DNA of 64,000 nt from Dokdonia pacifica (GTDB lineage: Bacteria > Bacteroidota > Bacteroidia > Flavobacteriales > Flavobacteriaceae). Positions 1 to 64,000 of this stretch are shown one piece after another (the first letter of the stretch is position 1; each line of letters starts with the position of its first letter). The notes beneath the pieces were generated by a model, which worked only from the letters and a program-made list of their open reading frames with translations, was not told where the DNA came from and ran no database searches. The position numbers were made by a program, and so were the translations under genes. The stretch lies in contig NZ_FZNY01000003.1 of assembly GCF_900188275.1 (NCBI RefSeq), positions 124,001 through 188,000 of the forward strand, written 5' to 3'.

Positions 1-436
1 AATGCTATAGAATAGTAACGTTTTCAAAGTGAGGTTGTTTAGGGAAATGTTCTATTTAAATATAAGAAAATATATTTTGATGATTTATAGGTTTTTATTG
101 AGTAGTTACATTGTTTGTTTATTAAGAATTATTTGTTGTGTATTACGCTTTCGCGAAAGCGTATTTTTCATTTCCCTAAATTGGTGCTATATTTTTTACC
201 AGTATTATTAGAGATATCACTTGTTTTAGCAATACTAAATTGACAAATAAATAATACAAGAATTTAAATGGTATTTAGGGAGGTTTTCATTTTAAAGTGA
301 TATTCATAAATATTATACCTGCAATGTAAATTGAGATCGTATATAAAAAAATAAGCGCAAACGCGTATTATATAAGAGTTAACACGTATTAAAGCAAAAG
401 AAATTGAATTGAACATAAAAAAAGAGTTATTGACTG
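1..436. other. AT-rich region without a recognisable gene
   Basis: No convincing gene is visible. A 60-codon open frame at 29-211 runs through a copy of the iterated palindrome (147-160) and has no recognisable domain, so I do not call it. A 12-bp perfect inverted repeat (TTTAGGGAAATG at 38-49, its complement at 169-180) encloses that palindrome. The rest is AT-rich. It lies downstream of the response regulator gene at 437-1087. Confidence 0.5.
147..160. repeat. Iterated palindrome copy 1 (intergenic)
   Basis: GCTTTCGCGAAAGC, with outer bases AC/GT also matching. Inside the gene-free 5' end, within the 38-180 inverted repeat. Confidence 0.95.
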
Positions 437-1087
437 CTAAAAATTTGATATAATATCTTTATTCTTTAATGCCCAATAGGTAACTGAATTTGTGACGCCT
501 TCAATGCCTAATTTATGAACCATGTTACTTCGATGTTTTTCGATTGTTCGTATAGATACTCCTAAAGTATTAGCTAATTCAGTATTAGGTGTTTTTAGAG
601 CAATTAATTTTAAAATAGTAATTTCAGAAGGTGTTAATAGTTTTATTTTCTTCAATTCTTCAGTAGCATTTTTTAATGAAAAATCATCAAAAGATGGACT
701 GAAATAGACTTTGTCATTAAGTACAGCTTCTATGCATTGTTCTATTTCAAGAAAACTATCTTCTTTTAACAGATAGCCATTAATGTATAGGGATTTTGCC
801 TTTTTTATATAATCTATTTCTCTGAGGTAGGAAAGTATGATAAATTTAGTGTCGATCCCTTTATCTTTTATCATCTTTATGACGTCAAACCCCGTTAATA
901 ATGGCATGTTTATATCTAAGATTGCTAATTTTGGTTTTAATCTTAGTATTAACTCCAAGGCATGCATACCATCTTTGGCTTGTCCTATAACGGAATAATG
1001 GTTTTTAGTAAACTCATTATATAATCCTTTTAAAAGCATAGGATGATCATCAGCTATTACTAATGAAATATTTTCTTTTTTTATCAT
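437..1087 (-). CDS. LuxR/NarL-family response regulator
   Basis: Cytoplasmic DNA-binding response regulator of 216 aa, the usual length. The receiver domain (about 1-120) has the acidic pair D13/D14, the phospho-acceptor D58 in LAILDINMP and the conserved K108. The C-terminal LuxR helix-turn-helix (about 148-210) carries the typical LTPSE start and the SIRTIEKHRSNM recognition helix. Its start codon overlaps the stop of the upstream kinase gene in a TAATG arrangement (1085-1089), so the two are almost certainly translated together and form a cognate pair. The target genes cannot be read from the sequence. Confidence 0.93.
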   Translation of the reverse strand: MIKKENISLVIADDHPMLLKGLYNEFTKNHYSVIGQAKDGMHALELILRLKPKLAILDINMPLLTGFDVIKMIKDKGIDTKFIILSYLREIDYIKKAKSLYINGYLLKEDSFLEIEQCIEAVLNDKVYFSPSFDDFSLKNATEELKKIKLLTPSEITILKLIALKTPNTELANTLGVSIRTIEKHRSNMVHKLGIEGVTNSVTYWALKNKDIISNF

Positions 1088-3105
1088 TACGAAATGGGTG
1101 TTATGAGTTCCAAGGTTGTCCCTTTATGATCACTATTAATAAATAGTTTAGATTTAATTATTTTGGTTCGTTCTAGGAGTGTTTTCATTCCTAAGCCAGA
1201 ATTTGACTGAATTTTTTCGGTAAATTCAAAACCTATACCGTTGTCTTTTATAACAGTTTTTATAGCATCTGTCTTTTTTGTAATTAATATAGAAACTGAT
1301 TTTGCGTTCGCATGTTTTACTATATTATTTAATATTTCTTGAATGATACGATATAAATGCAAGGCATTTTGTTTAGACAATATATCATCAATATTATCAA
1401 TCTCTGAAATGAAAAATAAATCAGTATTAGCATCTACTTCAATGATCATTGATTGTATGCTGTTAGTAATGCCAAGATGTTCGAAAGTAGTGGGATATAA
1501 ACTTTTAGATATGCCTCTTAATTCCTTCATAGTGTTTTTGGCTAAATCATTAATGTCATTATTTTTAAAGGATTTTATTTTCTTGGTAAGTAACGTAAGT
1601 TTTTGTCCAACGCTATCGTGTAAGTCTCTAGCCATTTGTGTGCGTTGCTCTTCTTGAGTTTTTATTAATTCTTGAGAAAATAATTCTTGATTATGTTTTT
1701 CTTTTCTAGAGAAATTCCTCGAATGGATTAAATAAATAATTGTAAATCCAAGAGACAGGCTTAGACCTCCAAAAATCAACCACTGATTTTTGATTTTATG
1801 TTGTTGATCTAAAACCGAGATTTCTGATTGTTGTTCTGATATTTGAAAATCCCTTTTTTCTGTTTCGTATAAGGTTTGATAAAAAAGTAGTGCTTTCGTT
1901 TTTTGTACTGAACTTACAGAATCTTTTAGAGTTACATACGTTATATAATGTTTATAAGAGTTTTTAATATCCCCTAACATTTTATATATATGAGCTAATT
2001 TTTCTTCTATAAGATAACTACCTCTTATCTCACCAATAGATTTTCTGTAATCTAAGGTCCAGGTAGCTTCTATTAGGGCTTTATTATAATCTTGAATAGA
2101 AATATAATAATCTACAAGTGCAGATCTGTAATTGTCTTCAAAAGGAATAGGTGTGCGTGTTATATATGTTGTTTGAATATTATTGTAAATTTCTTTAGCT
2201 TGATCTATACTGTCGTTTTCTGAGTAGGCACTTAATAATCCATAATGAATCATTGGACTTATCCCTAGATTGTAATCTGGTTCATTTACAAGTGTGTATG
2301 CTTCTTTTAAATATGCTATTCTTACTTTTTCATTTCCTAACATTTCTTGTTCTAAAGATGCATTGTATAGATTTGGTATTAAAACATTGAGTAGATGCAT
2401 GCGGCGTGAGAGAGTAAGGATTTCTTCTCGCTCTTTTTTTGCTTCTTCTAGAAAACCTATCTTGGAATATAAGGTAGCCAATGAGGCTCTGACATCTAGA
2501 AGCTTTGATGTGTCTTTTGCTTTTTGAAATACTTGAGCAGATTCTATTAGTAATTTAGAAGCTGTCGCATAGTCTCCGGTGTCTTGATATGCGGCAGACT
2601 TATACGCTCGTACAATAGCATACTTAATAGAGTCTCGATCTAACAAAGCATATTGCTCTGCCTTTTCATATATGGGAATCGATTCTAATAACTCTCCTGA
2701 AAAAAAATAACTATCACCTGCATTAGTATATAGTTGAGCTAAAAGACCAGAATTTTTAACATCTAAATTTAGTTTTTCAAAAGAATTAAATACTTTGATG
2801 CCTTCTTTTGGGTTTCTAGCTCTATTAGCGTAATAAAAAATGAGATCTCCTGTTTGCCAAACACCTAAGTGTATAGAGTCTAGTTCATAAGCATAATGAA
2901 TAGTTTGCTTAACGATAGAGTCAAATTGTAATTTATGATTATAACGAGTAAGCTTAGTAAGACTATCTAAATAATAAAGTTTTTCCGAACCTGTAGAATT
3001 ATGAATAATCCTTTTAAGGTTCTTAACTTTATTTTGAATAGAAGTTTCTTGGGAATTACAAATTAGGGTACCGCCAAGTAATAGGTGTAATAATAACCGT
3101 TTCAA
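1087..3105 (-). CDS. TPR-containing sensor histidine kinase (HisKA_3 type)
   Basis: 672-aa membrane sensor kinase. An N-terminal signal segment is followed by a long extracytoplasmic region of helical TPR-like repeats (about 60-400), one transmembrane helix (about 440-460), a coiled-coil linker, and a HisKA_3 dimerisation domain with the phospho-acceptor H496 in ARDLHDSVGQ. The HATPase domain follows, with N-box EILNNIVKHA and G-box DNGIGF. This is the common flavobacterial NarL-type kinase layout, with TPRs as the sensor; the ligand is unknown. It sits directly upstream of, and overlaps by one base, the response regulator gene, its likely partner. Confidence 0.92.
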   Translation of the reverse strand: MKRLLLHLLLGGTLICNSQETSIQNKVKNLKRIIHNSTGSEKLYYLDSLTKLTRYNHKLQFDSIVKQTIHYAYELDSIHLGVWQTGDLIFYYANRARNPKEGIKVFNSFEKLNLDVKNSGLLAQLYTNAGDSYFFSGELLESIPIYEKAEQYALLDRDSIKYAIVRAYKSAAYQDTGDYATASKLLIESAQVFQKAKDTSKLLDVRASLATLYSKIGFLEEAKKEREEILTLSRRMHLLNVLIPNLYNASLEQEMLGNEKVRIAYLKEAYTLVNEPDYNLGISPMIHYGLLSAYSENDSIDQAKEIYNNIQTTYITRTPIPFEDNYRSALVDYYISIQDYNKALIEATWTLDYRKSIGEIRGSYLIEEKLAHIYKMLGDIKNSYKHYITYVTLKDSVSSVQKTKALLFYQTLYETEKRDFQISEQQSEISVLDQQHKIKNQWLIFGGLSLSLGFTIIYLIHSRNFSRKEKHNQELFSQELIKTQEEQRTQMARDLHDSVGQKLTLLTKKIKSFKNNDINDLAKNTMKELRGISKSLYPTTFEHLGITNSIQSMIIEVDANTDLFFISEIDNIDDILSKQNALHLYRIIQEILNNIVKHANAKSVSILITKKTDAIKTVIKDNGIGFEFTEKIQSNSGLGMKTLLERTKIIKSKLFINSDHKGTTLELITPIS

Positions 3106-3264
3106 TTATAGGGAAACTTTAATTTAACTTAGAGGAGGTATAGGATAAAGATATTGAAAATATCTCTTGTATAATTATATTTTAACTTTAAATAATATAT
3201 TTTATCTATAGTTAAAATATAGAAATACTTATATCTTTCATTATATGAGAAGAATGAAAAAAAC

Positions 3265-3305
3265 AAAAGCCATATCAATGCAAATACATGCTTGATATGG
3301 CTTTT
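3265..3305. terminator. Hairpin with 13-bp stem, possible bidirectional terminator
   Basis: AAAAGCCATATCA (3265-3277) pairs perfectly with 3293-3305. T-rich tracts follow on both strands. It could end a transcript of the structured spacer to its right (minus strand) or stop read-through toward it. Confidence 0.55.
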
Positions 3306-3712
3306 TTGGTATTTTAAATAGTAAAAAACTTGACGTTTGTAAGGGATGTTTCATTCCTATAAAACTATTTAAAATGCCTTCAAAACATGAATTGTAACCT
3401 TGAATTACAATTAGGATGTTTTGATGTGGTCGCTTTTACTTAAGATTTTTCGATGTATGCTTTATTGATAGTTGTACGCTATTAATTAATAATACATCTA
3501 GCTTTTGCAGCGCTTCTTGTTAGTTTTATCACGACCGAGTTTCTGAATAACATATGTTTTTTGAAACTTTTTTGGGCTAATACAATATGAACAGAATCGC
3601 TTATTTCGTATTAAGCTTACCTAAAGATAATTAATTTTATTGCTCAATAAACAGGGGAGTATGATTTTAATTATCAACCGTTTATGAACTTAGGTTGTTA
3701 ACAATTGTGCAT

Positions 3713-3746
3713 AAAAAAGCTTTTGATGGATATCAAAAGCTTTTTT
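3713..3746 (-). terminator. rplS terminator
   Basis: A 15-bp perfect stem (3713-3727 with 3732-3746), a 4-base loop, and a T-run on the minus strand, 26 bp past the rplS stop codon. Confidence 0.85.
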
Positions 3747-3771
3747 TATATTTCGTAATGAAGGTGGTTTC

Positions 3772-4122
3772 TTAAGAACGCTTTTCTTTAATACGGGCTT
3801 TCTTACCAGTAAGACCTCTGAAATAGTAGATACGAGCTCTACGTACACTACCTCTTTTGTTAACCTCTATTTTTTGGATAGATGGTAGGTTTAATGGGAA
3901 AACACGTTCTACGCCAATAGTTCCAGACATTTTTCTAATTGTAAATGTTTGAGTTCTTCCAGTTCCTCTTAATTGGATTACAACTCCTCTAAAGAACTGT
4001 GTACGGCTTTTTTCACCTTCTTTAATTTCGTAGTAAACAGTAATGGTATCACCAGCACTAAATTCTGGTAAATCATTCTTTGTTATAAATTCGTCTTGTA
4101 CAAATTTTACTAAATCTTCCAT
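3772..4122 (-). CDS. rplS: 50S ribosomal protein L19
   Basis: Large-subunit ribosomal protein at the 30S-50S interface. The family pattern is clear: MEDLVKFVQDEF start, DTITVYYEIKEG, RTQFFRGVVIQ, the IRKMSGTIGVERVFPLN core, and a basic C-terminus with RRARIYYFRGLTGKKARI. The open frame extends upstream to 4197, but those codons cover the promoter at 4195-4224. The ATG at 4122 gives 116 aa, the normal L19 length, so I choose it. It is a single-gene unit with its own promoter and terminator. Confidence 0.96.
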   Translation of the reverse strand: MEDLVKFVQDEFITKNDLPEFSAGDTITVYYEIKEGEKSRTQFFRGVVIQLRGTGRTQTFTIRKMSGTIGVERVFPLNLPSIQKIEVNKRGSVRRARIYYFRGLTGKKARIKEKRS

Positions 4123-4194
4123 GATGATGGATTTTATATTTTTTAAGTTAGTGCAACATTCACGATTCTCGTCAGAGGTTGATCTAAGCGGATG

Positions 4195-4224
4195 CAAAAG
4201 TACAATTTTAAATTACTTAAGCAA
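4195..4224 (-). promoter_or_regulatory. rplS promoter (Bacteroidota type)
   Basis: On the minus strand, TTG (4222-4224), a 19-bp spacer, then TACTTTTG (4195-4202). This fits the TTG-N19-TAnnTTTG consensus exactly. It places transcription start near 4188 and rules out a coding start above it. Confidence 0.75.
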
Positions 4225-4283
4225 TGTTATTTTGATTATTTTTTAATTGAATAGTTCTTATACTTTATATGTATAAACAACAA

Positions 4284-4313
4284 AAAAACTTCTACAGACT
4301 TGTAGAAGTTTTT
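4284..4313 (-). terminator. rpsT terminator
   Basis: A 13-bp stem (4284-4296 with 4301-4313), a 4-base loop, and a T-run on the minus strand, just past the rpsT stop codon. Confidence 0.85.
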
Positions 4314-4333
4314 AAATTTTATGGAGAAGCAAC

Positions 4334-4585
4334 TTATAGTGCTGCTACGTGCTTAGCGAGTTTTGATTTTAAATTAGCCGCTTTGTTAGAATGAATAACA
4401 TTACGTTTTGCTAATTTATCTATCATTGAAACTACAGCAGGATAAAGAGTTTCTGCTTCTTTCTTAGAAGAAAGATCGCGTAATTTCTTGATCGCATTAC
4501 GAGTAGTTTTATGCTGATACTTATTTCTCAGTCTTTTTGACTCGTTACTTCTAATTCTCTTTAATGCTGACTTGTGATTTGCCAT
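4334..4585 (-). CDS. rpsT: 30S ribosomal protein S20
   Basis: Small-subunit protein that binds 16S rRNA. It is 83 aa, very basic and helical, with the typical [15 protein letters not shown] start and the KNVIHxNKAA-type segment near residue 63. It lies 30 bp downstream of a tRNA-Glu gene on the same strand with no terminator between, so it may share transcripts from the tRNA promoter at 4844-4873. Confidence 0.96.
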
Positions 4586-4615
4586 TGTCTTACTTTAATT
4601 ATATTATAAAATATG

Positions 4616-4687
4616 TAGCCCGTAGGGGAATCGAACCCCTCTTACCAGGATGAAAACCTGGCGTCCTAGCCGATAGACGAACGGGCC
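4616..4687 (-). tRNA. tRNA-Glu (anticodon TTC), second copy
   Basis: A 72-nt cloverleaf on the minus strand: a 7-bp acceptor stem starting GGCCCGT and closing with a G-U pair, an anticodon arm CCAGG-TTTTCAT-CCTGG with anticodon TTC, and a T-loop GGTTCGATTCC. CCA is not encoded. It is identical over its length to the copy at 4746-4817. Confidence 0.96.
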
Positions 4688-4745
4688 TAGGTAACATTTT
4701 GAAACTTAAAATACATGTGTAATTTTTATTTCAAATGTTGTTTTG

Positions 4746-4817
4746 TAGCCCGTAGGGGAATCGAACCCCTCTTACCAGGATGAAAACCTGGCGTCCTAGC
4801 CGATAGACGAACGGGCC
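4746..4817 (-). tRNA. tRNA-Glu (anticodon TTC), first copy
   Basis: Same 72-nt sequence and structure as the downstream copy, 58 bp away. It stands first in the tRNA-tRNA-rpsT series and has a consensus promoter just upstream. Confidence 0.96.
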
Positions 4818-4843
4818 TAGAACAATTGCTTAAATTGCGGATG

Positions 4844-4873
4844 CAAAAATACAACTATTTTCACATGACACAA
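4844..4873 (-). promoter_or_regulatory. tRNA-Glu promoter
   Basis: On the minus strand TTG (4871-4873), 19 bp, TATTTTTG (4844-4851). The bases after the -7 element, GCATCCGC, are the same as those after the rplS -7 element, which suggests a shared start-site motif for growth-rate genes. Confidence 0.75.
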
Positions 4874-4900
4874 GTCTAAATTGAACTTTTTTTAAAATAT

Positions 4901-6379
4901 TTAATATGCCTTTGCAAATAGTACTCTTTGAGTAGATGGTGCACCACTATAAACACAGCTTCCATCTTCTTTTGGATTGTCTAATGGAATGCATCGTATG
5001 GTAGCTTTAGTAAGCTCTTTGATTTTATTTTCAGTCTCAGCAGTTCCATCCCAATGAGCACTTATAAATCCTCCCTTAGATTCTAATATATCTTTAAATT
5101 CATCAAAGTTTTGTACTTCTGTAATATGGGTATCTCTATATGCTTTCGCTTTATTATATAAGTTTTCTTGAATATCTTTTAGAAGCTGCACTACAGTGTC
5201 AACAACATCCTCTTTTGCGACAAACTCTTTTGTAAGTGTATCTCTTCTGGCAAGCTCTACAGTTCGTTTTTCTAAATCTTTTGGACCTATTCCAATTCTG
5301 AGTGGCACTCCTTTTAATTCATACTCATTAAATTTCCAACCTGGTTTATGAGTATCTCTATCATCAAACTTAACAGTCACATTGTGAAGTCTTAAGTCAT
5401 TAACAATTTCATTAGCTACTTGGGAGATAGCATCTAATTGTTCTTGATTCCTATAAATAGGGACAATCACCACTTGGTAAGGTGCTAAGTTTGGAGGTAG
5501 TACAAGTCCCTGATCATCACTATGGGTCATGATAAGTGCACCCATAAGGCGTGTAGACACTCCCCAAGATGTAGCCCATACATGTTCTTGTTTCCCTTCT
5601 TTTGTTGCAAACTTTACATCAAATGCTTTCGCGAAATTTTGCCCTAAGAAATGTGATGTTCCTGCTTGCAGTGCTTTACCATCTTGCATTAATGCTTCAA
5701 TGCAAAATGTTTCGTCAGCTCCAGCAAAACGTTCACTTTCTGTTTTTAAACCTTTAATGACTGGTACTGCTAGAAAATTCTCTACAAACGTTGCGTATAC
5801 ATTATTCATTAAATCAGCTTCTGCTACAGCTTCCTCTTTTGTAGCATGCGCAGTGTGACCTTCTTGCCATAAAAACTCTGCTGTACGCAAGAATAAACGT
5901 GTACGCATTTCCCAACGTACAACATTTGCCCATTGGTTTATTAATAATGGTAAATCTCGATATGATTGTATCCATCCTTTATAGGTATTCCATATAATAG
6001 CTTCACTTGTTGGTCTTACAACAAGTTCTTCTTGAAGTTTTGCTTCAGGGTCTACAATAAGTTTTCCTTCATTATCAGGATCTGTTTTAAGTCTATAGTG
6101 AGTAACAACAGCACACTCTTTTGCAAATCCTTCTGCATTTTTTTCTTCAGCTTCAAAAAGACTTTTAGGAACAAAAAGAGGGAAGTATGCATTTTGATGT
6201 CCAGTCTCTTTAAACATTCTATCAAGCTCTGCTTGCATTTTCTCCCAGATAGCAAATCCGTATGGTTTGATGACCATGCATCCACGTACAGCAGAATTCT
6301 CTGCAAGATCAGCTTTTACAACAAGTTCATTATACCATTTTGAGTAATCTTCGCTTCTTTTTGTTAAGTTCTTCCCCAT
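4901..6379 (-). CDS. proS: Prolyl-tRNA synthetase (archaeal/eukaryote type)
   Basis: Charges tRNA-Pro with proline in the cytoplasm. At 492 aa, with the class II core and no bacterial editing insertion, it is the short archaeal/eukaryote-like ProRS used by Bacteroidota. Visible signatures are [16 protein letters not shown] at the N-terminus, the [11 protein letters not shown] motif 2 region, [16 protein letters not shown]-like sequence near 165-180, [14 protein letters not shown], and a C-terminal aromatic end (FAKAY). A partial copy of the iterated palindrome (5625-5637) lies within it. Transcribed alone; the divergent gene starts at 6483. Confidence 0.96.
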
Positions 6380-6482
6380 AAAAGGTTATTTTGGCACAAA
6401 ATTTGTGACTATATTAGACAAATAATAATTAATACAAAATTAGTTATTTTTAGTACGAACAACAATTAAACACTTTAGAGAT

Positions 6483-7664
6483 ATGCAACTTTCTTCTACT
6501 CTTAAAATCACTCTAAAAACCTTCCTTTTTTCTGGGTTGGCAGCAATAACCCTTTTCTCTTGTAGTTCTTCACAAGCAGTATATGACGATGATGGTATAT
6601 ATAATGGTAATGATACTGCAGCAACACAAGAAAAAGAAACCGATAGTCTAAGCGCTAAAGATTTGGTTTATAAAAATTATTTTGAAGAAGAAGCAGAAGC
6701 GCTAGAAGATCTTATTGAAGAAGATGCAATATTTACAGATGTAGATTCTTATTCTTCAGAAGAAGATGCACAGTATGTAGAAGGCGATGGGTATGATACT
6801 AATCGCGGTGCTTGGGGAGATGAGACAGAAACTACTATTGTAAATGTATATAATAATACTCCTTTCTGGGGAGGCGGTTTCTGGGGCGGAGGCTACTGGG
6901 GCAATGCATACTGGGGAGGTGGTTACTGGGGTAATCCTTATTGGGGAGGCTTCTGGGGACCTAGATTTGGAGGTTTCTTTAACCCATACTTTGGTTTTGG
7001 AAACTTTTATAACCCATATTACTGCTTTGGATATGGAAACGGTTTCGGCTTTGGAGGTTTCAATAACAACTTTGCATATGGTAGTAGATATAATAGAGGA
7101 AGAAACGCTGTAGCATATCACAATGGTAGAAGAACTTCAAGATCAGCAGTAGCACAAAGAGATGCTAGAAGAGCAGCAACTAGAAATGCATTAGCTAGTC
7201 GAGGTAATAGATCTAGAGCAACTTTTTCAAGAAATAGAGGTACAACACAACCTAGAACTACATCTAGTAGAGGAACAGGAAGTAATTATAGAGATGGTGT
7301 TTCTCGCGGAAGCGCAAATTCAAATAGACCTAGTTATAGTAGAGGTGGAGGTAATCGTCCATCGTCAGCTTCTAGACCTAGTGGAAATAGTCGCCCTAGC
7401 TATTCTAGAGGAGGAAATTCAAGACCAAGCGGTAGTGCGCGTCCAAGCGGTACACGTCCTCAAGGTTCTGCAAGACCAGCTGGTCGTCCAGCAACAAGAC
7501 CATCTGCAAGACCTAGTAGTTCAAGATCTAGACCATCATATTCTAGACCATCTTCTTCAAGAAGTAGTAGTTCAAGAAGTAGCGGTTTCTCAAGAGGAAG
7601 CAGTTCTTCAAGATCTTCAGGAGCTTCAAGAGGTGGATCACGTGGAGGAGGAAGAAGAGGATAA
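6483..7664 (+). CDS. Secreted lipoprotein with Gly/Trp-rich and Arg/Ser-rich low-complexity tracts
   Basis: 393 aa, function not recognised. A signal peptide ends in a lipobox (TLFSC, Cys27). An acidic stretch (about 35-115) is followed by a Gly/Trp/Tyr-rich tract (about 125-200) built of short repeats such as FWGGGYWGN, and then a 190-residue tail of Arg, Ser and Gly with PSYSRGG/RPS repeats. The tail's charge suggests binding to an acidic surface polymer or nucleic acid, but this is inference. It is followed 50 bp later by the FadL-like gene. Flavobacteria often carry such proteins with little sequence conservation outside the signal and Gly/Trp regions. Confidence 0.8.
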   Translation: MQLSSTLKITLKTFLFSGLAAITLFSCSSSQAVYDDDGIYNGNDTAATQEKETDSLSAKDLVYKNYFEEEAEALEDLIEEDAIFTDVDSYSSEEDAQYVEGDGYDTNRGAWGDETETTIVNVYNNTPFWGGGFWGGGYWGNAYWGGGYWGNPYWGGFWGPRFGGFFNPYFGFGNFYNPYYCFGYGNGFGFGGFNNNFAYGSRYNRGRNAVAYHNGRRTSRSAVAQRDARRAATRNALASRGNRSRATFSRNRGTTQPRTTSSRGTGSNYRDGVSRGSANSNRPSYSRGGGNRPSSASRPSGNSRPSYSRGGNSRPSGSARPSGTRPQGSARPAGRPATRPSARPSSSRSRPSYSRPSSSRSSSSRSSGFSRGSSSSRSSGASRGGSRGGGRRG

Positions 7665-7714
7665 ATAGACGCTTTTAAAATTTATTCAAGAAATACTTAG
7701 CTAGATATTTAATC

Positions 7715-9232
7715 ATGAAAAAAGTATATATACTCGTTGCACTTATGAGTGTGACACTGACATCTTATGCTCAAAACATAACAGATGCCTTACGATTAGG
7801 AACTACAGATATTACAGGTACAGCTCGCTTTAGAGCATTAGGAGGAGCTTTCGGAGCATTAGGAGGAGATCTAAGTGCTATAGGTATTAATCCAGCAAGT
7901 AGTGCCATATTTACAAGAGGTACTACGTCATTTACATTAGCCGTAGATAGTTATGATAGCGATGTGAATTATTTTGGAACTACAAACAATACTTCTGATG
8001 AAGATGTTTCTTTTAGTCAAGCAGGAGGGGTATTTATCATTGAAGGAAATCCAAGTTCAAAATGGAATAAAATAGCATTAGCTTTTAATTATGATCGCTC
8101 TGCAAATTTAGATGATCAATTTTTCGCATCTGGTATTGGAGATATTTCTATAGCTAACTACTTTGCTGATTTTGCACAAGGAGTTCCATTGGATTTATTA
8201 CAATTACAAAGCGGCGAAAGTATCACAAGTTTATATCAATTTTTAGGAGAACAAGAAGGGTTTGGAGCACAACAAGCATTTTTAGGTTTCCAATCTTTTA
8301 TAATAGATCCAGTTGATATTAATGATCCTAATAATACAGTATACACACCTAATATTGTTGGAAATGAATTTGATCAACGATATTCATTTATATCAGAAGG
8401 GTATAACAGTAAAGCGTCCTTTAATGTAGGAGCACAGTATGAAGAAAGACTATCTTTTGGATTTAATCTAAACTCTCATTTTGCAGATTATACAGAATCT
8501 ACAGAATTAGTAGAGTTTAATGATAACGAAGGAAGCCTTATCAATGAAGTACGTTTTCAAAATAGTTTACGTACCATCTCTAATGGTTTTTCTTTCCAGT
8601 TAGGTACCATAGCAAAATTACATCAAAACGTACGTTTAGGACTTACCTATGATTCTCCTACTTGGTATACGATATCAGAAGAAGGCACGCAACGTGTTTC
8701 TACAGTAGGAAGTGATATTGATGGTGATTTTACAACTTCAATTAATCCTAGAGTAACAAATATTTTTCAAGATTATGAATTAAGAGTGCCAGGGAGATAT
8801 TCAGGAAGTTTAGCGTATCTTTTTGGGAAACAAGGACTCATTAGTTTTGATTACTCGTATTCAGATTTTTCTAATCTTACGTTTAGACCTACCAATGATG
8901 CTTTCTTTCAAGATTTAAATCAACAAATTGAAAATACATTAAAAGGAGCTTCTACTTTTAGAGTAGGGGGTGAATATCGTATTAAAGAATGGAGTTTACG
9001 TGCAGGATATCGTTTTCAAGAGAGCCCTTATCAAGATGGAGAAACGGTAGGTGATTTAACAGGTTATTCTGCGGGAGTTGGTTATAATTGGGGAAATGTA
9101 AAGTTTGACCTAGCTGTAGATCTTTCAGAACAAGATCGTAACCAAGCATTATTTAATACGGGACTTACGAGTCAAGCAGCAATTCAAAGAAATAATACAG
9201 CTATTGTAGGAACACTTACATTTAGTCTGTAA
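7715..9232 (+). CDS. FadL/OMPP1-family outer-membrane transport protein
   Basis: 505-aa beta-barrel protein with a signal peptide (cleavage after SYAQ) and the family start ITDALRLGTTDITGTARF, then RALGGAFGALGGDLSAIGINPA, the N-terminal hatch signature of hydrophobic-compound porins of the FadL/TodX group. The C-terminus ends in alternating aromatic beta-strands (GTLTFSL). The substrate is not evident; databases often call such genes hemin receptors without proof. It may share a transcript with the lipoprotein upstream and ends in a hairpin at 9255-9282. Confidence 0.87.
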   Translation: MKKVYILVALMSVTLTSYAQNITDALRLGTTDITGTARFRALGGAFGALGGDLSAIGINPASSAIFTRGTTSFTLAVDSYDSDVNYFGTTNNTSDEDVSFSQAGGVFIIEGNPSSKWNKIALAFNYDRSANLDDQFFASGIGDISIANYFADFAQGVPLDLLQLQSGESITSLYQFLGEQEGFGAQQAFLGFQSFIIDPVDINDPNNTVYTPNIVGNEFDQRYSFISEGYNSKASFNVGAQYEERLSFGFNLNSHFADYTESTELVEFNDNEGSLINEVRFQNSLRTISNGFSFQLGTIAKLHQNVRLGLTYDSPTWYTISEEGTQRVSTVGSDIDGDFTTSINPRVTNIFQDYELRVPGRYSGSLAYLFGKQGLISFDYSYSDFSNLTFRPTNDAFFQDLNQQIENTLKGASTFRVGGEYRIKEWSLRAGYRFQESPYQDGETVGDLTGYSAGVGYNWGNVKFDLAVDLSEQDRNQALFNTGLTSQAAIQRNNTAIVGTLTFSL

Positions 9233-9254
9233 AACAAACATATCATATAAATAG

Positions 9255-9286
9255 AAAAGGGTAGCTATAAGCTATCCTTTTTTGTT
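9255..9286 (+). terminator. Terminator after the FadL-like gene
   Basis: A 12-bp stem with one G-U pair (9255-9266 with 9270-9281), a 3-base loop and a T-run. Confidence 0.8.
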
Positions 9287-9328
9287 TTAATACTGTATCT
9301 TTAATATCCTTTTTAAATTATACATTAC

Positions 9329-9871
9329 ATGAAAAAAATTATTGCTTTTGCAGGAAGTAACAGTAAGAATTCTATCAATGCCCAATTAATAGAATATTTA
9401 GCAAATCAAATTACAAGTGCTTCTACTTCTGTTATAAAACTTACTGATTTTGATATTCCTATGTATTCTATTGATATAGAAACTGAGCAAGGTTTTCCTG
9501 TTGACGTGACGATTCTTAAGAATAAAATTTCTGAAAATGATGGGGTTATTATATCTGTAAATGAGCATAATGGAACTGTTTCGGCTTTCTTTAAAAATAT
9601 TTTAGATTGGTTATCTCGTGTAGATAGAAACTTTTTAAGTGGAAAAAAGATTTTATTACTAAGTACATCTCCTGGTGCTAGAGGAGGTAAAAATGCATTA
9701 GATTATGCTAAAGGATCATTACCACATATGGGAGGTGTTGTTGTAGAAAGTTTTAGTTTCCCTTCCTTTCAAGAAAATTTTGATAGTGCCTCACAAACAA
9801 TTACAAACCCTACATTAGAATTAGGAGTGCGCGAAGTAATGGCTTCTTTTCTTCAGGAAGTAGATGGTTAA
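9329..9871 (+). CDS. NADPH-dependent FMN reductase family protein
   Basis: 180-aa flavodoxin-fold oxidoreductase. The N-terminal phosphate-binding loop GSNSKNSINAQL and the NEHNGTVSAFFKNILDWLSR motif near residue 82 are typical of the FMN_red family (quinone or azo-compound reductases using NAD(P)H and FMN). No signal peptide; cytoplasmic. It stands alone, convergent with the amylase gene two bases away, so the two share no obvious terminator. The physiological substrate cannot be told. Confidence 0.88.
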   Translation: MKKIIAFAGSNSKNSINAQLIEYLANQITSASTSVIKLTDFDIPMYSIDIETEQGFPVDVTILKNKISENDGVIISVNEHNGTVSAFFKNILDWLSRVDRNFLSGKKILLLSTSPGARGGKNALDYAKGSLPHMGGVVVESFSFPSFQENFDSASQTITNPTLELGVREVMASFLQEVDG

Positions 9872-9873
9872 CT

Positions 9874-11559
9874 CTATTTTCCCATTTCTAATAAGGCAAT
9901 ATCAAATGGAGAGCTAAAACTTACTTTTCCATCGATAACCCTTACTTTCTGTTTTGAGTAGGTTTCTATAAGGTATTCTGCTTTCGCGAAAGCTTTATCA
10001 ACCTTAAATTCTTTCTTTCCAAAGGGAAGGTTAAGACCCACAATCACGTGATCTGTATATTCTCCAACAGTAAGATGACGACTAAAGATATATGACGTAT
10101 TATTTATAACAGTATGCTTTCCTGCACCAATAGCTGGATGATTTGCTCTGAATTGACCTAATTTTCTCCAATGTTTTAATACTTCTTTTGTTTTTGGAGA
10201 GTTTTTCTGATCCTCCCAGTTCATATAACTACGTAATGTAGCATCTCCTTGTGTGCCTTCTATGACAAGACTTCGGGCGCTTTCATCTCCATAATAAATT
10301 TGAGATATACCTGGTGTTAGTAATAATTTAGTACCTGTTTCTTTTGCTTTTTCTCTGTTTACATCAAAAGGTTGTCCATCATCATGGGAAGTAGCATAAT
10401 TTGTAATACTCACCCCTTTATGAGATGTTCTGTTTATACTATCATATTTTGCAAAAAGTGTTTTGTAATCCCCTTGTGCATCATACTTAAACTGGAAATT
10501 AATAAGGTTATCAAAACCATTAGCAAAATAATCTACTTTAGTTCCATCGCCAAAGTCAAAAGCACGACCGCCATCTACAGAGTAATTATAAACTTCTCCG
10601 AGCATAAAGAAATCAGTATCGTCTAGTACTTTGTCTGGGTTTGCTTTTTTGTATGTTGCAAATGCTTTATCTGCCTGCGCTCTTAATACAACCCAAGATG
10701 CTTCATCTACATGTTTTGCGGTATCTACACGATATGCATCTATTCCTAATTCTCGTACATAATCAGTAAGCCACTTGATAATGTAATTACGTGGAGTTTT
10801 TTTATAATTGTTTTCAGTAAAAAAAGTAGCAAGCTCTTGCATTTCTTGATCATAACGGCCTTCTGCTTTCCATTTTTCAACAAGAAGTTCTGGAAGTTCT
10901 ACTTCTGCAGTACTTTCTGTAAGAATATCGGGTAAGTTTTCTACAAGGCTACAGGCAGTTGTATTTTCATAGGTAGAAAATTCACAATTAGGATCTTCTC
11001 TTGCCCAATCTGTGCCCCAGAATGGATCTTGTGCTGTAACTGGTCCTGTGTGATTTAGCACCACATCCATTACAACACGTATTCCTTGAGCATGGGCTAG
11101 ATCTATCAATTCTTTTAAGTTATCCATAGTTCCAAAGTTTGGATCTAACTGTGTCCAATCTTTGGCCCAATATCCATGATATCCATAGGTAACTCCAGTG
11201 CCTTCATCTACAGCTCCGTGTACTTGCTCTACAACAGGTGTAAACCACAATGCATTTACTCCTAGTTCTTTAAAATACCCTTCTTTAATCTTAGAGGTAA
11301 TTCCTTTCAAATCACCACCTTCAAATCCTCGTAATACAGCTGTTTTTTCAGATCTCTCAAAATGAGTGTCATTTGTAGGGTCACCATTATTAAAACGATC
11401 GGTTAATAAAAAGTACATATTTGATGCCTCCCATAAAAAAGGGGTAGTAACAACCTCTTTTTTTGAAATATCATGAGTAGGATCTTCTTTTTTTTCTTCT
11501 TTACAAGCTGATACTAAAAACAATAAAATAAATAAAGGATAGAGCGTATAATTCTTCAT
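9874..11559 (-). CDS. GH13 alpha-amylase, outer-membrane lipoprotein
   Basis: 561-aa glycoside hydrolase that should cleave alpha-1,4 links in starch or glycogen. Lipobox LVSAC (Cys19) predicts a lipid-anchored, probably surface or periplasmic enzyme. The four GH13 regions are intact: DVVLNH (165-170), DAYRVDTAKH with nucleophile D279, GEVYNY with acid/base E322, and SHDD with D393. A C-terminal beta domain follows. A copy of the iterated palindrome (9980-9993) encodes AFAKA near residue 524-528. Its substrate range links it to the glycogen/alpha-glucosidase cluster at 29-36 kb. Confidence 0.95.
   Translation of the reverse strand: MKNYTLYPLFILLFLVSACKEEKKEDPTHDISKKEVVTTPFLWEASNMYFLLTDRFNNGDPTNDTHFERSEKTAVLRGFEGGDLKGITSKIKEGYFKELGVNALWFTPVVEQVHGAVDEGTGVTYGYHGYWAKDWTQLDPNFGTMDNLKELIDLAHAQGIRVVMDVVLNHTGPVTAQDPFWGTDWAREDPNCEFSTYENTTACSLVENLPDILTESTAEVELPELLVEKWKAEGRYDQEMQELATFFTENNYKKTPRNYIIKWLTDYVRELGIDAYRVDTAKHVDEASWVVLRAQADKAFATYKKANPDKVLDDTDFFMLGEVYNYSVDGGRAFDFGDGTKVDYFANGFDNLINFQFKYDAQGDYKTLFAKYDSINRTSHKGVSITNYATSHDDGQPFDVNREKAKETGTKLLLTPGISQIYYGDESARSLVIEGTQGDATLRSYMNWEDQKNSPKTKEVLKHWRKLGQFRANHPAIGAGKHTVINNTSYIFSRHLTVGEYTDHVIVGLNLPFGKKEFKVDKAFAKAEYLIETYSKQKVRVIDGKVSFSSPFDIALLEMGK
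9980..9993. repeat. Iterated palindrome copy 2 (in amylase)
   Basis: Same 14 bp; codes AFAKA in the C-terminal beta domain of the amylase. Confidence 0.95.
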
Positions 11560-11665
11560 GATGATTGATTTGAAAAGCTAAGCTACTAAATTGCATTTAA
11601 AAAGCAATCTCTTTTCGCGCAAAGCAAAAGAAAATAAGTATTTTTGGGATATTAAAAACGTATTT

Positions 11666-12571
11666 ATGTCATCTGTAAAAGCTTGGATTCAAGCCTCTAG
11701 ATTGCGCACTTTGCCATTATCTATATCAGGTATACTAGTAGGAGGCGCTATGGCGGAACGCACAGGTTTTTTTGATTGGAAAATATTTATTTGTGCATTA
11801 TTAGCAACCTTAGGGTTTCAAGTATTATCAAATTATGCAAATGATTATGGTGATGGTGTGAAGGGAACCGATAATGAAGATAGAGTAGGTCCCGCACGTG
11901 CCATGCAGAGTGGATTATTAACAGCTTCAGACCTTAAAAAAGGCATTGTAATAACAGCGATACTTACTACAGTTGTGGTGATTTATTTGATTTATATTTC
12001 TTTTGGAGCAGATCAATTATTCTTATCACTTATCTATATGTTTTTAGGCATAAGTGCTATTGTAGCAGCCATTAAATATACTGTAGGAAAAAGCGCATAT
12101 GGATACAAAGGGTTAGGCGATGTTTTTGTGTTTTTATTTTTTGGACTTGTTGCAGTGATGGGATCTTATTTTTTGTACGCACAAAAATTACCATTATATC
12201 AATTTTTAGGAGCAACAACTATAGGACTATTGTCTACAACAGTGTTGCATCTTAATAATATGCGAGATCGAGAACAAGATCAAAAGGTGGGTAAGAATAC
12301 ACTCGCTGTTATGTTAGGAAAAAATGGCGCATTGCGGTACCATAATATGCTATTTGGTTTTAGTATTTTAAGTTGGATTGCCTATTTGATTCTTTCTAAT
12401 GCAAAACCCATGTTATTTATGAGTTGTCTAGCATTTTTGCCGTTACTTGGCCATTTTATAAAGGTTCAAAAAACAAAAGATCATGCCGCTTTAGATCCAC
12501 AACTCAAAGTAGTAGCACTTTCTACGTTTTTACTTTCACTCTTATTTTTTATACTATCTATAACAATTTAA
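11666..12571 (+). CDS. menA: 1,4-dihydroxy-2-naphthoate polyprenyltransferase
   Basis: Integral membrane UbiA-family enzyme that prenylates DHNA in menaquinone synthesis. From the ATG at 11666 it is 301 aa, beginning KAWIQASRLRTLPLSISGI. The open frame runs further up to 11591, but those 25 codons look non-coding and the family starts at the later ATG. The Asp-rich motif NDYGDGVKGTDNEDRVGP (about 56-75) and the second motif NNMRDREQDQKVGKNT (about 192-207) are present, and there are about eight hydrophobic helices. First gene of the menA-menC-CPBP-menE cluster. Confidence 0.95.
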   Translation: MSSVKAWIQASRLRTLPLSISGILVGGAMAERTGFFDWKIFICALLATLGFQVLSNYANDYGDGVKGTDNEDRVGPARAMQSGLLTASDLKKGIVITAILTTVVVIYLIYISFGADQLFLSLIYMFLGISAIVAAIKYTVGKSAYGYKGLGDVFVFLFFGLVAVMGSYFLYAQKLPLYQFLGATTIGLLSTTVLHLNNMRDREQDQKVGKNTLAVMLGKNGALRYHNMLFGFSILSWIAYLILSNAKPMLFMSCLAFLPLLGHFIKVQKTKDHAALDPQLKVVALSTFLLSLLFFILSITI

Positions 12572-12580
12572 ATTCTTTTT

Positions 12581-13630
12581 TTGAAGGCTACTTATCATAA
12601 ACATATTCTCAAGTTTAAACGTGCTAGCGGCACATCTAGAGGAATTTTAAAGACTAAAGAAACCTGGTATATTGTTATAAAAGATGGAAATAAAACAGGC
12701 ATAGGGGAGTGTGGTATTTTAAGAGGATTAAGTTTTGATGATCGTCCAGATTATGAAGAGCGTTTACGATGGACATGCGCAAATATTCAGAAAGGACCAG
12801 AAATGTTATGGGAGGAATTAAAAGAGTTTCCGAGTATTCAGTTTGGTGTTGAGATGGCTTTTCTATCTCTAGAAGCGCAAGATCCTTTTGTATTATTTCC
12901 TTCAGAGTTTACACAACACAAAGACGCTATTGCGATCAATGGTTTAGTGTGGATGGGCGATGAGGTATTTATGAAAGAGCAGATAGAACAAAAATTAGAA
13001 GCTGGTTTTGACTGTATCAAAATGAAGATCGGTGCTATAGATTTTGATAAAGAATTGGCTTTACTTCGTTTTATTCGTAAGCACTATGACGCTTCAAAAA
13101 TAACTGTGCGTGTAGATGCTAATGGAGGGTTCGCTTTCGCGAAAGCAAGAGAAGTTTTAAAAGAACTTGCTACATTAGAGATTCATTCTATAGAACAACC
13201 CATTGCTGTGGGCCAATGGGAAGAGATGAAACGGCTTTGTGAAGAAACACCTACTCCTATTGCGCTTGATGAAGAACTAATAGGGGTGATGGATGTAATA
13301 AAAAAGCGTGAATTACTACAAATTATTCGGCCGCAATACATTATATTAAAGCCCAGTTTTGTGGGAGGATATCAGGGTAGTGAGGAGTGGATAGATCAAG
13401 CTGAAGCGCTAGGAATAGGATGGTGGATCACATCTGCCTTAGAAAGTAATATAGGTCTTAATGCCATTGCACAATGGACGTATGACTTAAAAGCAAAAGG
13501 ACCACAAGGACTAGGTACTGGCAGTTTATTTACTAATAATATTCAAGCACCTTTAGAAGTTAGAAAAGGGGCATTACACTATAATAATCAATTAGATTGG
13601 GATTTTAATACAGATACATTATGTTTATAG
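12581..13630 (+). CDS. menC: o-succinylbenzoate synthase (enolase superfamily), TTG start
   Basis: 349 aa, muconate-lactonizing/enolase-superfamily fold. Expected catalytic residues are present: the KMKIG lysine pair (about 147-149), metal ligands in VRVDANGG (D178), SIEQP (E204) and ALDEE (D228), and KPSFVGG with the second catalytic lysine. The first codon is TTG; no ATG occurs before the needed first beta strand, so TTG is the start. Context between menA and menE favours OSB synthase over the related dipeptide epimerases. A palindrome copy (13133-13146) encodes AFAKA right after the VDANGG metal site. Confidence 0.88.
   Translation: MKATYHKHILKFKRASGTSRGILKTKETWYIVIKDGNKTGIGECGILRGLSFDDRPDYEERLRWTCANIQKGPEMLWEELKEFPSIQFGVEMAFLSLEAQDPFVLFPSEFTQHKDAIAINGLVWMGDEVFMKEQIEQKLEAGFDCIKMKIGAIDFDKELALLRFIRKHYDASKITVRVDANGGFAFAKAREVLKELATLEIHSIEQPIAVGQWEEMKRLCEETPTPIALDEELIGVMDVIKKRELLQIIRPQYIILKPSFVGGYQGSEEWIDQAEALGIGWWITSALESNIGLNAIAQWTYDLKAKGPQGLGTGSLFTNNIQAPLEVRKGALHYNNQLDWDFNTDTLCL
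13133..13146. repeat. Iterated palindrome copy 3 (in menC)
   Basis: Codes AFAKA in the barrel next to the metal site. Confidence 0.95.
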
Positions 13631-14535
13631 AACAAGCTTATAAAGGAGAAAATGAAACGTGGAAGTTTGTAATTACGACCATCATTACTATGGGGATTTT
13701 TATTCTTAATCTTCTCTTTTTCATTTTTATTGATATTGATGTTCAAGAAGAAATGGATAAAATGTCTCAATTAATTCCTAATAAAAATGTACTATTAGGA
13801 CTTAATTTATCCATTTTTATTCCGATACTTTTAGTTCTCTTTTTATTAGTTTGGGCGCTTCACAGAAGAAATATTATTACGCTTACTACCGCGAGACCTA
13901 AAATAGATTTGAAAAGAGTTTTCTTTAGCTGTTCATTGGTAGTTATTTATACCGTGGGAAGTTTTGCAATCGCTTATTATTTTTCTCCAGAAGATTATGT
14001 ATTGCAATTTGATCCTTTAAAATTTACAATTTTATTTATAGTAAGCCTTATTCTTTTTCCATTTCAAATAGGGTTGGAAGAGTGGCTTTTTAGGGGCTAT
14101 TTGATGCAGCAAGTAGGGATTATGGTTCGTAATCGTTGGTTTCCTTTACTATTAACCTCAGTGCTTTTTGGAATTTTCCATAGTGCCAATCCAGAAGTAG
14201 CAGAAATGGGACCTATTATTATGGTGTATTATATAGGTACTGGGTTGCTATTGGGTATTATGACCTTAATGGATGATGGTTTAGAATTGGCATTAGGATT
14301 TCACTTTGGAAATAACTTTTTGGCAGCAACGCTTGTTACGGCTGAGTATTCAGCATTACAAACCGATGCTATATATAAGACAGTTGCTTCACCAGGAACA
14401 GGACTTGAGATTGTGATTCCTGTATTGATTATATATCCTATTTTCCTTCTTATTCTTGGTAAAAAATACAAATGGACAAACTGGAAAGAGAAACTTTCAG
14501 GACGTATACTTCCTAAAGAAGAAGTGTTAACTTAA
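13621..14535 (+). CDS. CPBP-family intramembrane metalloprotease
   Basis: 304-aa multi-spanning membrane protein (about 8 helices). Signature motifs of the CAAX protease/bacteriocin-processing group are present: EEWLFRGYL (EExxxR, about 155), FGIFHS (about 185) and HFGNNF (about 222). The start codon overlaps the end of menC by 10 bp, so it is translationally coupled inside the men cluster, a linkage common in Flavobacteriaceae. Its role in quinone synthesis, if any, is unknown. Confidence 0.9.
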   Translation: MFIEQAYKGENETWKFVITTIITMGIFILNLLFFIFIDIDVQEEMDKMSQLIPNKNVLLGLNLSIFIPILLVLFLLVWALHRRNIITLTTARPKIDLKRVFFSCSLVVIYTVGSFAIAYYFSPEDYVLQFDPLKFTILFIVSLILFPFQIGLEEWLFRGYLMQQVGIMVRNRWFPLLLTSVLFGIFHSANPEVAEMGPIIMVYYIGTGLLLGIMTLMDDGLELALGFHFGNNFLAATLVTAEYSALQTDAIYKTVASPGTGLEIVIPVLIIYPIFLLILGKKYKWTNWKEKLSGRILPKEEVLT

Positions 14536-14593
14536 TAATAACCTCATAGTTAGGTAACTTTAGCTTTATATAAAGCTTGTATTTTGGGTCAAT

Positions 14594-15700
14594 ATGGTAA
14601 AAACTCCGCAACGATATATACGCGTGCATCCCAAATTTAAACTGAATGGGATACATTATACAATAGCTTCTTTGAAAACCTTAGCTTATGAGTGTATTAA
14701 AGAAGGTGAGCCTTATGAAGAATCTGTGGGTAATTTTTTATTAGATTGGCTTAATGACAAGTCGTATGTAACTGTCAAAACTTCAGGATCTACAGGAGCT
14801 CCCAAGGCCATAAAAATTAAGAAAATTCATATGTTTAATAGTGCTAGAGCTACGGCAAAGCATTTTAAACTTCCGGAAAAAACAACAGCGCTTCTTTGCT
14901 TGCCAGCAGAGTTTATTGCAGGCAAAATGATGTTGGTACGTGCTTTAGTGTTAGGATGGCATATAGATATGGCACAGCCTAAATCTAATCCTTTAGATAA
15001 TGTATATCGTCGTTATGATTTTTGCGCAATGACGCCTTTTCAACTAGATAATTCTTTATCTAGATTACATTTACTATCAAAGCTTATTGTGGGTGGCGGG
15101 GCTATTTCTGAAACATTAAAAAAGAAACTACAAGGGATTTCTACCAAGATTTATGAAACCTACGGAATGACAGAAACGGTAACACATATTGCCGCTAGAC
15201 GTGTGAATCCAAAGAAGAAAAGAGAAGGAATCATCCCTTTTAAAGCATTGTCTAAAGTAAGTGTTCATACAGATGATAGAGGCTGCCTTGTTATAAAAGC
15301 ACCGATGGTAAGTAGTGATCCTGTTATTACAAATGACCTTGTTGAACTTGAAACCTATAAGAAATTTGTTTGGTTAGGTCGTGTGGATAATGTCATTAAT
15401 AGTGGTGGAATCAAATTATATCCTGAGCAAATAGAATATAAATTGTCTTCTATGATACAGATGCCATTTTTTGTGGCGGGTATTCCAGATGATGCTTTGG
15501 GAGAAAAACTGGCATTATTTGTAGAACAAGAGGAAGAGTTTGCTTTCGCGAAAGCGGAATATGACGTAACAGATTTTGAAAAATATGAAATTCCTAAAGT
15601 CGTTTTTTCTATCCCAAGATTTGAACGCACTGCAAACGGTAAACTACAACGAGGACAAACGGTATTTAAAATATTAAAACCTTTAACTAAAGATATTTAG
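14594..15700 (+). CDS. menE: o-succinylbenzoate-CoA ligase-like AMP-binding enzyme
   Basis: 368-aa adenylate-forming enzyme, shorter than the ~450-aa standard, as is usual for the Bacteroidota form. It has the P-loop VKTSGSTGAPKAIKI (about 57-71), the YETYGMTETVTHIA motif (about 190), and WLGRVDNVINSGG (about 256) before the C-terminal subdomain with the catalytic lysine in RTANGKLQRG. It activates OSB to OSB-CoA in the menaquinone pathway. A palindrome copy (15542-15555) encodes AFAKA in the mobile C-terminal part. Confidence 0.9.
   Translation: MVKTPQRYIRVHPKFKLNGIHYTIASLKTLAYECIKEGEPYEESVGNFLLDWLNDKSYVTVKTSGSTGAPKAIKIKKIHMFNSARATAKHFKLPEKTTALLCLPAEFIAGKMMLVRALVLGWHIDMAQPKSNPLDNVYRRYDFCAMTPFQLDNSLSRLHLLSKLIVGGGAISETLKKKLQGISTKIYETYGMTETVTHIAARRVNPKKKREGIIPFKALSKVSVHTDDRGCLVIKAPMVSSDPVITNDLVELETYKKFVWLGRVDNVINSGGIKLYPEQIEYKLSSMIQMPFFVAGIPDDALGEKLALFVEQEEEFAFAKAEYDVTDFEKYEIPKVVFSIPRFERTANGKLQRGQTVFKILKPLTKDI
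15542..15555. repeat. Iterated palindrome copy 4 (in menE)
   Basis: Codes AFAKA in the C-terminal subdomain. Confidence 0.95.
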
Positions 15701-15796
15701 TACACATCCCTCAATCTTATAGGAGGTTCCCTCATTGTTCATTTTAGAATTCATCTTAATACAATAGGTTTGGATTGAATTTAAAATGGAACACAG

Positions 15797-16423
15797 ATGA
15801 AAACACGTTTAATTTGCCTAATACTTACTTTTGTAATGATCCAAGTAAGTGCACAAGAAGAAGTTTCTACTACAGTGATTAAATTGAAAGATCTTATTAC
15901 TCATGCTGCAGATGCTTACCCTAATGAAGAGCCACAACAAATTTATTTATTAATAGAAACAGATATTACTGGAGTATCATCAGACAATCGTTTTTTCCTA
16001 GAACAAGGCGTACAATTACTTCTTAAAAGATTACAGCCAGGAGATAAAGTTGCCATTGGCACCTATGGAGGCAGTAACTCAACCATAGTGTCGTATACAG
16101 AAGCTTCTAATAGTACTCATATTTTACAAGAGTTACAAAAGATATACACCATTGAAAATCAAGACGCAGATAAAGACGGCATTGATATGGCATATCAATT
16201 TGCTAAAAATTATTTTGTAGAGGGGTCTGAAAATAAAGTTATTATGATGCGGAATGATCAAATTTCTTCACAAGCTATTACAGCAAATGCGAGTAAGAGT
16301 AAAAAGACAAAAAAGACTAGAGAAGAACGCAAAGAAGCTGGACAACCCTATAAATTAGGAGGAGCAATAGCGATTACGGCACTTAGTATCTTACCAGAAG
16401 TTTTAGAAGTAATTAAAGATTAA
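15797..16423 (+). CDS. Secreted protein with a degenerate vWA-like domain
   Basis: 208 aa, not assigned to a known function. The signal peptide ends at VSAQ (about 19). The middle resembles a von Willebrand A fold: a strand YLLIETDITG where the DxSxS metal site would stand but is not complete, then LLLKRLQPGDKVAIGTYGG and DADKDGIDMAYQFA. The C-terminus has a Lys/Arg-rich patch (SKSKKTKKTREERK) followed by a hydrophobic stretch. The next secreted gene lies 70 bp downstream. A protein with an intact DxSxS motif is encoded nearby at 18391. Confidence 0.65.
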   Translation: MKTRLICLILTFVMIQVSAQEEVSTTVIKLKDLITHAADAYPNEEPQQIYLLIETDITGVSSDNRFFLEQGVQLLLKRLQPGDKVAIGTYGGSNSTIVSYTEASNSTHILQELQKIYTIENQDADKDGIDMAYQFAKNYFVEGSENKVIMMRNDQISSQAITANASKSKKTKKTREERKEAGQPYKLGGAIAITALSILPEVLEVIKD

Positions 16424-16493
16424 AAATTTTAGGCATCATTTTTGAAAAGTAATAAAATCAAATAAAAGATGCATCTTTGTAAAAATTTTTAAA

Positions 16494-16973
16494 ATGAAAC
16501 GTACAATTGTTTTAGCGCTTGTTCTTTTTTTAGGAACTCTTTCGGTAGGAGCTCAAAACTTAGGTAATATTCAACGTGGTCAAAGAGGATATTCTCCTCC
16601 ACCAAGACAACTTGATGCTGGAGAACCTGAAAAGCCAGATGTAAATAAAATGAGTATCGAAAAAGCAACGCTTTATAAAGAACTACTGGGTATTGATGTG
16701 TTTGAAAAAGAAGTGTTACGTACGTATTTAAAAGATTACTATAGAGCTCGCGTAGATATAGATTATAATCCTGATTTAAAATTTGAGGATAAACAAAAAC
16801 AAATCAATATCGAACAAAAGAAATTTGAAAAAGCGCTTAAAGAAGTCTTTACAGAAGATCAGATAGAGCAAATACTTATTGAAGAACAGTTTGGTAATAG
16901 AGCTGAAGAGAAAAAGAAAGAAGCTAAAGAAGCCAAGAAGAAAAAAAGAAATAAAAAGAATAAAAAAGGATAA
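16494..16973 (+). CDS. Small secreted protein with a lysine-rich tail
   Basis: 159 aa, function unknown. A signal peptide (cleavage after VGAQ, about 21) is followed by a mainly helical region (about 50-130) and a tail of alternating Lys, Glu and Ala ending in KKKKRNKKNKKG. The helical part recalls periplasmic Spy/CpxP-like or DUF-type sequences but I see no defining motif. Its own terminator follows (16998-17022). Confidence 0.65.
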   Translation: MKRTIVLALVLFLGTLSVGAQNLGNIQRGQRGYSPPPRQLDAGEPEKPDVNKMSIEKATLYKELLGIDVFEKEVLRTYLKDYYRARVDIDYNPDLKFEDKQKQINIEQKKFEKALKEVFTEDQIEQILIEEQFGNRAEEKKKEAKEAKKKKRNKKNKKG

Positions 16974-16997
16974 GAACCTTTTTATATAGATATTTAG

Positions 16998-17022
16998 AGA
17001 GTGCTTTACGGCACTCTTTTTT
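16998..17022 (+). terminator. Terminator after the lysine-tail gene
   Basis: AGAGTGC (16998-17004) pairs with 17011-17017 across a 6-base loop, followed by a T-run. Confidence 0.8.
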
Positions 17023-17062
17023 ATTTTACGTAATTTTAATTGATCAATTAAACCTATTTATA

Positions 17063-18376
17063 ATGACAAGAATCTATACTTTTTTAATACTACTACTATC
17101 CTATACTATGACAGCACAAGTAGTATCAGAACGAGAGCGTGCAGTGATTGTAGACGATATTTTGGAAGACCGTTTTAATACATTACTTCCAAAACTTATG
17201 GATAGGGCTTCTATAGATATGTGGGTGATTATCTCTAGAGAATATAATGAAGACCCAGTATTAAAAACAATGTTACCTTCTACATGGCTTAATGCACGTA
17301 GACGCACGATACTTGTTTTTTATAGAGATCAAGAAAAAAATACCATAGAAAAACTAGCTGTTGCTAGATATAATATTGGTAAAAGTATTACGTCTGCTTG
17401 GGATAAAGAAAAAGAACCAGACCAATGGAAGGCCTTGACACAGATTATAGAAGCACGTAACCCTCAAAAAATTGCACTCAATTATTCTGATTATTTCGGG
17501 TTAGCCGATGGTGTTGTTCGTACAGATTATAATGAGTTTCTAGAAGCATTGCCATCTCGATATGCATCTAGAATTGTATCGGCAGAAAAACTAGCTATAG
17601 GCTGGATAGAAACACGTACACCCAAAGAGATGATGTATTTTGAACAGCTTGTAGATATTACTCATGATATCATAAAAGATGCATTTAGTAATAAAGTAAT
17701 TACGCCAGGTACCACAACTACAGACGATGTGGTGTGGTATTTAAGACAGCGTGTTACAGATATGGGATTAGAGACTTGGTTTCACCCTACGGTAGATATA
17801 CAGCGTAGTAATGAAAAACTAGTAAGCCATATCGAATCCTTTTCAAATAGACCAGAAGGAAAGGTTATTCAAAAAGGAGACTTGCTACATTGTGATTTTG
17901 GAATCACCTATTTAAGATTAAATACCGATTGCCAGCAGCATGCCTATGTACTTCAAGATAATGAGACGCAAGCACCTGATTATCTTGTGAAAGCCTTTGC
18001 AGATGGGAATAGCGTACAAGACATTTTGACTGCTAATTTTAAGACAGGAAACACAGGAAATCAGATTTTGTTAAAAGCATTAAAAGAAGGAAAAGACGAT
18101 CGGTATTCACCGGCAATTTATACACATCCATTAGGTTTATATGGACATTCTGCGGGTCCTACTATAGGAATGTGGGATAGCCAAGGAGGTGTTGTAGGTA
18201 CAGGAGATTATCCACTTTATGAAAATACTGCCTACGCTATAGAACTTAATACCACCGTTACCATTCCTGCCTGGAAAAAAGATATTCGAATTATGTTAGA
18301 AGAAGCAGGTTTTTGGGGAGAAGAAGGCTTTAGATATGTCTCTGGAAGACAAGAAGCATTGATACTTATAGACTAA
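17063..18376 (+). CDS. Secreted M24-family metallopeptidase (Xaa-Pro peptidase-like)
   Basis: 437 aa with a signal peptide (cleavage after MTAQ). The pita-bread fold is clear in the C-terminal half, and the five metal ligands can be placed: D in HCDFGITY, D in RLNTDCQQ, H in YGHSAGPTIG, E in AIELNTTV and E in IMLEEAGF. It should remove N-terminal residues from proline-containing peptides in the periplasm, but the substrate is not proven. It is followed 14 bp later by the vWA/plug fusion gene, probably in one operon. Confidence 0.9.
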   Translation: MTRIYTFLILLLSYTMTAQVVSERERAVIVDDILEDRFNTLLPKLMDRASIDMWVIISREYNEDPVLKTMLPSTWLNARRRTILVFYRDQEKNTIEKLAVARYNIGKSITSAWDKEKEPDQWKALTQIIEARNPQKIALNYSDYFGLADGVVRTDYNEFLEALPSRYASRIVSAEKLAIGWIETRTPKEMMYFEQLVDITHDIIKDAFSNKVITPGTTTTDDVVWYLRQRVTDMGLETWFHPTVDIQRSNEKLVSHIESFSNRPEGKVIQKGDLLHCDFGITYLRLNTDCQQHAYVLQDNETQAPDYLVKAFADGNSVQDILTANFKTGNTGNQILLKALKEGKDDRYSPAIYTHPLGLYGHSAGPTIGMWDSQGGVVGTGDYPLYENTAYAIELNTTVTIPAWKKDIRIMLEEAGFWGEEGFRYVSGRQEALILID

Positions 18377-18390
18377 ATAACCATACGATC

Positions 18391-20592
18391 ATGAAAAATC
18401 TAATTGTTGTAATTGCTGTGTTATTCGCTTTCGCGAAAGCGCACACCACCCAAGCACAAGAGAAAATAATATTTTATTGGGACGCATCACTGTCTATGCA
18501 GGATAGAAATCTCGATATAGAATTAGAACATTTAGATACCTTTTTTGAAAAACATAAAGAAGCCGCTGTTCATTTTGTGTCTTTTAGTTCAGAAATTATT
18601 CTAGAAGAAGATTATACAATTGTAAATGGAAATTGGGATGCTTTAAAAGCAGAATTACAAAGAACAGTTTATGATGGTGCTGTCTCTTTTGAATCTCTAG
18701 ATTTTACATTGCAAACAGATCGTTTTATCATCTCAACAGATGGAGAAAGTATTTCTTCTGAATTACCTGAAAAAGCAAGTGCTCCTGTTCATATTATTAC
18801 TAATAATACCAATCGTTCTATTATGAAATTGGCATTAAATTCGGTAGGAAGCCTTACAAATACAAACAAACTTGCACGTAAAAAAGATAGACAACCTACT
18901 GTGGTTACTGGGGTAGTGATAGACAATAATTCAGGAGGAGGTCAGGCATTAGAAGGTGCTATTATTAAGATAGTAGGAGGCGATACAGAAACTACCACAG
19001 ATAGTAAAGGTGCTTATACAATAGAGGCATTTCCGGAAAATGTATTAGAAGTGTCGTATGTAGGAAAACGTTCTAGACGATTTAGAGTAGGGAAGCAACG
19101 TACGTTGAATATTATTTATAGTGATCAAGGAGATGTGCTTAAAGAAGTGGTGATTACTAGTAAAGTAAATGAAGCGGTAGCTACCGAAGAAAAAGAAGTA
19201 GATCTTGGACAGCATAAAATTCAGAAAAAAAGATTAGGATATTCAGTAGAGACTATTACAGATAAAGAAATATCTCAAATAGATACCAATGTAAAACAAG
19301 CTGTAAATGGACAATTTGCAGGCTTAGAAATTGCTAATGATGCGGCTCAAACTAGAGTAGATTTATCTCAGTTTTTAGGAAGACATAAAAACATGACACT
19401 TCTAGGGGATCAAACTGGACTTGTGGTGATAGACGGGGTGCCTCAATCTAAAACAGATTCAGGACAGTTTTCTGGAAACACAGGTAGTACAGGAGTGACA
19501 ACTAATATCAATCCTGATAATATTGCTAGCATATCTTATTTAAAAGGACTTGCAGCTACAAATAGATATGGAACACTAGGAAAAGGGGGCGTTATATTAA
19601 TTACTACAAAATCATCTCTAGCTGGAGAAGTCACCAAAAAAGATAATACCCCTCAAGGAACTACAGCAACCTATGCTGATACGGCTATAGAAATAGAATC
19701 ACTTCCTAAAACAGAATATATAGCAGCTTTGCAAAAGCATAAAACAATAGATGCCGCTTTTGAAGAATATCTCATACAACGTAAAACCTATGGTAGTACC
19801 CCTAGTTTTTATCTCAATGTTGCCGATTATTTTAAAGGATGGAATAATATAGAAATGACTACTCGAGTACTTTCTAATGTATCTGAAATAGCCAAAAATG
19901 ATGCAACAGCTTTAAGAGCAATGGCTTTTAAAATGGATGAGATAGGGAATAAAAAGAAAGCTTTAGAGGCGTATAAATACATCAATAAGATTAGGTCTTT
20001 AGAAATACAATCCTATCGTGATCTGGCACTTTCCTATGCAGAAAATGGCGATGTAAGTAATGCTTTTAATATTTATCAGAACATAGTAGAAGGTAAAGGA
20101 AACATTGCAGTAAACGCATCTGGGATAGAAGAAAGCCTTATTAAGGAGTATCAAAACTTTATAAAAAAATATAAAAGTGCCATTAATGTAAGTACCATTT
20201 TACCACGATTCTTAAAAGAGCCTGAAAAACTTAAAAAACGTATTGTTTTAGAATGGAATCATCAGGACGCAAAATTTGATTTGCAAATTGTAAATCCTCA
20301 AAAAAGATTCTTTACATGGGAACATACAGATAAAGCAGCTGCACAACGACTTTCTCAAGAAAAACGAGATGGTTTTCAAATGGAAGAGTTTTTCTTAACC
20401 GAAGATGATAAAGGAAAATGGACCTTTAATATTATTTATTATGGGAAAATTACAGATGATGACGGATCACCTACCTACATGAAATTTACAGTATATGATG
20501 AGTACGGAACTCCTCAAGAATCTAGAGATGTGAAGGTAGTGCGCTTAATTGATGTTAATCAGCCCTATACAGTGCTCGAAGTGTCATTATAA
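18391..20592 (+). CDS. vWA / carboxypeptidase-regulatory / TonB-plug / TPR fusion without a barrel
   Basis: 733-aa exported protein. Order: signal peptide (1-23, containing the palindrome-encoded AFAKA); vWA-like domain with an intact DASLS metal site at 31-35; CarboxypepD_reg Ig-like domain (about 168-255); a TonB plug-like domain (about 285-405) with VVIDGVPQ and GVILITTKS; TPR-like helices (about 490-600); and a C-terminal beta domain resembling DUF2135 (IVLEWNHQDAKFDLQIVNP). No outer-membrane barrel strands follow the plug, so it is not a transporter. Related Bacteroidota proteins usually carry a VIT domain before the vWA; here it is absent. Role unknown. Confidence 0.8.
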   Translation: MKNLIVVIAVLFAFAKAHTTQAQEKIIFYWDASLSMQDRNLDIELEHLDTFFEKHKEAAVHFVSFSSEIILEEDYTIVNGNWDALKAELQRTVYDGAVSFESLDFTLQTDRFIISTDGESISSELPEKASAPVHIITNNTNRSIMKLALNSVGSLTNTNKLARKKDRQPTVVTGVVIDNNSGGGQALEGAIIKIVGGDTETTTDSKGAYTIEAFPENVLEVSYVGKRSRRFRVGKQRTLNIIYSDQGDVLKEVVITSKVNEAVATEEKEVDLGQHKIQKKRLGYSVETITDKEISQIDTNVKQAVNGQFAGLEIANDAAQTRVDLSQFLGRHKNMTLLGDQTGLVVIDGVPQSKTDSGQFSGNTGSTGVTTNINPDNIASISYLKGLAATNRYGTLGKGGVILITTKSSLAGEVTKKDNTPQGTTATYADTAIEIESLPKTEYIAALQKHKTIDAAFEEYLIQRKTYGSTPSFYLNVADYFKGWNNIEMTTRVLSNVSEIAKNDATALRAMAFKMDEIGNKKKALEAYKYINKIRSLEIQSYRDLALSYAENGDVSNAFNIYQNIVEGKGNIAVNASGIEESLIKEYQNFIKKYKSAINVSTILPRFLKEPEKLKKRIVLEWNHQDAKFDLQIVNPQKRFFTWEHTDKAAAQRLSQEKRDGFQMEEFFLTEDDKGKWTFNIIYYGKITDDDGSPTYMKFTVYDEYGTPQESRDVKVVRLIDVNQPYTVLEVSL
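18427..18440. repeat. Iterated palindrome copy 5 (in vWA/plug fusion)
   Basis: Codes AFAKA within the signal peptide. Confidence 0.95.
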
Positions 20593-20611
20593 TCCTGTTT
20601 AGAAATTATTA

Positions 20612-21514
20612 TTAGTTCTTACTTCTAGGATGAAATTTATGTAATACCTCAGAAAGTTGTGACCTATCCACGTGCATATAAATCTCTGTAGTGGTAATAC
20701 TCTCATGACCTAACATCTGTTGTATAGACCGCAAATCTGCGCCATTTTGTAATAAATGAGTAGCAAAACTATGTCTAAACGTATGCGGACTAATGGTTTT
20801 TTGAATCCCAGCCTTGACAGCCAAGTCTTTGATAATAGTAAATACCATTGCCCGTGTTAATTGTCGTCCTCTACGATTAAGAAATAAAGTATTGCTGTAT
20901 TCTGGTTTTGGAGCTGTGTGTATGCGCACTTCATTACGATAAAGGTTAATGTATTTTTGGGTATGTGTACTTATAGGTACAAATCGCTGTTTATCTCCTT
21001 TTCCTGTCACACTAATAAACCCTTCTTCAAAATACAAATCAGAAAGTTGTAAACTGATTAATTCAGAAACACGAAGTCCGCAAGCATATAAACATTCTAA
21101 CATAGCTCTATTGCGTTCTCCCTGTGGGTGTCCTAAATCAATAGTAGCAATCAAAAGATCTATTTCTTCTTCAGAAAGTGTATCAGGTAATTTGCGCCCT
21201 ATTTTAGGAGGCTCAATTAGATCTGTAGGATTATCTTCACGATAATCTTCAAAGATGAGGTAGTTAAAAAAGCCTTTTAACCCAGATATGATTCGTGCCT
21301 GTGACCTAGGTTGCACTTCTTTTGCGACATCATATATAAATTTTTGAATTTCTTCTTTTGTAATTGAAATGGGGCTTTTGTCTATTTGATGTTGATCAAG
21401 AAATCGAATCAATTTTGTGATATCTCTAGAATAATTAGAAATCGTATTGTCAGAAAGTCCCCGTTCAATACGCAGGTAATTCTTATAGTCTATGATACTA
21501 TTTTTCCAGTTCAT
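20612..21514 (-). CDS. xerD: Site-specific tyrosine recombinase XerD
   Basis: 300 aa, the normal length for XerC/D, which resolve chromosome dimers at dif. N-terminal SAM-like domain (about 1-90) and C-terminal catalytic domain with Arg in CGLRVSEL, Lys in the TGKGDKQRFVPI hairpin, HTFRHSFATHLL (HxxR), and the nucleophile Tyr in TEIYMHV. No mobile-element features surround it, and aroQ lies nearby as in other flavobacteria, so it is the housekeeping enzyme rather than an integrase. Confidence 0.93.
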   Translation of the reverse strand: MNWKNSIIDYKNYLRIERGLSDNTISNYSRDITKLIRFLDQHQIDKSPISITKEEIQKFIYDVAKEVQPRSQARIISGLKGFFNYLIFEDYREDNPTDLIEPPKIGRKLPDTLSEEEIDLLIATIDLGHPQGERNRAMLECLYACGLRVSELISLQLSDLYFEEGFISVTGKGDKQRFVPISTHTQKYINLYRNEVRIHTAPKPEYSNTLFLNRRGRQLTRAMVFTIIKDLAVKAGIQKTISPHTFRHSFATHLLQNGADLRSIQQMLGHESITTTEIYMHVDRSQLSEVLHKFHPRSKN

Positions 21515-21691
21515 GTAAAAATACTTTCTTTTGTGACTACTCCTAAACTTGTAGTAAAATGAGTAACCTAAAAATACTTGTTCTATTTGATTTAACTAAT
21601 GAATCCTATAAAATCTAGTGCACAAATTAAAAATATAGCCATGAAGAATACTACATTATTAGGATATTTTACTAAGTAAACTTAAAAGTTG

Positions 21692-21705
21692 ATTAGTATA
21701 CTAAT
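21692..21705. promoter_or_regulatory. 14-bp palindrome upstream of the barrel gene
   Basis: ATTAGTATACTAAT is a perfect palindrome 54 bp before the start of the barrel gene. It could be an operator; no regulator is identified. Confidence 0.3.
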
Positions 21706-21758
21706 GATTTTAAATACTCGTTATTGCTTAAAATTGAGTTAACTAAAGAAATTAAATT

Positions 21759-22325
21759 ATGAGAAAAATCATTTTATCAGTTGCAATTGGCGTTTTAACA
21801 CTTATGGGAGTAAATGCGCAAAACATTCATTTTGGTGCTAAAGGAGGTATCAATTTAGCTTCTTTAGATATTGAAAATGCAGCTGGAACTATAAATGGAA
21901 GAACTTCTTTCCATCTAGGAGGAGTGGTGAATATAGAACTTTCTGAAAATATTGGGATTCAATCCGAGCTTTTGTATTCTGCTCAAGGGGCTAATTCAAA
22001 TGTTAATGGATTTGAGTCTACTATAAAATTGGATTACATTAATGTACCAGTTTTGTTAGATTATAAAGTTTTAGATAACTTTAGTTTACAAGGAGGACCA
22101 CAAATAGGATTTAATATTAACGCAGAAACAGAAACTGATAACAGTACATTTGAGATACCCAGTGTCGAAACTATAGATCTTGCTTTAGCCTTTGGAGCAC
22201 AGTATACATTAGAACAAGGAATTTTCTTTCAAAGCCGATATAGCCTTGGTCTTACAGATTATGCCCAAGGGATACGTTCAAGAAATAATGTATTCTCACT
22301 ATCAGTAGGATACTTCTTTAACTAA
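21759..22325 (+). CDS. PorT-family outer-membrane beta-barrel protein
   Basis: 188 aa. The signal peptide ends at GVNAQ (about 21). The mature part begins HFGAKGGINLAS and consists of alternating beta strands ending in the aromatic FSLSVGYFFN, typical of the small 8-strand 'outer membrane protein beta-barrel' family (PF13568). The family name refers to PorT, but members are many and mostly of unknown role. It has its own terminator and possibly an operator at 21692-21705. Confidence 0.85.
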   Translation: MRKIILSVAIGVLTLMGVNAQNIHFGAKGGINLASLDIENAAGTINGRTSFHLGGVVNIELSENIGIQSELLYSAQGANSNVNGFESTIKLDYINVPVLLDYKVLDNFSLQGGPQIGFNINAETETDNSTFEIPSVETIDLALAFGAQYTLEQGIFFQSRYSLGLTDYAQGIRSRNNVFSLSVGYFFN

Positions 22326-22342
22326 AAAGTTTTAATATATAG

Positions 22343-22377
22343 AAAAGTGTTTTCCATTATGAAAGCACTTTTTTTAT
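22343..22377 (+). terminator. Terminator after the barrel gene
   Basis: A 12-bp stem with one G-U pair (22343-22354 with 22361-22372), a 6-base loop and a run of seven T. Confidence 0.85.
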
Positions 22378-22400
22378 GCTTTGTAATGTAGTATTTTTAC

Positions 22401-22414
22401 GCTTTCGCGAAAGC
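22401..22414. repeat. Iterated palindrome copy 6 (intergenic)
   Basis: Between the barrel terminator and aroQ; the flanks extend the symmetry to TACGCTTTCGCGAAAGCGTA. Confidence 0.95.
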
Positions 22415-22514
22415 GTATACCTTAATGAAATAAGTAAATTTAAAAAGTTTTATAGTAATACAATTGATTACTATATGCATTGCATTTGACTTTTAAAATA
22501 ATAACATAAAACAG

Positions 22515-22928
22515 ATGAAACTACGTATTATTAATGGCCCAAATCTTAATCTCTTAGGAAAAAGAGAACCTGAAATATACGGAGGAAAATCTTTTGAAGA
22601 TTATTTTAAAGATTTACAAATCAAGTACAACCATATTGAGCTTTCTTATGTTCAATCTAATATAGAAGGAGAACTGATCACTCATATCCAAGACGCTGAT
22701 ACAATGTATGACGGAATCATTTTGAATGCTGCGGCATATACACATACCTCTGTAGGTATAGGAGATGCTGTAGGAGCTATTGAAATTCCTGTTATAGAAG
22801 TTCATATTTCCAATACGTTTGGTAGAGAAGAATTTAGACATCAATCCTATATATCAAAATATGCAAAAGGAGTTATTTTAGGTTTTGGTTTACAAAGCTA
22901 TGATCTAGCTATTCAAAGCTTTTTATAA
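22515..22928 (+). CDS. aroQ: 3-dehydroquinate dehydratase, type II
   Basis: 137-aa cytoplasmic shikimate-pathway enzyme that dehydrates 3-dehydroquinate. The type II signature is intact: INGPNLNLLGKREPEIYG at the start (catalytic Arg and Tyr), LNAAAYTHTSVGIGDA with the catalytic Asn, and EVHISNTFGREEFRHQS with the active-site His and Arg. Five bases separate it from the Dph6-like gene, so they form a pair. Confidence 0.96.
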   Translation: MKLRIINGPNLNLLGKREPEIYGGKSFEDYFKDLQIKYNHIELSYVQSNIEGELITHIQDADTMYDGIILNAAAYTHTSVGIGDAVGAIEIPVIEVHISNTFGREEFRHQSYISKYAKGVILGFGLQSYDLAIQSFL

Positions 22929-22933
22929 AACAG

Positions 22934-23665
22934 ATGCATAAAACGTATTTTAATTGGAGTAGCGGCAAAGATTCTAGCCTTGCATTATACAAGATATTAG
23001 CAGACTCTGAGTATAAAATCTCAACCTTACTTACAACGGTAAACTCAGATTTTGAACGTGTGTCTATGCACGGATTGCGTATAGAGCTTTTAGAACAACA
23101 AGTAAAAAGTATAGGATTACCTCTTCATAAAATTGCATTTCCTGCGCAAGTAACCATGGAAGATTATTCTAATACGATGCGCACAGAAGTTACACAGCTT
23201 AAACAAGATGGATATACTCATGGGGTGTTTGGCGATATTTTCTTAGAAGATTTAAGGGCGTATCGAGATGAACAATTAGCAGAAGTAGGTATAAAAGGCG
23301 TATACCCTTTATGGAAAAAGGATACAAAAGCATTACTTAAAGAATTTATTGATCTAGGATTTAAAGCGATTACAGTTTGTGTAAATGCAAAACATTTAGA
23401 TAAACAATTTTGTGGAAGAGTCATTGATGCATCTTTTATAGAAGACTTACCAGATACAGTGGATGTATGTGGGGAAAATGGAGAGTTTCATACGTTTGTT
23501 TATGATGGTCCTATCTTTAAAAAGCCAATTCCTTTTACCATAGGAGAAAAGGTTTTACGAGGATATCATAAAGCCACTAATGATGATGATAATTGTTTTG
23601 TAGATGAAGATGAGCAAAAGAATTGGGACACTGCTTTTTGGTATTGTGATTTATTACCCACATAA
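22934..23665 (+). CDS. Dph6-related ATP-pyrophosphatase (diphthine-ammonia ligase family)
   Basis: 243 aa of the adenine-nucleotide alpha-hydrolase superfamily. The PP-loop is FNWSSGKDSSLAL (about 4-16). Later motifs YTHGVFGDIFLEDLRAYRDE and the ENGEFHTFVYDGPIF end are diagnostic for the Dph6/MJ0570 group. Bacteria lack diphthamide, so the bacterial members act on something else, not known to me. Co-transcribed with aroQ. Confidence 0.88.
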   Translation: MHKTYFNWSSGKDSSLALYKILADSEYKISTLLTTVNSDFERVSMHGLRIELLEQQVKSIGLPLHKIAFPAQVTMEDYSNTMRTEVTQLKQDGYTHGVFGDIFLEDLRAYRDEQLAEVGIKGVYPLWKKDTKALLKEFIDLGFKAITVCVNAKHLDKQFCGRVIDASFIEDLPDTVDVCGENGEFHTFVYDGPIFKKPIPFTIGEKVLRGYHKATNDDDNCFVDEDEQKNWDTAFWYCDLLPT

Positions 23666-23753
23666 ATATAAAAACAAAATCAGGTATTTCTTCTCTTTTA
23701 TGTAGAAGTATTTTTGCATACTTTTAGATACTAATGTGTTAACTTAAAAATGT

Positions 23754-24185
23754 ATGCCTATGATACCACCTATAGTTTTACCAAAAACAAATGTCTCTGA
23801 AGCAACTTCAATTCTAGAAACGTGGATGAATAAGCCAGTTGTTTTATGGGTTGTTTTAGGAGAAGGTTCTGTTGCAGACACGGCTGTAGCCAAGTCTGAA
23901 GAATTAATAAATTCTACCGACCCTGACGACAATCCATATCATTTGGCTAGAGTGGTGCATGCACCTGATCCAAGTTTAATTTTAGAAAAGCTAAAGTCAC
24001 TTCGGGTAAATCCAAGGTTAAGAGAACCTATTGAGTGGAATAATCTTACTAAATATATAATTCTCTCTATTTCTGTAAATACAGATACCATAGGCGCTAT
24101 CGTATTAAAATCTAAATTTCCAAATCAACCACGTGGATATATCAATAGAATTTTGCGTAAAGCTCTTGCAGTAGATGCTGTGTAA
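23754..24185 (+). CDS. Uncharacterised 143-aa protein
   Basis: I do not recognise it. No signal peptide or membrane helix. It starts MPMIPPIVLPKT and contains a hydrophobic core (KPVVLWVVLGEGSVADTA) and a basic C-terminus (RGYINRILRKALAVDAV). It lies 22 bp upstream of the secreted coiled-coil protein on the same strand, so the two may be an operon. Confidence 0.6.
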   Translation: MPMIPPIVLPKTNVSEATSILETWMNKPVVLWVVLGEGSVADTAVAKSEELINSTDPDDNPYHLARVVHAPDPSLILEKLKSLRVNPRLREPIEWNNLTKYIILSISVNTDTIGAIVLKSKFPNQPRGYINRILRKALAVDAV

Positions 24186-24207
24186 CAAATTAACGATATA
24201 ATCAATT

Positions 24208-26040
24208 ATGAAAACTAACTATAAGATTTATATAGCAATCATTGCTATATGTATTAGTTCTATATCACAGGGACAAGAACAACATATTATCAACATTGGA
24301 GAGATAGATGAAGACGGGCGATCTATTGATAAAGAAACTGGAGAGATTAAAGAATCCTATATCAATACCAAAATTGTTGATATTAATAGTGTTCTGGATA
24401 TAACCTTAGATAAGACACTCTTAACCTCAAAGATTAGTAAGGATCCTGAACTTCCCACTGAATTATCAGAAAAAATTTCTGAGCTTCATAATGCTTTAAA
24501 AAATAGAGAAGAAAATCTAAAAGCAGTACAAACTCTTATAAATTCATATGATTTTGACACTTTTGAACGAGATGCAGTGGGAACACAAGCATATTTTAAT
24601 GATTTGTCTACAATAGTTAAAAAAGTTGATGATATCACGTATATAGATGATAGAATAGAAGATCTAACACTTAAATATGATGATAAAGGTCCATTTGGAT
24701 CGGTTTATTTTGCAGCTGAAGAAGTTTTAAATGAACTTACCAAAGAAGTAGAAGAGATCGCTACTAAAAATGGAGTATATGTACAGTTTGGAGGATGGAT
24801 AGTCGCTGGAGGAAGACAGACTCCTTTAAACATTCCTGGTTATGACGATATAAAACCCCAAGACCCTTTTCAAGTAGATAGATGGCAGCTATTACCTTCT
24901 CCAGAACAATTAGAACAATTAGAAGATTTGCAAAAGCTAGCCAAAGACAATAGAGGTAAAGAAGATGAAATCATAAAGAGTATAGCAAAGAACCACTTAG
25001 ACCAAATGCGTGGTATAATAGATGCAACTATTAGAACCATACAAGATAAAATTGATGAGGAAATTGAAAAAGTAAAAGAAATAGGTCTTGATATTTCAGA
25101 ACAGTCTAGTTTTGATACATTAAAGTCTGACATTGATGAGGTTAAGATGATGATAAAAAACCTTAAAGAAGAACTCATTCGTAGAAAAGAATTCTATACA
25201 TCTATTGTGTCAAATCCTGAAAATATAGCCTTAGGTACATTCTTATCTAATATGCAAAATGATATTACCTATATTAAAAATGAGGGTAAATTGCTTTTAG
25301 ATAAAATTAATTCAGTATCTACTACTTTAACTGGAATCGTTGGGGATTTTGGAACTAAAATCGAATCAATTAAGGAGGTATTTTCGGAATTAAAAACGCA
25401 TTATACAGGAATATATAATAAAGTTAAAAATACAATTTCAAGTAGAATCGAACAATTTCTATATGGTCAAAAACTTGACTTTGCAGCTTTAAAATTTAGT
25501 GAAGAGGTATATAAGTTTACACTAGATAAACTTCCACAGTCCAGTACTTTTGATTTAATTAATTCTGGAGTTCGGAAAGATGGAGATCAATTAGCATTTA
25601 AGTTAGAAGTTACTGGCAAGGATGGTGTTATTTATACAGAAAATCGTAAAATAAGCATGTTTAGGGTATTACCACATGTAGAAGGAACCGTAGGTGTTAT
25701 TTTTGCAGATCCATTAGCTAGAACATCTGTCGAAACACAATTTCAGTTAGCACCTTATTATAATGTGATTTTCAAAGGTTTTCTTGATAGAAAGGCAAGA
25801 AGGAAAAGCATTACTTATAATAGACTTCTTGATTGGGGGGTAGGGCTTCATGTTTCTGCTCCAGATTTTGATGGCGATGATGTGCCTGAATTAGGAGCCG
25901 GTGTGGTAGTATCTATACTAAATGATTACGTACAATCTGGTATTGCTGTTAATGTATTTACGGGAGATCCTTATTGGTTTTTTGGATTACGTTTACCAGT
26001 ACCTTCATTTAATATCGGTAATGTGCGAACTAATAATTAA
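24208..26040 (+). CDS. Large secreted protein with coiled-coil region
   Basis: 610 aa, function unknown. Signal peptide of about 24 residues (cleavage near ISQGQ). Residues about 70-430 are strongly helical and rich in Glu, Lys and Ile, with long heptad-like segments (about 245-430). The C-terminal 150 residues look beta-rich with Gly/aromatic alternation (VGLHVSAPDFDGDD, AVNVFTGDPYWFFGLRLP), as in a membrane-associated or barrel-like domain. Such a long helical stalk plus beta tail would suit an envelope-spanning or surface structure, an inference only. The 3' end is marked by a strong bidirectional terminator. Confidence 0.65.
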   Translation: MKTNYKIYIAIIAICISSISQGQEQHIINIGEIDEDGRSIDKETGEIKESYINTKIVDINSVLDITLDKTLLTSKISKDPELPTELSEKISELHNALKNREENLKAVQTLINSYDFDTFERDAVGTQAYFNDLSTIVKKVDDITYIDDRIEDLTLKYDDKGPFGSVYFAAEEVLNELTKEVEEIATKNGVYVQFGGWIVAGGRQTPLNIPGYDDIKPQDPFQVDRWQLLPSPEQLEQLEDLQKLAKDNRGKEDEIIKSIAKNHLDQMRGIIDATIRTIQDKIDEEIEKVKEIGLDISEQSSFDTLKSDIDEVKMMIKNLKEELIRRKEFYTSIVSNPENIALGTFLSNMQNDITYIKNEGKLLLDKINSVSTTLTGIVGDFGTKIESIKEVFSELKTHYTGIYNKVKNTISSRIEQFLYGQKLDFAALKFSEEVYKFTLDKLPQSSTFDLINSGVRKDGDQLAFKLEVTGKDGVIYTENRKISMFRVLPHVEGTVGVIFADPLARTSVETQFQLAPYYNVIFKGFLDRKARRKSITYNRLLDWGVGLHVSAPDFDGDDVPELGAGVVVSILNDYVQSGIAVNVFTGDPYWFFGLRLPVPSFNIGNVRTNN

Positions 26041-26098
26041 TCTTGTAAATTCTTATATGACTTTAAATAGTTTATCTGTATAAGAAAAAAAAGATATA

Positions 26099-26130
26099 AA
26101 AAAACCTCTACGTATTTGTAGAGGTTTTTT
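26099..26130. terminator. Bidirectional terminator between convergent genes
   Basis: A 13-bp perfect stem (26099-26111 with 26118-26130) with A-run and T-run on opposite sides, serving the coiled-coil gene (+) and lpdA (-). Confidence 0.88.
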
Positions 26131-26150
26131 GTGATATATGTTTTTGTCTA

Positions 26151-27527
26151 TTATAAATGAATGACTTCATCATACGCATCGGCTACAGCTTCCATTACTG
26201 CCTCACTCATAGTAGGGTGTGGGTGAATCGTTTTTAAGACTTCGTGTCCAGTTGTTTCTAGTTTACGTCCTAAAACAGCTTCTGCAATCATATCTGTTAC
26301 GCCAGCTCCTATCATATGACATCCTAACCATTCTCCATATTTTGCATCAAAGATTACTTTTACAAAACCATCTTTTGCTCCAGAAGCACTCGCTTTTCCA
26401 GAAGCAGAAAAAGGAAACTTACCAACTTTCAGTTCGTAACCAGCTTCTTTGGCTTGTTTTTCAGTCATTCCCACACTTGCAATTTCTGGAGTAGCATACG
26501 TACAACCAGGAATATTAGAATAGTCAATAGCTTCTACATGCATTCCAGCAATTTTTTCTACACAAGTAATTCCTTCGGCAGAAGCAACATGTGCAAGAGC
26601 AGGACCTTTAGTAACATCTCCTATAGCATAGTATCCTGGCATATTTGTTTGATACCAATCATTTACAATGATTTTATCACGATCTACAACAATACCAACA
26701 TCTTCAAGACCTATATTTTCAATATTCGTTTTAATTCCTACAGCAGAAAGTACAATATCAGCTTCAAGTGTTTCTTCTCCTTTTTTAGTTTTAACTGTAG
26801 CTTTTACACCACTATCTGTTTTTTCAACCTTCTCAACAGAACTATTCGTCATTACCTTAATTCCTGCTTTTTTCATAGAACGTTCAAACTGTTTTGAAAC
26901 ATCTTCATCTTCTACAGGTACCACAGTAGGCATATATTCTACAATAGTCACTTCTGTTCCCATTGAATTGTAAAAACTAGCAAATTCTACTCCAATTGCC
27001 CCAGAACCTACTACGATCATTTTCTTAGGTTGTTCAGGTAATGTCATAGCCTCACGGTATCCTATTACTGTTTTACCATCTTGTGGTAAACTAGGAAGTT
27101 CTCTAGAACGAGCACCCGTAGCAATGATAATATGATCTGCACTATATTCTTTACCATCAACGTCTACTTTCTTTCCAGGCTTAATTTTTCCATACCCTTC
27201 AATAACGTCAATTTTATTCTTTTTCATAAGGAATTGAACACCTTTGCTCATTCCATCTGCTACACCACGACTACGTTTTACAACTGCTGCAAAATCTTTG
27301 TCGGCATTTTCTACTTTAAGACCGTAATCTTCTGCATGTTTAAGGTATTCAAATACTTGCGCACTTTTTAGTAATGCTTTTGTTGGGATACACCCCCAAT
27401 TTAAACATACACCTCCAAGGCTTTCTTTTTCTACAACTGCAGTTTTTAACCCCAGTTGAGAAGCTCTAATAGCTGTTACATATCCGCCAGGGCCACTCCC
27501 TAAAACGATAACATCATACTTGCTCAT
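26151..27527 (-). CDS. lpdA: Dihydrolipoyl dehydrogenase
   Basis: 458-aa E3 flavoenzyme of the 2-oxoacid dehydrogenase and glycine-cleavage complexes. FAD-binding GSGPGGYVTAIRASQLG at the start, the redox disulfide in GGVCLNWGCIPTKALL (about 38-51), NAD-binding VVGSGAIGVEFASF, the ATGARSREL and YAIGDVTKGPALAH FAD contacts, and the C-terminal HPHPTMSEA with the catalytic His-Glu pair. Monocistronic, with no E1/E2 genes beside it. Confidence 0.96.
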   Translation of the reverse strand: MSKYDVIVLGSGPGGYVTAIRASQLGLKTAVVEKESLGGVCLNWGCIPTKALLKSAQVFEYLKHAEDYGLKVENADKDFAAVVKRSRGVADGMSKGVQFLMKKNKIDVIEGYGKIKPGKKVDVDGKEYSADHIIIATGARSRELPSLPQDGKTVIGYREAMTLPEQPKKMIVVGSGAIGVEFASFYNSMGTEVTIVEYMPTVVPVEDEDVSKQFERSMKKAGIKVMTNSSVEKVEKTDSGVKATVKTKKGEETLEADIVLSAVGIKTNIENIGLEDVGIVVDRDKIIVNDWYQTNMPGYYAIGDVTKGPALAHVASAEGITCVEKIAGMHVEAIDYSNIPGCTYATPEIASVGMTEKQAKEAGYELKVGKFPFSASGKASASGAKDGFVKVIFDAKYGEWLGCHMIGAGVTDMIAEAVLGRKLETTGHEVLKTIHPHPTMSEAVMEAVADAYDEVIHL

Positions 27528-27595
27528 ATTTAGATTTTTTATGGTCTATTTTTACAGTGCGAAAATACATATTAAACACCATATCTTAAAACTAA

Positions 27596-27620
27596 AATCC
27601 TGAAGTGTCTCTTCAGGATT
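27596..27620 (-). terminator. Terminator downstream of msrB genes
   Basis: A 10-bp perfect stem (27596-27605 with 27611-27620), a 5-base loop, and a modest T-rich tail on the minus strand. Confidence 0.6.
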
Positions 27621-27688
27621 CTAATTAACTGTTTTATTGGCTCCACCAAAGGATTTAATACTCCGAGGTAGTTATATTTAAAAAGATG

Positions 27689-28081
27689 TTACTCTTTAAA
27701 ATCGATACTAGCAGAGTTTACACAGTATCGTTGTCCTGTTTCTGTTGGTCCATCATTGAAAACATGCCCTAAATGTGATCCACAATTTGCACATAATATT
27801 TCAGTACGTATCATTCCATGAGTTGTATCTCTTACATACTCTACCGTACCGTCTATAGAAGCATCAAAACTTGGCCATCCGCATCCACTATCAAACTTGC
27901 TAGTACTATCAAATAATTGAGCATTACATGCACCACAATTATAAGCACCATTTTCTGCATGTAAATTATACGCGCCTGTAAATGGACGCTCAGTACCTTT
28001 TTTACGCAATATAGCATAACGTTCTGGCCCTAATTGCTCTAACCATTCGGCTTCTGTTTTTTCTACAGGATATTTTTTCAT
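27689..28081 (-). CDS. msrB: Peptide-methionine (R)-S-oxide reductase, cytoplasmic copy
   Basis: 130 aa. Repairs R-methionine sulfoxide in proteins. The two CxxC zinc pairs are present (CGACN and CANCG), with the GCGWPSFD motif, GSHLGHVFNDGP and the catalytic Cys in RYCVNSASIDF. No signal peptide. A second, exported msrB lies 96 bp upstream on the same strand, giving a repair enzyme on each side of the membrane. Confidence 0.95.
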   Translation of the reverse strand: MKKYPVEKTEAEWLEQLGPERYAILRKKGTERPFTGAYNLHAENGAYNCGACNAQLFDSTSKFDSGCGWPSFDASIDGTVEYVRDTTHGMIRTEILCANCGSHLGHVFNDGPTETGQRYCVNSASIDFKE

Positions 28082-28177
28082 AATAGTGTCATTTCCATAC
28101 TTCGACTATGCTTAGCATAAACTCCAGCGGAAATATTTTTAAGTTAGTTTTAAATTTCACTCGACAAAATAGTCTTG

Positions 28178-28657
28178 TTATTCTCCTTCAGGTACAAATA
28201 CCAATGCGTCTCCATTAATGCAGTGACGCTTGCCTGTTGTATTTCTAGGGCCATCACTAAATACATGTCCTAAATGTCCGCCACAATTTGCGCAGTGTTC
28301 TTCTGTTCTTGTATATCCTAATTTGCGATCTGTAGAATAGGCAACATTATCCCCTATAGGACGGTCAAAACTTGGCCATCCTGTACCACTATCAAATTTA
28401 TGCTTTCCTTCAAATAGCGCAATACCACATCCAGCACATTTATAGGTGCCTTCAGAATAGTTTTTATTTAGTTTACTTGAAAATGGACGTTCAGTACCTT
28501 CTTGACGTAATATATAATATTGATCTGCCGTTAATTCTGCTTTCCATTCAGCATCTGTTTTCTGAACAGGAAACACTTCAGGCTCTTTTTCTTGTGCTTT
28601 TCCATTGCAACTAATAAGTAGCAATGTAAATAAAGCAATGGCGCAGTGTTTTATCAT
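28178..28657 (-). CDS. msrB: Peptide-methionine (R)-S-oxide reductase, lipoprotein copy
   Basis: 159 aa. Same fold as its neighbour with zinc CxxC pairs (CAGCG and CANCG), GTGWPSFD, GGHLGHVFSDGP and catalytic Cys in KRHCINGDALVF. A signal peptide with lipobox LLISC (Cys17) makes it a periplasmic lipoprotein. It differs enough from the cytoplasmic copy that it is not a recent duplicate. Confidence 0.94.
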   Translation of the reverse strand: MIKHCAIALFTLLLISCNGKAQEKEPEVFPVQKTDAEWKAELTADQYYILRQEGTERPFSSKLNKNYSEGTYKCAGCGIALFEGKHKFDSGTGWPSFDRPIGDNVAYSTDRKLGYTRTEEHCANCGGHLGHVFSDGPRNTTGKRHCINGDALVFVPEGE

Positions 28658-28916
28658 GATTTCTTTTTTTATGTAAAAATACGGTTTATTGATTTTTTTG
28701 TCGTTAAAACTACTTTAAAATGACATATGATAATGCATTTTTTTAAACAGAAACTATAACGTTGTAAATGTTTTTAAAGTTTTGATTTTTAGTTTTTTAA
28801 AAAATACTACTGCTGTGATATTGATAAAATTTTAATGTAATTTTTACATATAAATGCTTGGAAAGCAAGAGATTTGTTTTAATTTAATAAACTTGTATAC
28901 CTATTAACCACCATTC

Positions 28917-30326
28917 ATGAAGATTATACACATTAGTGCAGAGTGTTACCCTATAGCTAAAGTTGGCGGTTTAGCAGATGTTGTAGGAGCACTCCCTAAA
29001 TATCAAAATAGAATTGGTCATCAGGCTACTGTATTGATGCCATATTATGAAACAGCATATGTAAAAAAAGCAACGGCAGTCGTTGATTTTTGCTATAATC
29101 TGGTGATGGATCAAAAAACATATTTTGCCGAAGTACTTTCTGTAAATGATGCTTCATTAGGATTTCCATTGTTTTTAGTTCGTATTGCAGAATTAACAGA
29201 TCGAAAAGAAGTATATGGTTATGAAGACGATGCGCTACGTTTTGTAGCATTTCAAAGAGTCGCATTACAGTGGATTATGAGTAAAGATGCCATGCCAGAT
29301 GTGGTACATTGTCATGATCATCATACAGGGCTTGTTCCTTTTATGATGAGTCGTAGTGAACCTTTTGAAACACTCAAAGATATTCCAACTGTACTCTCTA
29401 TACATAATGCACAATATCAAGGACAATTTTCTCATGAAATGGGAGGTGTTTTACCACGCTTTCGCGAAAGCGATCTAGGACTGCTAGACTGGGATGGAAT
29501 GATTAATCCGCTTGCGGCGGCTATTAAATGTGCTTGGCGAGTAAATACAGTTTCTCCATCATACATGGAAGAATTAAAGCAGAAAGCTAATGGACTCGAA
29601 TGGTTGTTAAATCATGAAAGCGATAAATGTGTTGGAATTCTTAATGGAATAGATGCCGAAACATGGGATCCAGCTACAGATACCTATTTACATAAAAACT
29701 ATACTATCAGAACAAGACAGTCTGGTAGAAAGACCAATAAAGAAGCATTGTGTGAAGAATTTGGATTGGATTCTAGCAAGCCTCTTTTTGGCTTTATAGG
29801 ACGATTAGTATGGGAAAAAGGAGCCGATATCTTACCAGCAATTATAGACAAAGCATTACAGGATTATGATATTAATATCATATTGTTAGGTTCAGGTTCT
29901 CCAGAAGTAGAATCGCAACTTAAAACCTTAGCTATAAAATACAAAGGACGCTATAATGCTTACATAGGGTATCAAGAACGTATGTCGCATCAAGTGTATG
30001 CTGGAGCAGATTTTCTATTGATGCCTAGCCGAGTAGAGCCTTGTGGCCTCAATCAAATGTACTCTTTGCGTTATGGATGTATGCCTATAGTAAGACGTAC
30101 GGGAGGATTAAAAGATACTGTAATTGACCTTGGAGAAAAAGGTGGTTTTGGTATATGTCACGACCATACTTCAGAAGAAGATGTAGTGTATAGTATTGGA
30201 AGGGCTGTAACACATTTTGAAAATCAGAAAAAATTTAAAGAAATACAAAAAACAATGATGCATTTAGAGCACAGTTGGGAAAACTCAGCTCAAATGTATG
30301 TATCTTTATATAATCAGTTAAAATAG
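28917..30326 (+). CDS. glgA: Glycogen synthase (ADP-glucose type, GT5)
   Basis: 469 aa. Transfers glucose from ADP-glucose to the glycogen chain. N-terminal HISAECYPIAKVGGLADVVGAL carries the KxGGL motif that binds ADP-glucose. The central hinge and FIGRLVWEKGADIL, then MPSRVEPCGLNQMYSLRYG with the conserved Glu, and RRTGGLKDTV complete the GT-B fold. A palindrome copy (29458-29471) encodes RFRES, the only coding copy not read as AFAKA. Seven bases before glgC: first gene of the glycogen operon. Confidence 0.96.
   Translation: MKIIHISAECYPIAKVGGLADVVGALPKYQNRIGHQATVLMPYYETAYVKKATAVVDFCYNLVMDQKTYFAEVLSVNDASLGFPLFLVRIAELTDRKEVYGYEDDALRFVAFQRVALQWIMSKDAMPDVVHCHDHHTGLVPFMMSRSEPFETLKDIPTVLSIHNAQYQGQFSHEMGGVLPRFRESDLGLLDWDGMINPLAAAIKCAWRVNTVSPSYMEELKQKANGLEWLLNHESDKCVGILNGIDAETWDPATDTYLHKNYTIRTRQSGRKTNKEALCEEFGLDSSKPLFGFIGRLVWEKGADILPAIIDKALQDYDINIILLGSGSPEVESQLKTLAIKYKGRYNAYIGYQERMSHQVYAGADFLLMPSRVEPCGLNQMYSLRYGCMPIVRRTGGLKDTVIDLGEKGGFGICHDHTSEEDVVYSIGRAVTHFENQKKFKEIQKTMMHLEHSWENSAQMYVSLYNQLK
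29458..29471. repeat. Iterated palindrome copy 7 (in glgA)
   Basis: Codes RFRES, in a different frame from the other coding copies. Confidence 0.95.
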
Positions 30327-30332
30327 AATAAA

Positions 30333-31601
30333 ATGAATAAAAAGGTATTAGCTATTATCTTAGGAGGAGGACAAGGATCAAGATTATATCCACTTACAAA
30401 AATGCGATCAAAACCTGCAGTGCCTATTGCTGGAAAATATCGTTTGGTAGATATTCCTATTTCTAATTGTATCAATTCTAATATCAAACGAATGTTTGTA
30501 TTAACGCAGTTTAACTCCGCGTCACTAAACAAGCATATAAAACATACGTATCAATTTAGCTATTTTTCTGATGCATTTGTAGATATCCTTGCAGCAGAGC
30601 AAACACCTGAAAATAAAGGCTGGTTTCAAGGTACCGCAGATGCTGTTCGTCAAAGCATGCATCACTTTAAAGGATATGAATCTGATTATATTTTGATCCT
30701 TTCTGGAGATCAGTTATATCAGATGGACTTTAATAAAATGCTAGATGCACACATTGAAGCTGGAGCAAAAATTAGTGTAGCCTCACTTCCTGTAAATGCT
30801 AAAGATGCTACATCCTTTGGAATTTTAAAAACAAATGATGATCAAACCATAGGTTCTTTTATTGAAAAACCAGATACAACACTATTACCAGAATGGAAGT
30901 CACCTGTATCTCCAGCTATGAAAAAGCAAGGAAAGCATTACCTAGCTTCTATGGGGATTTATATCTTTAATAAAGACTTATTAGTTGACTTATTAGAAGA
31001 TACAGATACCATGGATTTTGGAAAAGAGATTATTCCGCAATCTATCAATGATCATAAGGTATTAAGTTATGCCTATGAAGGATATTGGACAGACATAGGA
31101 AATATAGATTCTTTTTTTGAGGCTAATATAGATCTTACGGCAGATATTCCTAAGTTCAACTTATTTAATAGAGATCAAAGTATCTTAACACGTCCACGTG
31201 TACTACCACCTACAAAAATATCTGGAACCACATTAGAAAAATCAATCATCGCAGAAGGAAGTATCATACACGGAAGTCGTATTGCAAACTCTGTAATAGG
31301 AATACGTTCTCGAGTAGGAAAAGGAACAGTGATTGAAAACTCCTATGTTATGGGAAGCAACCGCTTTTTAGATCTAGAAGAGATTGATGCTGCTCGTGCA
31401 AACGGAATACCACATGAAGGAATAGGAGATCGTTGTTTTATTACCAATTGCATCATTGATAAGAATGTAAAGATTGGAGATGATGTGCGTATTACAGGAG
31501 GAAAACATTTAGAAGATGTAGAGACCGATACCTATGTAGTACGAGATGGTATTGTGGTGGTTAAAAATGGAGCCTTGATTCCTTCTGGAACGATTATTTA
31601 A
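30333..31601 (+). CDS. glgC: Glucose-1-phosphate adenylyltransferase
   Basis: 422 aa. Makes ADP-glucose from ATP and glucose-1-phosphate, the committed step. N-terminal LGGGQGSRLYPLTKMRSKPAVPIAGKYR nucleotidyltransferase signature, GTADAVRQ, the catalytic SGDQLYQMDF, and the IEKP region; a left-handed beta-helix C-domain starts near 290. One base before glgB, so translation is likely coupled. Confidence 0.96.
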   Translation: MNKKVLAIILGGGQGSRLYPLTKMRSKPAVPIAGKYRLVDIPISNCINSNIKRMFVLTQFNSASLNKHIKHTYQFSYFSDAFVDILAAEQTPENKGWFQGTADAVRQSMHHFKGYESDYILILSGDQLYQMDFNKMLDAHIEAGAKISVASLPVNAKDATSFGILKTNDDQTIGSFIEKPDTTLLPEWKSPVSPAMKKQGKHYLASMGIYIFNKDLLVDLLEDTDTMDFGKEIIPQSINDHKVLSYAYEGYWTDIGNIDSFFEANIDLTADIPKFNLFNRDQSILTRPRVLPPTKISGTTLEKSIIAEGSIIHGSRIANSVIGIRSRVGKGTVIENSYVMGSNRFLDLEEIDAARANGIPHEGIGDRCFITNCIIDKNVKIGDDVRITGGKHLEDVETDTYVVRDGIVVVKNGALIPSGTII

Positions 31602-31602
31602 T

Positions 31603-33516
31603 ATGAGTAACGTACAAAGCTACAGTCTGTTTACAGACTTTGATATTTCACTTTTTAAAGCTGGAAAACATTTCCGTTTACACGAAAAAATGGGTTCGCA
31701 TATCTGTACGGTAGATGGTATAAAGGGTACCTACTTTGCAGTATGGGCACCAAGCGCAAATCAAGTTTCGGTTATAGGTGATTTTAATCATTGGAAAGAT
31801 GGTGAACATCTGTTACAAGTGCGATGGGACTCAAGTGGTATCTGGGAAGGATTTATCCCTAATGTAGGGCATAGTGATACCTATAAGTACAAGATTCATT
31901 CAAATCACGATGGGATTGTTACAGAAAAAGCAGATCCATTTGCAAGACGCGCAGAGCATCCTCCTAAAACAGCTTCCATTATTTACAGCACAGATCACGT
32001 TTGGAAAGATCAAGATTGGATGCAAAAGCGTCATAAGCACAATAGTTTAAATGCCCCTTTTTCTGTATATGAATTGCATGTAGGCTCTTGGAAACGAAAA
32101 ACCGAAGAGAATAATAGAAGCTTAAGTTATTCAGAACTTGCTACAGAATTAGTTGCTTATGTAAAAGAAATGAACTTCACACACGTAGAGTTTATGCCTA
32201 TTATGGAATATCCATATGACCCTAGTTGGGGATACCAACTTACAGGTTATTTTGCACCGACATCCCGATTTGGATATCCTGAAGAATTAATGACACTTAT
32301 TGATGCATTTCACCAAAATGATATTGGTGTTATTCTGGATTGGGTGCCTTCCCATTTTCCAGAAGATGCCCACGGATTAGGAAATTTTGATGGTACGGCC
32401 TGTTATGAACATCCAGACCGTCGTAAAGGATACCATCCCGATTGGAAGTCATTAATCTTTAATTATGAACGTAACGAAGTACGCTCGTTTTTAATAAGTA
32501 ATGCACTCTTCTGGCTAGATCAATATCACATAGATGGATTACGAGTAGATGCTGTAGCCTCTATGTTATATTTAGATTATAGTAGAGAAGAAGGTGAGTG
32601 GGAGCCAAATGACCAAGGAGGAAGAGAAAATCTAGCAGTCATTAGTTTTTTAAAAGAACTCAACCAAGAAGTATATGCTAGTTTTCCAGATGTACAAACC
32701 ATTGCCGAAGAATCTACGAGTTTCCCTATGGTGAGTAAACCTGTATTTTCAGGTGGTTTAGGATTTGGAATGAAATGGATGATGGGATGGATGCACGATA
32801 CATTATCTTATTTTAAAAGAGATACACTTTATAGAAATCATCATCACAATGAGATTAGTTTTAGTATGACCTACGGGTTTACAGAAAACTTTATGCTTCC
32901 CTTATCACATGATGAGGTGGTATATGGTAAACAATCTATTTTAGGCCGTATGCCAGGTGATGAGTGGCAACGCTTTGCAAACCTTAGACTTTTATATACC
33001 TATATGTATACCCATCCGGGAGGGAAGCTTCTCTTTATGGGTAGCGAGTTTGGACAAGGATCTGAATGGAATTTTGAAGAACAATTAGATTGGTATGTAT
33101 TACAATATGATATCCATAAAGGCATACAGAAAACAGTAGCAGATTTAAATCATCTATACCAAACAATACCCGCATTGTACGAAAAACAGTTTGAAGCCGA
33201 TGGTTTTGAATGGGTAGCGCATGATGATGATGAAAATGCAGTTTTAAGCTATATCCGTAAAGGAAATGATCCAGATACATTAGTGATTGGAGTATTTAAT
33301 ATGACACCCGTACCACGTACAGCTTATCGTATTGGAGTTCCTAAAAATGGAAACATTCAAGAAGTATTCAATAGTGATGCATCCATATATGGAGGAACAG
33401 GAGATTATCATAATAAAAAACTCAAAGTTTCTAAAACATCATGGAATGGGAAGACACATTCTATCGAAATTGTAGTGCCGCCATTGGCAGGAATTGTATT
33501 GGAATTAAAGGCATAA
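31603..33516 (+). CDS. glgB: 1,4-alpha-glucan branching enzyme (GH13)
   Basis: 637 aa. Introduces alpha-1,6 branches. CBM48 domain near residues 35-115 (VWAPSANQVSVIGDFNHW), catalytic (beta/alpha)8 domain with DWVPSHF, the nucleophile D in GLRVDAVASMLYLDY, the acid/base E in AEESTSFP and SHDEVVYGK, then a C-terminal beta domain. It ends the glg run; 172 bp with a palindrome copy and an operator-like site separate it from the GH31 gene. Confidence 0.96.
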   Translation: MSNVQSYSLFTDFDISLFKAGKHFRLHEKMGSHICTVDGIKGTYFAVWAPSANQVSVIGDFNHWKDGEHLLQVRWDSSGIWEGFIPNVGHSDTYKYKIHSNHDGIVTEKADPFARRAEHPPKTASIIYSTDHVWKDQDWMQKRHKHNSLNAPFSVYELHVGSWKRKTEENNRSLSYSELATELVAYVKEMNFTHVEFMPIMEYPYDPSWGYQLTGYFAPTSRFGYPEELMTLIDAFHQNDIGVILDWVPSHFPEDAHGLGNFDGTACYEHPDRRKGYHPDWKSLIFNYERNEVRSFLISNALFWLDQYHIDGLRVDAVASMLYLDYSREEGEWEPNDQGGRENLAVISFLKELNQEVYASFPDVQTIAEESTSFPMVSKPVFSGGLGFGMKWMMGWMHDTLSYFKRDTLYRNHHHNEISFSMTYGFTENFMLPLSHDEVVYGKQSILGRMPGDEWQRFANLRLLYTYMYTHPGGKLLFMGSEFGQGSEWNFEEQLDWYVLQYDIHKGIQKTVADLNHLYQTIPALYEKQFEADGFEWVAHDDDENAVLSYIRKGNDPDTLVIGVFNMTPVPRTAYRIGVPKNGNIQEVFNSDASIYGGTGDYHNKKLKVSKTSWNGKTHSIEIVVPPLAGIVLELKA

Positions 33517-33541
33517 AAATTTTGCAAATAATACTGTATAC

Positions 33542-33555
33542 GCTTTCGCGAAAGC
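33542..33555. repeat. Iterated palindrome copy 8 (intergenic)
   Basis: 25 bp after glgB; the symmetry extends to TATACGC...GCGTATA. Confidence 0.95.
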
Positions 33556-33601
33556 GTATAATTCACCCAAAAAACCAGACAAAACACTATTAATTACGCT
33601 A

Positions 33602-33615
33602 CGAAAACGTTAGCG
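33602..33615. promoter_or_regulatory. Possible LacI-family operator upstream of GH31 gene
   Basis: CGAAAACGTTAGCG is a near-palindrome around a central AACGTT with CG ends, the layout bound by many LacI-family sugar regulators. It stands 73 bp before the GH31 start and is flanked by further inverted bases (TTAATTACGCTA with TTAGCGTTAATAA). The regulator is not in the window. Confidence 0.4.
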
Positions 33616-33688
33616 TTAATAACTTATCATAATTAATTTTCTTCTTTTGAATAGATAGTGTTTATTTGAATTTAAAAATAAGGATCCT

Positions 33689-36103
33689 ATGATCATTAAT
33701 ACAGAATTACAACAAAAAGGGAACCAATTTCCTAATCAAATTATAGATTTTAATAAAGAGGTAGATACGCTGTATTTTAAAACAGAGAATCTTGTTATTT
33801 TACAACTTACGGTATTAAGAGATAGTGTTATCAGATTTAGATATGCAACAGGAGGCGCTTTTGAAAATGACTTCTCATATGCTATAGATGAAGGTGCCAA
33901 TAGAGGATACAATCATTTAGAAGTAATGAGTAATGACCTGAATTATATAGTGACAACATCAAAACTCGTTGTCCATATAGAAAAACTAAGTCTTCAAGCA
34001 AAAATCTATGACTTAGAAGGGAATATTATAAATGAAGACGAACTTGGTTTTCATTACGAAGAAAGCTTTGAATATGGTGGAAACATCGTTAAGATGAGTA
34101 AAAAAGCACAACATGCCGAGAGTTATTATGGATTAGGTGATAAACCAATGCATATGAACTTGAGAGGAAAACGTGTGCAAAATTGGGCGACAGATCAATA
34201 TGCTTTTGGAAAAGATCAAGACCCTATTTATAAAAGTGTTCCTTTTTACATCGGATTAAATAAGAAGAAAGCCTACGGAGTATTCTTTGATAATACCTTT
34301 AGAACCTTTTTTGACTTTTGTCACGAACGTATGGATGTGACAAGTTTTTGGGCACAAGGAGGCGAAATGAATTATTACTTTATCTATGGCCCTAGTATGC
34401 CAGAAGTGGTAAAAAGTTATACCAATCTTACTGGAGTTCCAGAAATGCCACCATTATGGGCATTAGGATACCAACAATGTAAATGGAGTTATTATCCAGA
34501 AAGTAATGTAAAAGAAATAGCAGCCAAGTTTAGAGAACTTCAGATTCCTTGTGATGGTATCTATCTAGACATTGATTATATGGATGGTTTTAGATGCTTT
34601 ACTTGGAATAAGGAATATTTTCCAGACCCAAAGCGCATGGTAAAAGAACTTGCTGATGATGGGTTTAAAACCATTGTTATTATAGATCCAGGTATTAAAA
34701 TAGATAAGGATTATAGTGTGTATAATGAAGGAGTAGAAAATGATTACTTCTGTAAACGCGCCGATGGTCCCTATATGAAAGGAAAAGTATGGCCAGGAGA
34801 GTGTAATTTTCCAGATTATACAAACCCTAAAGTGCGTACATGGTGGGCAGGTCTTTTTAAAGAATTAATAAGCGAGATAGGAGTAAAAGGAGTGTGGAAT
34901 GATATGAATGAACCTGCAGTGATGGAAGTACCAGGCAAGACATTTCCACCAGATGTAAGACATGATTATGATGGAAACCCTTGTAGTCATCGTAAAGCAC
35001 ATAATATCTATGGAACTCAAATGGCACGCGCTACCTATGAAGGCGTAAAGAAATTTGCCTATCCAAAACGTCCGTTTGTGATCACACGTTCGGCATATAG
35101 TGGGGCACAACGTTATACCTCCTCTTGGACAGGGGATAATATTGCAAGCTGGGAACATTTATGGGTAGCTAATATCCAAGTACAACGTATGTGTATTTCT
35201 GGAATGTCATTTACAGGAACCGATATTGGAGGATTTGCAGAACAACCTACAGGAGAGTTATATGCACGATGGATTCAATTAGGTGTTTTTCATCCATTTT
35301 GTAGAACACATTCTTCAGGACATCACGGAGATCAAGAACCTTGGGCATTTGATCCAGGTGTGACCGATATAGCACGTAAGTTTATTAACTTACGATATAG
35401 ATTATTACCGTATTTATATACCATGTTTTATGAGTATACTCAAAATGGTACCCCATTATTAAAACCACTTGTATACTTTGATCAGGATGACCCGCAAACA
35501 CACTATAGAACCGATGAGTTTGTGTTTGGACACCAAATTTTAGTTTGCCCTGTATTAGAACCTAATGCTAAGGGAAGACGTATGTACATTCCAAGAGGCA
35601 CTTGGTACAACTACTGGAGTAAACTTCCAGTAGAAGGAGGCAAAGAACAATGGGTAGATGCAGACGTAGATAGTATGCCATTATTTGTAAAAGCTGGGGC
35701 TATTATTCCAAAATATCCAATACAACAATATGTAGGAGAGAAGAAGCTAGAACAAATAGAATTAGAGGTGTATTATGCCTTAGGGAAAAATCAATCTAAT
35801 GTGTATGAAGATGCACAAGATGGATACGATTATACCAAAGAGCGCTATAGTTTCAGAACCTTTAAAATGTCTGGTAGAGAAAGTGACTGGATCATACAAC
35901 AACACAAACGAGGAACCTATGTTACACCATACGATACTTATAGAATTCACTTGATTGGGTTGCCTTTTAAAATAAAAGACATTGAATTAGATAATACGCA
36001 AGTATCGCTTGAAAGTGTACAGTACGACGATGAAACTTGTTCTTTGATCGTACCAAAGAATTTTACAGAGCTTCATATTTCTGGGATTGCAGATAATTTG
36101 TAA
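33689..36103 (+). CDS. GH31 alpha-glucosidase
   Basis: 804-aa family 31 glycoside hydrolase that removes glucose from the non-reducing end of malto-oligosaccharides. N-terminal galactose-mutarotase-like beta domain (about 1-245), catalytic barrel with nucleophile D in GVWNDMNEPAVM (about 408) and acid/base D in SWTGDNIASWEHL (about 485), and C-terminal beta domains. No signal peptide, so probably cytoplasmic and acting on imported or stored glucans with the glg genes upstream. Confidence 0.94.
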   Translation: MIINTELQQKGNQFPNQIIDFNKEVDTLYFKTENLVILQLTVLRDSVIRFRYATGGAFENDFSYAIDEGANRGYNHLEVMSNDLNYIVTTSKLVVHIEKLSLQAKIYDLEGNIINEDELGFHYEESFEYGGNIVKMSKKAQHAESYYGLGDKPMHMNLRGKRVQNWATDQYAFGKDQDPIYKSVPFYIGLNKKKAYGVFFDNTFRTFFDFCHERMDVTSFWAQGGEMNYYFIYGPSMPEVVKSYTNLTGVPEMPPLWALGYQQCKWSYYPESNVKEIAAKFRELQIPCDGIYLDIDYMDGFRCFTWNKEYFPDPKRMVKELADDGFKTIVIIDPGIKIDKDYSVYNEGVENDYFCKRADGPYMKGKVWPGECNFPDYTNPKVRTWWAGLFKELISEIGVKGVWNDMNEPAVMEVPGKTFPPDVRHDYDGNPCSHRKAHNIYGTQMARATYEGVKKFAYPKRPFVITRSAYSGAQRYTSSWTGDNIASWEHLWVANIQVQRMCISGMSFTGTDIGGFAEQPTGELYARWIQLGVFHPFCRTHSSGHHGDQEPWAFDPGVTDIARKFINLRYRLLPYLYTMFYEYTQNGTPLLKPLVYFDQDDPQTHYRTDEFVFGHQILVCPVLEPNAKGRRMYIPRGTWYNYWSKLPVEGGKEQWVDADVDSMPLFVKAGAIIPKYPIQQYVGEKKLEQIELEVYYALGKNQSNVYEDAQDGYDYTKERYSFRTFKMSGRESDWIIQQHKRGTYVTPYDTYRIHLIGLPFKIKDIELDNTQVSLESVQYDDETCSLIVPKNFTELHISGIADNL

Positions 36104-36123
36104 CTTTATAGTACTTAAAATCA

Positions 36124-36957
36124 ATGACCATGAAGACAAAGCAATTATTCACACTTATATTAACGATAGTATTAGTATGTGCTTGTAAAACAAGCCCTTT
36201 TACAGGTAAGAAAACCTTAAATTTTGTAAGTAACGATCAGTTATTTCCAATGGCTTTTCAGCAATATGATCAATTTCTATCAGAGAATAATGTAATTACT
36301 GGAACAGTAGATGCAAATATGGTGAAGAGTGTAGGAGAAAAAATTGCAGTTGCTGCAGAGCGATACCTTACTTCATTAGGAGAACCAGGATACCTTAAGG
36401 ATTATCGATGGGAATATAATCTCGTACAAGATGATGCCGTAAATGCTTGGTGTATGCCCGGTGGCAAAATTGTAGTGTATACAGGTATTTTACCTATAAC
36501 TCAAACAGAAACAGGACTTGCTATGGTAATGGGGCATGAATTAGCACATGCACTAGCAGATCATGGAGCACAACGTATGAGTGCTGCTCAATTACAACAG
36601 ATAGGAGCTGTTGGAGTTGCTGTAGGTACAGGTGTTGCAGGACAAAGTCAAGAACAACAAGCTACATGGATGCAAGCTTATGGTTTGGCATCACAATTGG
36701 GAGGAATGTTACCTTTTAGCCGTTCTCATGAAACACAAGCCGATGAAATTGGAATTGTGATTGCTGCCATTGCAGGATACAATCCAGATGAAGCAGCAAA
36801 ATTATGGCAACGTATGAAAGCTGCTAGTGGAGGACAAGCACCACCACAAATACTAAGCACACACCCTTCTAATGATTCTAGAATTGCAAACCTTACAGCA
36901 AAAGCACCTTTTGCAAAACAAGAAGCAGCAAAATTTGGAGTGACTTCGTTCAAATAA
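36124..36957 (+). CDS. M48-family metallopeptidase lipoprotein
   Basis: 277 aa. Lipobox LVCAC anchors it in the envelope. Zinc site HELAHALADHG (HExxH, about 139-143) and a downstream Glu in SHETQADEIG, as in BepA/LoiP-type periplasmic proteases that handle misassembled outer-membrane proteins. The start at 36124 or the in-frame ATG at 36130 would give the same mature protein. Followed by a strong terminator. Confidence 0.92.
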   Translation: MTMKTKQLFTLILTIVLVCACKTSPFTGKKTLNFVSNDQLFPMAFQQYDQFLSENNVITGTVDANMVKSVGEKIAVAAERYLTSLGEPGYLKDYRWEYNLVQDDAVNAWCMPGGKIVVYTGILPITQTETGLAMVMGHELAHALADHGAQRMSAAQLQQIGAVGVAVGTGVAGQSQEQQATWMQAYGLASQLGGMLPFSRSHETQADEIGIVIAAIAGYNPDEAAKLWQRMKAASGGQAPPQILSTHPSNDSRIANLTAKAPFAKQEAAKFGVTSFK

Positions 36958-36981
36958 ATAAAATTATCAATAATATATTCT

Positions 36982-37018
36982 TAAGAAAGCTACACAATCG
37001 TGTAGCTTTCTTATTTTA
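36982..37018 (+). terminator. Terminator after the M48 gene
   Basis: A 14-bp perfect stem (36982-36995 with 37000-37013), a 4-base loop, then TTTT. The MFS gene starts only a few bases later at 37024. Confidence 0.85.
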
Positions 37019-37023
37019 GTAGG

Positions 37024-38325
37024 ATGAAGACACTATTACAAAAAGGAGATAAAAAACTTTTAAATGCTTGGGCATTTTATGATTGGGCAAACTCAGTATA
37101 CAGTTTGGTCATTGCATCTGCGATTTTCCCTATTTTTTATGACGCTATATTTTCAGAGATAGGACAGGAAACAGTAGAAGTATTTGGAAAAGATTGGAAA
37201 AGTAGTTCTTTGATTTTCGGAACCACCGCGGTTGCGTTTTCCATTGTAGCTATTATATCCCCTTTACTATCAGGAGTTGCTGATTTTTTAGGAAACAAGA
37301 AATTTTTCTTAAAATTCTTTTGCTACTTAGGTGCCTTTAGTACGATAGGGTTAAGTTTTTTTTATGTAGAGCATATCTTTCTTGGTCTTACGTTGTACCT
37401 ATTGGCACTCATAGGTTTCTGGGGAAGTCTAGTGTTTTATAATTCATACTTGCCAGATATCGCCCATGTAGATCAGCATGATAGTATCAGCGCCAAAGGG
37501 TTTTCTATGGGATATATAGGAAGTGTTATTCTTCTTGTAATATGTCTCATCATGGTAATGGGACAAGAGACTGACGAAGAAAGAGTAGAAATGATGCGAT
37601 TTTCATTTGTGCTTACAGGTATTTGGTGGATTGTCTTTAGCCAGTATACCTACCTCTATTTACCGAAAGGAAATAAAAGTGAAGGTAAACTATCTAAAGA
37701 TATATTTTATCAAGGCTTTAGAGAGCTCAAAGCAATATGGTCTGAAATGCAGCATAAACCTCGTTTAAAATCATACTTAATTGCCTTTTTTGTATATAGT
37801 ATGGGAGTGCAAACTGTTATGCTAGCCGCTTCATATTTTGGAGCTGAAGAATTAGATTGGGGTACTACAGATAAAACATTAGGGCTAATTATTAGCATCT
37901 TACTTATTCAACTAGTAGCCGTAGGCGGTGCTTTTTTAACATCAAAGTTATCTGCACGTATAGGAAATGTAAAAGCGCTAATTGTGATTAATGTGATTTG
38001 GATTGCTATTTGTGCATGGGCATTTTTTGTTTACACACCGATACAATTTTACATAACAGCAGGAGTTGTAGGTCTTGTAATGGGAGGCGTACAAGCGCTT
38101 TCGAGATCTACCTACGCAAAATTCCTTCCAGAAACAGATGATACCACATCCTATTTTAGTTTTTACGATGTTTCAGAAAAAATAGGAATTGTATTTGGAA
38201 TGCTTATGTTCTTGGGAATGCAAGAACTTACAGGAAGTATGCGCTATTCTATTATCTTTTTAATTGTGTTTTTCGGTGTTGGGGTATTGTTATTAAAAAG
38301 AGTACCTAAAGTAGAAGATAAGTAA
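37024..38325 (+). CDS. UMF1/Atg22-like MFS transporter
   Basis: 433 aa with about 12 membrane helices. The start LLNAWAFYDWANSVYSLVI is the signature of the UMF1 (vacuolar effluxer Atg22-like) branch of the major facilitator superfamily. The second half repeats the fold, with GGVQALSRSTYAKFLPE at the typical place. Suspected amino-acid or small-solute exporter in the inner membrane; substrate unknown. Confidence 0.9.
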   Translation: MKTLLQKGDKKLLNAWAFYDWANSVYSLVIASAIFPIFYDAIFSEIGQETVEVFGKDWKSSSLIFGTTAVAFSIVAIISPLLSGVADFLGNKKFFLKFFCYLGAFSTIGLSFFYVEHIFLGLTLYLLALIGFWGSLVFYNSYLPDIAHVDQHDSISAKGFSMGYIGSVILLVICLIMVMGQETDEERVEMMRFSFVLTGIWWIVFSQYTYLYLPKGNKSEGKLSKDIFYQGFRELKAIWSEMQHKPRLKSYLIAFFVYSMGVQTVMLAASYFGAEELDWGTTDKTLGLIISILLIQLVAVGGAFLTSKLSARIGNVKALIVINVIWIAICAWAFFVYTPIQFYITAGVVGLVMGGVQALSRSTYAKFLPETDDTTSYFSFYDVSEKIGIVFGMLMFLGMQELTGSMRYSIIFLIVFFGVGVLLLKRVPKVEDK

Positions 38326-38343
38326 GGTAATGATGCATGGTAC

Positions 38344-38357
38344 GCTTTCGCGAAAGC
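38344..38357. repeat. Iterated palindrome copy 9 (intergenic)
   Basis: 18 bp after the UMF1 transporter gene. Confidence 0.95.
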
Positions 38358-38458
38358 ATATACAACTAGCTATACACCCTATATTGGTACATTTTAATAA
38401 AACAGAGTAGAATATTTTACTTATGTTTGCGTTAGAAGTTTACAAACCTACAATTAGC

Positions 38459-39526
38459 ATGAAAAAAATATCCTACTATCTACCCTTTCTATTATTATGT
38501 TTTGTCATTACATGTATTTCATGTGATGATGAACAATTAGAAGGAGAATTCTTTACAACACCAGATGGACAAGAAATAGTTATAGATGACTCACCAGAGT
38601 GTCAGGCAGCTTTAACAGCTTTTCAACAAGCTTCTTTAGAGCTTCAAAATGCAGATCCAGCCAATTCAGCGGCTGCATGTGCTGCATTATCAACAGCCTT
38701 AGATAACTTTGTGTTTGCTTGTGGAGTTGATACCACTGATGCTTCTGTAATGGCAGCAATGACACTTCTTAATGGTTGTGCAGATATGACAAATAATTGT
38801 ACAACAGCTACGGCTAACGCTGCAACTGCACAAACAGCATTTGAAAATGCTACTCCAGAAAATGAAGTTGCTTTATGTAACGCCTATACAATCGCATTAC
38901 AAGCTCAAATCGCTGCATGTGGTGATGCCGATGGAAGTATTCAAAATATCATTAACGGATTAAATTGTGTTGATCAAGAATGTGCAGATGCTACTACAGC
39001 TACCGAAGAAGCGCTTGCCATATTTAATATGACAGATATTACTGATGAAGCAGCATATGTAGAAGCTTGTGGAAATTACTCATTAGCATTACAAGACCAA
39101 ATTATAATTTGTGGAGACCCAGACGGAAGCTTACAAGCCATTGTAGATGAACTTGGTGATTGTTCTATTCCAGAAGATCCAGGACCTGTACAAATGACGA
39201 TAGATGAAGAATTCAAAAACTTTAATGTAGCAGAAGCGCCTATTAATGGCTCTACGTTTGAAGTAACAGCAACCGATGTAGATACGGGAGATACTTTTGA
39301 ATTTTCAGTAACATTATTACAAACAGGAGAAAATGTACTTCAAAATATAGTATTAACTATAGATGGGGTAATGTATAATCCTGTATTGAGTGGTGACCCT
39401 CAATTTATAAATGAGATTACTCAAAATGATGGCGAAGTAATTATAGGAACATTTAGTGGCCCTATGATGAATGCAGATGGAGATGTAATAAACATTACTG
39501 GAGGAATCATAGATATCGAAATATAA
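38459..39526 (+). CDS. Lipoprotein with three cysteine-containing repeats
   Basis: From the ATG at 38459 it is 355 aa, and a lipobox (CISCDDEQ) follows the signal peptide; the frame can be read from 38423, but that would put 12 odd residues before the signal. Residues about 45-240 form three repeats of about 60 residues with aligned Cys, Ala and CG(D/V) positions (for example LCNAYTIALQAQIAACGDADGS), which suggests disulfide-bonded helical hairpins. The last 110 residues are beta-rich. Function unknown. Confidence 0.75.
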   Translation: MKKISYYLPFLLLCFVITCISCDDEQLEGEFFTTPDGQEIVIDDSPECQAALTAFQQASLELQNADPANSAAACAALSTALDNFVFACGVDTTDASVMAAMTLLNGCADMTNNCTTATANAATAQTAFENATPENEVALCNAYTIALQAQIAACGDADGSIQNIINGLNCVDQECADATTATEEALAIFNMTDITDEAAYVEACGNYSLALQDQIIICGDPDGSLQAIVDELGDCSIPEDPGPVQMTIDEEFKNFNVAEAPINGSTFEVTATDVDTGDTFEFSVTLLQTGENVLQNIVLTIDGVMYNPVLSGDPQFINEITQNDGEVIIGTFSGPMMNADGDVINITGGIIDIEI

Positions 39527-39547
39527 AACTGTTTATATACTTAAATG

Positions 39548-39577
39548 AAAAAGAGGCGGTTTTTACCGCCTCTTTTT
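39548..39577. terminator. Strong terminator that also fixes the next start
   Basis: A 13-bp perfect stem (39548-39560 with 39565-39577), a 4-base loop and a T-run. It ends the cysteine-repeat lipoprotein transcript and overlaps the 5' extension of the next reading frame. Confidence 0.9.
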
Positions 39578-39592
39578 TTATACCATAATAAA

Positions 39593-40345
39593 ATGCTTGT
39601 ACAAGTTTGTTCAGATTTACACTTAGAGTTTATACAAAACCGTCATTGGATAAGGGAACACCCTTTAGTACCCAAAGCAGAAATACTTCTAATTGCAGGA
39701 GATACATTTTATTTAGATGAAAAAATAAAAACACTAGACTTTATAAAAAAAGTAGCTGACGATTTTAAGGCAGTATACATTGTGCCTGGAAATCATGAAT
39801 ATTATGGAGGATATAATGTGGCTACAGCATTAGAATCTACTCATGAATCTATAATGGATAATGTCTTTCTAGTCAATAATTATTCTGAAAATATAAACGG
39901 AGTTTTATTTGTTTTTTCAACCCTATGGTCTAACATTCAAAAACATATTCTAGCTGTTATGCGAGGGATGACAGATTTTAGAAAAATACAATTTAACAAT
40001 GAGAAGTTTACAGTAAATCACTTTAATGAGATTCATGAAGCGTGTTTTGATTTTATAAAGAAGGAAGTCAAAAAAGAAGGGAAGAAGATCGTGGTGACAC
40101 ATCATTTGCCTAGTAGATTGTGCAATGCAGATGAGTTTAAAGGCAGTTTGCTAAATGATGCGTTTTGTGTAGAAAAAACAAACTTTATTTTAAGCAATAC
40201 AATCGATTATTGGGTGTATGGACATAGTCATAGGAATCTCAAAGATTTTAAGATAGGAAACACACAAATGATTACAAATCAATTAGGGTATATTGGTCAA
40301 AATGAGCATTATCATTTTAATGCAGAAAAAGTAATAAAACTATAG
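39593..40345 (+). CDS. Metallophosphoesterase
   Basis: 250 aa from the ATG at 39593. The frame is open from 39545, but that stretch is a terminator hairpin, so the later start is chosen; it leads directly into the first motif VCSDLHLEF. Further calcineurin-like motifs are IAGDTFY, VPGNHEYY, VTHHLPS and YGHSHRNL, the complete two-metal set. Substrate unknown; a nucleotide or phosphodiester is typical of the family. Confidence 0.92.
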   Translation: MLVQVCSDLHLEFIQNRHWIREHPLVPKAEILLIAGDTFYLDEKIKTLDFIKKVADDFKAVYIVPGNHEYYGGYNVATALESTHESIMDNVFLVNNYSENINGVLFVFSTLWSNIQKHILAVMRGMTDFRKIQFNNEKFTVNHFNEIHEACFDFIKKEVKKEGKKIVVTHHLPSRLCNADEFKGSLLNDAFCVEKTNFILSNTIDYWVYGHSHRNLKDFKIGNTQMITNQLGYIGQNEHYHFNAEKVIKL

Positions 40346-40350
40346 TCCAA

Positions 40351-40379
40351 AAAAAAGCGCTCATAAAGAGCGCTTTTTT
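40351..40379. terminator. Bidirectional terminator
   Basis: A 12-bp perfect stem (40351-40362 with 40368-40379) with A and T runs, between convergent genes. Confidence 0.9.
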
Positions 40380-40395
40380 TGGTGTTCAAGGTTGC

Positions 40396-41115
40396 TTATT
40401 GCATTTTGATATTTCCAGAACCAGAAACTTTCGTGTCCTGCTTATCAGGGTTTCCATAATAGTCTACATCTCCAGATCCGCTTACACGGGCTTTGATGCT
40501 TTTACTACAGTATACAGCTACATCTCCAGAACCTGCAACACTAACATAAGCATTATCTGCTTTTAAGTCTTTTGCATGTACTTCTCCAGAACCTGCAACA
40601 CTCGCTTCTATATCTCTACTATTTCCTTTTAATGTAAGATCTCCAGAACCGGCAACACTTGCATCTACAGTATTTACATCTAGTTGTAGTGTAAGGTCTC
40701 CAGAACCAGCAACAGATGTTTTAAAATTAGTCGCTTTGATAACATCTCTTGATACCACATCTCCAGATCCTGCTAAGGTAACTTCATTTAAATCCTGAAA
40801 AGGAACTGTGATTTTAATCTTTTTTGAAGCACGGATATTTTTATTATTTTCTACTTTAATTTTAAGAGCATTTCCTCTTACTTCAGTAACGATATATTCT
40901 AATAAATTACTATCTCCTTCAATAGTAATAGAACCTTCTGTACCTGCAACAAGTTCTACATCAAAAGAGCCTCCTACATTTACTTCATCATACGTCCCAA
41001 CAGAACGAGTGATGGTTGTGATATTACCATTTCCTTTAACTCCTTTGCCCCACCATTGTGCTTGTACTTGAATAGCAGATACTAGAATAAGACAGATTGT
41101 GATTACTTTTTTCAT
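40396..41115 (-). CDS. Head-GIN-domain (DUF2807) secreted beta-repeat protein
   Basis: 239 aa with a signal peptide (cleavage after VQAQ). The rest is a parallel beta repeat with the phrase SVAGSGD(L/V) recurring about every 20-23 residues from about 110 on, the pattern of the DUF2807 'putative auto-transporter adhesin' family. It may sit on the cell surface. Last gene of the ECF sigma operon. Confidence 0.88.
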   Translation of the reverse strand: MKKVITICLILVSAIQVQAQWWGKGVKGNGNITTITRSVGTYDEVNVGGSFDVELVAGTEGSITIEGDSNLLEYIVTEVRGNALKIKVENNKNIRASKKIKITVPFQDLNEVTLAGSGDVVSRDVIKATNFKTSVAGSGDLTLQLDVNTVDASVAGSGDLTLKGNSRDIEASVAGSGEVHAKDLKADNAYVSVAGSGDVAVYCSKSIKARVSGSGDVDYYGNPDKQDTKVSGSGNIKMQ

Positions 41116-41137
41116 AATGTTTGATTTTTAGATTGAT

Positions 41138-42223
41138 TTATATTTTAGTGAATGTAACTCCTCCATATTCAGAGTTGATATTAATATTATTTTGACTATT
41201 TGCATCTCCATGGTATCCTTCGTAGTATTTGTCTGAAGAGTCGATACGTTGTTTTGTGATCTCTAAACCGTCTTTACCGCCAAGGCCTGCATATTCCAGA
41301 GAGATATTAAATGTAAATGAGTATTGTTGATTATATCCTAACTTGATGCCAGTATAATCACTTTGGATGATCACATCTCCAGCATTTGCTCCAAGCTCAT
41401 TGATACGTACAGAACCATAATTTGTATTGAGATTTACATTTCCTTGCACCGTCTCAAATGTGGTTGTTAAATGATCTCCTCGTCCGGTAAGTTCTCCTAC
41501 AGTTCCAATTTGTAACTTCCCATAATCACATACATAATTAAGATCATTTACATTTCCTATTTCGCTTCTTGAGTAATCAGCATTTAAATCTACTTTTTCA
41601 GCACCTTCTAGATTAAAACTTGAATAGTCTGCATTGATACGACCACTTTTCATATACTCAATGGTAGAATTATTAGTGTAATCAAAACTTAAGCTACTAT
41701 TATCTCCTAATAACTTTCCTATAGATAACTTTCCATAATCACAGCTTATTTTGGCATTTCCTTTTGTCTCATTAATACTAATCCCGCCATAATCGTTACT
41801 AATATCTAGATCATTTGTTACAGGAACTTTTACTTCATAGCGTACTTCCATATTGACATTACTGTTTCTCCAGCTTTTCCACCATGAGCGTCCTCCACCT
41901 TTATTGAATTTAGTAACAGCACTTACAAGACCTGCACTATCATCAAACACAACATCAATATCGTCTAGTTTTTCTTGTACTCTTTCTTCGTTATTTCCAT
42001 TTGTCTTAATAAAAACTTCAATAACCGTTTTATTTTCGTTCCAAGAAGTGATATTTACATTACCGTAGCTATTCTCAATTTTAAGACGCGCATCTGGATT
42101 TACTGTAAACTCTTTTTTTACTTTCTTCTCTTTGGTATAACGACCTTTAAAACCATTGTATGCTAATGCAACTGTAGGTATAGAGATTAAAATAAATAAT
42201 AGTGTGTAAATTTTTGTTTTCAT
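41138..42223 (-). CDS. Secreted beta-repeat protein (DUF4097-like)
   Basis: 361 aa. Signal peptide (cleavage near ALAYN). The mature protein begins with a segment like NPDARLKIENSYGNVNITSWNE and continues with irregular beta strands containing repeated DYG(K/G)L(S/Q)IG phrases, as in DUF4097-type right-handed beta proteins. It lies between the anti-sigma-like gene and the DUF2807 gene and probably shares their transcript. Role likely in the envelope; not proven. Confidence 0.75.
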   Translation of the reverse strand: MKTKIYTLLFILISIPTVALAYNGFKGRYTKEKKVKKEFTVNPDARLKIENSYGNVNITSWNENKTVIEVFIKTNGNNEERVQEKLDDIDVVFDDSAGLVSAVTKFNKGGGRSWWKSWRNSNVNMEVRYEVKVPVTNDLDISNDYGGISINETKGNAKISCDYGKLSIGKLLGDNSSLSFDYTNNSTIEYMKSGRINADYSSFNLEGAEKVDLNADYSRSEIGNVNDLNYVCDYGKLQIGTVGELTGRGDHLTTTFETVQGNVNLNTNYGSVRINELGANAGDVIIQSDYTGIKLGYNQQYSFTFNISLEYAGLGGKDGLEITKQRIDSSDKYYEGYHGDANSQNNININSEYGGVTFTKI

Positions 42224-42246
42224 AGTATGTATATAATCAAGGCTTC

Positions 42247-42798
42247 TTACAACGTTGAAGCTTTTAATTCATTTAAATTTTTAATAGCATCTATATGCTC
42301 TAATACTTGTTCTAGAAGATCTATTCTATTTTGAAAATTATTGATCATCGCATAAATAACTCTCTTGTCTTGACCACTTTCAGCAAGGTCACTTTTTAAG
42401 TTGTTATAATCAGCTTCAAGATCTCCTAGTCTTTTAATGGCATCATCTATAACTGCCTGTGTTTCTGGGGTTGCTTGCGCATTAATTTCGAACAATTCTT
42501 TTTCTATAGTCTGCGTAAAGAATTGTTGTGTTTGTTCCATTTCTGGAGATACATCGGCAAGTTCTTTTGCATCTGGATTTGTATTCCACGTAAGTGAAAC
42601 CATAAACACTAAAGCAAGACTTGCTGCAACCGCTAGTGGTTTCCACCAGTTAAGTTTACGAACAGGAGTTTCTTTTACAGGTTGCGTACTCTGTAATTTT
42701 TCTAAAAATCGTGTTTGATGGTCGGTGCTTGGTTCTTTTGTACTAAGCTGACCTTCTAATCGATCAAATAGTTGTTCTATATCGTCCTTCTTCATCAT
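42247..42798 (-). CDS. Membrane anti-sigma-factor-like protein
   Basis: 183 aa. A cytoplasmic N-terminus of about 50 residues, one transmembrane helix (about 50-67, KPLAVAASLALVFMVSL), and a helical periplasmic C-domain (about 75-180). It overlaps the ECF sigma gene by 35 bp, the usual sign of a sigma/anti-sigma pair. No ASD zinc motif is visible, so the anti-sigma role rests on topology and context. Confidence 0.75.
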   Translation of the reverse strand: MMKKDDIEQLFDRLEGQLSTKEPSTDHQTRFLEKLQSTQPVKETPVRKLNWWKPLAVAASLALVFMVSLTWNTNPDAKELADVSPEMEQTQQFFTQTIEKELFEINAQATPETQAVIDDAIKRLGDLEADYNNLKSDLAESGQDKRVIYAMINNFQNRIDLLEQVLEHIDAIKNLNELKASTL

Positions 42799-43342
42799 TA
42801 TTTAATAATTTGCGTAAACTATCTTTTGCTCTAGAAACTACCGTTCTACAATTGGCATAGCTTACATTTAATATAGTACTCATCTCTTCATAATCATATC
42901 CTTCGATGAGGTGTAGGGATAATGCTTGTCTATAATTATCTTTAAGATTATCCATGGCTCTTAAAACTTGTTGTGCTTTCACTTGACTTAAGTCAGCTTC
43001 TGCAATACCGTCAGCTTCATCTTCAATACGGTATAAATGATCTTCTAGCGGTGTTTCGTCTAGTCGTTTTGAACGTTGATAGCTATTTAAGCTTTTGTTC
43101 ACCACGATACGCTTTAACCAACTCCCAAATGAGGCTTCTCCTTTAAAGCTATCTAATTTTGTAAATGCATTGAGGAAAGCTTCTTGCATGACATCTTCTG
43201 CTTCGGCGGTATCTTTTACAATATGCAATGCTGTATTATACATTGCTTTGTAATAGCGGTTGTACACTTCTAGTTGTGCACTTTGCTCTCCACGTTTACA
43301 CATAGGAAGGAGATCAGTAATATCGCGATTGGTTAGTGTCAC
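42764..43342 (-). CDS. ECF RNA polymerase sigma factor, GTG start
   Basis: 192 aa. Sigma region 2 (about 25-90) with DTAEAEDVMQEAFLNAF and FGSWLKRIVVNKSLN, and region 4 (about 130-180) with YRQALSLHLIEGYDYEEMSTILNVS and NCRTVVSRAK. The first codon is GTG. It heads a four-gene minus-strand operon (sigma, anti-sigma-like, two surface beta proteins), which suggests control of an envelope response. Confidence 0.93.
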   Translation of the reverse strand: MTLTNRDITDLLPMCKRGEQSAQLEVYNRYYKAMYNTALHIVKDTAEAEDVMQEAFLNAFTKLDSFKGEASFGSWLKRIVVNKSLNSYQRSKRLDETPLEDHLYRIEDEADGIAEADLSQVKAQQVLRAMDNLKDNYRQALSLHLIEGYDYEEMSTILNVSYANCRTVVSRAKDSLRKLLNNDEEGRYRTTI

Positions 43343-43739
43343 TTTATATTTTTGGTTACTTCTGTTATAAAGATGCGCGCTTTTTTAAATTGTTACACTT
43401 TCGTGAAAAAATATTTAAAATGTAGTTTTGTTGTACTCCATTAAAGATAGTGAAGCTATCGTATTTAAAGATGTTACGGTGTTTTTTTTCTTTTAGTCTT
43501 TTATAAATTACATACATGTTTTATGAGAAAAAGAATGGGAATAGTGACAGAATTGCTTTTCGCGAAAGCGTAAAAAGACTTTTTAAAAGTAGTAGACTGG
43601 CATAAGAATTGTCTAAGTATAGATAGAAATCGTGTATATGTATTGGTTTTTATAGAGAGAAGTACAATACACTGGTAATTAATAAAAAAAACAAAAGGTC
43701 TAATGGATCAGGAATGTGACATTATGACGTATATATAAT
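43343..43739. other. 397-bp divergent spacer between sigma operon and lon
   Basis: No gene seen. It must hold the promoters of both the ECF operon (leftward) and lon (rightward). A variant of the iterated palindrome with one extra T (43555-43569) and a small hairpin GATAGTGAAGCTATC are the only marked sequences. Confidence 0.5.
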
Positions 43740-46190
43740 ATGGCGAAATCAAAATTCACAACACTTGACAGATTGTCATTGCAGGATATAGATGGAGATG
43801 CAGAGTTAATTCCCTTAATGACTCCTGAAGATGAAGAGGCAATTAATAAAGAAGAACTTCCTGTAAGTATTCCTATTTTACCATTGCGTAATATGGTACT
43901 TTTTCCAGGAGTAGTGATTCCTATTTCAGCGGGAAGAGACACGTCTATTAAGTTAATAGATGAAGCAAATAAAGGCGGGAAGATTGTAGGGGTGGTTGCT
44001 CAGAAAGATGAAGAAGTAGAAAACCCAACAGCAGACGATATTCATAAGGTGGGTGTAGTTGCTCGTATTTTACGAGTGCTTAAAATGCCAGATGGAAATG
44101 TAACGGTGATTATTCAGGGGAAAAAACGTTTTGAAATTACAGAGGTCACTTCAGAAAAGCCATATATGATGGCACGTATTGCTGAGTATCCAGAAAAACG
44201 ACCTGCAAAAAACAACAAAGAGTTTAAAGCAGCGATAGATTCTATACGTGATTTATCACTACAAATTATTCAGGATTCTCCTAATATTCCTTCAGAAGCC
44301 TCTTTTGCGATTAAGAATATTGAGAGTAATTCATTTCTGATCAACTTTGTGAGCTCTAATATGAACCTAACAGTTACTGAAAAGCAACAACTGTTAGAAG
44401 TAAATGATCTTCATAAACGTGCTTTAGAGACGCTTAAGTTTATGGATATGGAGCGCCAGAAACTGGAACTTAAAAATGATATCCAGAGTAAGGTGCAAAG
44501 TGACATGAGTCAGCAACAACGTGAGTATTTCTTACATCAACAAATGAAAACCATTCAAGAAGAATTGGGTGGAGTTTCTTCTGAAGATGAGATTGAAGAA
44601 ATGCGCATGCGTTCTAAGGATAAGAAGTGGGATGAAAAAGTAGCAAAGCATTTTAAGAAAGAACTTGCGAAGATGCAACGTATGAATCCGCAAGTTGCTG
44701 AGTATAGTATACAGCGTAATTACTTAGACTTATTCTTAGACTTACCGTGGAATGAGTTTAGTACCGATAAGTTTGATTTAAAACGCGCAAAGAAAATATT
44801 AGACCGTGATCATTATGGTCTTGACGATGTAAAACGTCGTATCATAGAATACCTAGCTGTTTTAAAGCTTCGTAATGATATGAAATCACCTATTTTATGT
44901 TTGTATGGACCTCCTGGGGTTGGTAAAACGTCCTTGGGTAAATCTATTGCAGAGGCGTTAGGAAGAGAGTATGTACGTATGAGTTTAGGTGGGTTACGTG
45001 ATGAAGCAGAGATAAGAGGGCACCGTAAAACATATATTGGTGCGATGCCTGGCCGTATTATTCAAAGTCTTAAAAAAGCAGGAACGAGTAATCCCGTATT
45101 TGTACTTGATGAGATTGATAAATTAAGTGCAGGTCATCAAGGAGATCCTTCATCGGCTTTATTAGAAGTATTAGACCCAGAGCAGAATAGTGAGTTTTAT
45201 GACAACTTCTTAGAAATGGGATTTGATCTTTCTAAGGTGATGTTTATTGCAACTTCTAATAGCTTAAATACCATTCAACCCGCATTACGTGATCGTATGG
45301 AAATCATTAATGTAACTGGATATACAATCGAGGAGAAGGTAGAAATAGGAAAACGTCATTTGTTACCAAAGCAATTAGGAGAGCACGGTATGAATGATAC
45401 CCAACTTAAAATTGCAAAACCGCAACTTGAAAAAATCGTAGAAGGCTATACACGTGAGTCAGGTGTACGTGGTCTTGAAAAGCAAATAGCAAAAATGGTA
45501 CGTTATGGCGCTAAAAATATCGCCATGGAAGAAGACTATGATGTTAAAGTTACCAATGATGCGATTATAGAAGTATTAGGAGCTCCTCGTTTAGAACGTG
45601 GTAAATACGAAAATAATGATGTAGCTGGCGTTGTAACAGGACTTGCTTGGACACGCGTAGGTGGTGATATCTTATTTATAGAATCTGCCTTATCTAAAGG
45701 AAAAGGATTACTTTCTATTACAGGAAACCTAGGAAAGGTAATGAAGGAGAGTGCAACTATTGCCATGGAGTATATCAAGGCAAATGCAGAAATGCTAGGA
45801 TTAAAACCTGAGATATTAGATGCATATAATGTACACATTCACGTACCAGAAGGAGCAACACCTAAAGATGGACCTAGTGCGGGAATTACAATGCTTACGT
45901 CATTAGTATCTTTATATACACAACGTAAAGTAAAGAAGAGTATCGCGATGACAGGAGAAATTACTTTACGCGGAAAAGTATTGCCTGTAGGCGGAATTAA
46001 AGAAAAAATTCTTGCAGCTAAACGCGCAAAAATTAAAGAAATATTATTGTGTGAGCAAAACCGAAGAGATATCGAAGAGATTAAAGAAGAATATCTTAAA
46101 GGACTTACGTTTCATTACGTAAAAGATATGAGCGAAGTTTTAGAATTAGCGCTTACAAAACAAAAAGTAAAGAATGCTAAAAAGCTTTAA
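43740..46190 (+). CDS. lon: ATP-dependent Lon protease
   Basis: 816 aa, full length. N-terminal LON substrate-binding domain (about 40-240), AAA+ module with Walker [10 protein letters not shown] (about 391) and Walker [10 protein letters not shown], and the C-terminal Ser/Lys peptidase with the catalytic Ser in [10 protein letters not shown] and Lys in [14 protein letters not shown]. It degrades misfolded and regulatory proteins in the cytoplasm. Upstream of porQ. Confidence 0.97.
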
Positions 46191-46214
46191 TTTTTTAATA
46201 TACATTATAAATGT

Positions 46215-46246
46215 AAGGACGAGAATATATTCTCGTCCTTTATATT
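46215..46246 (+). terminator. lon terminator
   Basis: A 10-bp perfect stem (46215-46224 with 46231-46240), a 6-base loop and a weak T-rich tail. Confidence 0.7.
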
Positions 46247-46344
46247 TTACGCTCCTATCAAAATATATTATACTTGTATGCGTTTTGAAATAGTACATTG
46301 CGTATCCTAAAAAAAAGATAGTCTATAAAGACTAGATAAGTTGC

Positions 46345-47361
46345 ATGCAGAAATATTTATTCTTCTTACTATTTTTAATATCTACTCTTTGTCATGCGCA
46401 GTTAGGAGGTCGTGCTACGTATCAATTTCTAAATTTATCTACATCACCTAGACAAGCAGCATTAGGAGGTAAAGTAATCACAAATTATGATTATGACCCT
46501 GACTCTGCCCTATATAATCCGGCAACGATTAATTATAGGATGGACAATCAATTGTCTGTAAATTATGTCAATTTCCTAGCAGATATCAATTACGGTACAG
46601 CAAGTTATGCGTATTTATGGGATAGACGTACACAAGTAATTCATGCAGGAATTACATACATTAATTACGGAACATTTGATGGGAGAGATGAAAATGGAAA
46701 TCCAACAGGAGATTTTGGAGGAGGAGAAGCAGCTTTATCTTTTGGATATGCTGTAAATATTCCCCGTACAGATTTTCATATAGGAGCCAATGTAAAATTT
46801 ATTACTTCTAAACTGGAAGAGTTTACATCTGTAGGAGTAGCAACCGACCTTGGATTTATTTATAATTACGAAAAATGGGATCTTAATATCGCTGCTGTTG
46901 TTCGTAATCTAGGAACACAGATTACTCCCTATGTAGACACTTTTGAAAAATTACCATTAGAAATAGACGCTGGAATTTCTCAGATTGTACCTAATGTACC
47001 TGTACGATGGCATCTTACTTTTGAGAATCTTCAATTATGGAATATCGCTTTTGAAAATGAAGCAAGAGGTATTACAGATCTTGATGGAAATACGACGGGA
47101 GAAGAGATAGGATTTTTAGATAATGTTATTCGTCATACCATTGTAGGAGTTGAACTGTTCCCTCGAAGTGGTTTCAATATCCGATTAGGTTATAACTTTA
47201 GACGTAGTGAAGAATTACGTATTATCAACCAACGAAGCTTTGCTGGAATTAGCGCAGGTATTGGAATTAAGATCAATAAAATACGCTTTAACTACGCCTA
47301 TGCACGTTTTAATAGTGTAGCTTCTAGTAGTTTGTTTGGACTGAATATTGATTTGCAGTAA
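46345..47361 (+). CDS. porQ: Type IX secretion system protein PorQ
   Basis: 338 aa outer-membrane barrel. Signal peptide (cleavage after CHAQ), then LGGRATYQFLNLSTSPRQAALGGK, the conserved PorQ start, and DPDSALYNPATIN. PorQ is part of the T9SS that secretes and anchors CTD proteins on the surface. Its place beside cmk is conserved in Flavobacteriaceae. Confidence 0.93.
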   Translation: MQKYLFFLLFLISTLCHAQLGGRATYQFLNLSTSPRQAALGGKVITNYDYDPDSALYNPATINYRMDNQLSVNYVNFLADINYGTASYAYLWDRRTQVIHAGITYINYGTFDGRDENGNPTGDFGGGEAALSFGYAVNIPRTDFHIGANVKFITSKLEEFTSVGVATDLGFIYNYEKWDLNIAAVVRNLGTQITPYVDTFEKLPLEIDAGISQIVPNVPVRWHLTFENLQLWNIAFENEARGITDLDGNTTGEEIGFLDNVIRHTIVGVELFPRSGFNIRLGYNFRRSEELRIINQRSFAGISAGIGIKINKIRFNYAYARFNSVASSSLFGLNIDLQ

Positions 47362-47442
47362 TATTTTGTTTTGTAATAAAACACCATAATATTTTATCCC
47401 TCCATTTCTAATTTTTACTTTCGCAGTCTTAATTGCACTTTC

Positions 47443-48135
47443 GTGAAAATTACTATTGCCATAGACGGATATTCATCCACAGGAAAAAGTACGGTAGCAA
47501 AACAACTAGCCGATTGGCTTGAGTATATCTATGTAGATACCGGTGCGATGTATCGTGCAGTAACCTTATTTGCAATGCGAAAAGGATTGATTAGTGATGG
47601 TTTTTTTGATAAAGAACAGCTTATTAAAAAACTAGATGCTATTACTATCACTTTCGTGAAAAACCCCTCTACAGGAAAAGCAGAGGTATGTCTGAATGGT
47701 GAAAACGTAGAGAGCCTCATCAGAACATTAGAAGTTTCTTCTTTTGTAAGCCCAGTTGCGACAGTCTCAGAGGTACGCGCAAAATTAGTAGAACAACAAC
47801 AACGTATGGGCGAGGAGAAGGGTATTGTGATGGATGGTCGTGATATAGGTACGGTTGTTTTCCCTAATGCCGAACTTAAAATATTTATGACGGCTAGCGC
47901 TGAAGAACGTGCTAAAAGGCGTTATAATGAACTACTAGAGCGTGGCGACTCCATTACCTATGCATCGGTGTTAAGTAATGTAATAGAACGTGATACCATA
48001 GATACAACACGCAAAGATTCTCCATTGGTTAAAGCAGCAGATGCTATTGAAATAGATAATACAGAAACCAATATAGAAGATCAGTTTCACACGATCTTAC
48101 AACTTGCAAAAGATCGTATTGCTAAACGTGTTTAG
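47443..48135 (+). CDS. cmk: Cytidylate kinase, GTG start
   Basis: 230 aa. Phosphorylates CMP and dCMP. P-loop DGYSSTGKSTVAKQLA (about 6-21), YVDTGAMYRAVT, MDGRDIGTVVFPNA and the lid RRYNEL are all present. The first codon is GTG at 47443; the family start KITIAIDGYSS leaves no room for an earlier ATG. Confidence 0.95.
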   Translation: MKITIAIDGYSSTGKSTVAKQLADWLEYIYVDTGAMYRAVTLFAMRKGLISDGFFDKEQLIKKLDAITITFVKNPSTGKAEVCLNGENVESLIRTLEVSSFVSPVATVSEVRAKLVEQQQRMGEEKGIVMDGRDIGTVVFPNAELKIFMTASAEERAKRRYNELLERGDSITYASVLSNVIERDTIDTTRKDSPLVKAADAIEIDNTETNIEDQFHTILQLAKDRIAKRV

Positions 48136-48232
48136 CTGTTAGCTGATAGTCGGTAGCTGTTAGTCATTAGTTTTTTATACAGTTGCTCCCTTTTAAAAAT
48201 CAACAATCAACAATCAACAATCGTTAATCTTC
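48133..48232. repeat. Short direct repeats downstream of cmk
   Basis: TAGCTGTTAG occurs at 48133-48142 and 48154-48163; the first copy overlaps the cmk stop codon. A 7-bp unit CAACAAT is repeated three times at 48201-48221. No gene in this spacer. Confidence 0.75.
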
Positions 48233-48293
48233 AATCAATTTTGAAGTTGGTAGCTATTAGAATTTACTTTCTATGGTCTAGGTTAAAAGAATA

Positions 48294-49712
48294 TTATAAA
48301 ACTGGTCGTACTCCTATACTTTTAAAGAGTTTTGCTTTTGCTTTTAAGAATCCATTTTGTGTCTTATTTCTTTTTAAATAAGCATCTATAAGGCTTTTTT
48401 CACGAGAGTTTACTAGGAATATAGAACTTTCCCCTAATTCAAATTTACGCTCTTCTCCAGTAAGTAATACTTGATAATTGGTAACAATATCAGTAATAAG
48501 CGTATTTTGTCTTGTATACGAATCTAGCTCTTGATAGATTGCTTTTACACTATTCTGTATATTCGTTTCTGTCGCTATTAAGTCTAGCTCTGCATCACGT
48601 ATTTTAAGTTTTGAAAGTTTTAAATCCCCACGCTCTTTTCTTAAAAATAATGGAAAACTAAAATTAACTCCTCCTTTATATTGATTTGCCAAAAAGCTAT
48701 TACCTATATCAGGCGTTGAGGTAAGAAAGTTATACTCCAGTTTTAATTTTGGTAACAATTTATTTGCCTTTAGGGTACGATCTACCTGTAATCCTTCTAA
48801 TTTTAGATTTAGTGATTGTAGCTTTGGATGATTCCCTATTGTAAATGTTTCTAGTGATTGTCCTGCAATTTGTAATGAAATATCTACTTCACTTTTGATA
48901 TTCAAATTAGGGATTACATTATCCTCTAACTCTAGGGGTGTATTACTATTCAACCATAAGAAATTTGAAAGCCGCATGCCTGCATTAAACAAAGTGACTT
49001 GTGCTTGCTCAAGACTTAACTGTCGGTTTTGTAATGATATTAGGGCTTCTGTAGCATCTATAGCTGCATTTTCTCCAACTTCTACACCTTTTTGAATTCC
49101 ATCATATCGTAATTGTGCATTACTTACAAACTGTTCAAAAGTGATGGCATCTTGATAGGCCTGTAGCCAATTAAAATATGCCAAAGAAGCATCGTAAATC
49201 ACTTGGTTAACTAACAAGTCACGATCTGCTTGTGTTTGTTGTCTAAAGAATTTTGCTTTACGCAAAGTAGCCATACGATCATTAATCCATAGCCCTTGTG
49301 CAATATCTATAGAAACTCCTGCAGCAAAAAGCCCTTCTTCTGGAACATTTCTTTCTGGATTTAGAAAAACGCCCTCGTTACGTTCAAACCCAGCTTTTAA
49401 CTCGATACCGTACCACGTAGGTATTTTAAGTTTTGCATCTAGAATATCGTAATACTCAAGATCCTTAAAGTCTTTACGACTGTAATCTGCAACTAGTTTT
49501 GGATCAAAACCACCACGAGCTTTTAATACATTGGCTTGTCCTTCTGTAAGTACTAATTCTGCCTGCTTTACAATAGGATGGAATTGTTTTACATAGCCTA
49601 GGTACTCTTCAAAGCCTAATATTTTTTCTACTTCTTGTAGGGTAGGTGTTTGCGCTTTCGCGAAAGCGGACCCTAAAAGAAACACAAATGTATACAACAC
49701 TGTTTTCATCAT
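48294..49712 (-). CDS. TolC-family outer-membrane efflux protein
   Basis: 472 aa outer-membrane channel of the OEP family: a signal peptide (which includes the palindrome-encoded AFAKA at 49654-49667), long helical hairpins in two repeats and no lipobox. Its start overlaps the HlyD gene stop by 4 bp. With HlyD and the ABC protein it should form a type I-like export channel. Confidence 0.92.
   Translation of the reverse strand: MMKTVLYTFVFLLGSAFAKAQTPTLQEVEKILGFEEYLGYVKQFHPIVKQAELVLTEGQANVLKARGGFDPKLVADYSRKDFKDLEYYDILDAKLKIPTWYGIELKAGFERNEGVFLNPERNVPEEGLFAAGVSIDIAQGLWINDRMATLRKAKFFRQQTQADRDLLVNQVIYDASLAYFNWLQAYQDAITFEQFVSNAQLRYDGIQKGVEVGENAAIDATEALISLQNRQLSLEQAQVTLFNAGMRLSNFLWLNSNTPLELEDNVIPNLNIKSEVDISLQIAGQSLETFTIGNHPKLQSLNLKLEGLQVDRTLKANKLLPKLKLEYNFLTSTPDIGNSFLANQYKGGVNFSFPLFLRKERGDLKLSKLKIRDAELDLIATETNIQNSVKAIYQELDSYTRQNTLITDIVTNYQVLLTGEERKFELGESSIFLVNSREKSLIDAYLKRNKTQNGFLKAKAKLFKSIGVRPVL
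49654..49667. repeat. Iterated palindrome copy 10 (in tolC-like gene)
   Basis: Codes AFAKA within the signal peptide. Confidence 0.95.
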
Positions 49713-51061
49713 TTTGATGCTGTCTTTGTAGTTGATGAATCTGCTTGATAATAATTAGGAGGGAACCCATTGAGTTGTCTCCATAGCTCAAACCAGATAG
49801 GAACATCCTCTAATAATGCAATAGAACGAGCTCCCGATCCTGCGCGAAGTGCTTTTGGCCATGGCTCTTCATTTGGATCTGGTGCAATGAGTAATCTGTA
49901 TTTTCCATTGTCACTGATAAAGGTTTCTACAGCAACAATCTTACCTGCATACGTTCCAGTAGATACATTAGGCCATCCGCTAAAGATAATAGCAGGCCAT
50001 CCATCAAACTGAATACGAACATCACTTCCTTTGTGTGCTAGTGGTAAATCTATAGGGTTGATATACATCTCTACCGCAAGATCTGCATTGTCTGGCATGA
50101 TATTAATAAGTTTATCTCCCTCTTTAAAGGTCTCTCCAACTCCAGCTTTAATCGCTTTGTTTATATAACCACTTTGTGGTGCACGCACATAGTACAAGCT
50201 ATTTCGAATCTGGTAATTGGACAGCGAATTTTCAAGTTTTGTTACTTGTGCTTCAGCATCAAACCCACTGGAAGATGCTGTAAACTTGTCACTTTGCGCT
50301 TTAGAAATCTTATCTGTATACGCAGCTTGAACGCGGGTGATTTCTACTTGAGCATTAATGACATTATTCTTGCTAGTCAATAATTTATTTTTCTGAGAAA
50401 TGAGTTTGGCTTGAGTCTCTTGCAATTTTAAACGTTTGTCTTCTACATCTTTCGTAGCCTTAAGACCTTCTGCTTGTAATTGTTCTGTACGGTTAAATTG
50501 ACGTTCAGCAATCATGAGATTGGTCTTAGCCGCTTCCAGATCTATACTATCACTCTGAACTTTAAGATTAGCTTGTAATAATTTATTACGTGCCTGTTCT
50601 AATTTAAGAGTACGTTCTCTCTGTAATGCAACAATCTGGTTGTTAAGTGCATTTACTTTTCCTTGATATGCAGAGACAGCACCCGTTTTCGAATTGATTT
50701 GTTGCTCAGTTCTAGCAATCAAATTAGGATCGAAATACTCATTTTTTATTTCAGAAATATGCATGATAGTATCTCCTTTACTTACGTAGTCTCCTTCTTG
50801 TACATACCACTTTTCTATACGCCCAGGAATAGGCGATTGTACCGTAGTAGCACGTTGTTCAGGGCGTAGGGTGGTGAGGTATCCTTTTCCTGTGATATTT
50901 TGAGTCCAAGGAAGAAATAATATAATGAGGCCTATGAAAGAGAAGGTCAGTAAAAATCTATTGAAATGCTTAAAATGTTTTTTATGCATTACCTTAGATA
51001 CCGCCTTGTATTCTTTAAGGCTGACTGTCTTATTGAGTTTATTTTCGGCAATATTAAGCAT
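49709..51061 (-). CDS. HlyD-family periplasmic adaptor
   Basis: 450 aa. One N-terminal membrane helix (about 36-58), a lipoyl/barrel-sandwich half motif VQSPIPGRIEKWYVQEGDYVSKGD (about 73), a long alpha-helical hairpin (about 125-290), and the second half motif VRAPQSGYINKAIKAGVGE. Bridges the inner-membrane ABC protein to TolC. Five bases from the ABC gene. Confidence 0.93.
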   Translation of the reverse strand: MLNIAENKLNKTVSLKEYKAVSKVMHKKHFKHFNRFLLTFSFIGLIILFLPWTQNITGKGYLTTLRPEQRATTVQSPIPGRIEKWYVQEGDYVSKGDTIMHISEIKNEYFDPNLIARTEQQINSKTGAVSAYQGKVNALNNQIVALQRERTLKLEQARNKLLQANLKVQSDSIDLEAAKTNLMIAERQFNRTEQLQAEGLKATKDVEDKRLKLQETQAKLISQKNKLLTSKNNVINAQVEITRVQAAYTDKISKAQSDKFTASSSGFDAEAQVTKLENSLSNYQIRNSLYYVRAPQSGYINKAIKAGVGETFKEGDKLINIMPDNADLAVEMYINPIDLPLAHKGSDVRIQFDGWPAIIFSGWPNVSTGTYAGKIVAVETFISDNGKYRLLIAPDPNEEPWPKALRAGSGARSIALLEDVPIWFELWRQLNGFPPNYYQADSSTTKTASK

Positions 51062-51066
51062 GGTTC

Positions 51067-52713
51067 TTATTTTTTTATGATTGCTCCTTTTTCTACAATA
51101 ATATGATTATGACAAAACTGTTTCCATTTAGGGTTTTGGCTTACCACTAGCAGCGTCCAAGGATGTTCTTTTCCTGCTAAAAATTCAATGAGTTTATCTG
51201 CTTCGCTTTCGCTAAAATGATCGAGAGGGTCTTTAAGGATTAATAACTTTGGTTTACGAATGATACTACGTGCCAATACAATTTTCTTTGCAATGGTGTA
51301 GGGTATTTGCCTTCCTTCAGGATAAATAATCGTTTGTAATCCTTTTTCTTGTGTTTTAATAAAACTGGAAAGTCCCGTTTTTTCTATCGCCCAATCAATT
51401 TGTTTTTCTGTAATAGAGTTATCTCCAAAGGTGATATTTTCTTTAAGCGTTCCTTCAAAAGGCGATTCTTCATTTAGCGATTGCCCTATATAAGATCTAT
51501 AATGGTTAAGGTGTATACTTTTTAAGGATCTATCATTAATAAAAATATCACCCGCGCTTGGTTCATAGATCCCTGCGATAAGACGTAATAAGGTTGTTTT
51601 GCCAGAACCTTGAGGTCCTTGTACGATGTAATTTTGTCCTGGTTCAAGCGTAAGAGAGATGTCCTTTATAATACCATTATAACGTATGTCTTTTAGCTCG
51701 ACGGTTAATGGGGTATTATTATCTAGCGGTTTGTCACCATCTTGTGCTTCTAATTCTTTGTCTACCACTTGGCCTATTTTTTCAAGAGAGGTAAGTACGT
51801 CATATACAGATTCTAATCCAGTAATGAGTTTTTCGACAGAACTAATGACCAAAAGAATAATAATTTCTGCTGCTACAAACTGCCCAATATTCATTTGTTG
51901 GTTCAGCACTAGAATACCTCCTATAATTAATAGACCTGCGGTAACGAGTACTTTAAAACCAACCATCTGCATGAATTGAAGCACTAGAATTTTAAAGTGA
52001 CTTTCACGTGCTCTTAAATATTCTAAAACCAGCTTGTCGTTTTTTTCAAGTGCTAAAGAGGTTTGCCCAGAAAGTTTAAAACTAGTAATCGTCCTCGCAA
52101 TTTCCTGAATCCAATGGGCTACCTTATATTTTTGTTGTGATTCGTCTAGACTCGTATCCAATCCTTTTTGTACTGTAAACTTAAATACGAGGTATACTAA
52201 GAAGATAAGAAGCACGCCATAGATGATAAAAAATGGGTGGTAAAAGGATAGTAATAGTAATCCAAATGTAATTTGTAAAATAGCCGCTGGGAAATCTATC
52301 AATATCTTTGGCAAACTTTTTTGGATAGTAAGTGTGTCAAAAAAACGATTGGCTAACTCTGGCGGATAGTAATTACTTAATTCGCTCATTTTGATTTTCG
52401 GAAATCGATACGCAAACTCAAAGGAAGAACGTGTAAATAGTTTTTGCTGTACATTCTCCAGAATACGCATCTGCATGAGTTGTAATGCGCCTACAAATAT
52501 GGTTCCTATGGTTACTAGGACTACGAGTATTACCCAAGAGGTACTCATTTGTGCTCCTTGAAGAAGATTGATAATGGCTTGTATTCCTAAGGGAAGTGAT
52601 AAACTTACTATTCCCGCAAAAATGGCATAAAAAATAATTTGTTTGATATCTTTTCGATCTAATTGTAATAAACCAGTAAGACGTTGGGTAGCTGTAAGAA
52701 CAGTTTTTGCCAT
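51067..52713 (-). CDS. ABC exporter with degenerate ATPase motifs
   Basis: 548 aa: a membrane domain of about six helices (25-310) fused to an ABC domain (335-548), no C39 peptidase domain. Walker A GPQGSGKTT (366-374) and the Q-loop Gln411 are intact. The rest is not: the LSGGQ signature is replaced by RQIPYTIAKK (468-477), Walker B reads LLILKDP, with Lys494 where Asp is expected and Asp495 for the catalytic Glu, and the H-loop His is Gln526. ATP may bind without normal turnover. One base from tetR and in an operon with the adaptor and TolC genes, so it is expressed as a set. Confidence 0.88.
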   Translation of the reverse strand: MAKTVLTATQRLTGLLQLDRKDIKQIIFYAIFAGIVSLSLPLGIQAIINLLQGAQMSTSWVILVVLVTIGTIFVGALQLMQMRILENVQQKLFTRSSFEFAYRFPKIKMSELSNYYPPELANRFFDTLTIQKSLPKILIDFPAAILQITFGLLLLSFYHPFFIIYGVLLIFLVYLVFKFTVQKGLDTSLDESQQKYKVAHWIQEIARTITSFKLSGQTSLALEKNDKLVLEYLRARESHFKILVLQFMQMVGFKVLVTAGLLIIGGILVLNQQMNIGQFVAAEIIILLVISSVEKLITGLESVYDVLTSLEKIGQVVDKELEAQDGDKPLDNNTPLTVELKDIRYNGIIKDISLTLEPGQNYIVQGPQGSGKTTLLRLIAGIYEPSAGDIFINDRSLKSIHLNHYRSYIGQSLNEESPFEGTLKENITFGDNSITEKQIDWAIEKTGLSSFIKTQEKGLQTIIYPEGRQIPYTIAKKIVLARSIIRKPKLLILKDPLDHFSESEADKLIEFLAGKEHPWTLLVVSQNPKWKQFCHNHIIVEKGAIIKK

Positions 52714-52714
52714 G

Positions 52715-53392
52715 TTATTTTAAATTTAATGTATTGTATACTAAATGCGTAAAATAATCGGTAGGAGATATGGTGTCATCACAGTCTGTGATCGAGGTAA
52801 AATGCTCCTTTAAGAAATGTTGATGCAACGTGCCTTCTAGAACCGTACTGGCTAAACTAGCTGGATATGGGTAGGAAGGGTTTACGTCATGAATAATTTC
52901 GCGTAAGCGGGTTACTAAGCGCTTATAGATTAAAAAATATCCTTCTTTATTTTCGGCATCTACCTCTTTTGTGAGATATGATTTGGAATACTCACTAATA
53001 ATAATTTTACTAAGGACTACTTCATTAATATGAGAAAAGTTAGAATCTTCTTGAATTACTTGCGTCACAACTTCTAATGCTCTCTGTAACTTTTGCTTAG
53101 AATCATTAAGTGCCGCTGTAGAGAATACTAAACGATATTCCATCCATCCCCAATACCAACTTGTTAAGTACAATAATAACTTGTGCTTATTTTCAAAATA
53201 ACGATAGATAGAGCTCTCATTAGAACCTATATGAATTCCCAGTTTTTTAAATGTGAATTCTTCAAAGCCTAGTTCGCCTATTAAAATGATACTGTTCTCA
53301 ACAATACGCTTTCCTAAATCTGAAGATTCAGGATCTTTTACATATAGTTTTTCGTGTACGTTAATCTTTAGATTTTGAAGTAATCGTTCCAT
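52715..53392 (-). CDS. TetR-family regulator of the export operon
   Basis: 225 aa. HTH near residues 30-75 (IVENSIILIGELGFEEFTFKKLGIHIGSNESSIYRYFENK is the typical TetR helix pattern) and a helical ligand-binding C-domain. It is the first gene of the operon and very likely represses itself and the exporter through the palindrome at 53416-53436. Confidence 0.9.
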   Translation of the reverse strand: MERLLQNLKINVHEKLYVKDPESSDLGKRIVENSIILIGELGFEEFTFKKLGIHIGSNESSIYRYFENKHKLLLYLTSWYWGWMEYRLVFSTAALNDSKQKLQRALEVVTQVIQEDSNFSHINEVVLSKIIISEYSKSYLTKEVDAENKEGYFLIYKRLVTRLREIIHDVNPSYPYPASLASTVLEGTLHQHFLKEHFTSITDCDDTISPTDYFTHLVYNTLNLK

Positions 53393-53411
53393 TGTCTAAT
53401 ATATTTAGTTT

Positions 53412-53436
53412 CAAAATTAATAGTAATACTATTAAT
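53412..53436 (-). promoter_or_regulatory. tetR operon promoter and operator
   Basis: The palindrome at 53416-53436 has perfect 10-bp arms, ATTAATAGTA and TACTATTAAT, around one central base. On the minus strand it overlaps a -7 element TAATTTTG (53412-53419, matching TAnnTTTG), 20 bp before the tetR start. A repressor bound here would block RNA polymerase. Confidence 0.7.
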
Positions 53437-53518
53437 AATAAATAGTTTAACTCGCTTTTAACGTGTTTTACTGTTTATTGTGATAATTTTAAAGAAGAAT
53501 TTTTAAAGTAGTTGAGGT

Positions 53519-53833
53519 ATGATGTTATTAAATGTAGTAGCACACAGCGCTGCTCAAGCAAGAGAAATAACTATTTATTTACTTGAAAATAAGTTTGTTG
53601 CACAAGCGTCTATAGGAGAGAAGGAGCTATATGAACTCAATAGTGATCATGAGTTACAAGGATCAAAACAATATGTAATTAAGGGAATTTCAAAAGCGTT
53701 ACTTTTTGATACCATTAATAAAAAATTAAGGAAGAAATATCAAAAACGAATGCCTACACTATTTGCAGAACCGCTCATTTATATGGATTTTGAGCAGAAT
53801 AAAGAGTTTCTAGAACGAATTGTGAAGGTGTGA
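53519..53833 (+). CDS. Small CutA-like protein
   Basis: 104 aa. The order of segments resembles the ferredoxin-like CutA1 fold: AREITIYLLENKFVAQASI (helix 1 and strand 2), KQYVIKGISKALLFDTINKKLRKKY (strand and helix 2) and PLIYMDFEQNKEFLERI (last helix). The usual CutA Trp and Cys residues are absent, so metal binding is doubtful. It is divergent from the tetR operon, sharing its promoter region. Confidence 0.45.
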   Translation: MMLLNVVAHSAAQAREITIYLLENKFVAQASIGEKELYELNSDHELQGSKQYVIKGISKALLFDTINKKLRKKYQKRMPTLFAEPLIYMDFEQNKEFLERIVKV

Positions 53834-53841
53834 TATAATAT

Positions 53842-54735
53842 TTATTGTCTATTAATAAATGTCATGATCGCATTTGTATATGCATCACCTCCCACATCAA
53901 ATAAGTTGTAATGATTTGCACCTTCTACAGGATAGAAGGTTTTATCTTCAGATTTCAGATTTTTATAAAGGGCCTGACCATATTTAAAATTAATATTAGG
54001 ATCGTCGGTACCATGTGCTAAGAATATAGATTGGGTAATATTTTTTACGGCATCTATGGGGCGTACTTGTTTAGGATCAAATTTTCCAATTTCTCCAGCG
54101 CGTTTTAAGGCATGTTCGCATATAGGTTTAAGACCCAGTCCTAAAGTATATCGTTTTTGATACTCATATACAATGGTATTTAAATCTGTAAAAGTACTTT
54201 CTATCACGCCAAAATCTAATCTAGGTTCTATGGATAAGGCTTGTAGTGCGATGGCTCCACCCATAGAATTTCCCCAAATACCAATAGGAATATCTGGATA
54301 TCGTTTTTTTACTTCAGTTACGATAATTGATACATCTTGTTTTTCATAAAATCCGTAGGATATATATTGTCCATCACTTTCTCCATGCCCACGAGCGTCA
54401 TATACTACGGACGCCACTTGTTGTTGTGCAAGTGATTTAGCTAAATCATAAAAATGTTCTTTGCCTCCGCCAATACCATGTAATAAAAGCATAATGCTTT
54501 TAGGAGGGTTTTTATCTGGCATAATCCAATATCCTTTTAGATGAAGGCTATCATTGATTTTAAAAGAAGTAGCTTCAGCTTGTAAACCTATTTCTGAAGG
54601 TAGAGTTGTTAAGGGTTGTTTGTGACGTGCTATGATAGCATATGGTAATACGTGATGTGTTATATAGAGCACAGCAACAATAAGTAAAACAATAACAATT
54701 GCTAGTATTTTACGTTTTCTATATTTTTTTGCCAT
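53842..54735 (-). CDS. Membrane-anchored alpha/beta hydrolase
   Basis: 297 aa. One N-terminal membrane helix (about 9-29), then an alpha/beta hydrolase fold: oxyanion region LLLHGIGGGKEHF, nucleophile Ser in WGNSMGGAIAL (about 156), Asp in GTDDPNI and His in GANHYNLFD. It may be a serine esterase or peptidase; substrate unknown. It lies after the yebC terminator. Confidence 0.88.
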   Translation of the reverse strand: MAKKYRKRKILAIVIVLLIVAVLYITHHVLPYAIIARHKQPLTTLPSEIGLQAEATSFKINDSLHLKGYWIMPDKNPPKSIMLLLHGIGGGKEHFYDLAKSLAQQQVASVVYDARGHGESDGQYISYGFYEKQDVSIIVTEVKKRYPDIPIGIWGNSMGGAIALQALSIEPRLDFGVIESTFTDLNTIVYEYQKRYTLGLGLKPICEHALKRAGEIGKFDPKQVRPIDAVKNITQSIFLAHGTDDPNINFKYGQALYKNLKSEDKTFYPVEGANHYNLFDVGGDAYTNAIMTFINRQ

Positions 54736-54791
54736 AGTGCTATTTTAAAGAATCATTGTCTGTAAGACTCATTTTTGAATAGATGGTTACA

Positions 54792-54823
54792 AAAAAGAGC
54801 CATCAATTTTGATGGCTCTTTTT
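54792..54823 (-). terminator. yebC terminator
   Basis: A 13-bp perfect stem (54792-54804 with 54811-54823) with A and T runs, 24 bp past the yebC-family stop codon. Confidence 0.88.
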
Positions 54824-54846
54824 AAGTATTGGTATATCTATTTATT

Positions 54847-55569
54847 TTATTCTTCATCAGAAGCCTCCATGGTATGGAATACATTCTGCACATCATCATC
54901 TTCTTCTATTTTCTCTAAAAGTTTATTTACATCGGCTTCTTGTTCAGTCGTTAGTGTTTTTGTCACCTGTGGAATACGATCAAATCCAGAAGAGATAATT
55001 TCAATTTCACGTTCTTCTAATGCCCCTTGAATTGCTCCAAAGCTTTCAAAAGATCCATATATGTGGATACCTTCTTCATCTTGAAAAACTTCATCGGCAC
55101 CATAGTCTATAAACTCTAGTTCAATTTCTTCTACATCTTGCCCTTCACCATTTACACAGAAGTTACACGTATGATCAAACATAAAAACGACAGATCCTGA
55201 AGTTCCTAAACTCCCATCACATTTATTAAAATAGGAGCGAATGTTTGCAACGGTACGCGTATTATTATCGGTAGCGGTTTCTACAAGAATAGCAATACCG
55301 TGTGGAGCATATCCTTCAAATACCACTTCTTTATAGTCTCCTTGACTTTTATCTGAAGCACGTTTAATAGCACGCTCTACATTGTCTTTAGGCATGTTTA
55401 CAGCCTTCGCATTCTGAATAACGGCACGTAACCTAGAATTACTATCAGGATCAGGACCACCTTCTTTTACAGCGATTACAATATCTTTCCCAATACGTGT
55501 AAACGCTTTAGACATAGCGCTCCAGCGTTTCATTTTACGTGCTTTTCTGAATTCAAATGCTCTTCCCAT
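54847..55569 (-). CDS. YebC/PmpR (TACO1) family protein
   Basis: 240 aa, normal length. Start MGRAFEFRKARKMKRW, then GGPDPDSNSRLRAVIQNAKAVNMPKDNVERAI, the diagnostic segment of the family, and GTSGSVVFMFD. Members act as DNA-binding regulators or, as shown for TACO1-like proteins, relieve ribosome stalling. Which role it plays here is not visible. Confidence 0.95.
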   Translation of the reverse strand: MGRAFEFRKARKMKRWSAMSKAFTRIGKDIVIAVKEGGPDPDSNSRLRAVIQNAKAVNMPKDNVERAIKRASDKSQGDYKEVVFEGYAPHGIAILVETATDNNTRTVANIRSYFNKCDGSLGTSGSVVFMFDHTCNFCVNGEGQDVEEIELEFIDYGADEVFQDEEGIHIYGSFESFGAIQGALEEREIEIISSGFDRIPQVTKTLTTEQEADVNKLLEKIEEDDDVQNVFHTMEASDEE

Positions 55570-55625
55570 ATATAAACTTTAGTTAGGGCTGTAAAAATAA
55601 TAAAAAGTAAGACTTTTCAAAGCAT

Positions 55626-55907
55626 CTATGCATTGAGAATATCTTCTATGGCTGCTGCCAATTCAAAATCATTTTCAGTAACGCCTCCATGGTCGTGTGT
55701 TGTTAATGTGATAGACAACTCATTATATACATTACTCCAATCTGGATGATGCTGTAAACGTTCTGCTTCAAAGGCAATACGTGTCATCGTAGAAAAAACT
55801 TCTCTAAAATTTTCAAACTCTAAACTGGTATGAATTGCATTGTCTTCATATTCCCAATCTGGAAAATCTTCTAAGCGGTCTTTAATCTGTGCTTCTGTAA
55901 GTTTCAT
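55626..55907 (-). CDS. 4a-hydroxytetrahydrobiopterin dehydratase (PCD/DCoH)
   Basis: 93 aa. Typical short PCD: helix with AERLQHHPDWSNVYNELSITLTTHDHGGVTENDFELAAAI. The His residues HH (about 55) and the HDHGG segment are the active site. It regenerates pterin cofactor after aromatic amino-acid hydroxylation; no hydroxylase gene lies nearby. Confidence 0.93.
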   Translation of the reverse strand: MKLTEAQIKDRLEDFPDWEYEDNAIHTSLEFENFREVFSTMTRIAFEAERLQHHPDWSNVYNELSITLTTHDHGGVTENDFELAAAIEDILNA

Positions 55908-55990
55908 AACTGTTTGTTTTTAAAATGTATATTCTGTTTTGAGCCGTATGTAATCGCATACATACTCACATCTCTAATGTACGTAATTCC

Positions 55991-56004
55991 GCTTTCGCGA
56001 AAGC
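55991..56004. repeat. Iterated palindrome copy 11 (intergenic)
   Basis: Between the PCD gene and the two-domain secreted protein gene. Confidence 0.95.
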
Positions 56005-56058
56005 GTACTTAAGAAAAAAATAACAGGAGTTTTTAACAAGATTTCATAGGAGTAAATC

Positions 56059-56769
56059 CTACTTTCTGACGCTCCAAATTTCGTAAATAGGTTGTCCTTT
56101 ACTAGAAAGACCTGAGTGATGCCAAGCACCATCTATAAGCTCAAAGGTAAATTCCAAACTACGATTTACTTTGGAATCATCTCTAGAGAAAAATTCAATG
56201 TTTTCTGTGTATTTACCATCCACAGTGGTATAAGTGCCACCACCAGTGCCCATAAATTGTTTGGTTTCTGTATTATAAGCAATCCATTGAAATCGAGTTC
56301 CAGAGAGTATTTTCATGGTTTTTCTAGGTCTGCTAGTGTCTCGTGTTTGAATTTTCCCATCTCGTTTTCTTCCAGACATTAACCAAGCTCCTTGAAGTTT
56401 TCCAGGACTTCCATCATCTATTCTCGTAAGTTTTGTAGGGCTACCTACAATCTGAAGCGTACTATCCGTAATAGCTACTTTAAAGCGTGCTTTAGTACCT
56501 ACACTTTCTGGGGAGTCTGTATGAAACTCTACCATTTCGGTCATCATATCTCCTTCTAATGACCAAGTACCTCCATTAGAACTGATAAATGCTCCTGTAT
56601 CTGCATTATAGCTAGTGATTACTTGATATCCCTCTGCAAAAATCACAACACTTCGAATTTTTTCACCAGTATCCATAGTGGTGTAAGCTTCCCAAGCGCC
56701 TATCACATTTTGAGCATTCATTCCTAAAGCTAGGAATATGCATAGATATAAGATGCTTATTTTTTTCAT
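56059..56769 (-). CDS. Secreted protein with two tandem beta domains
   Basis: From the ATG at 56769 it is 236 aa with a clear signal peptide (cleavage after GMNAQ). The frame is open up to 56952, but that part overlaps an inverted-repeat element and lacks a signal, so the later start is chosen. Two repeats of about 100 residues each begin GAW and share the pattern GGT(W/Y) and E(F/N)... charged strands, like small lipocalin-type beta domains. Function unknown. Confidence 0.72.
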   Translation of the reverse strand: MKKISILYLCIFLALGMNAQNVIGAWEAYTTMDTGEKIRSVVIFAEGYQVITSYNADTGAFISSNGGTWSLEGDMMTEMVEFHTDSPESVGTKARFKVAITDSTLQIVGSPTKLTRIDDGSPGKLQGAWLMSGRKRDGKIQTRDTSRPRKTMKILSGTRFQWIAYNTETKQFMGTGGGTYTTVDGKYTENIEFFSRDDSKVNRSLEFTFELIDGAWHHSGLSSKGQPIYEIWSVRK

Positions 56770-56812
56770 GATGTTATATTTTGATACGTATAAAAATACA
56801 ACATCTTTACCT

Positions 56813-56955
56813 GTTGTGCATTTTGAATAGATTTCTTGATTTTTCCCCTCCCTGAAGGGTGAATCGAAGAAACCTTCATTACTTCCTTTAGGATTTGAGG
56901 AAAATAATGAAGATTGATAGGATACTATGACGGTTGTTTTGTCAAAATGCACAAC
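56813..56955. mobile_element. 143-bp inverted-repeat element, MITE-like
   Basis: Perfect 14-bp inverted ends (GTTGTGCATTTTGA at 56813-56826, its complement at 56942-56955); extended outwards by ACCn they match over 17 of 18 bases. Inside are further hairpin arms (CTTCATTACTTCCT with AGGAAAATAATGAAG). No gene inside. It could be a non-autonomous element or a structured regulatory region. Confidence 0.45.
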
Positions 56956-56989
56956 CGGTTATCTCTATTTATGCATAACGCGTTCAGTA

Positions 56990-58831
56990 TTACATACTTT
57001 CAACAAAATCAGCGAATACTTTTTTATGAAGTGCTAGATCCATATCTGGTGATAGTGCTACACGGGCTATGTAATCTTTATCTCCTTCTTTAGTAGTTCC
57101 TTGTGTTGAGGTAGCAGGAATGGTCCAGTAGCATCCTTTTAACTGTCCATAACTCACACAGTACTTACTTTCATTTGGAATTTCTGTAATCATCAAATGG
57201 ATGAGTTTATGATTCAAAGCTCTTTTGTAGGCTTCCTTTTCTTCATCGGTAGCGCCTTTGGTAGGAAGATCTAACGAAAATACAGAAGGCGTAAATCCTT
57301 GTGCTGCCAGTTCTTCTGAAACAAAATTGATTTTTGCGTCAGGTAAGGTATCGTGAATAAAGTTTACAAACTCACGCGTGTTTTTATATGCATCTGCAAT
57401 ACGCTGATTCATAGACGGCAATTGCGCTGCTAGAATTTCATATTGCAATGCTGTTGCTTCGTTATCACAAAGATGTAAATGCGTTTCTATAGTAGTCATT
57501 AAGGCTGCTGCTTTCTGATTACCTACACAATATCCTGCGGTACAACGTCCGCCACTTGGAAATTTAGAACCACTAGCATACGAAATAGCTCGTACAGACG
57601 ACAGTATTTCTCCTTCTCCTAAGAAGAGTACATTCGGACAAAATGTTTGATCTAAAATAAAAACAGGATCGACAGCCGTTTCTCCTGTTGCTGTTTTTCG
57701 TTCTTTTTGTAAGGCTTCTTTTAATTGAATAAGATCAGGAACTTCTACTCTTGGGTTTGTAGGAATTTCAGCAATGATATATGGGATGGCATCTTCGCTA
57801 GCGATTTGATCTAAAACGGTATGGATACTTTGTACCATATCATTATCGCCATCTACAGGGAGATCTACGATGTCAACATTATCAATACATGCGGCAACAC
57901 GTCTGGCTTGGTCATTGGTACCTCCGTAGCAATTTGGAGGGACTACAAATTTGATGGCTTTTCCTTTATGGTTTTCTAATGCATCATGCACAAGTCCCAT
58001 CATAATTGCATACTGCACTGATAATCCACTAGAGCCTACAAGCGCTTTTGTAGCTGTACCTGTGATTTCTTTAATGGCTGTTACGACATTTGTTTTATTC
58101 TCAGCAGTGTTACTTCCAGTAGTTGTAGGAGCTGTTCCTGTTATAGATTTTAAAACGGTATAACAATTAGCCGGAGTCATCGCAATGGTCTCTCGTCTAC
58201 GTACATGCTGAATTTCTGAAATATAGTCTTCGTTTTGTACTCCATTTACGAGTAACACACTTCCTAACTCATCATTTGTATTGAGGTAAAAATCAATGTG
58301 TGGTGTTAAGTGAATGGCATGCATATCCTTTTGTTCCGAAATAAAGATGGTACTTCCATCAAACTCAGAAATAGCAGATATATCTTCAATTTTTTTGACA
58401 TCAAATGTATATCCATAGATACGGTGTAATACATCAACATCAAAAAATGGAGGTAATGCTTCGGTATATAGAATTTGTGTCTTTTTACGATCCAATAAGT
58501 TCTTTCTAAGAATCGCTAAAATAGGAGTTGTTTTTGAAGAAAAACTAATCACATTTTCTGAAGGTACATCGTGCATTTTTGCAAGTGTCCATTCTAGTAC
58601 ACACGATAATGGGTGTCCTAATCTTATATAATCAAAAGCAGTAGGTAATTCCTGAAGTTCTTTAGACTCAGAATTATGATTTGTATATAAAGTTTCAAAC
58701 TGTTCTATAAACTCCGTTTTAGCCAGTTCTTCCTTGTAAATATCTAAACGATGGGTTGTTAAGGTTAACCAATCTGTAGGTATATGTTCTAATACATCTT
58801 TGATGTAATCTAGCATGTTTGTATGTTTCAT
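56990..58831 (-). CDS. PLP-dependent transferase of the Cys/Met-metabolism type
   Basis: 613 aa from the ATG at 58831; the frame is open to 58912, but the extra 27 codons look non-coding. The C-terminal two-thirds (about 230-590) is an aspartate-aminotransferase-fold domain with VVPPNCYGGTNDQARRV, FILDQTFCPN, and the PLP lysine in ISYASGSKFPSGGRCTAGY. The first 200 residues have no clear match, so it is longer than usual gamma-synthases/lyases. Substrate unknown. Confidence 0.8.
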   Translation of the reverse strand: MKHTNMLDYIKDVLEHIPTDWLTLTTHRLDIYKEELAKTEFIEQFETLYTNHNSESKELQELPTAFDYIRLGHPLSCVLEWTLAKMHDVPSENVISFSSKTTPILAILRKNLLDRKKTQILYTEALPPFFDVDVLHRIYGYTFDVKKIEDISAISEFDGSTIFISEQKDMHAIHLTPHIDFYLNTNDELGSVLLVNGVQNEDYISEIQHVRRRETIAMTPANCYTVLKSITGTAPTTTGSNTAENKTNVVTAIKEITGTATKALVGSSGLSVQYAIMMGLVHDALENHKGKAIKFVVPPNCYGGTNDQARRVAACIDNVDIVDLPVDGDNDMVQSIHTVLDQIASEDAIPYIIAEIPTNPRVEVPDLIQLKEALQKERKTATGETAVDPVFILDQTFCPNVLFLGEGEILSSVRAISYASGSKFPSGGRCTAGYCVGNQKAAALMTTIETHLHLCDNEATALQYEILAAQLPSMNQRIADAYKNTREFVNFIHDTLPDAKINFVSEELAAQGFTPSVFSLDLPTKGATDEEKEAYKRALNHKLIHLMITEIPNESKYCVSYGQLKGCYWTIPATSTQGTTKEGDKDYIARVALSPDMDLALHKKVFADFVESM

Positions 58832-59104
58832 AAGCTTCGCCTTTGTATAGGCAGATACTATGTTATTTGATTTACTATATGTAGTATTTGGATATGGTAT
58901 GATCATGAGCAAAGCACGATCATATATAGTTGTCTAAATTACTACAAAAAAGTATAATTTGCTTCTTTGTCGTAATTTTTACAAAAAGTTTATAGCCGTT
59001 TTTTTATCAGTTTGGGAATCCGAAATTTATAGAGGTTTTGACATTAGAAACGCTATCCAATATAGCTTAGATTGTAAAGAAGTTTTCTATTATTTTTTAA
59101 TATT

Positions 59105-59173
59105 CCATTAACCCATTAACCCATTAACCCATTAACCCATTAACCCATTAACCCATTAACTCATTAACTCATT
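59105..59173. repeat. 8-bp tandem repeat overlapping a stop codon
   Basis: CCATTAAC is repeated seven times without change (59105-59160), then one TCATTAAC and a partial unit. The stop codon of the EthD-like gene (59169-59171) lies in the last unit, so changes in copy number leave the protein intact. Confidence 0.95.
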
Positions 59174-59567
59174 GCACAATTTCACTAATTTGAATCACAG
59201 GTTGTGTATTGGTGTAGTTTGGGATATCAGTGACGATTTTTTCTGCTACGGGGGCAAATGCTTCTTGGTAAGCTTCAAGAGAATCAAAATATAAATATCC
59301 AATGGCGAGATAGGGGATAGGATCGTTAGGTGTTCGTCCAGAAATACCGGTATCTATATGCAATCCTTTAAGAGCATCTCCCATCAGATCGGCAACCATA
59401 GGCATATGCTTAGTCGCATAATAATCCATATCAAAAGTTTTTCCGTCGCTATTTGGATATAAGATAGTTACTTTGACTCTTCCTTTTTTGTCAAGAGATG
59501 TATCTTTTTGGCAGCTAGTAACAAATGTACTTATAACAAGAAGTAGAAGAATGAAGTTCGTTTTCAT
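59169..59567 (-). CDS. EthD-domain lipoprotein
   Basis: 132 aa. Lipobox FVTSC (Cys19). The rest is an EthD-type dimeric ferredoxin-like domain: KVTILYPNSDGKTFDMDYYATKHMPMV is the family start, and the SLEAYQEAF helix follows. EthD proteins are usually cytoplasmic, so a lipoprotein form is less common. Role unknown. Confidence 0.85.
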   Translation of the reverse strand: MKTNFILLLLVISTFVTSCQKDTSLDKKGRVKVTILYPNSDGKTFDMDYYATKHMPMVADLMGDALKGLHIDTGISGRTPNDPIPYLAIGYLYFDSLEAYQEAFAPVAEKIVTDIPNYTNTQPVIQISEIVQ

Positions 59568-59651
59568 ATAGCTATGATGTATTGATTGGGTATGAAGGTA
59601 AGAAATTTATGGAATCGTTCTTCAAGATGTTTTTTTAGGGTCATTTTCTTT

Positions 59652-59686
59652 ATACGCTTTATACGCTTTATACGCTTTATCGCTTT
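59652..59686. repeat. 9-bp tandem repeat made of palindrome half-sites
   Basis: ATACGCTTT is repeated three times, then a shorter ATCGCTTT. The unit equals the left arm of the extended iterated palindrome (TATACGCTTT before the CGCG centre). Confidence 0.9.
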
Positions 59687-59688
59687 GC

Positions 59689-59784
59689 TCTCCCTCTGGT
59701 CGTGAACCTGCCTGCCGGCAGGCAGGTCTCGCAAGTTCGATTTACCATTTCATTCTCCCTCTGGTCGTGAATCTCACAAGTTCG
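59689..59784. repeat. Two direct repeats, one split by a 20-bp palindrome
   Basis: TCTCCCTCTGGTCGTGAA plus TCTC(G/A)CAAGTTCG occurs at 59689-59739 and 59754-59784. In the first copy CCTGCCTGCCGGCAGGCAGG (59707-59726) stands exactly between the two halves, while in the second the halves are joined. Confidence 0.9.
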
Positions 59785-59797
59785 CTTTCGCGAAAGC
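59784..59797. repeat. Iterated palindrome copy 12 (intergenic)
   Basis: At the end of the repeat-rich spacer, upstream of the DoxX-like gene. Confidence 0.95.
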
Positions 59798-59901
59798 GTA
59801 TATCATATTCTTGTATTTTTCATAATTAACATAGTGTATACGAGCATACTCCCAAAATCCAAACAGAAGTTTTATATATTTGGTTTATAAAATTCATCAA
59901 T

Positions 59902-61875
59902 ATGTATATAAAAAGGTTCATCACCATTCTCTTCACAATTTTACTTAGTATCTCTGTAAACAGTCAAAATGTTAAAGAAGTTTCTCGATACTGGACATCC
60001 TTTTCACAAACAGTAGAAGTTCAAACTGACTCGATAAAGAAATTTAAGGTGGTTGCTTATGCAAAAACCGACACCAATGATGAAAAGGCTTGGTCTGGAA
60101 TTTGGGCAAGAGTAGATAATAAACCTGAACAAGGGAGAGGTTTTTTTGATAATATGAGGGATAGACCTATCAAAACAAATGCGTGGACCGAGTATACAGT
60201 CGAAGGGACGATAGATGCGGCTGCAGAAAAGATTGTTTTTGGAGGGATTTGCATGTATAATGGGAAGTTCTTCTTTGATAAGATGGAGCTTTACATAGAA
60301 GATGATTCAGGTGTGTATCAACCTGTAGACATTAAGAATGCTAGTTTTGAAAATAAGGTGGCAGATCGTATCATTCCAGATTGGAGTCCGGGGATTTCTT
60401 CGGGTGAGATTTCTTTGGTAAGAGAGTTTACCTCTAGTTCTAGTGATGATCGTGTAGATGGAGATTATTCGATTTTAGTAGAAGGAAAAGATATCTCAGA
60501 TGATACTGGAAATCCCGAAGCACTGCTTCCGAATATTGGTATTTTTATAACCTTATTGTATTTATTTTTAATCGTATTTTCATTGATGACCTACACATCA
60601 TCTACCGATGAGAATACATGGTCTAGGGCTGGAAAAATGGGGTTCCGATTTTCATTTATCTATTTCCTATTAATTATCTTTTTTCAAAACAATGGCGCCT
60701 ATCCTTATTTTGGATATATAGCAGAGAAGCCTGTTGAGTTAATGCAAAATTTTGCCACTTGGTTTGGTAAAGCTGTTGTTGGGATTCCGTATGATGTAAA
60801 TACAGGGCCTAATGGAAGTGGAGATACCACTTATGATTATTTAGTTGTTTTTATTGTTTTTCTAACGGCTGTTATCGGTACGCTTATCTGGTCGCTGTTA
60901 GATAGAAAACGTACTAATTATAAAAAGTTATACTATTGGTTAACAACGGGAATGCGCTATTATGTAGGGTTGATGCTTATTGGTTATGGTTTAGTAAAAG
61001 TAATTCAGTTACAATTTCAACCTCCTAGTTTTTATAGATTGATGGAAACCTATGGGGAGTCTTCTCCTATGGGATTAGCATGGACTTTCTTAGGATTCTC
61101 TGAAGGGTATAATATGTTTATGGGAATTGCAGAGGTACTCGCTGGCTTATTACTATTTAGACGTACACTTACTTTTGGAGCTGTGATTACTTTAATGACT
61201 ACGATGAATGTCATGGCAGTTAATTACTTCTTTGATGTTCCTGTAAAGATCTTGTCTACACATCTTGTGATTATGACCGTATTCCTTTTATCACGAGATA
61301 TTAAGAAAGTAATGCAGTTTTTAGTTACCAATAAAGCAGTAGAAAAATTAACCACCATTCCACGGCCTCCATTTAAAAAGTGGCTACGGATTAGTTTAGG
61401 TGTCTTGAAAGGATTGATTGTTGCATACGCCTTGGGTTATGGTCTTTATAGAGCCATAGAATCTAAAGAAGAATATGGTTTAAATGAACCTAATCCTCCA
61501 TTATACGGAATTTATGAGGTAACCAATTATGTGGTGAATGGCGATACGCTTGTAGATTATAATAGTGATGTACGTTGGAAAGAACTACGTTTTGAAAGAG
61601 CGGGTAGAGTGCAAGTACACAAAATGAATAAGGAAAGAGTGAATTTTAACATTGTGATTGATTCTACAGGACAACAGCTGATTAAATTTTCTCCTTCTGA
61701 TGATGCCGCAAGTTCTTTTGATTTTAAGTATACCAAAACAGAAAATACCTTAGATTTTCAGTATATCTTTAAAAATGATACTATCTCTGGAAAAACTCGA
61801 AAACTAGGAGAAGAAGACTTTTTATTAATTAATAGAGGTTTCCATTGGATCAGTGAATATCCTTATAATCGATAA
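59902..61875 (+). CDS. Membrane protein with extracytoplasmic domain and DoxX-like core
   Basis: 657 aa. Signal peptide (cleavage near VNSQ), a beta-rich outer domain (about 25-205) reminiscent of carbohydrate-binding modules, then about 7-8 helices (205-475) containing a DoxX-like four-helix core (RYYVGLMLIGYGLVKVIQLQF, GIAEVLAGLLLFRRT). A soluble C-domain (about 520-657) ends the protein. DoxX proteins are linked to redox or sulfur metabolism, but the fusion is not one I know. The TAA stop lies in a 7-bp tandem repeat. Confidence 0.75.
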   Translation: MYIKRFITILFTILLSISVNSQNVKEVSRYWTSFSQTVEVQTDSIKKFKVVAYAKTDTNDEKAWSGIWARVDNKPEQGRGFFDNMRDRPIKTNAWTEYTVEGTIDAAAEKIVFGGICMYNGKFFFDKMELYIEDDSGVYQPVDIKNASFENKVADRIIPDWSPGISSGEISLVREFTSSSSDDRVDGDYSILVEGKDISDDTGNPEALLPNIGIFITLLYLFLIVFSLMTYTSSTDENTWSRAGKMGFRFSFIYFLLIIFFQNNGAYPYFGYIAEKPVELMQNFATWFGKAVVGIPYDVNTGPNGSGDTTYDYLVVFIVFLTAVIGTLIWSLLDRKRTNYKKLYYWLTTGMRYYVGLMLIGYGLVKVIQLQFQPPSFYRLMETYGESSPMGLAWTFLGFSEGYNMFMGIAEVLAGLLLFRRTLTFGAVITLMTTMNVMAVNYFFDVPVKILSTHLVIMTVFLLSRDIKKVMQFLVTNKAVEKLTTIPRPPFKKWLRISLGVLKGLIVAYALGYGLYRAIESKEEYGLNEPNPPLYGIYEVTNYVVNGDTLVDYNSDVRWKELRFERAGRVQVHKMNKERVNFNIVIDSTGQQLIKFSPSDDAASSFDFKYTKTENTLDFQYIFKNDTISGKTRKLGEEDFLLINRGFHWISEYPYNR

Positions 61876-61919
61876 GAGATAAGAGATAAGAGATAAGAGA
61901 TAAGAGATAAGAGATAAGA
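61871..61919. repeat. 7-bp tandem repeat overlapping a stop codon
   Basis: GATAAGA is repeated seven times with no change. The stop codon TAA (61873-61875) of the DoxX-like gene lies in the first unit. Confidence 0.95.
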
Positions 61920-61947
61920 GAATTGTGAGACGTGTCAGGATGTTGTT

Positions 61948-62419
61948 TTACTTATGTAAGCCATCGTGACACGTTTTGCAAATAGAGACAAGCCATTTGA
62001 TAGGTTCTTTGCCAATGTTCTTTTTTGCATAGCGTTTATGATGTACCTTATACCATTTACTAATTGAATTTACCGTAATAAAACGTCCTTTTTTCCTTTC
62101 TATTTCAGAATAAAAAGAAGCCGTAGCTAAGGCTATGCCTTATTTCTCTTCCTCATATAAAGAAAAAAATAATCTTTTTCTTTTCTAGTAAATTCAATTA
62201 ACAACTGGTATGGATTGCTCGCTTTCCACAATACACACAGGTCCAGTTATCGCGTTTTAAAACGACATAGCGTTTGCGTTTCCAGGCGTCAGATTTTAGA
62301 TATACGTTTCTGTAATAATCGCGTCGCTTTTTACGTTTTCTATTGAAGAGCCATTTGTCAAACCACCATTTTCCTATCACGAGGCATAATAGAAGGAAGA
62401 GTATGGTGATTTCTTTCAT
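61948..62419 (-). pseudogene. HNH endonuclease gene split by a small insertion
   Basis: The 5' part (62419 down to the break) encodes an N-terminal membrane helix, then KSDAWKRKRYVVLKRDNW and the first zinc pair CVYCGKRAIH, and meets a stop at 62198. The 3' part beyond the insertion continues in another frame with VHHKRYAKKN, WLVSICKTCHDGLHK and a stop at 61948-61950. Removing the 160 bases at 62052-62211 joins them in frame as AIH-K-VHHKRY, giving about 104 aa with the complete CxxC...HH...CxxCH motif. So the gene was intact before the insertion. Confidence 0.85.
62050..62211. mobile_element. 158-bp MITE-like insertion in the HNH gene
   Basis: Ends match over 24 bp with three mismatches (62050-62073 and 62188-62211), including a perfect 13-bp core TAATTGAATTTAC. 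Flanking AT at both sides fits a 2-bp target duplication. No coding content; a quasi-palindrome AGCCGTAGCTAAGGCT lies in the middle. Its excision restores the host frame. The transposase that moves it is not in the window. Confidence 0.75.
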
Positions 62420-62496
62420 GGTGTGTTATTTAAGAGCACTCGTCACAGACGAGCGATAGCCCTTATGAATTATACACATTGTTGTGCTTTCGTGCT

Positions 62497-64000
62497 TTAT
62501 TCAACAATTTCCTCCTCTTCCACTTCTTCAATATCTTGGGGCATCTCAAAATGTTTATCAATTCCCCATCTTTCAATAATCCAAGAAACAAGTGATTTTC
62601 TGCGCTCCTTGCAACTATCTACAGTCCAATCGTCAAATTCTGAAATTTTCCTTTCTTGTCTTATATCTGAATTAGCATAACAATGTCCTGCTCCTGGGTT
62701 TCCTTTTTTTCTATCAAAATCAAAATTCAAATAATGAGAATTGTCTTTTGTTAAGACAATATTTGAAATATCATGGAGATATAAACGAATATCTGATTCT
62801 GACCATTTCTTTTTCCATTGTGAATTTTCATCTGGATTTTGAGGAAGAATATGTTCAAATGTGGCATCAGTCAAATCATTCCACGTTAATTTTGGTTTTG
62901 CTCCTTTTCCCTGAGATTTTAATAACCATAATTCTAGTTCGTACAAGGTATATCTTAATAATCTACGCCAATGATACCAATCATAAAATTCCTCTTTCAG
63001 TTCTTTTCTAAAACTATTCTCGACTGAATACCAGTTAATTGTATCTAAAATCCAATTCGTTACTGATTCTACACTATGCTTTTTTGTAAAAACATCATCT
63101 GCCCATCGGTAAAACTTTGATAGTCCAGCATTGCTTCGTTTTCCTGACCACAGGAAAACTCTGTAAGAAAACAATTCTAAAGCTTTGAGTAATGCAATGT
63201 AACTCTCGGGGGTTATTTCGCCTGCTACGACACTTTTTCTAACCGCAATCATTAATGGAAGGTAGTTAGCGACATTACCAGCATTTTTAATTTTTGTTAA
63301 CCAAGTAAATTCATCTTCTATTTTAGAATCTTTAGATGGCTTTATTATCTCAGAATAATGCATTGATATTTCCGCTAAACCAGAGATTATTATTGAAATG
63401 AAATTCTGAGTATCCTCTTTAGTTTTCTTAGAAAAATCCCTTAATGGAATAACATCATTAGATTTAAATCCTGTATAACCGTCCCAATGTTTTGGAGTGT
63501 AGGAATGGTACAATGTCCATGCTATTCTCAAACACTGATTTTCACTACCATTACAATTGGCTATGTTGATATAAATTTCTTTCCACGATTTATTAATAGT
63601 ACCTGTTAAATCTTCTTTTTCGTTTGGTAAACTGACATTCCTATAAACCCAGTACATCAAATAGTTTTTTAACAATTCTAATGATGAAAGGCCTTTGCCT
63701 CTTGAATTCATAAGTTCGAAAGTCATACCAATTTCACTTTCAACTTCGATAGGATAGAATGAGAAATTAAGTTTCCTAATTATTGCATCAAATAAGTCTT
63801 TTAGATATTCAATCCCTTCTGCTTCACGTTTTTCTAATTGTTCTCCAATATGTAACTTCAGGTAATTATACCCCTTCGAAAGCCTTTTTTGGTGAACTGT
63901 TGATGCATTAACATTTGTACTGCCCTTAGATATTAAGTCAAAAAAGAAGTCAGCAGTATCATTATTTAGCCTTAGCTTACTTTTTGTACCTGACAAAAGA
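62497..64000 (-). CDS. GmrSD-type nuclease (DUF262/DUF1524), 5' end cut by window edge
   Basis: At least 500 aa seen; the frame stays open through position 64000, so the true start lies outside. Visible: the end of a DUF262 domain with MTFELMNSRGKGLSSLELLKNY (about 91-112 of the visible part) and a C-terminal DUF1524 HNH domain with FEHILPQNPDENSQW (His382) and the LYLHDISNIVLT segment. GmrSD proteins restrict modified phage DNA as type IV systems; the N-terminal NTPase motif is expected just beyond the edge. Confidence 0.88.
   Translation of the reverse strand, partial: LLSGTKSKLRLNNDTADFFFDLISKGSTNVNASTVHQKRLSKGYNYLKLHIGEQLEKREAEGIEYLKDLFDAIIRKLNFSFYPIEVESEIGMTFELMNSRGKGLSSLELLKNYLMYWVYRNVSLPNEKEDLTGTINKSWKEIYINIANCNGSENQCLRIAWTLYHSYTPKHWDGYTGFKSNDVIPLRDFSKKTKEDTQNFISIIISGLAEISMHYSEIIKPSKDSKIEDEFTWLTKIKNAGNVANYLPLMIAVRKSVVAGEITPESYIALLKALELFSYRVFLWSGKRSNAGLSKFYRWADDVFTKKHSVESVTNWILDTINWYSVENSFRKELKEEFYDWYHWRRLLRYTLYELELWLLKSQGKGAKPKLTWNDLTDATFEHILPQNPDENSQWKKKWSESDIRLYLHDISNIVLTKDNSHYLNFDFDRKKGNPGAGHCYANSDIRQERKISEFDDWTVDSCKERRKSLVSWIIERWGIDKHFEMPQDIEEVEEEEIVE

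Follow-up and report, generated by a model that had tools for sequence, protein, structure and literature searches.

The palindrome in the window and in the genome

The window, a 64-kb stretch of the Dokdonia pacifica genome, contains 12 exact copies of the palindrome GCTTTCGCGAAAGC (57% G+C over its 14 bp), each at the start given in an earlier note on this DNA. Half of them had been described as intergenic, and 6/12 were indeed found outside genes as given by a simple longest-ORF call, which leaves 9.9% of the bases intergenic: at positions 147–160 (noncoding by this call), 22401–22414, 33542–33555 (between a glgB-like and an alpha-glucosidase-like gene), 38344–38357, 55991–56004 and 59784–59797, no strand being assigned to any copy. 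The first three of these extend to the TAC...GTA form, and since this form is present at 3/6 intergenic exact copies, the description of the longer symmetry as frequent was fair, yet the symmetry is not general. Five of the six genic copies are read as AFAKA, at 9980–9993, 13133–13146 (within a menC-like gene), 15542–15555, 18427–18440 and 49654–49667, and the sixth, at 29458–29471, is read in the RFRES frame. As had been claimed, two AFAKA copies, those at 18427 and 49654, are located in signal-peptide-like N-termini, where they occupy residues 13–17 in one case and 16–20 in the other; the SusC/RagA match of the gene at 18427 was below the curated cut-off. Two near-copies are also present, with two mismatches each: a one-armed genic copy with the right end AATT at 5625–5638, read as NFAKA, and a copy upstream of lon at 43556–43569, the start of which had been placed one base too low, at 43555. 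No copy with one mismatch was found in the window.

The 14 matches with up to two mismatches in the window compare with 0.11 in dinucleotide shuffles. The genome-wide count, one of the two tests named beforehand as able to refute the observation, was far above expectation, with 903 exact copies in 5.52 Mb as compared with 0 for the reversed pattern, and 1259 as compared with 21 when up to two mismatches were allowed. The density was 164 per Mb in G000, the genome of the window, and 273 per Mb in G016. Taken together, the observation of a highly iterated palindrome is confirmed, and it had been understated.

Half-sites, flanks and spacing

The site has the 22-bp dyad consensus TTACGCTTTCGCGAAAGCGTAA, and each of its halves has a direction, with TTTCGCGAAAGCG(T/G)AA inside and ~20 G-poor bases on its outer side. 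In the G016 sample, 131 of 154 cores were two-armed and 23 were one-armed. In a set of 51 one-armed sites, the intact half kept GTAA and had 12.5% G, whereas the broken half lacked GTAA and had 16.5% G. In Dokdonia and the dense genus g11, the flank bias did not differ between genic and intergenic sites or between the two sides, and it is therefore a feature of the DNA itself. It ended after ~25 bases and was barely visible in G230. A period-6 pattern was suggestive in the pooled arms and weak in the intergenic arms alone, and we do not claim it.

Of the 129 classified sites in G016, 57 were intergenic, in 9.5% of the bases, often directly after stop codons, and 72 were genic; in G230, the intergenic enrichment was weak (5/25 sites in 11.4% of bases). 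This preference and the palindrome itself would fit a hairpin element, such as a bidirectional terminator or a REP-like repeat that works at the level of RNA or of single-stranded DNA. However, more than half of the G016 sites are genic and the coding copies retain the same symmetric flanks, the outward side is A/C-rich and not a T-run, and the matching of left and right flanks at +3 to +10 was below the prediction from independent composition. Neither arms pairing beyond the consensus nor a T-run 3' of the hairpin, as expected of terminators and REP elements, was found. The flank statistics and the in-gene copies therefore argue against a hairpin, which we regard as most improbable.

The spacing of the sites was more regular than random: 67 sites in G016 left only 2 gaps below 1 kb, as compared with 16.7 expected, though short gaps exist (e.g., 155 bp in G440). 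One-armed sites fell within the gaps between full sites, at a mean distance of 2603 bp as compared with 1565 bp under the null (n = 35). Their addition lowered the coefficient of variation of spacing in 2 of 5 stretches (G011 0–100 kb and G016 2.91–2.99 Mb), did not change it in G011 280–360 kb and G281, and raised it from 0.29 to 0.36 in G433. Additionally, 30 of 51 sites in G016 were within 30 bp of stop codons (37% expected), as were 6/15 in G011 (28%), 8/16 in g11 (34%) and 0/2 in G230. Few sites were located between divergent genes in G016 (4/55, in 23% of intergenic bases); this deficit was slight in G011 (3/18, 23%) and was not seen in g11 (9/25, 30%). The one-armed sites of G016 had no strand bias (10 leading and 13 lagging among 23 sites, with the origin placed by a weak GC skew only). 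The single pair of coding counterparts compared, at position 4536 of L099 and 7431 of L096, differed by substitutions only, with no indel, and gave no support for spread by insertion.

The proposal that the palindrome is a methylation site through its central TCGCGA is disfavoured. The repeated unit is not TCGCGA itself: outside exact sites, a 500-kb stretch sampled from G016 contained 104 occurrences of it (two-strand counts), with 49 expected, and 46 of these 104 were enriched TTCGCGAA near-copies. A plain 6-bp methylation site was rejected, as the repeated unit is far longer. Moreover, no methyltransferase of the families PF01555, PF00145 and PF02086 was common to the 15 dense genomes; G009 and G281 had no match to any of the three, G006 had none above the cut-off, and G000 had matches to PF02086 only.

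The absence of a shared methyltransferase of these families also argues against an origin like that of cyanobacterial HIP1 (GCGATCGC) and the alternate HIPs, in which, according to the Elhai model, a DNA methyltransferase and mismatch repair would make and maintain the palindrome. We consider such an origin quite improbable. The likeness is that one lineage-limited palindrome is strongly over-represented genome-wide, and that one-off variants cluster at the two outer positions (20/32), as those of HIP1 favour the ends (available text of PMC4390886). However, the Dokdonia-type site is 14–22 bp long as compared with 5–8 bp for HIP1, it has G-poor arms and one-armed copies in the gaps, and its ~164–273 copies per Mb around a core of 57% G+C differ from the short G+C-rich core and the 500–2500 per Mb stated for HIPs in the part of PMC4390886 that was available. 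Likewise, no shared counterpart of the cognate methyltransferase predicted in every HIP genome was found among the three families in the 15 dense genomes. HIP1 itself occurs in genomes lacking one of its two enzymes (Elhai).

Conservation, distribution and phage-like carriers

All 17 sampled relatives within the genus Dokdonia were dense in the site, with 369–905 copies of GCTTTCGCGAAAGC. Two further Flavobacteriaceae genera were dense (578, 664 and 609 copies in one and 408 in the other), the remaining Flavobacteriaceae genomes (391/397) had 0–19 copies, and those sampled outside the family had at most 1. In a tree of one gene, lon, the dense genus g11 was placed near Winogradskyella, and forcing the three dense genera together was rejected only marginally (p-AU 0.041, for lon only and with long branches), so that they may still have a single origin. 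No palindrome of like strength was found in 20–40-kb samples of 18 genomes of sparse genera and in pooled lon loci; in the sparse genome G184, no fixed long context surrounded TACCGGTA, and the GATCGCGATC of the Winogradskyella pool came from a single place inside lon in several species. The site may in addition serve as a marker of DNA with a history in dense hosts, one example being an island of copper-resistance type in a sparse genus.

Orthologous places were compared with a second mapping that replaced an initial blastn pass, in which few sites could be mapped. Conservation in close relatives, the second of the two refuting tests named beforehand, was well above that of random positions, albeit with turnover: 36 of 57 mappable exact sites were conserved within genera in 18 comparisons, which are reciprocal and not independent, 19/19 in one further close pair and 6/11 across genera, while random positions gave 0–12.5%, mostly below 6%. 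In the window, the site at 38344 recurred without change in five further stretches of Dokdonia DNA (G016, G437, G439, L018 and L021), although its flanks had diverged; that at 22401 was also exact in G016, G437 and G439, and that at 55991 in G016 and G437. The site at 33542 was exact in G437 and one-armed in G016 and G439, and that at 29458 was exact in G439 and one-armed in G016. The places of 13133 and 15542 carried no site in G016 and G439. At the place of the 43556 copy, all 7 aligned Dokdonia sequences had a site-like core, exact only in L018.

Contigs with phage genes also carry GCTTTCGCGAAAGC with similar arms. Among the matches listed, 6 of the 11 site-bearing viral records with scanned proteins had genes for phage structure or packaging, and the arms were similar at 24 distinct sites of AT-rich viral records. 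These contigs, 7–40 kb long, were chosen for having sites, and several of them nearly duplicate one another. Three of them (L150, L228 and L159) have an integrase- or transposase-type gene, so their sites could come from chromosomal residence. Three viral loci had no DNA match to named phages in BLAST, one viral capsid protein had a 45% match in Cellulophaga phage phi39:1, and two cultured Nonlabens phages, whose host may not be site-rich, had 0 sites.

The earlier suggestion of a nucleoid or segregation-protein site, as well as that of a HIP1-like style, is compatible with the palindrome, its even spacing, its conservation and its extended symmetric flanks. The protein would be a predicted homodimer with a helix-turn-helix or ParB-like fold, reading the 22-bp dyad and bridging or marking DNA every few kb, and the deficit between divergent genes in G016 would fit it. 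Nevertheless, the deficit is slight or not seen in the two other groups, the site is also present on the chosen viral contigs, and no candidate protein was found; we hold this explanation to be rather unlikely. parS- and Noc-type sites are, like the site, 14–16-bp palindromes with TTTC...GAAA-like halves, but they are few or clustered in one region, whereas the site is spread evenly in hundreds of copies and the half-sites fail to align base for base. We know of no nucleoid protein with about 900 strict 14-bp sites.

A DNA uptake signal is an unlikely explanation as well, if one with several points in its favour: a competence receptor would prefer site-bearing DNA, biased uptake and recombination would spread the site, and the palindrome would be two overlapping opposite signals. 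The combination of a core and ~20 biased bases to one side of it is reminiscent of the Haemophilus uptake signal with its flank consensus. Like the USS and DUS of Pasteurellaceae and Neisseriaceae, the site is clade-limited, evenly spaced and present in ORFs with a noncoding excess (weak in G230), and it lies near stop codons in G016; the available text of PMC1939737 and PMC7811141 describes the Haemophilus and Neisseria sequences as evenly spaced, present in ORFs, in noncoding excess and forming overlapping inverted pairs at gene ends. However, the known uptake sequences are not palindromes, as far as the available text of PMC1939737 goes, whereas the main form of the site is a perfect palindrome (131/154 cores of the G016 sample are two-armed) and not a directional core, and it is borne by phage-like contigs too. 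No uptake sequence in Bacteroidetes was found in the available portions of the literature searched.

A possible two-way signal for DNA processing

The reading that we tentatively prefer is that the site is a dyad signal for a predicted DNA-processing machine, akin to a two-way Chi or a mark of self DNA. The counts, the regular spacing, the one-armed sites in gaps, the orthologous conservation, the DNA-level arms and the phage-like carriers speak for it. The signal would consist of the two overlapping directional half-sites with their arms, recognized on DNA by a sequence-specific protein inside the cell, and selection would retain one site per ~3.5–7 kb, the spacing observed, phage-like DNA included. 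A DNA-processing enzyme, e.g., a break-repair nuclease–helicase, could reach the site from either side and switch from degradation to recombination, the palindrome rendering the signal two-way. Each strand has a G/T-rich stretch 5' of the site, which would favour recombinase loading; G/T-rich DNA also adjoins Chi in E. coli. Site-free DNA would count as non-self, and resident phages would therefore gain by carrying the site. In the available text of PMC3784561, lambdoid phages without recombinases over-represent Chi.

The density of the site is similar to that of the Chi sites of RecBCD and AddAB (1008 in 4.64 Mb in E. coli, according to a source available in part), and some phages carry Chi. 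On the other hand, the site is longer and palindromic, and the short reach of its flank bias, the near absence of this bias in G230 and the occasional short gaps also speak against the reading. Known Chi sites are short, non-palindromic and strand-biased, whereas the one-armed sites of G016 have no orientation bias along the replichores, as placed by weak skew, and two-armed sites have no orientation. RecC (PF04257) was absent from 36/36 genomes, dense and sparse alike, and, being absent everywhere tested, is not informative; no cognate protein for the site was found.

No description of a palindrome of the GCTTTCGCGAAAGC type was found in the literature searched; TTTCGCGAAA appears in the available text of PMC8034619 only within words absent from human and some other genomes, which is unrelated. 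It is conceivable, though we put it forward with reserve, that the site belongs to an undescribed Bacteroidota self-DNA system, with a long two-way identity palindrome and a dedicated predicted reader, in which the chromosome and adapted phages would need a site every few kb. The role of HIP1-like palindromes is an open question, and the relationship behind them was called a mystery by Elhai; the Dokdonia-type site adds an independent instance, one that is much longer and more exact. Its spacing rules can be measured, no methyltransferase of the tested families is common to its genomes, and phage-like DNA carries it too. As Dokdonia also has culturable marine strains, the question becomes testable.

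Copy number and distribution among genomes

The 12 exact copies of the 14-bp palindrome counted by the earlier note in the window are real (starts 147, 9980, 13133, 15542, 18427, 22401, 29458, 33542, 38344, 49654, 55991 and 59784). Its two near-copies also exist, with two mismatches each, but the second starts at 43556, not at 43555 (the first, at 5625, was placed correctly). The excess extends genome-wide: the 5.52 Mb source genome contains 903 exact sites as compared with none for the same pattern reversed, and 1259 as compared with 21 when up to two mismatches are allowed.

All 17 same-genus genomes were dense (369-905 copies). Window Lon is 88-96% identical to that of six Dokdonia-named records, and the six genomes reached through these lon loci, which probably overlap with the 17, had 570-905 copies. 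Copy number does not always scale with genome size (903 in 5.5 Mb, 905 in 3.3 Mb). Within the family, 6 of 397 genomes were dense: G000 and G011 of the genus of the window, three of genus g11 (578, 664 and 609 copies), and G230 of genus g210 (408). The remaining 391 had 0-19 copies, with at least one in 74 of them. No copy was found in 23 sampled genomes of other families of the order, and no genome outside the family had more than one in a phylum sample of 395. The lon tree marginally suggests that the dense genera may not form one clade.

Structure, conservation and spacing of the site

In 500 kb of G016, a closed genome of the same genus, the core TTTCGCGAAA occurred 154 times, with GC arms on both sides in 131 cases, on one side in 23, and never without an arm. 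Going outward, the arm consensus was G (0.89), T (0.61; G 0.16), A (0.81) and A (0.67; C 0.22), followed by about 20 G-poor bases. At +7 to +18, G made up 4-12% of bases in G016, G011 and g11, on either side and in genic or intergenic sites, as compared with 18-19% in the whole samples; this bias was barely visible in G230. Of 32 one-mismatch copies, 20 had the change at one of the two outer positions. Pooling 51 one-armed sites from different genomes showed GTAA and 12.5% G at +8 to +26 from the core on the intact side, whereas the broken side lacked GTAA and had 16.5% G; the arms of full sites had 10%. Because one-armed sites keep both features on the intact side, the half-site is the directional unit, and the palindrome is two half-sites overlapping. 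If the palindrome were selected as a hairpin, its flanks would be expected to match; in G016, opposite flanks agree with each other less than composition predicts at +3 to +10, which speaks against such selection.

The conservation in relatives raised by the earlier note was borne out. When orthologous places were mapped through collinear matches, 18 within-genus comparisons (counting reciprocal pairs) gave 57 mappable cases, 36 of them with an exact site; the proportion was 19 of 19 for the closely related G016 and G439 and 6 of 11 between genera, as compared with 0-12.5%, mostly below 6%, at random positions. Only 4-7 of the 12 window sites could be mapped in each of G437, G016 and G439, where 4/4, 3/7 (two more one-armed) and 3/6 (one more one-armed), respectively, were exact. 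In the g11 genome G433, 2 of 5 G016 sites were exact and one was one-armed, and G368 and G184, both sparse, had no site at any of 8 mappable places. Around 38344 and upstream of lon, the site was kept while adjacent bases diverged; the latter was exact in locus L018 only. The absence of sites corresponding to 13133 and 15542 from G016 and G439 indicates site turnover.

Gaps between sites were more regular than random by their coefficient of variation (CV) in all stretches tested (G016 0-230 kb, CV 0.61, P 0.00005; G011 0-100 kb, CV 0.54; P 0.0002 to 0.009 for the remaining stretches), and the short-gap count alone gave P from below 0.00005 to 0.14 between stretches. In the window, the CV was 0.54 (P 0.019) and fell to 0.31 with both near-copies included (0 of 20,000 draws). 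Adding one-armed sites lowered the CV in two of five stretches (from 0.54 to 0.38 in G011 0-100 kb), left it the same in two and raised it in one. The distance from one-armed to full sites averaged 2603 bp, as compared with 1565 bp under the null (n = 35; 0 of 5000 draws as high). One-armed sites behave as working sites. Close pairs nonetheless occur, such as one 155 bp apart in G440.

By a simple longest-ORF method, intergenic DNA held 57 of 129 classified sites in G016 (9.5% of bases), 18 of 39 in G011 (8.5%), 26 of 43 in g11 (9.7%), and just 5 of 25 in G230 (11.4%). Sites with a neighbouring stop codon lay within 30 bp of it in 30 of 51 cases in G016 (37% expected), and this proximity was weaker elsewhere (G011, 6/15 vs 28%; g11, 8/16 vs 34%; G230, 0/2). 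Divergent-gene gaps held 4 of 55 sites in G016, where they are 23% of intergenic bases, and 9 of 25 in g11, so promoter avoidance is not general. The AFAKA frame was the commonest among genic sites of G016 (41/72).

Sites on phage-like and transferred DNA

Scanning viral contigs for the exact pattern gave at least 120 stretches; among those listed, 43 had below 45% G+C and 77 had 45% or more. The latter (within L116-L235), whose flank signatures, where listed, were mostly weaker, may be unrelated or chance occurrences. Eighteen records were picked for their base composition, for flanks like those of the host or for having several sites; by this choice, all of them contain the 12-mer TTTCGCGAAAGC, which stands at all 63 places in their 429 kb (on average one per 6.8 kb). 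Several of these records are near-copies of one another (G457 and G458 share positions). The 19-base form ACGCTTTCGCGAAAGCGTA was found in one contig only. At 24 distinct sites of AT-rich records, the arms resembled chromosomal ones (G 0.75 at +1, A 0.77 at +3), with 11% G at +5 to +24 as compared with 19%; four sites from 48%-G+C records had 17% as compared with 23%. Among 11 records whose proteins were scanned, six (G447, G450, G451, G453, G455, G458) matched portal, major head, tape-measure, terminase, head-protease or tail-sheath proteins. Integrase was matched in G447 as well as, with primase, in G446, and transposase in G449; for G444 and G445 the sole matches were to PHROGs without a known function, and the single scanned G448 protein had no match. 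Two cultured Nonlabens phages, whose host may or may not be dense, had no sites; both are annotated with their own recombination genes.

Copies were clustered in several low-copy genomes. A pair of sites 933 bp apart recurred in G118, G127, G141, G254 and G200; in G118, the sole annotated one, which lacks the motif genome-wide, exact copies sit within a copper-resistance type island (L096) with RND efflux, outer-membrane efflux, multicopper oxidase and P-type ATPase genes. The island, together with the pair in the four further sparse genomes (L097, L098, L100 and G200), which were matched by spacing alone, is likely a trace of passage through motif-rich hosts. At L099 4536, in a sparse genome, the sequence corresponding to a site differs by two substitutions and no indel. 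The clustering, the island and this counterpart together suggest that sites travel along with DNA and decay through substitution.

Candidate readers and other repeats

The palindrome is a strict, symmetric and conserved DNA signal that recurs at regular intervals and has directional halves; chromosomes and phage-like contigs both carry it. We infer a sequence-specific reader protein and selection for distance between sites. According to Elhai (PMC4390886), every genome with cyanobacterial HIPs has a predicted cognate methyltransferase. In contrast, none of the three families searched was common to the 15 dense genomes: PF01555 exceeded the cut-off in 2, PF00145 in 7 and PF02086 in 9, with no match in G009 and G281 and none above cut-off in G006. 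Within these three families, this patchiness does not fit the HIP pattern. DNA uptake signals share even spacing and similar placement, according to two papers (PMC1939737, PMC7811141), but would not easily explain the phage copies; a nucleoid protein site is possible. We favour a Chi-like signal that would be read in two directions, since density, G/T-rich 5' flanks and carriage on phage-like DNA fit it, although RecC is absent from all 36 genomes searched, dense and sparse. Searches of open-licence literature for the 14-mer itself, for palindromes and repeats in Dokdonia or Flavobacteriaceae, and for uptake sequences in flavobacteria or Bacteroidetes brought up no description of the motif; for Dokdonia competence and methylomes, none of the best 10 of 891 matches concerned Dokdonia. 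Within this coverage, the silence does not prove novelty.

Other repeats were also observed. At 59105-59159, the window has the octamer CCATTAAC in an uninterrupted, perfect tandem repeat; this octamer, written TTAATGGGTTA, is enriched in a sample of G230, from another genus (10 counts). Two adjacent tRNA-Glu genes, both with the TTC anticodon, lie at 4615-4817 of the window. A large repetitive region of G016 near 1.4 Mb (L242 6831-10140) has TATGTTCCGTCT copies about 339 and 255 bp apart. Words of the CTTCGGAA type, which we take to be probable UUCG-loop terminators, are enriched in G116 and G141 (L314, L325, L323).
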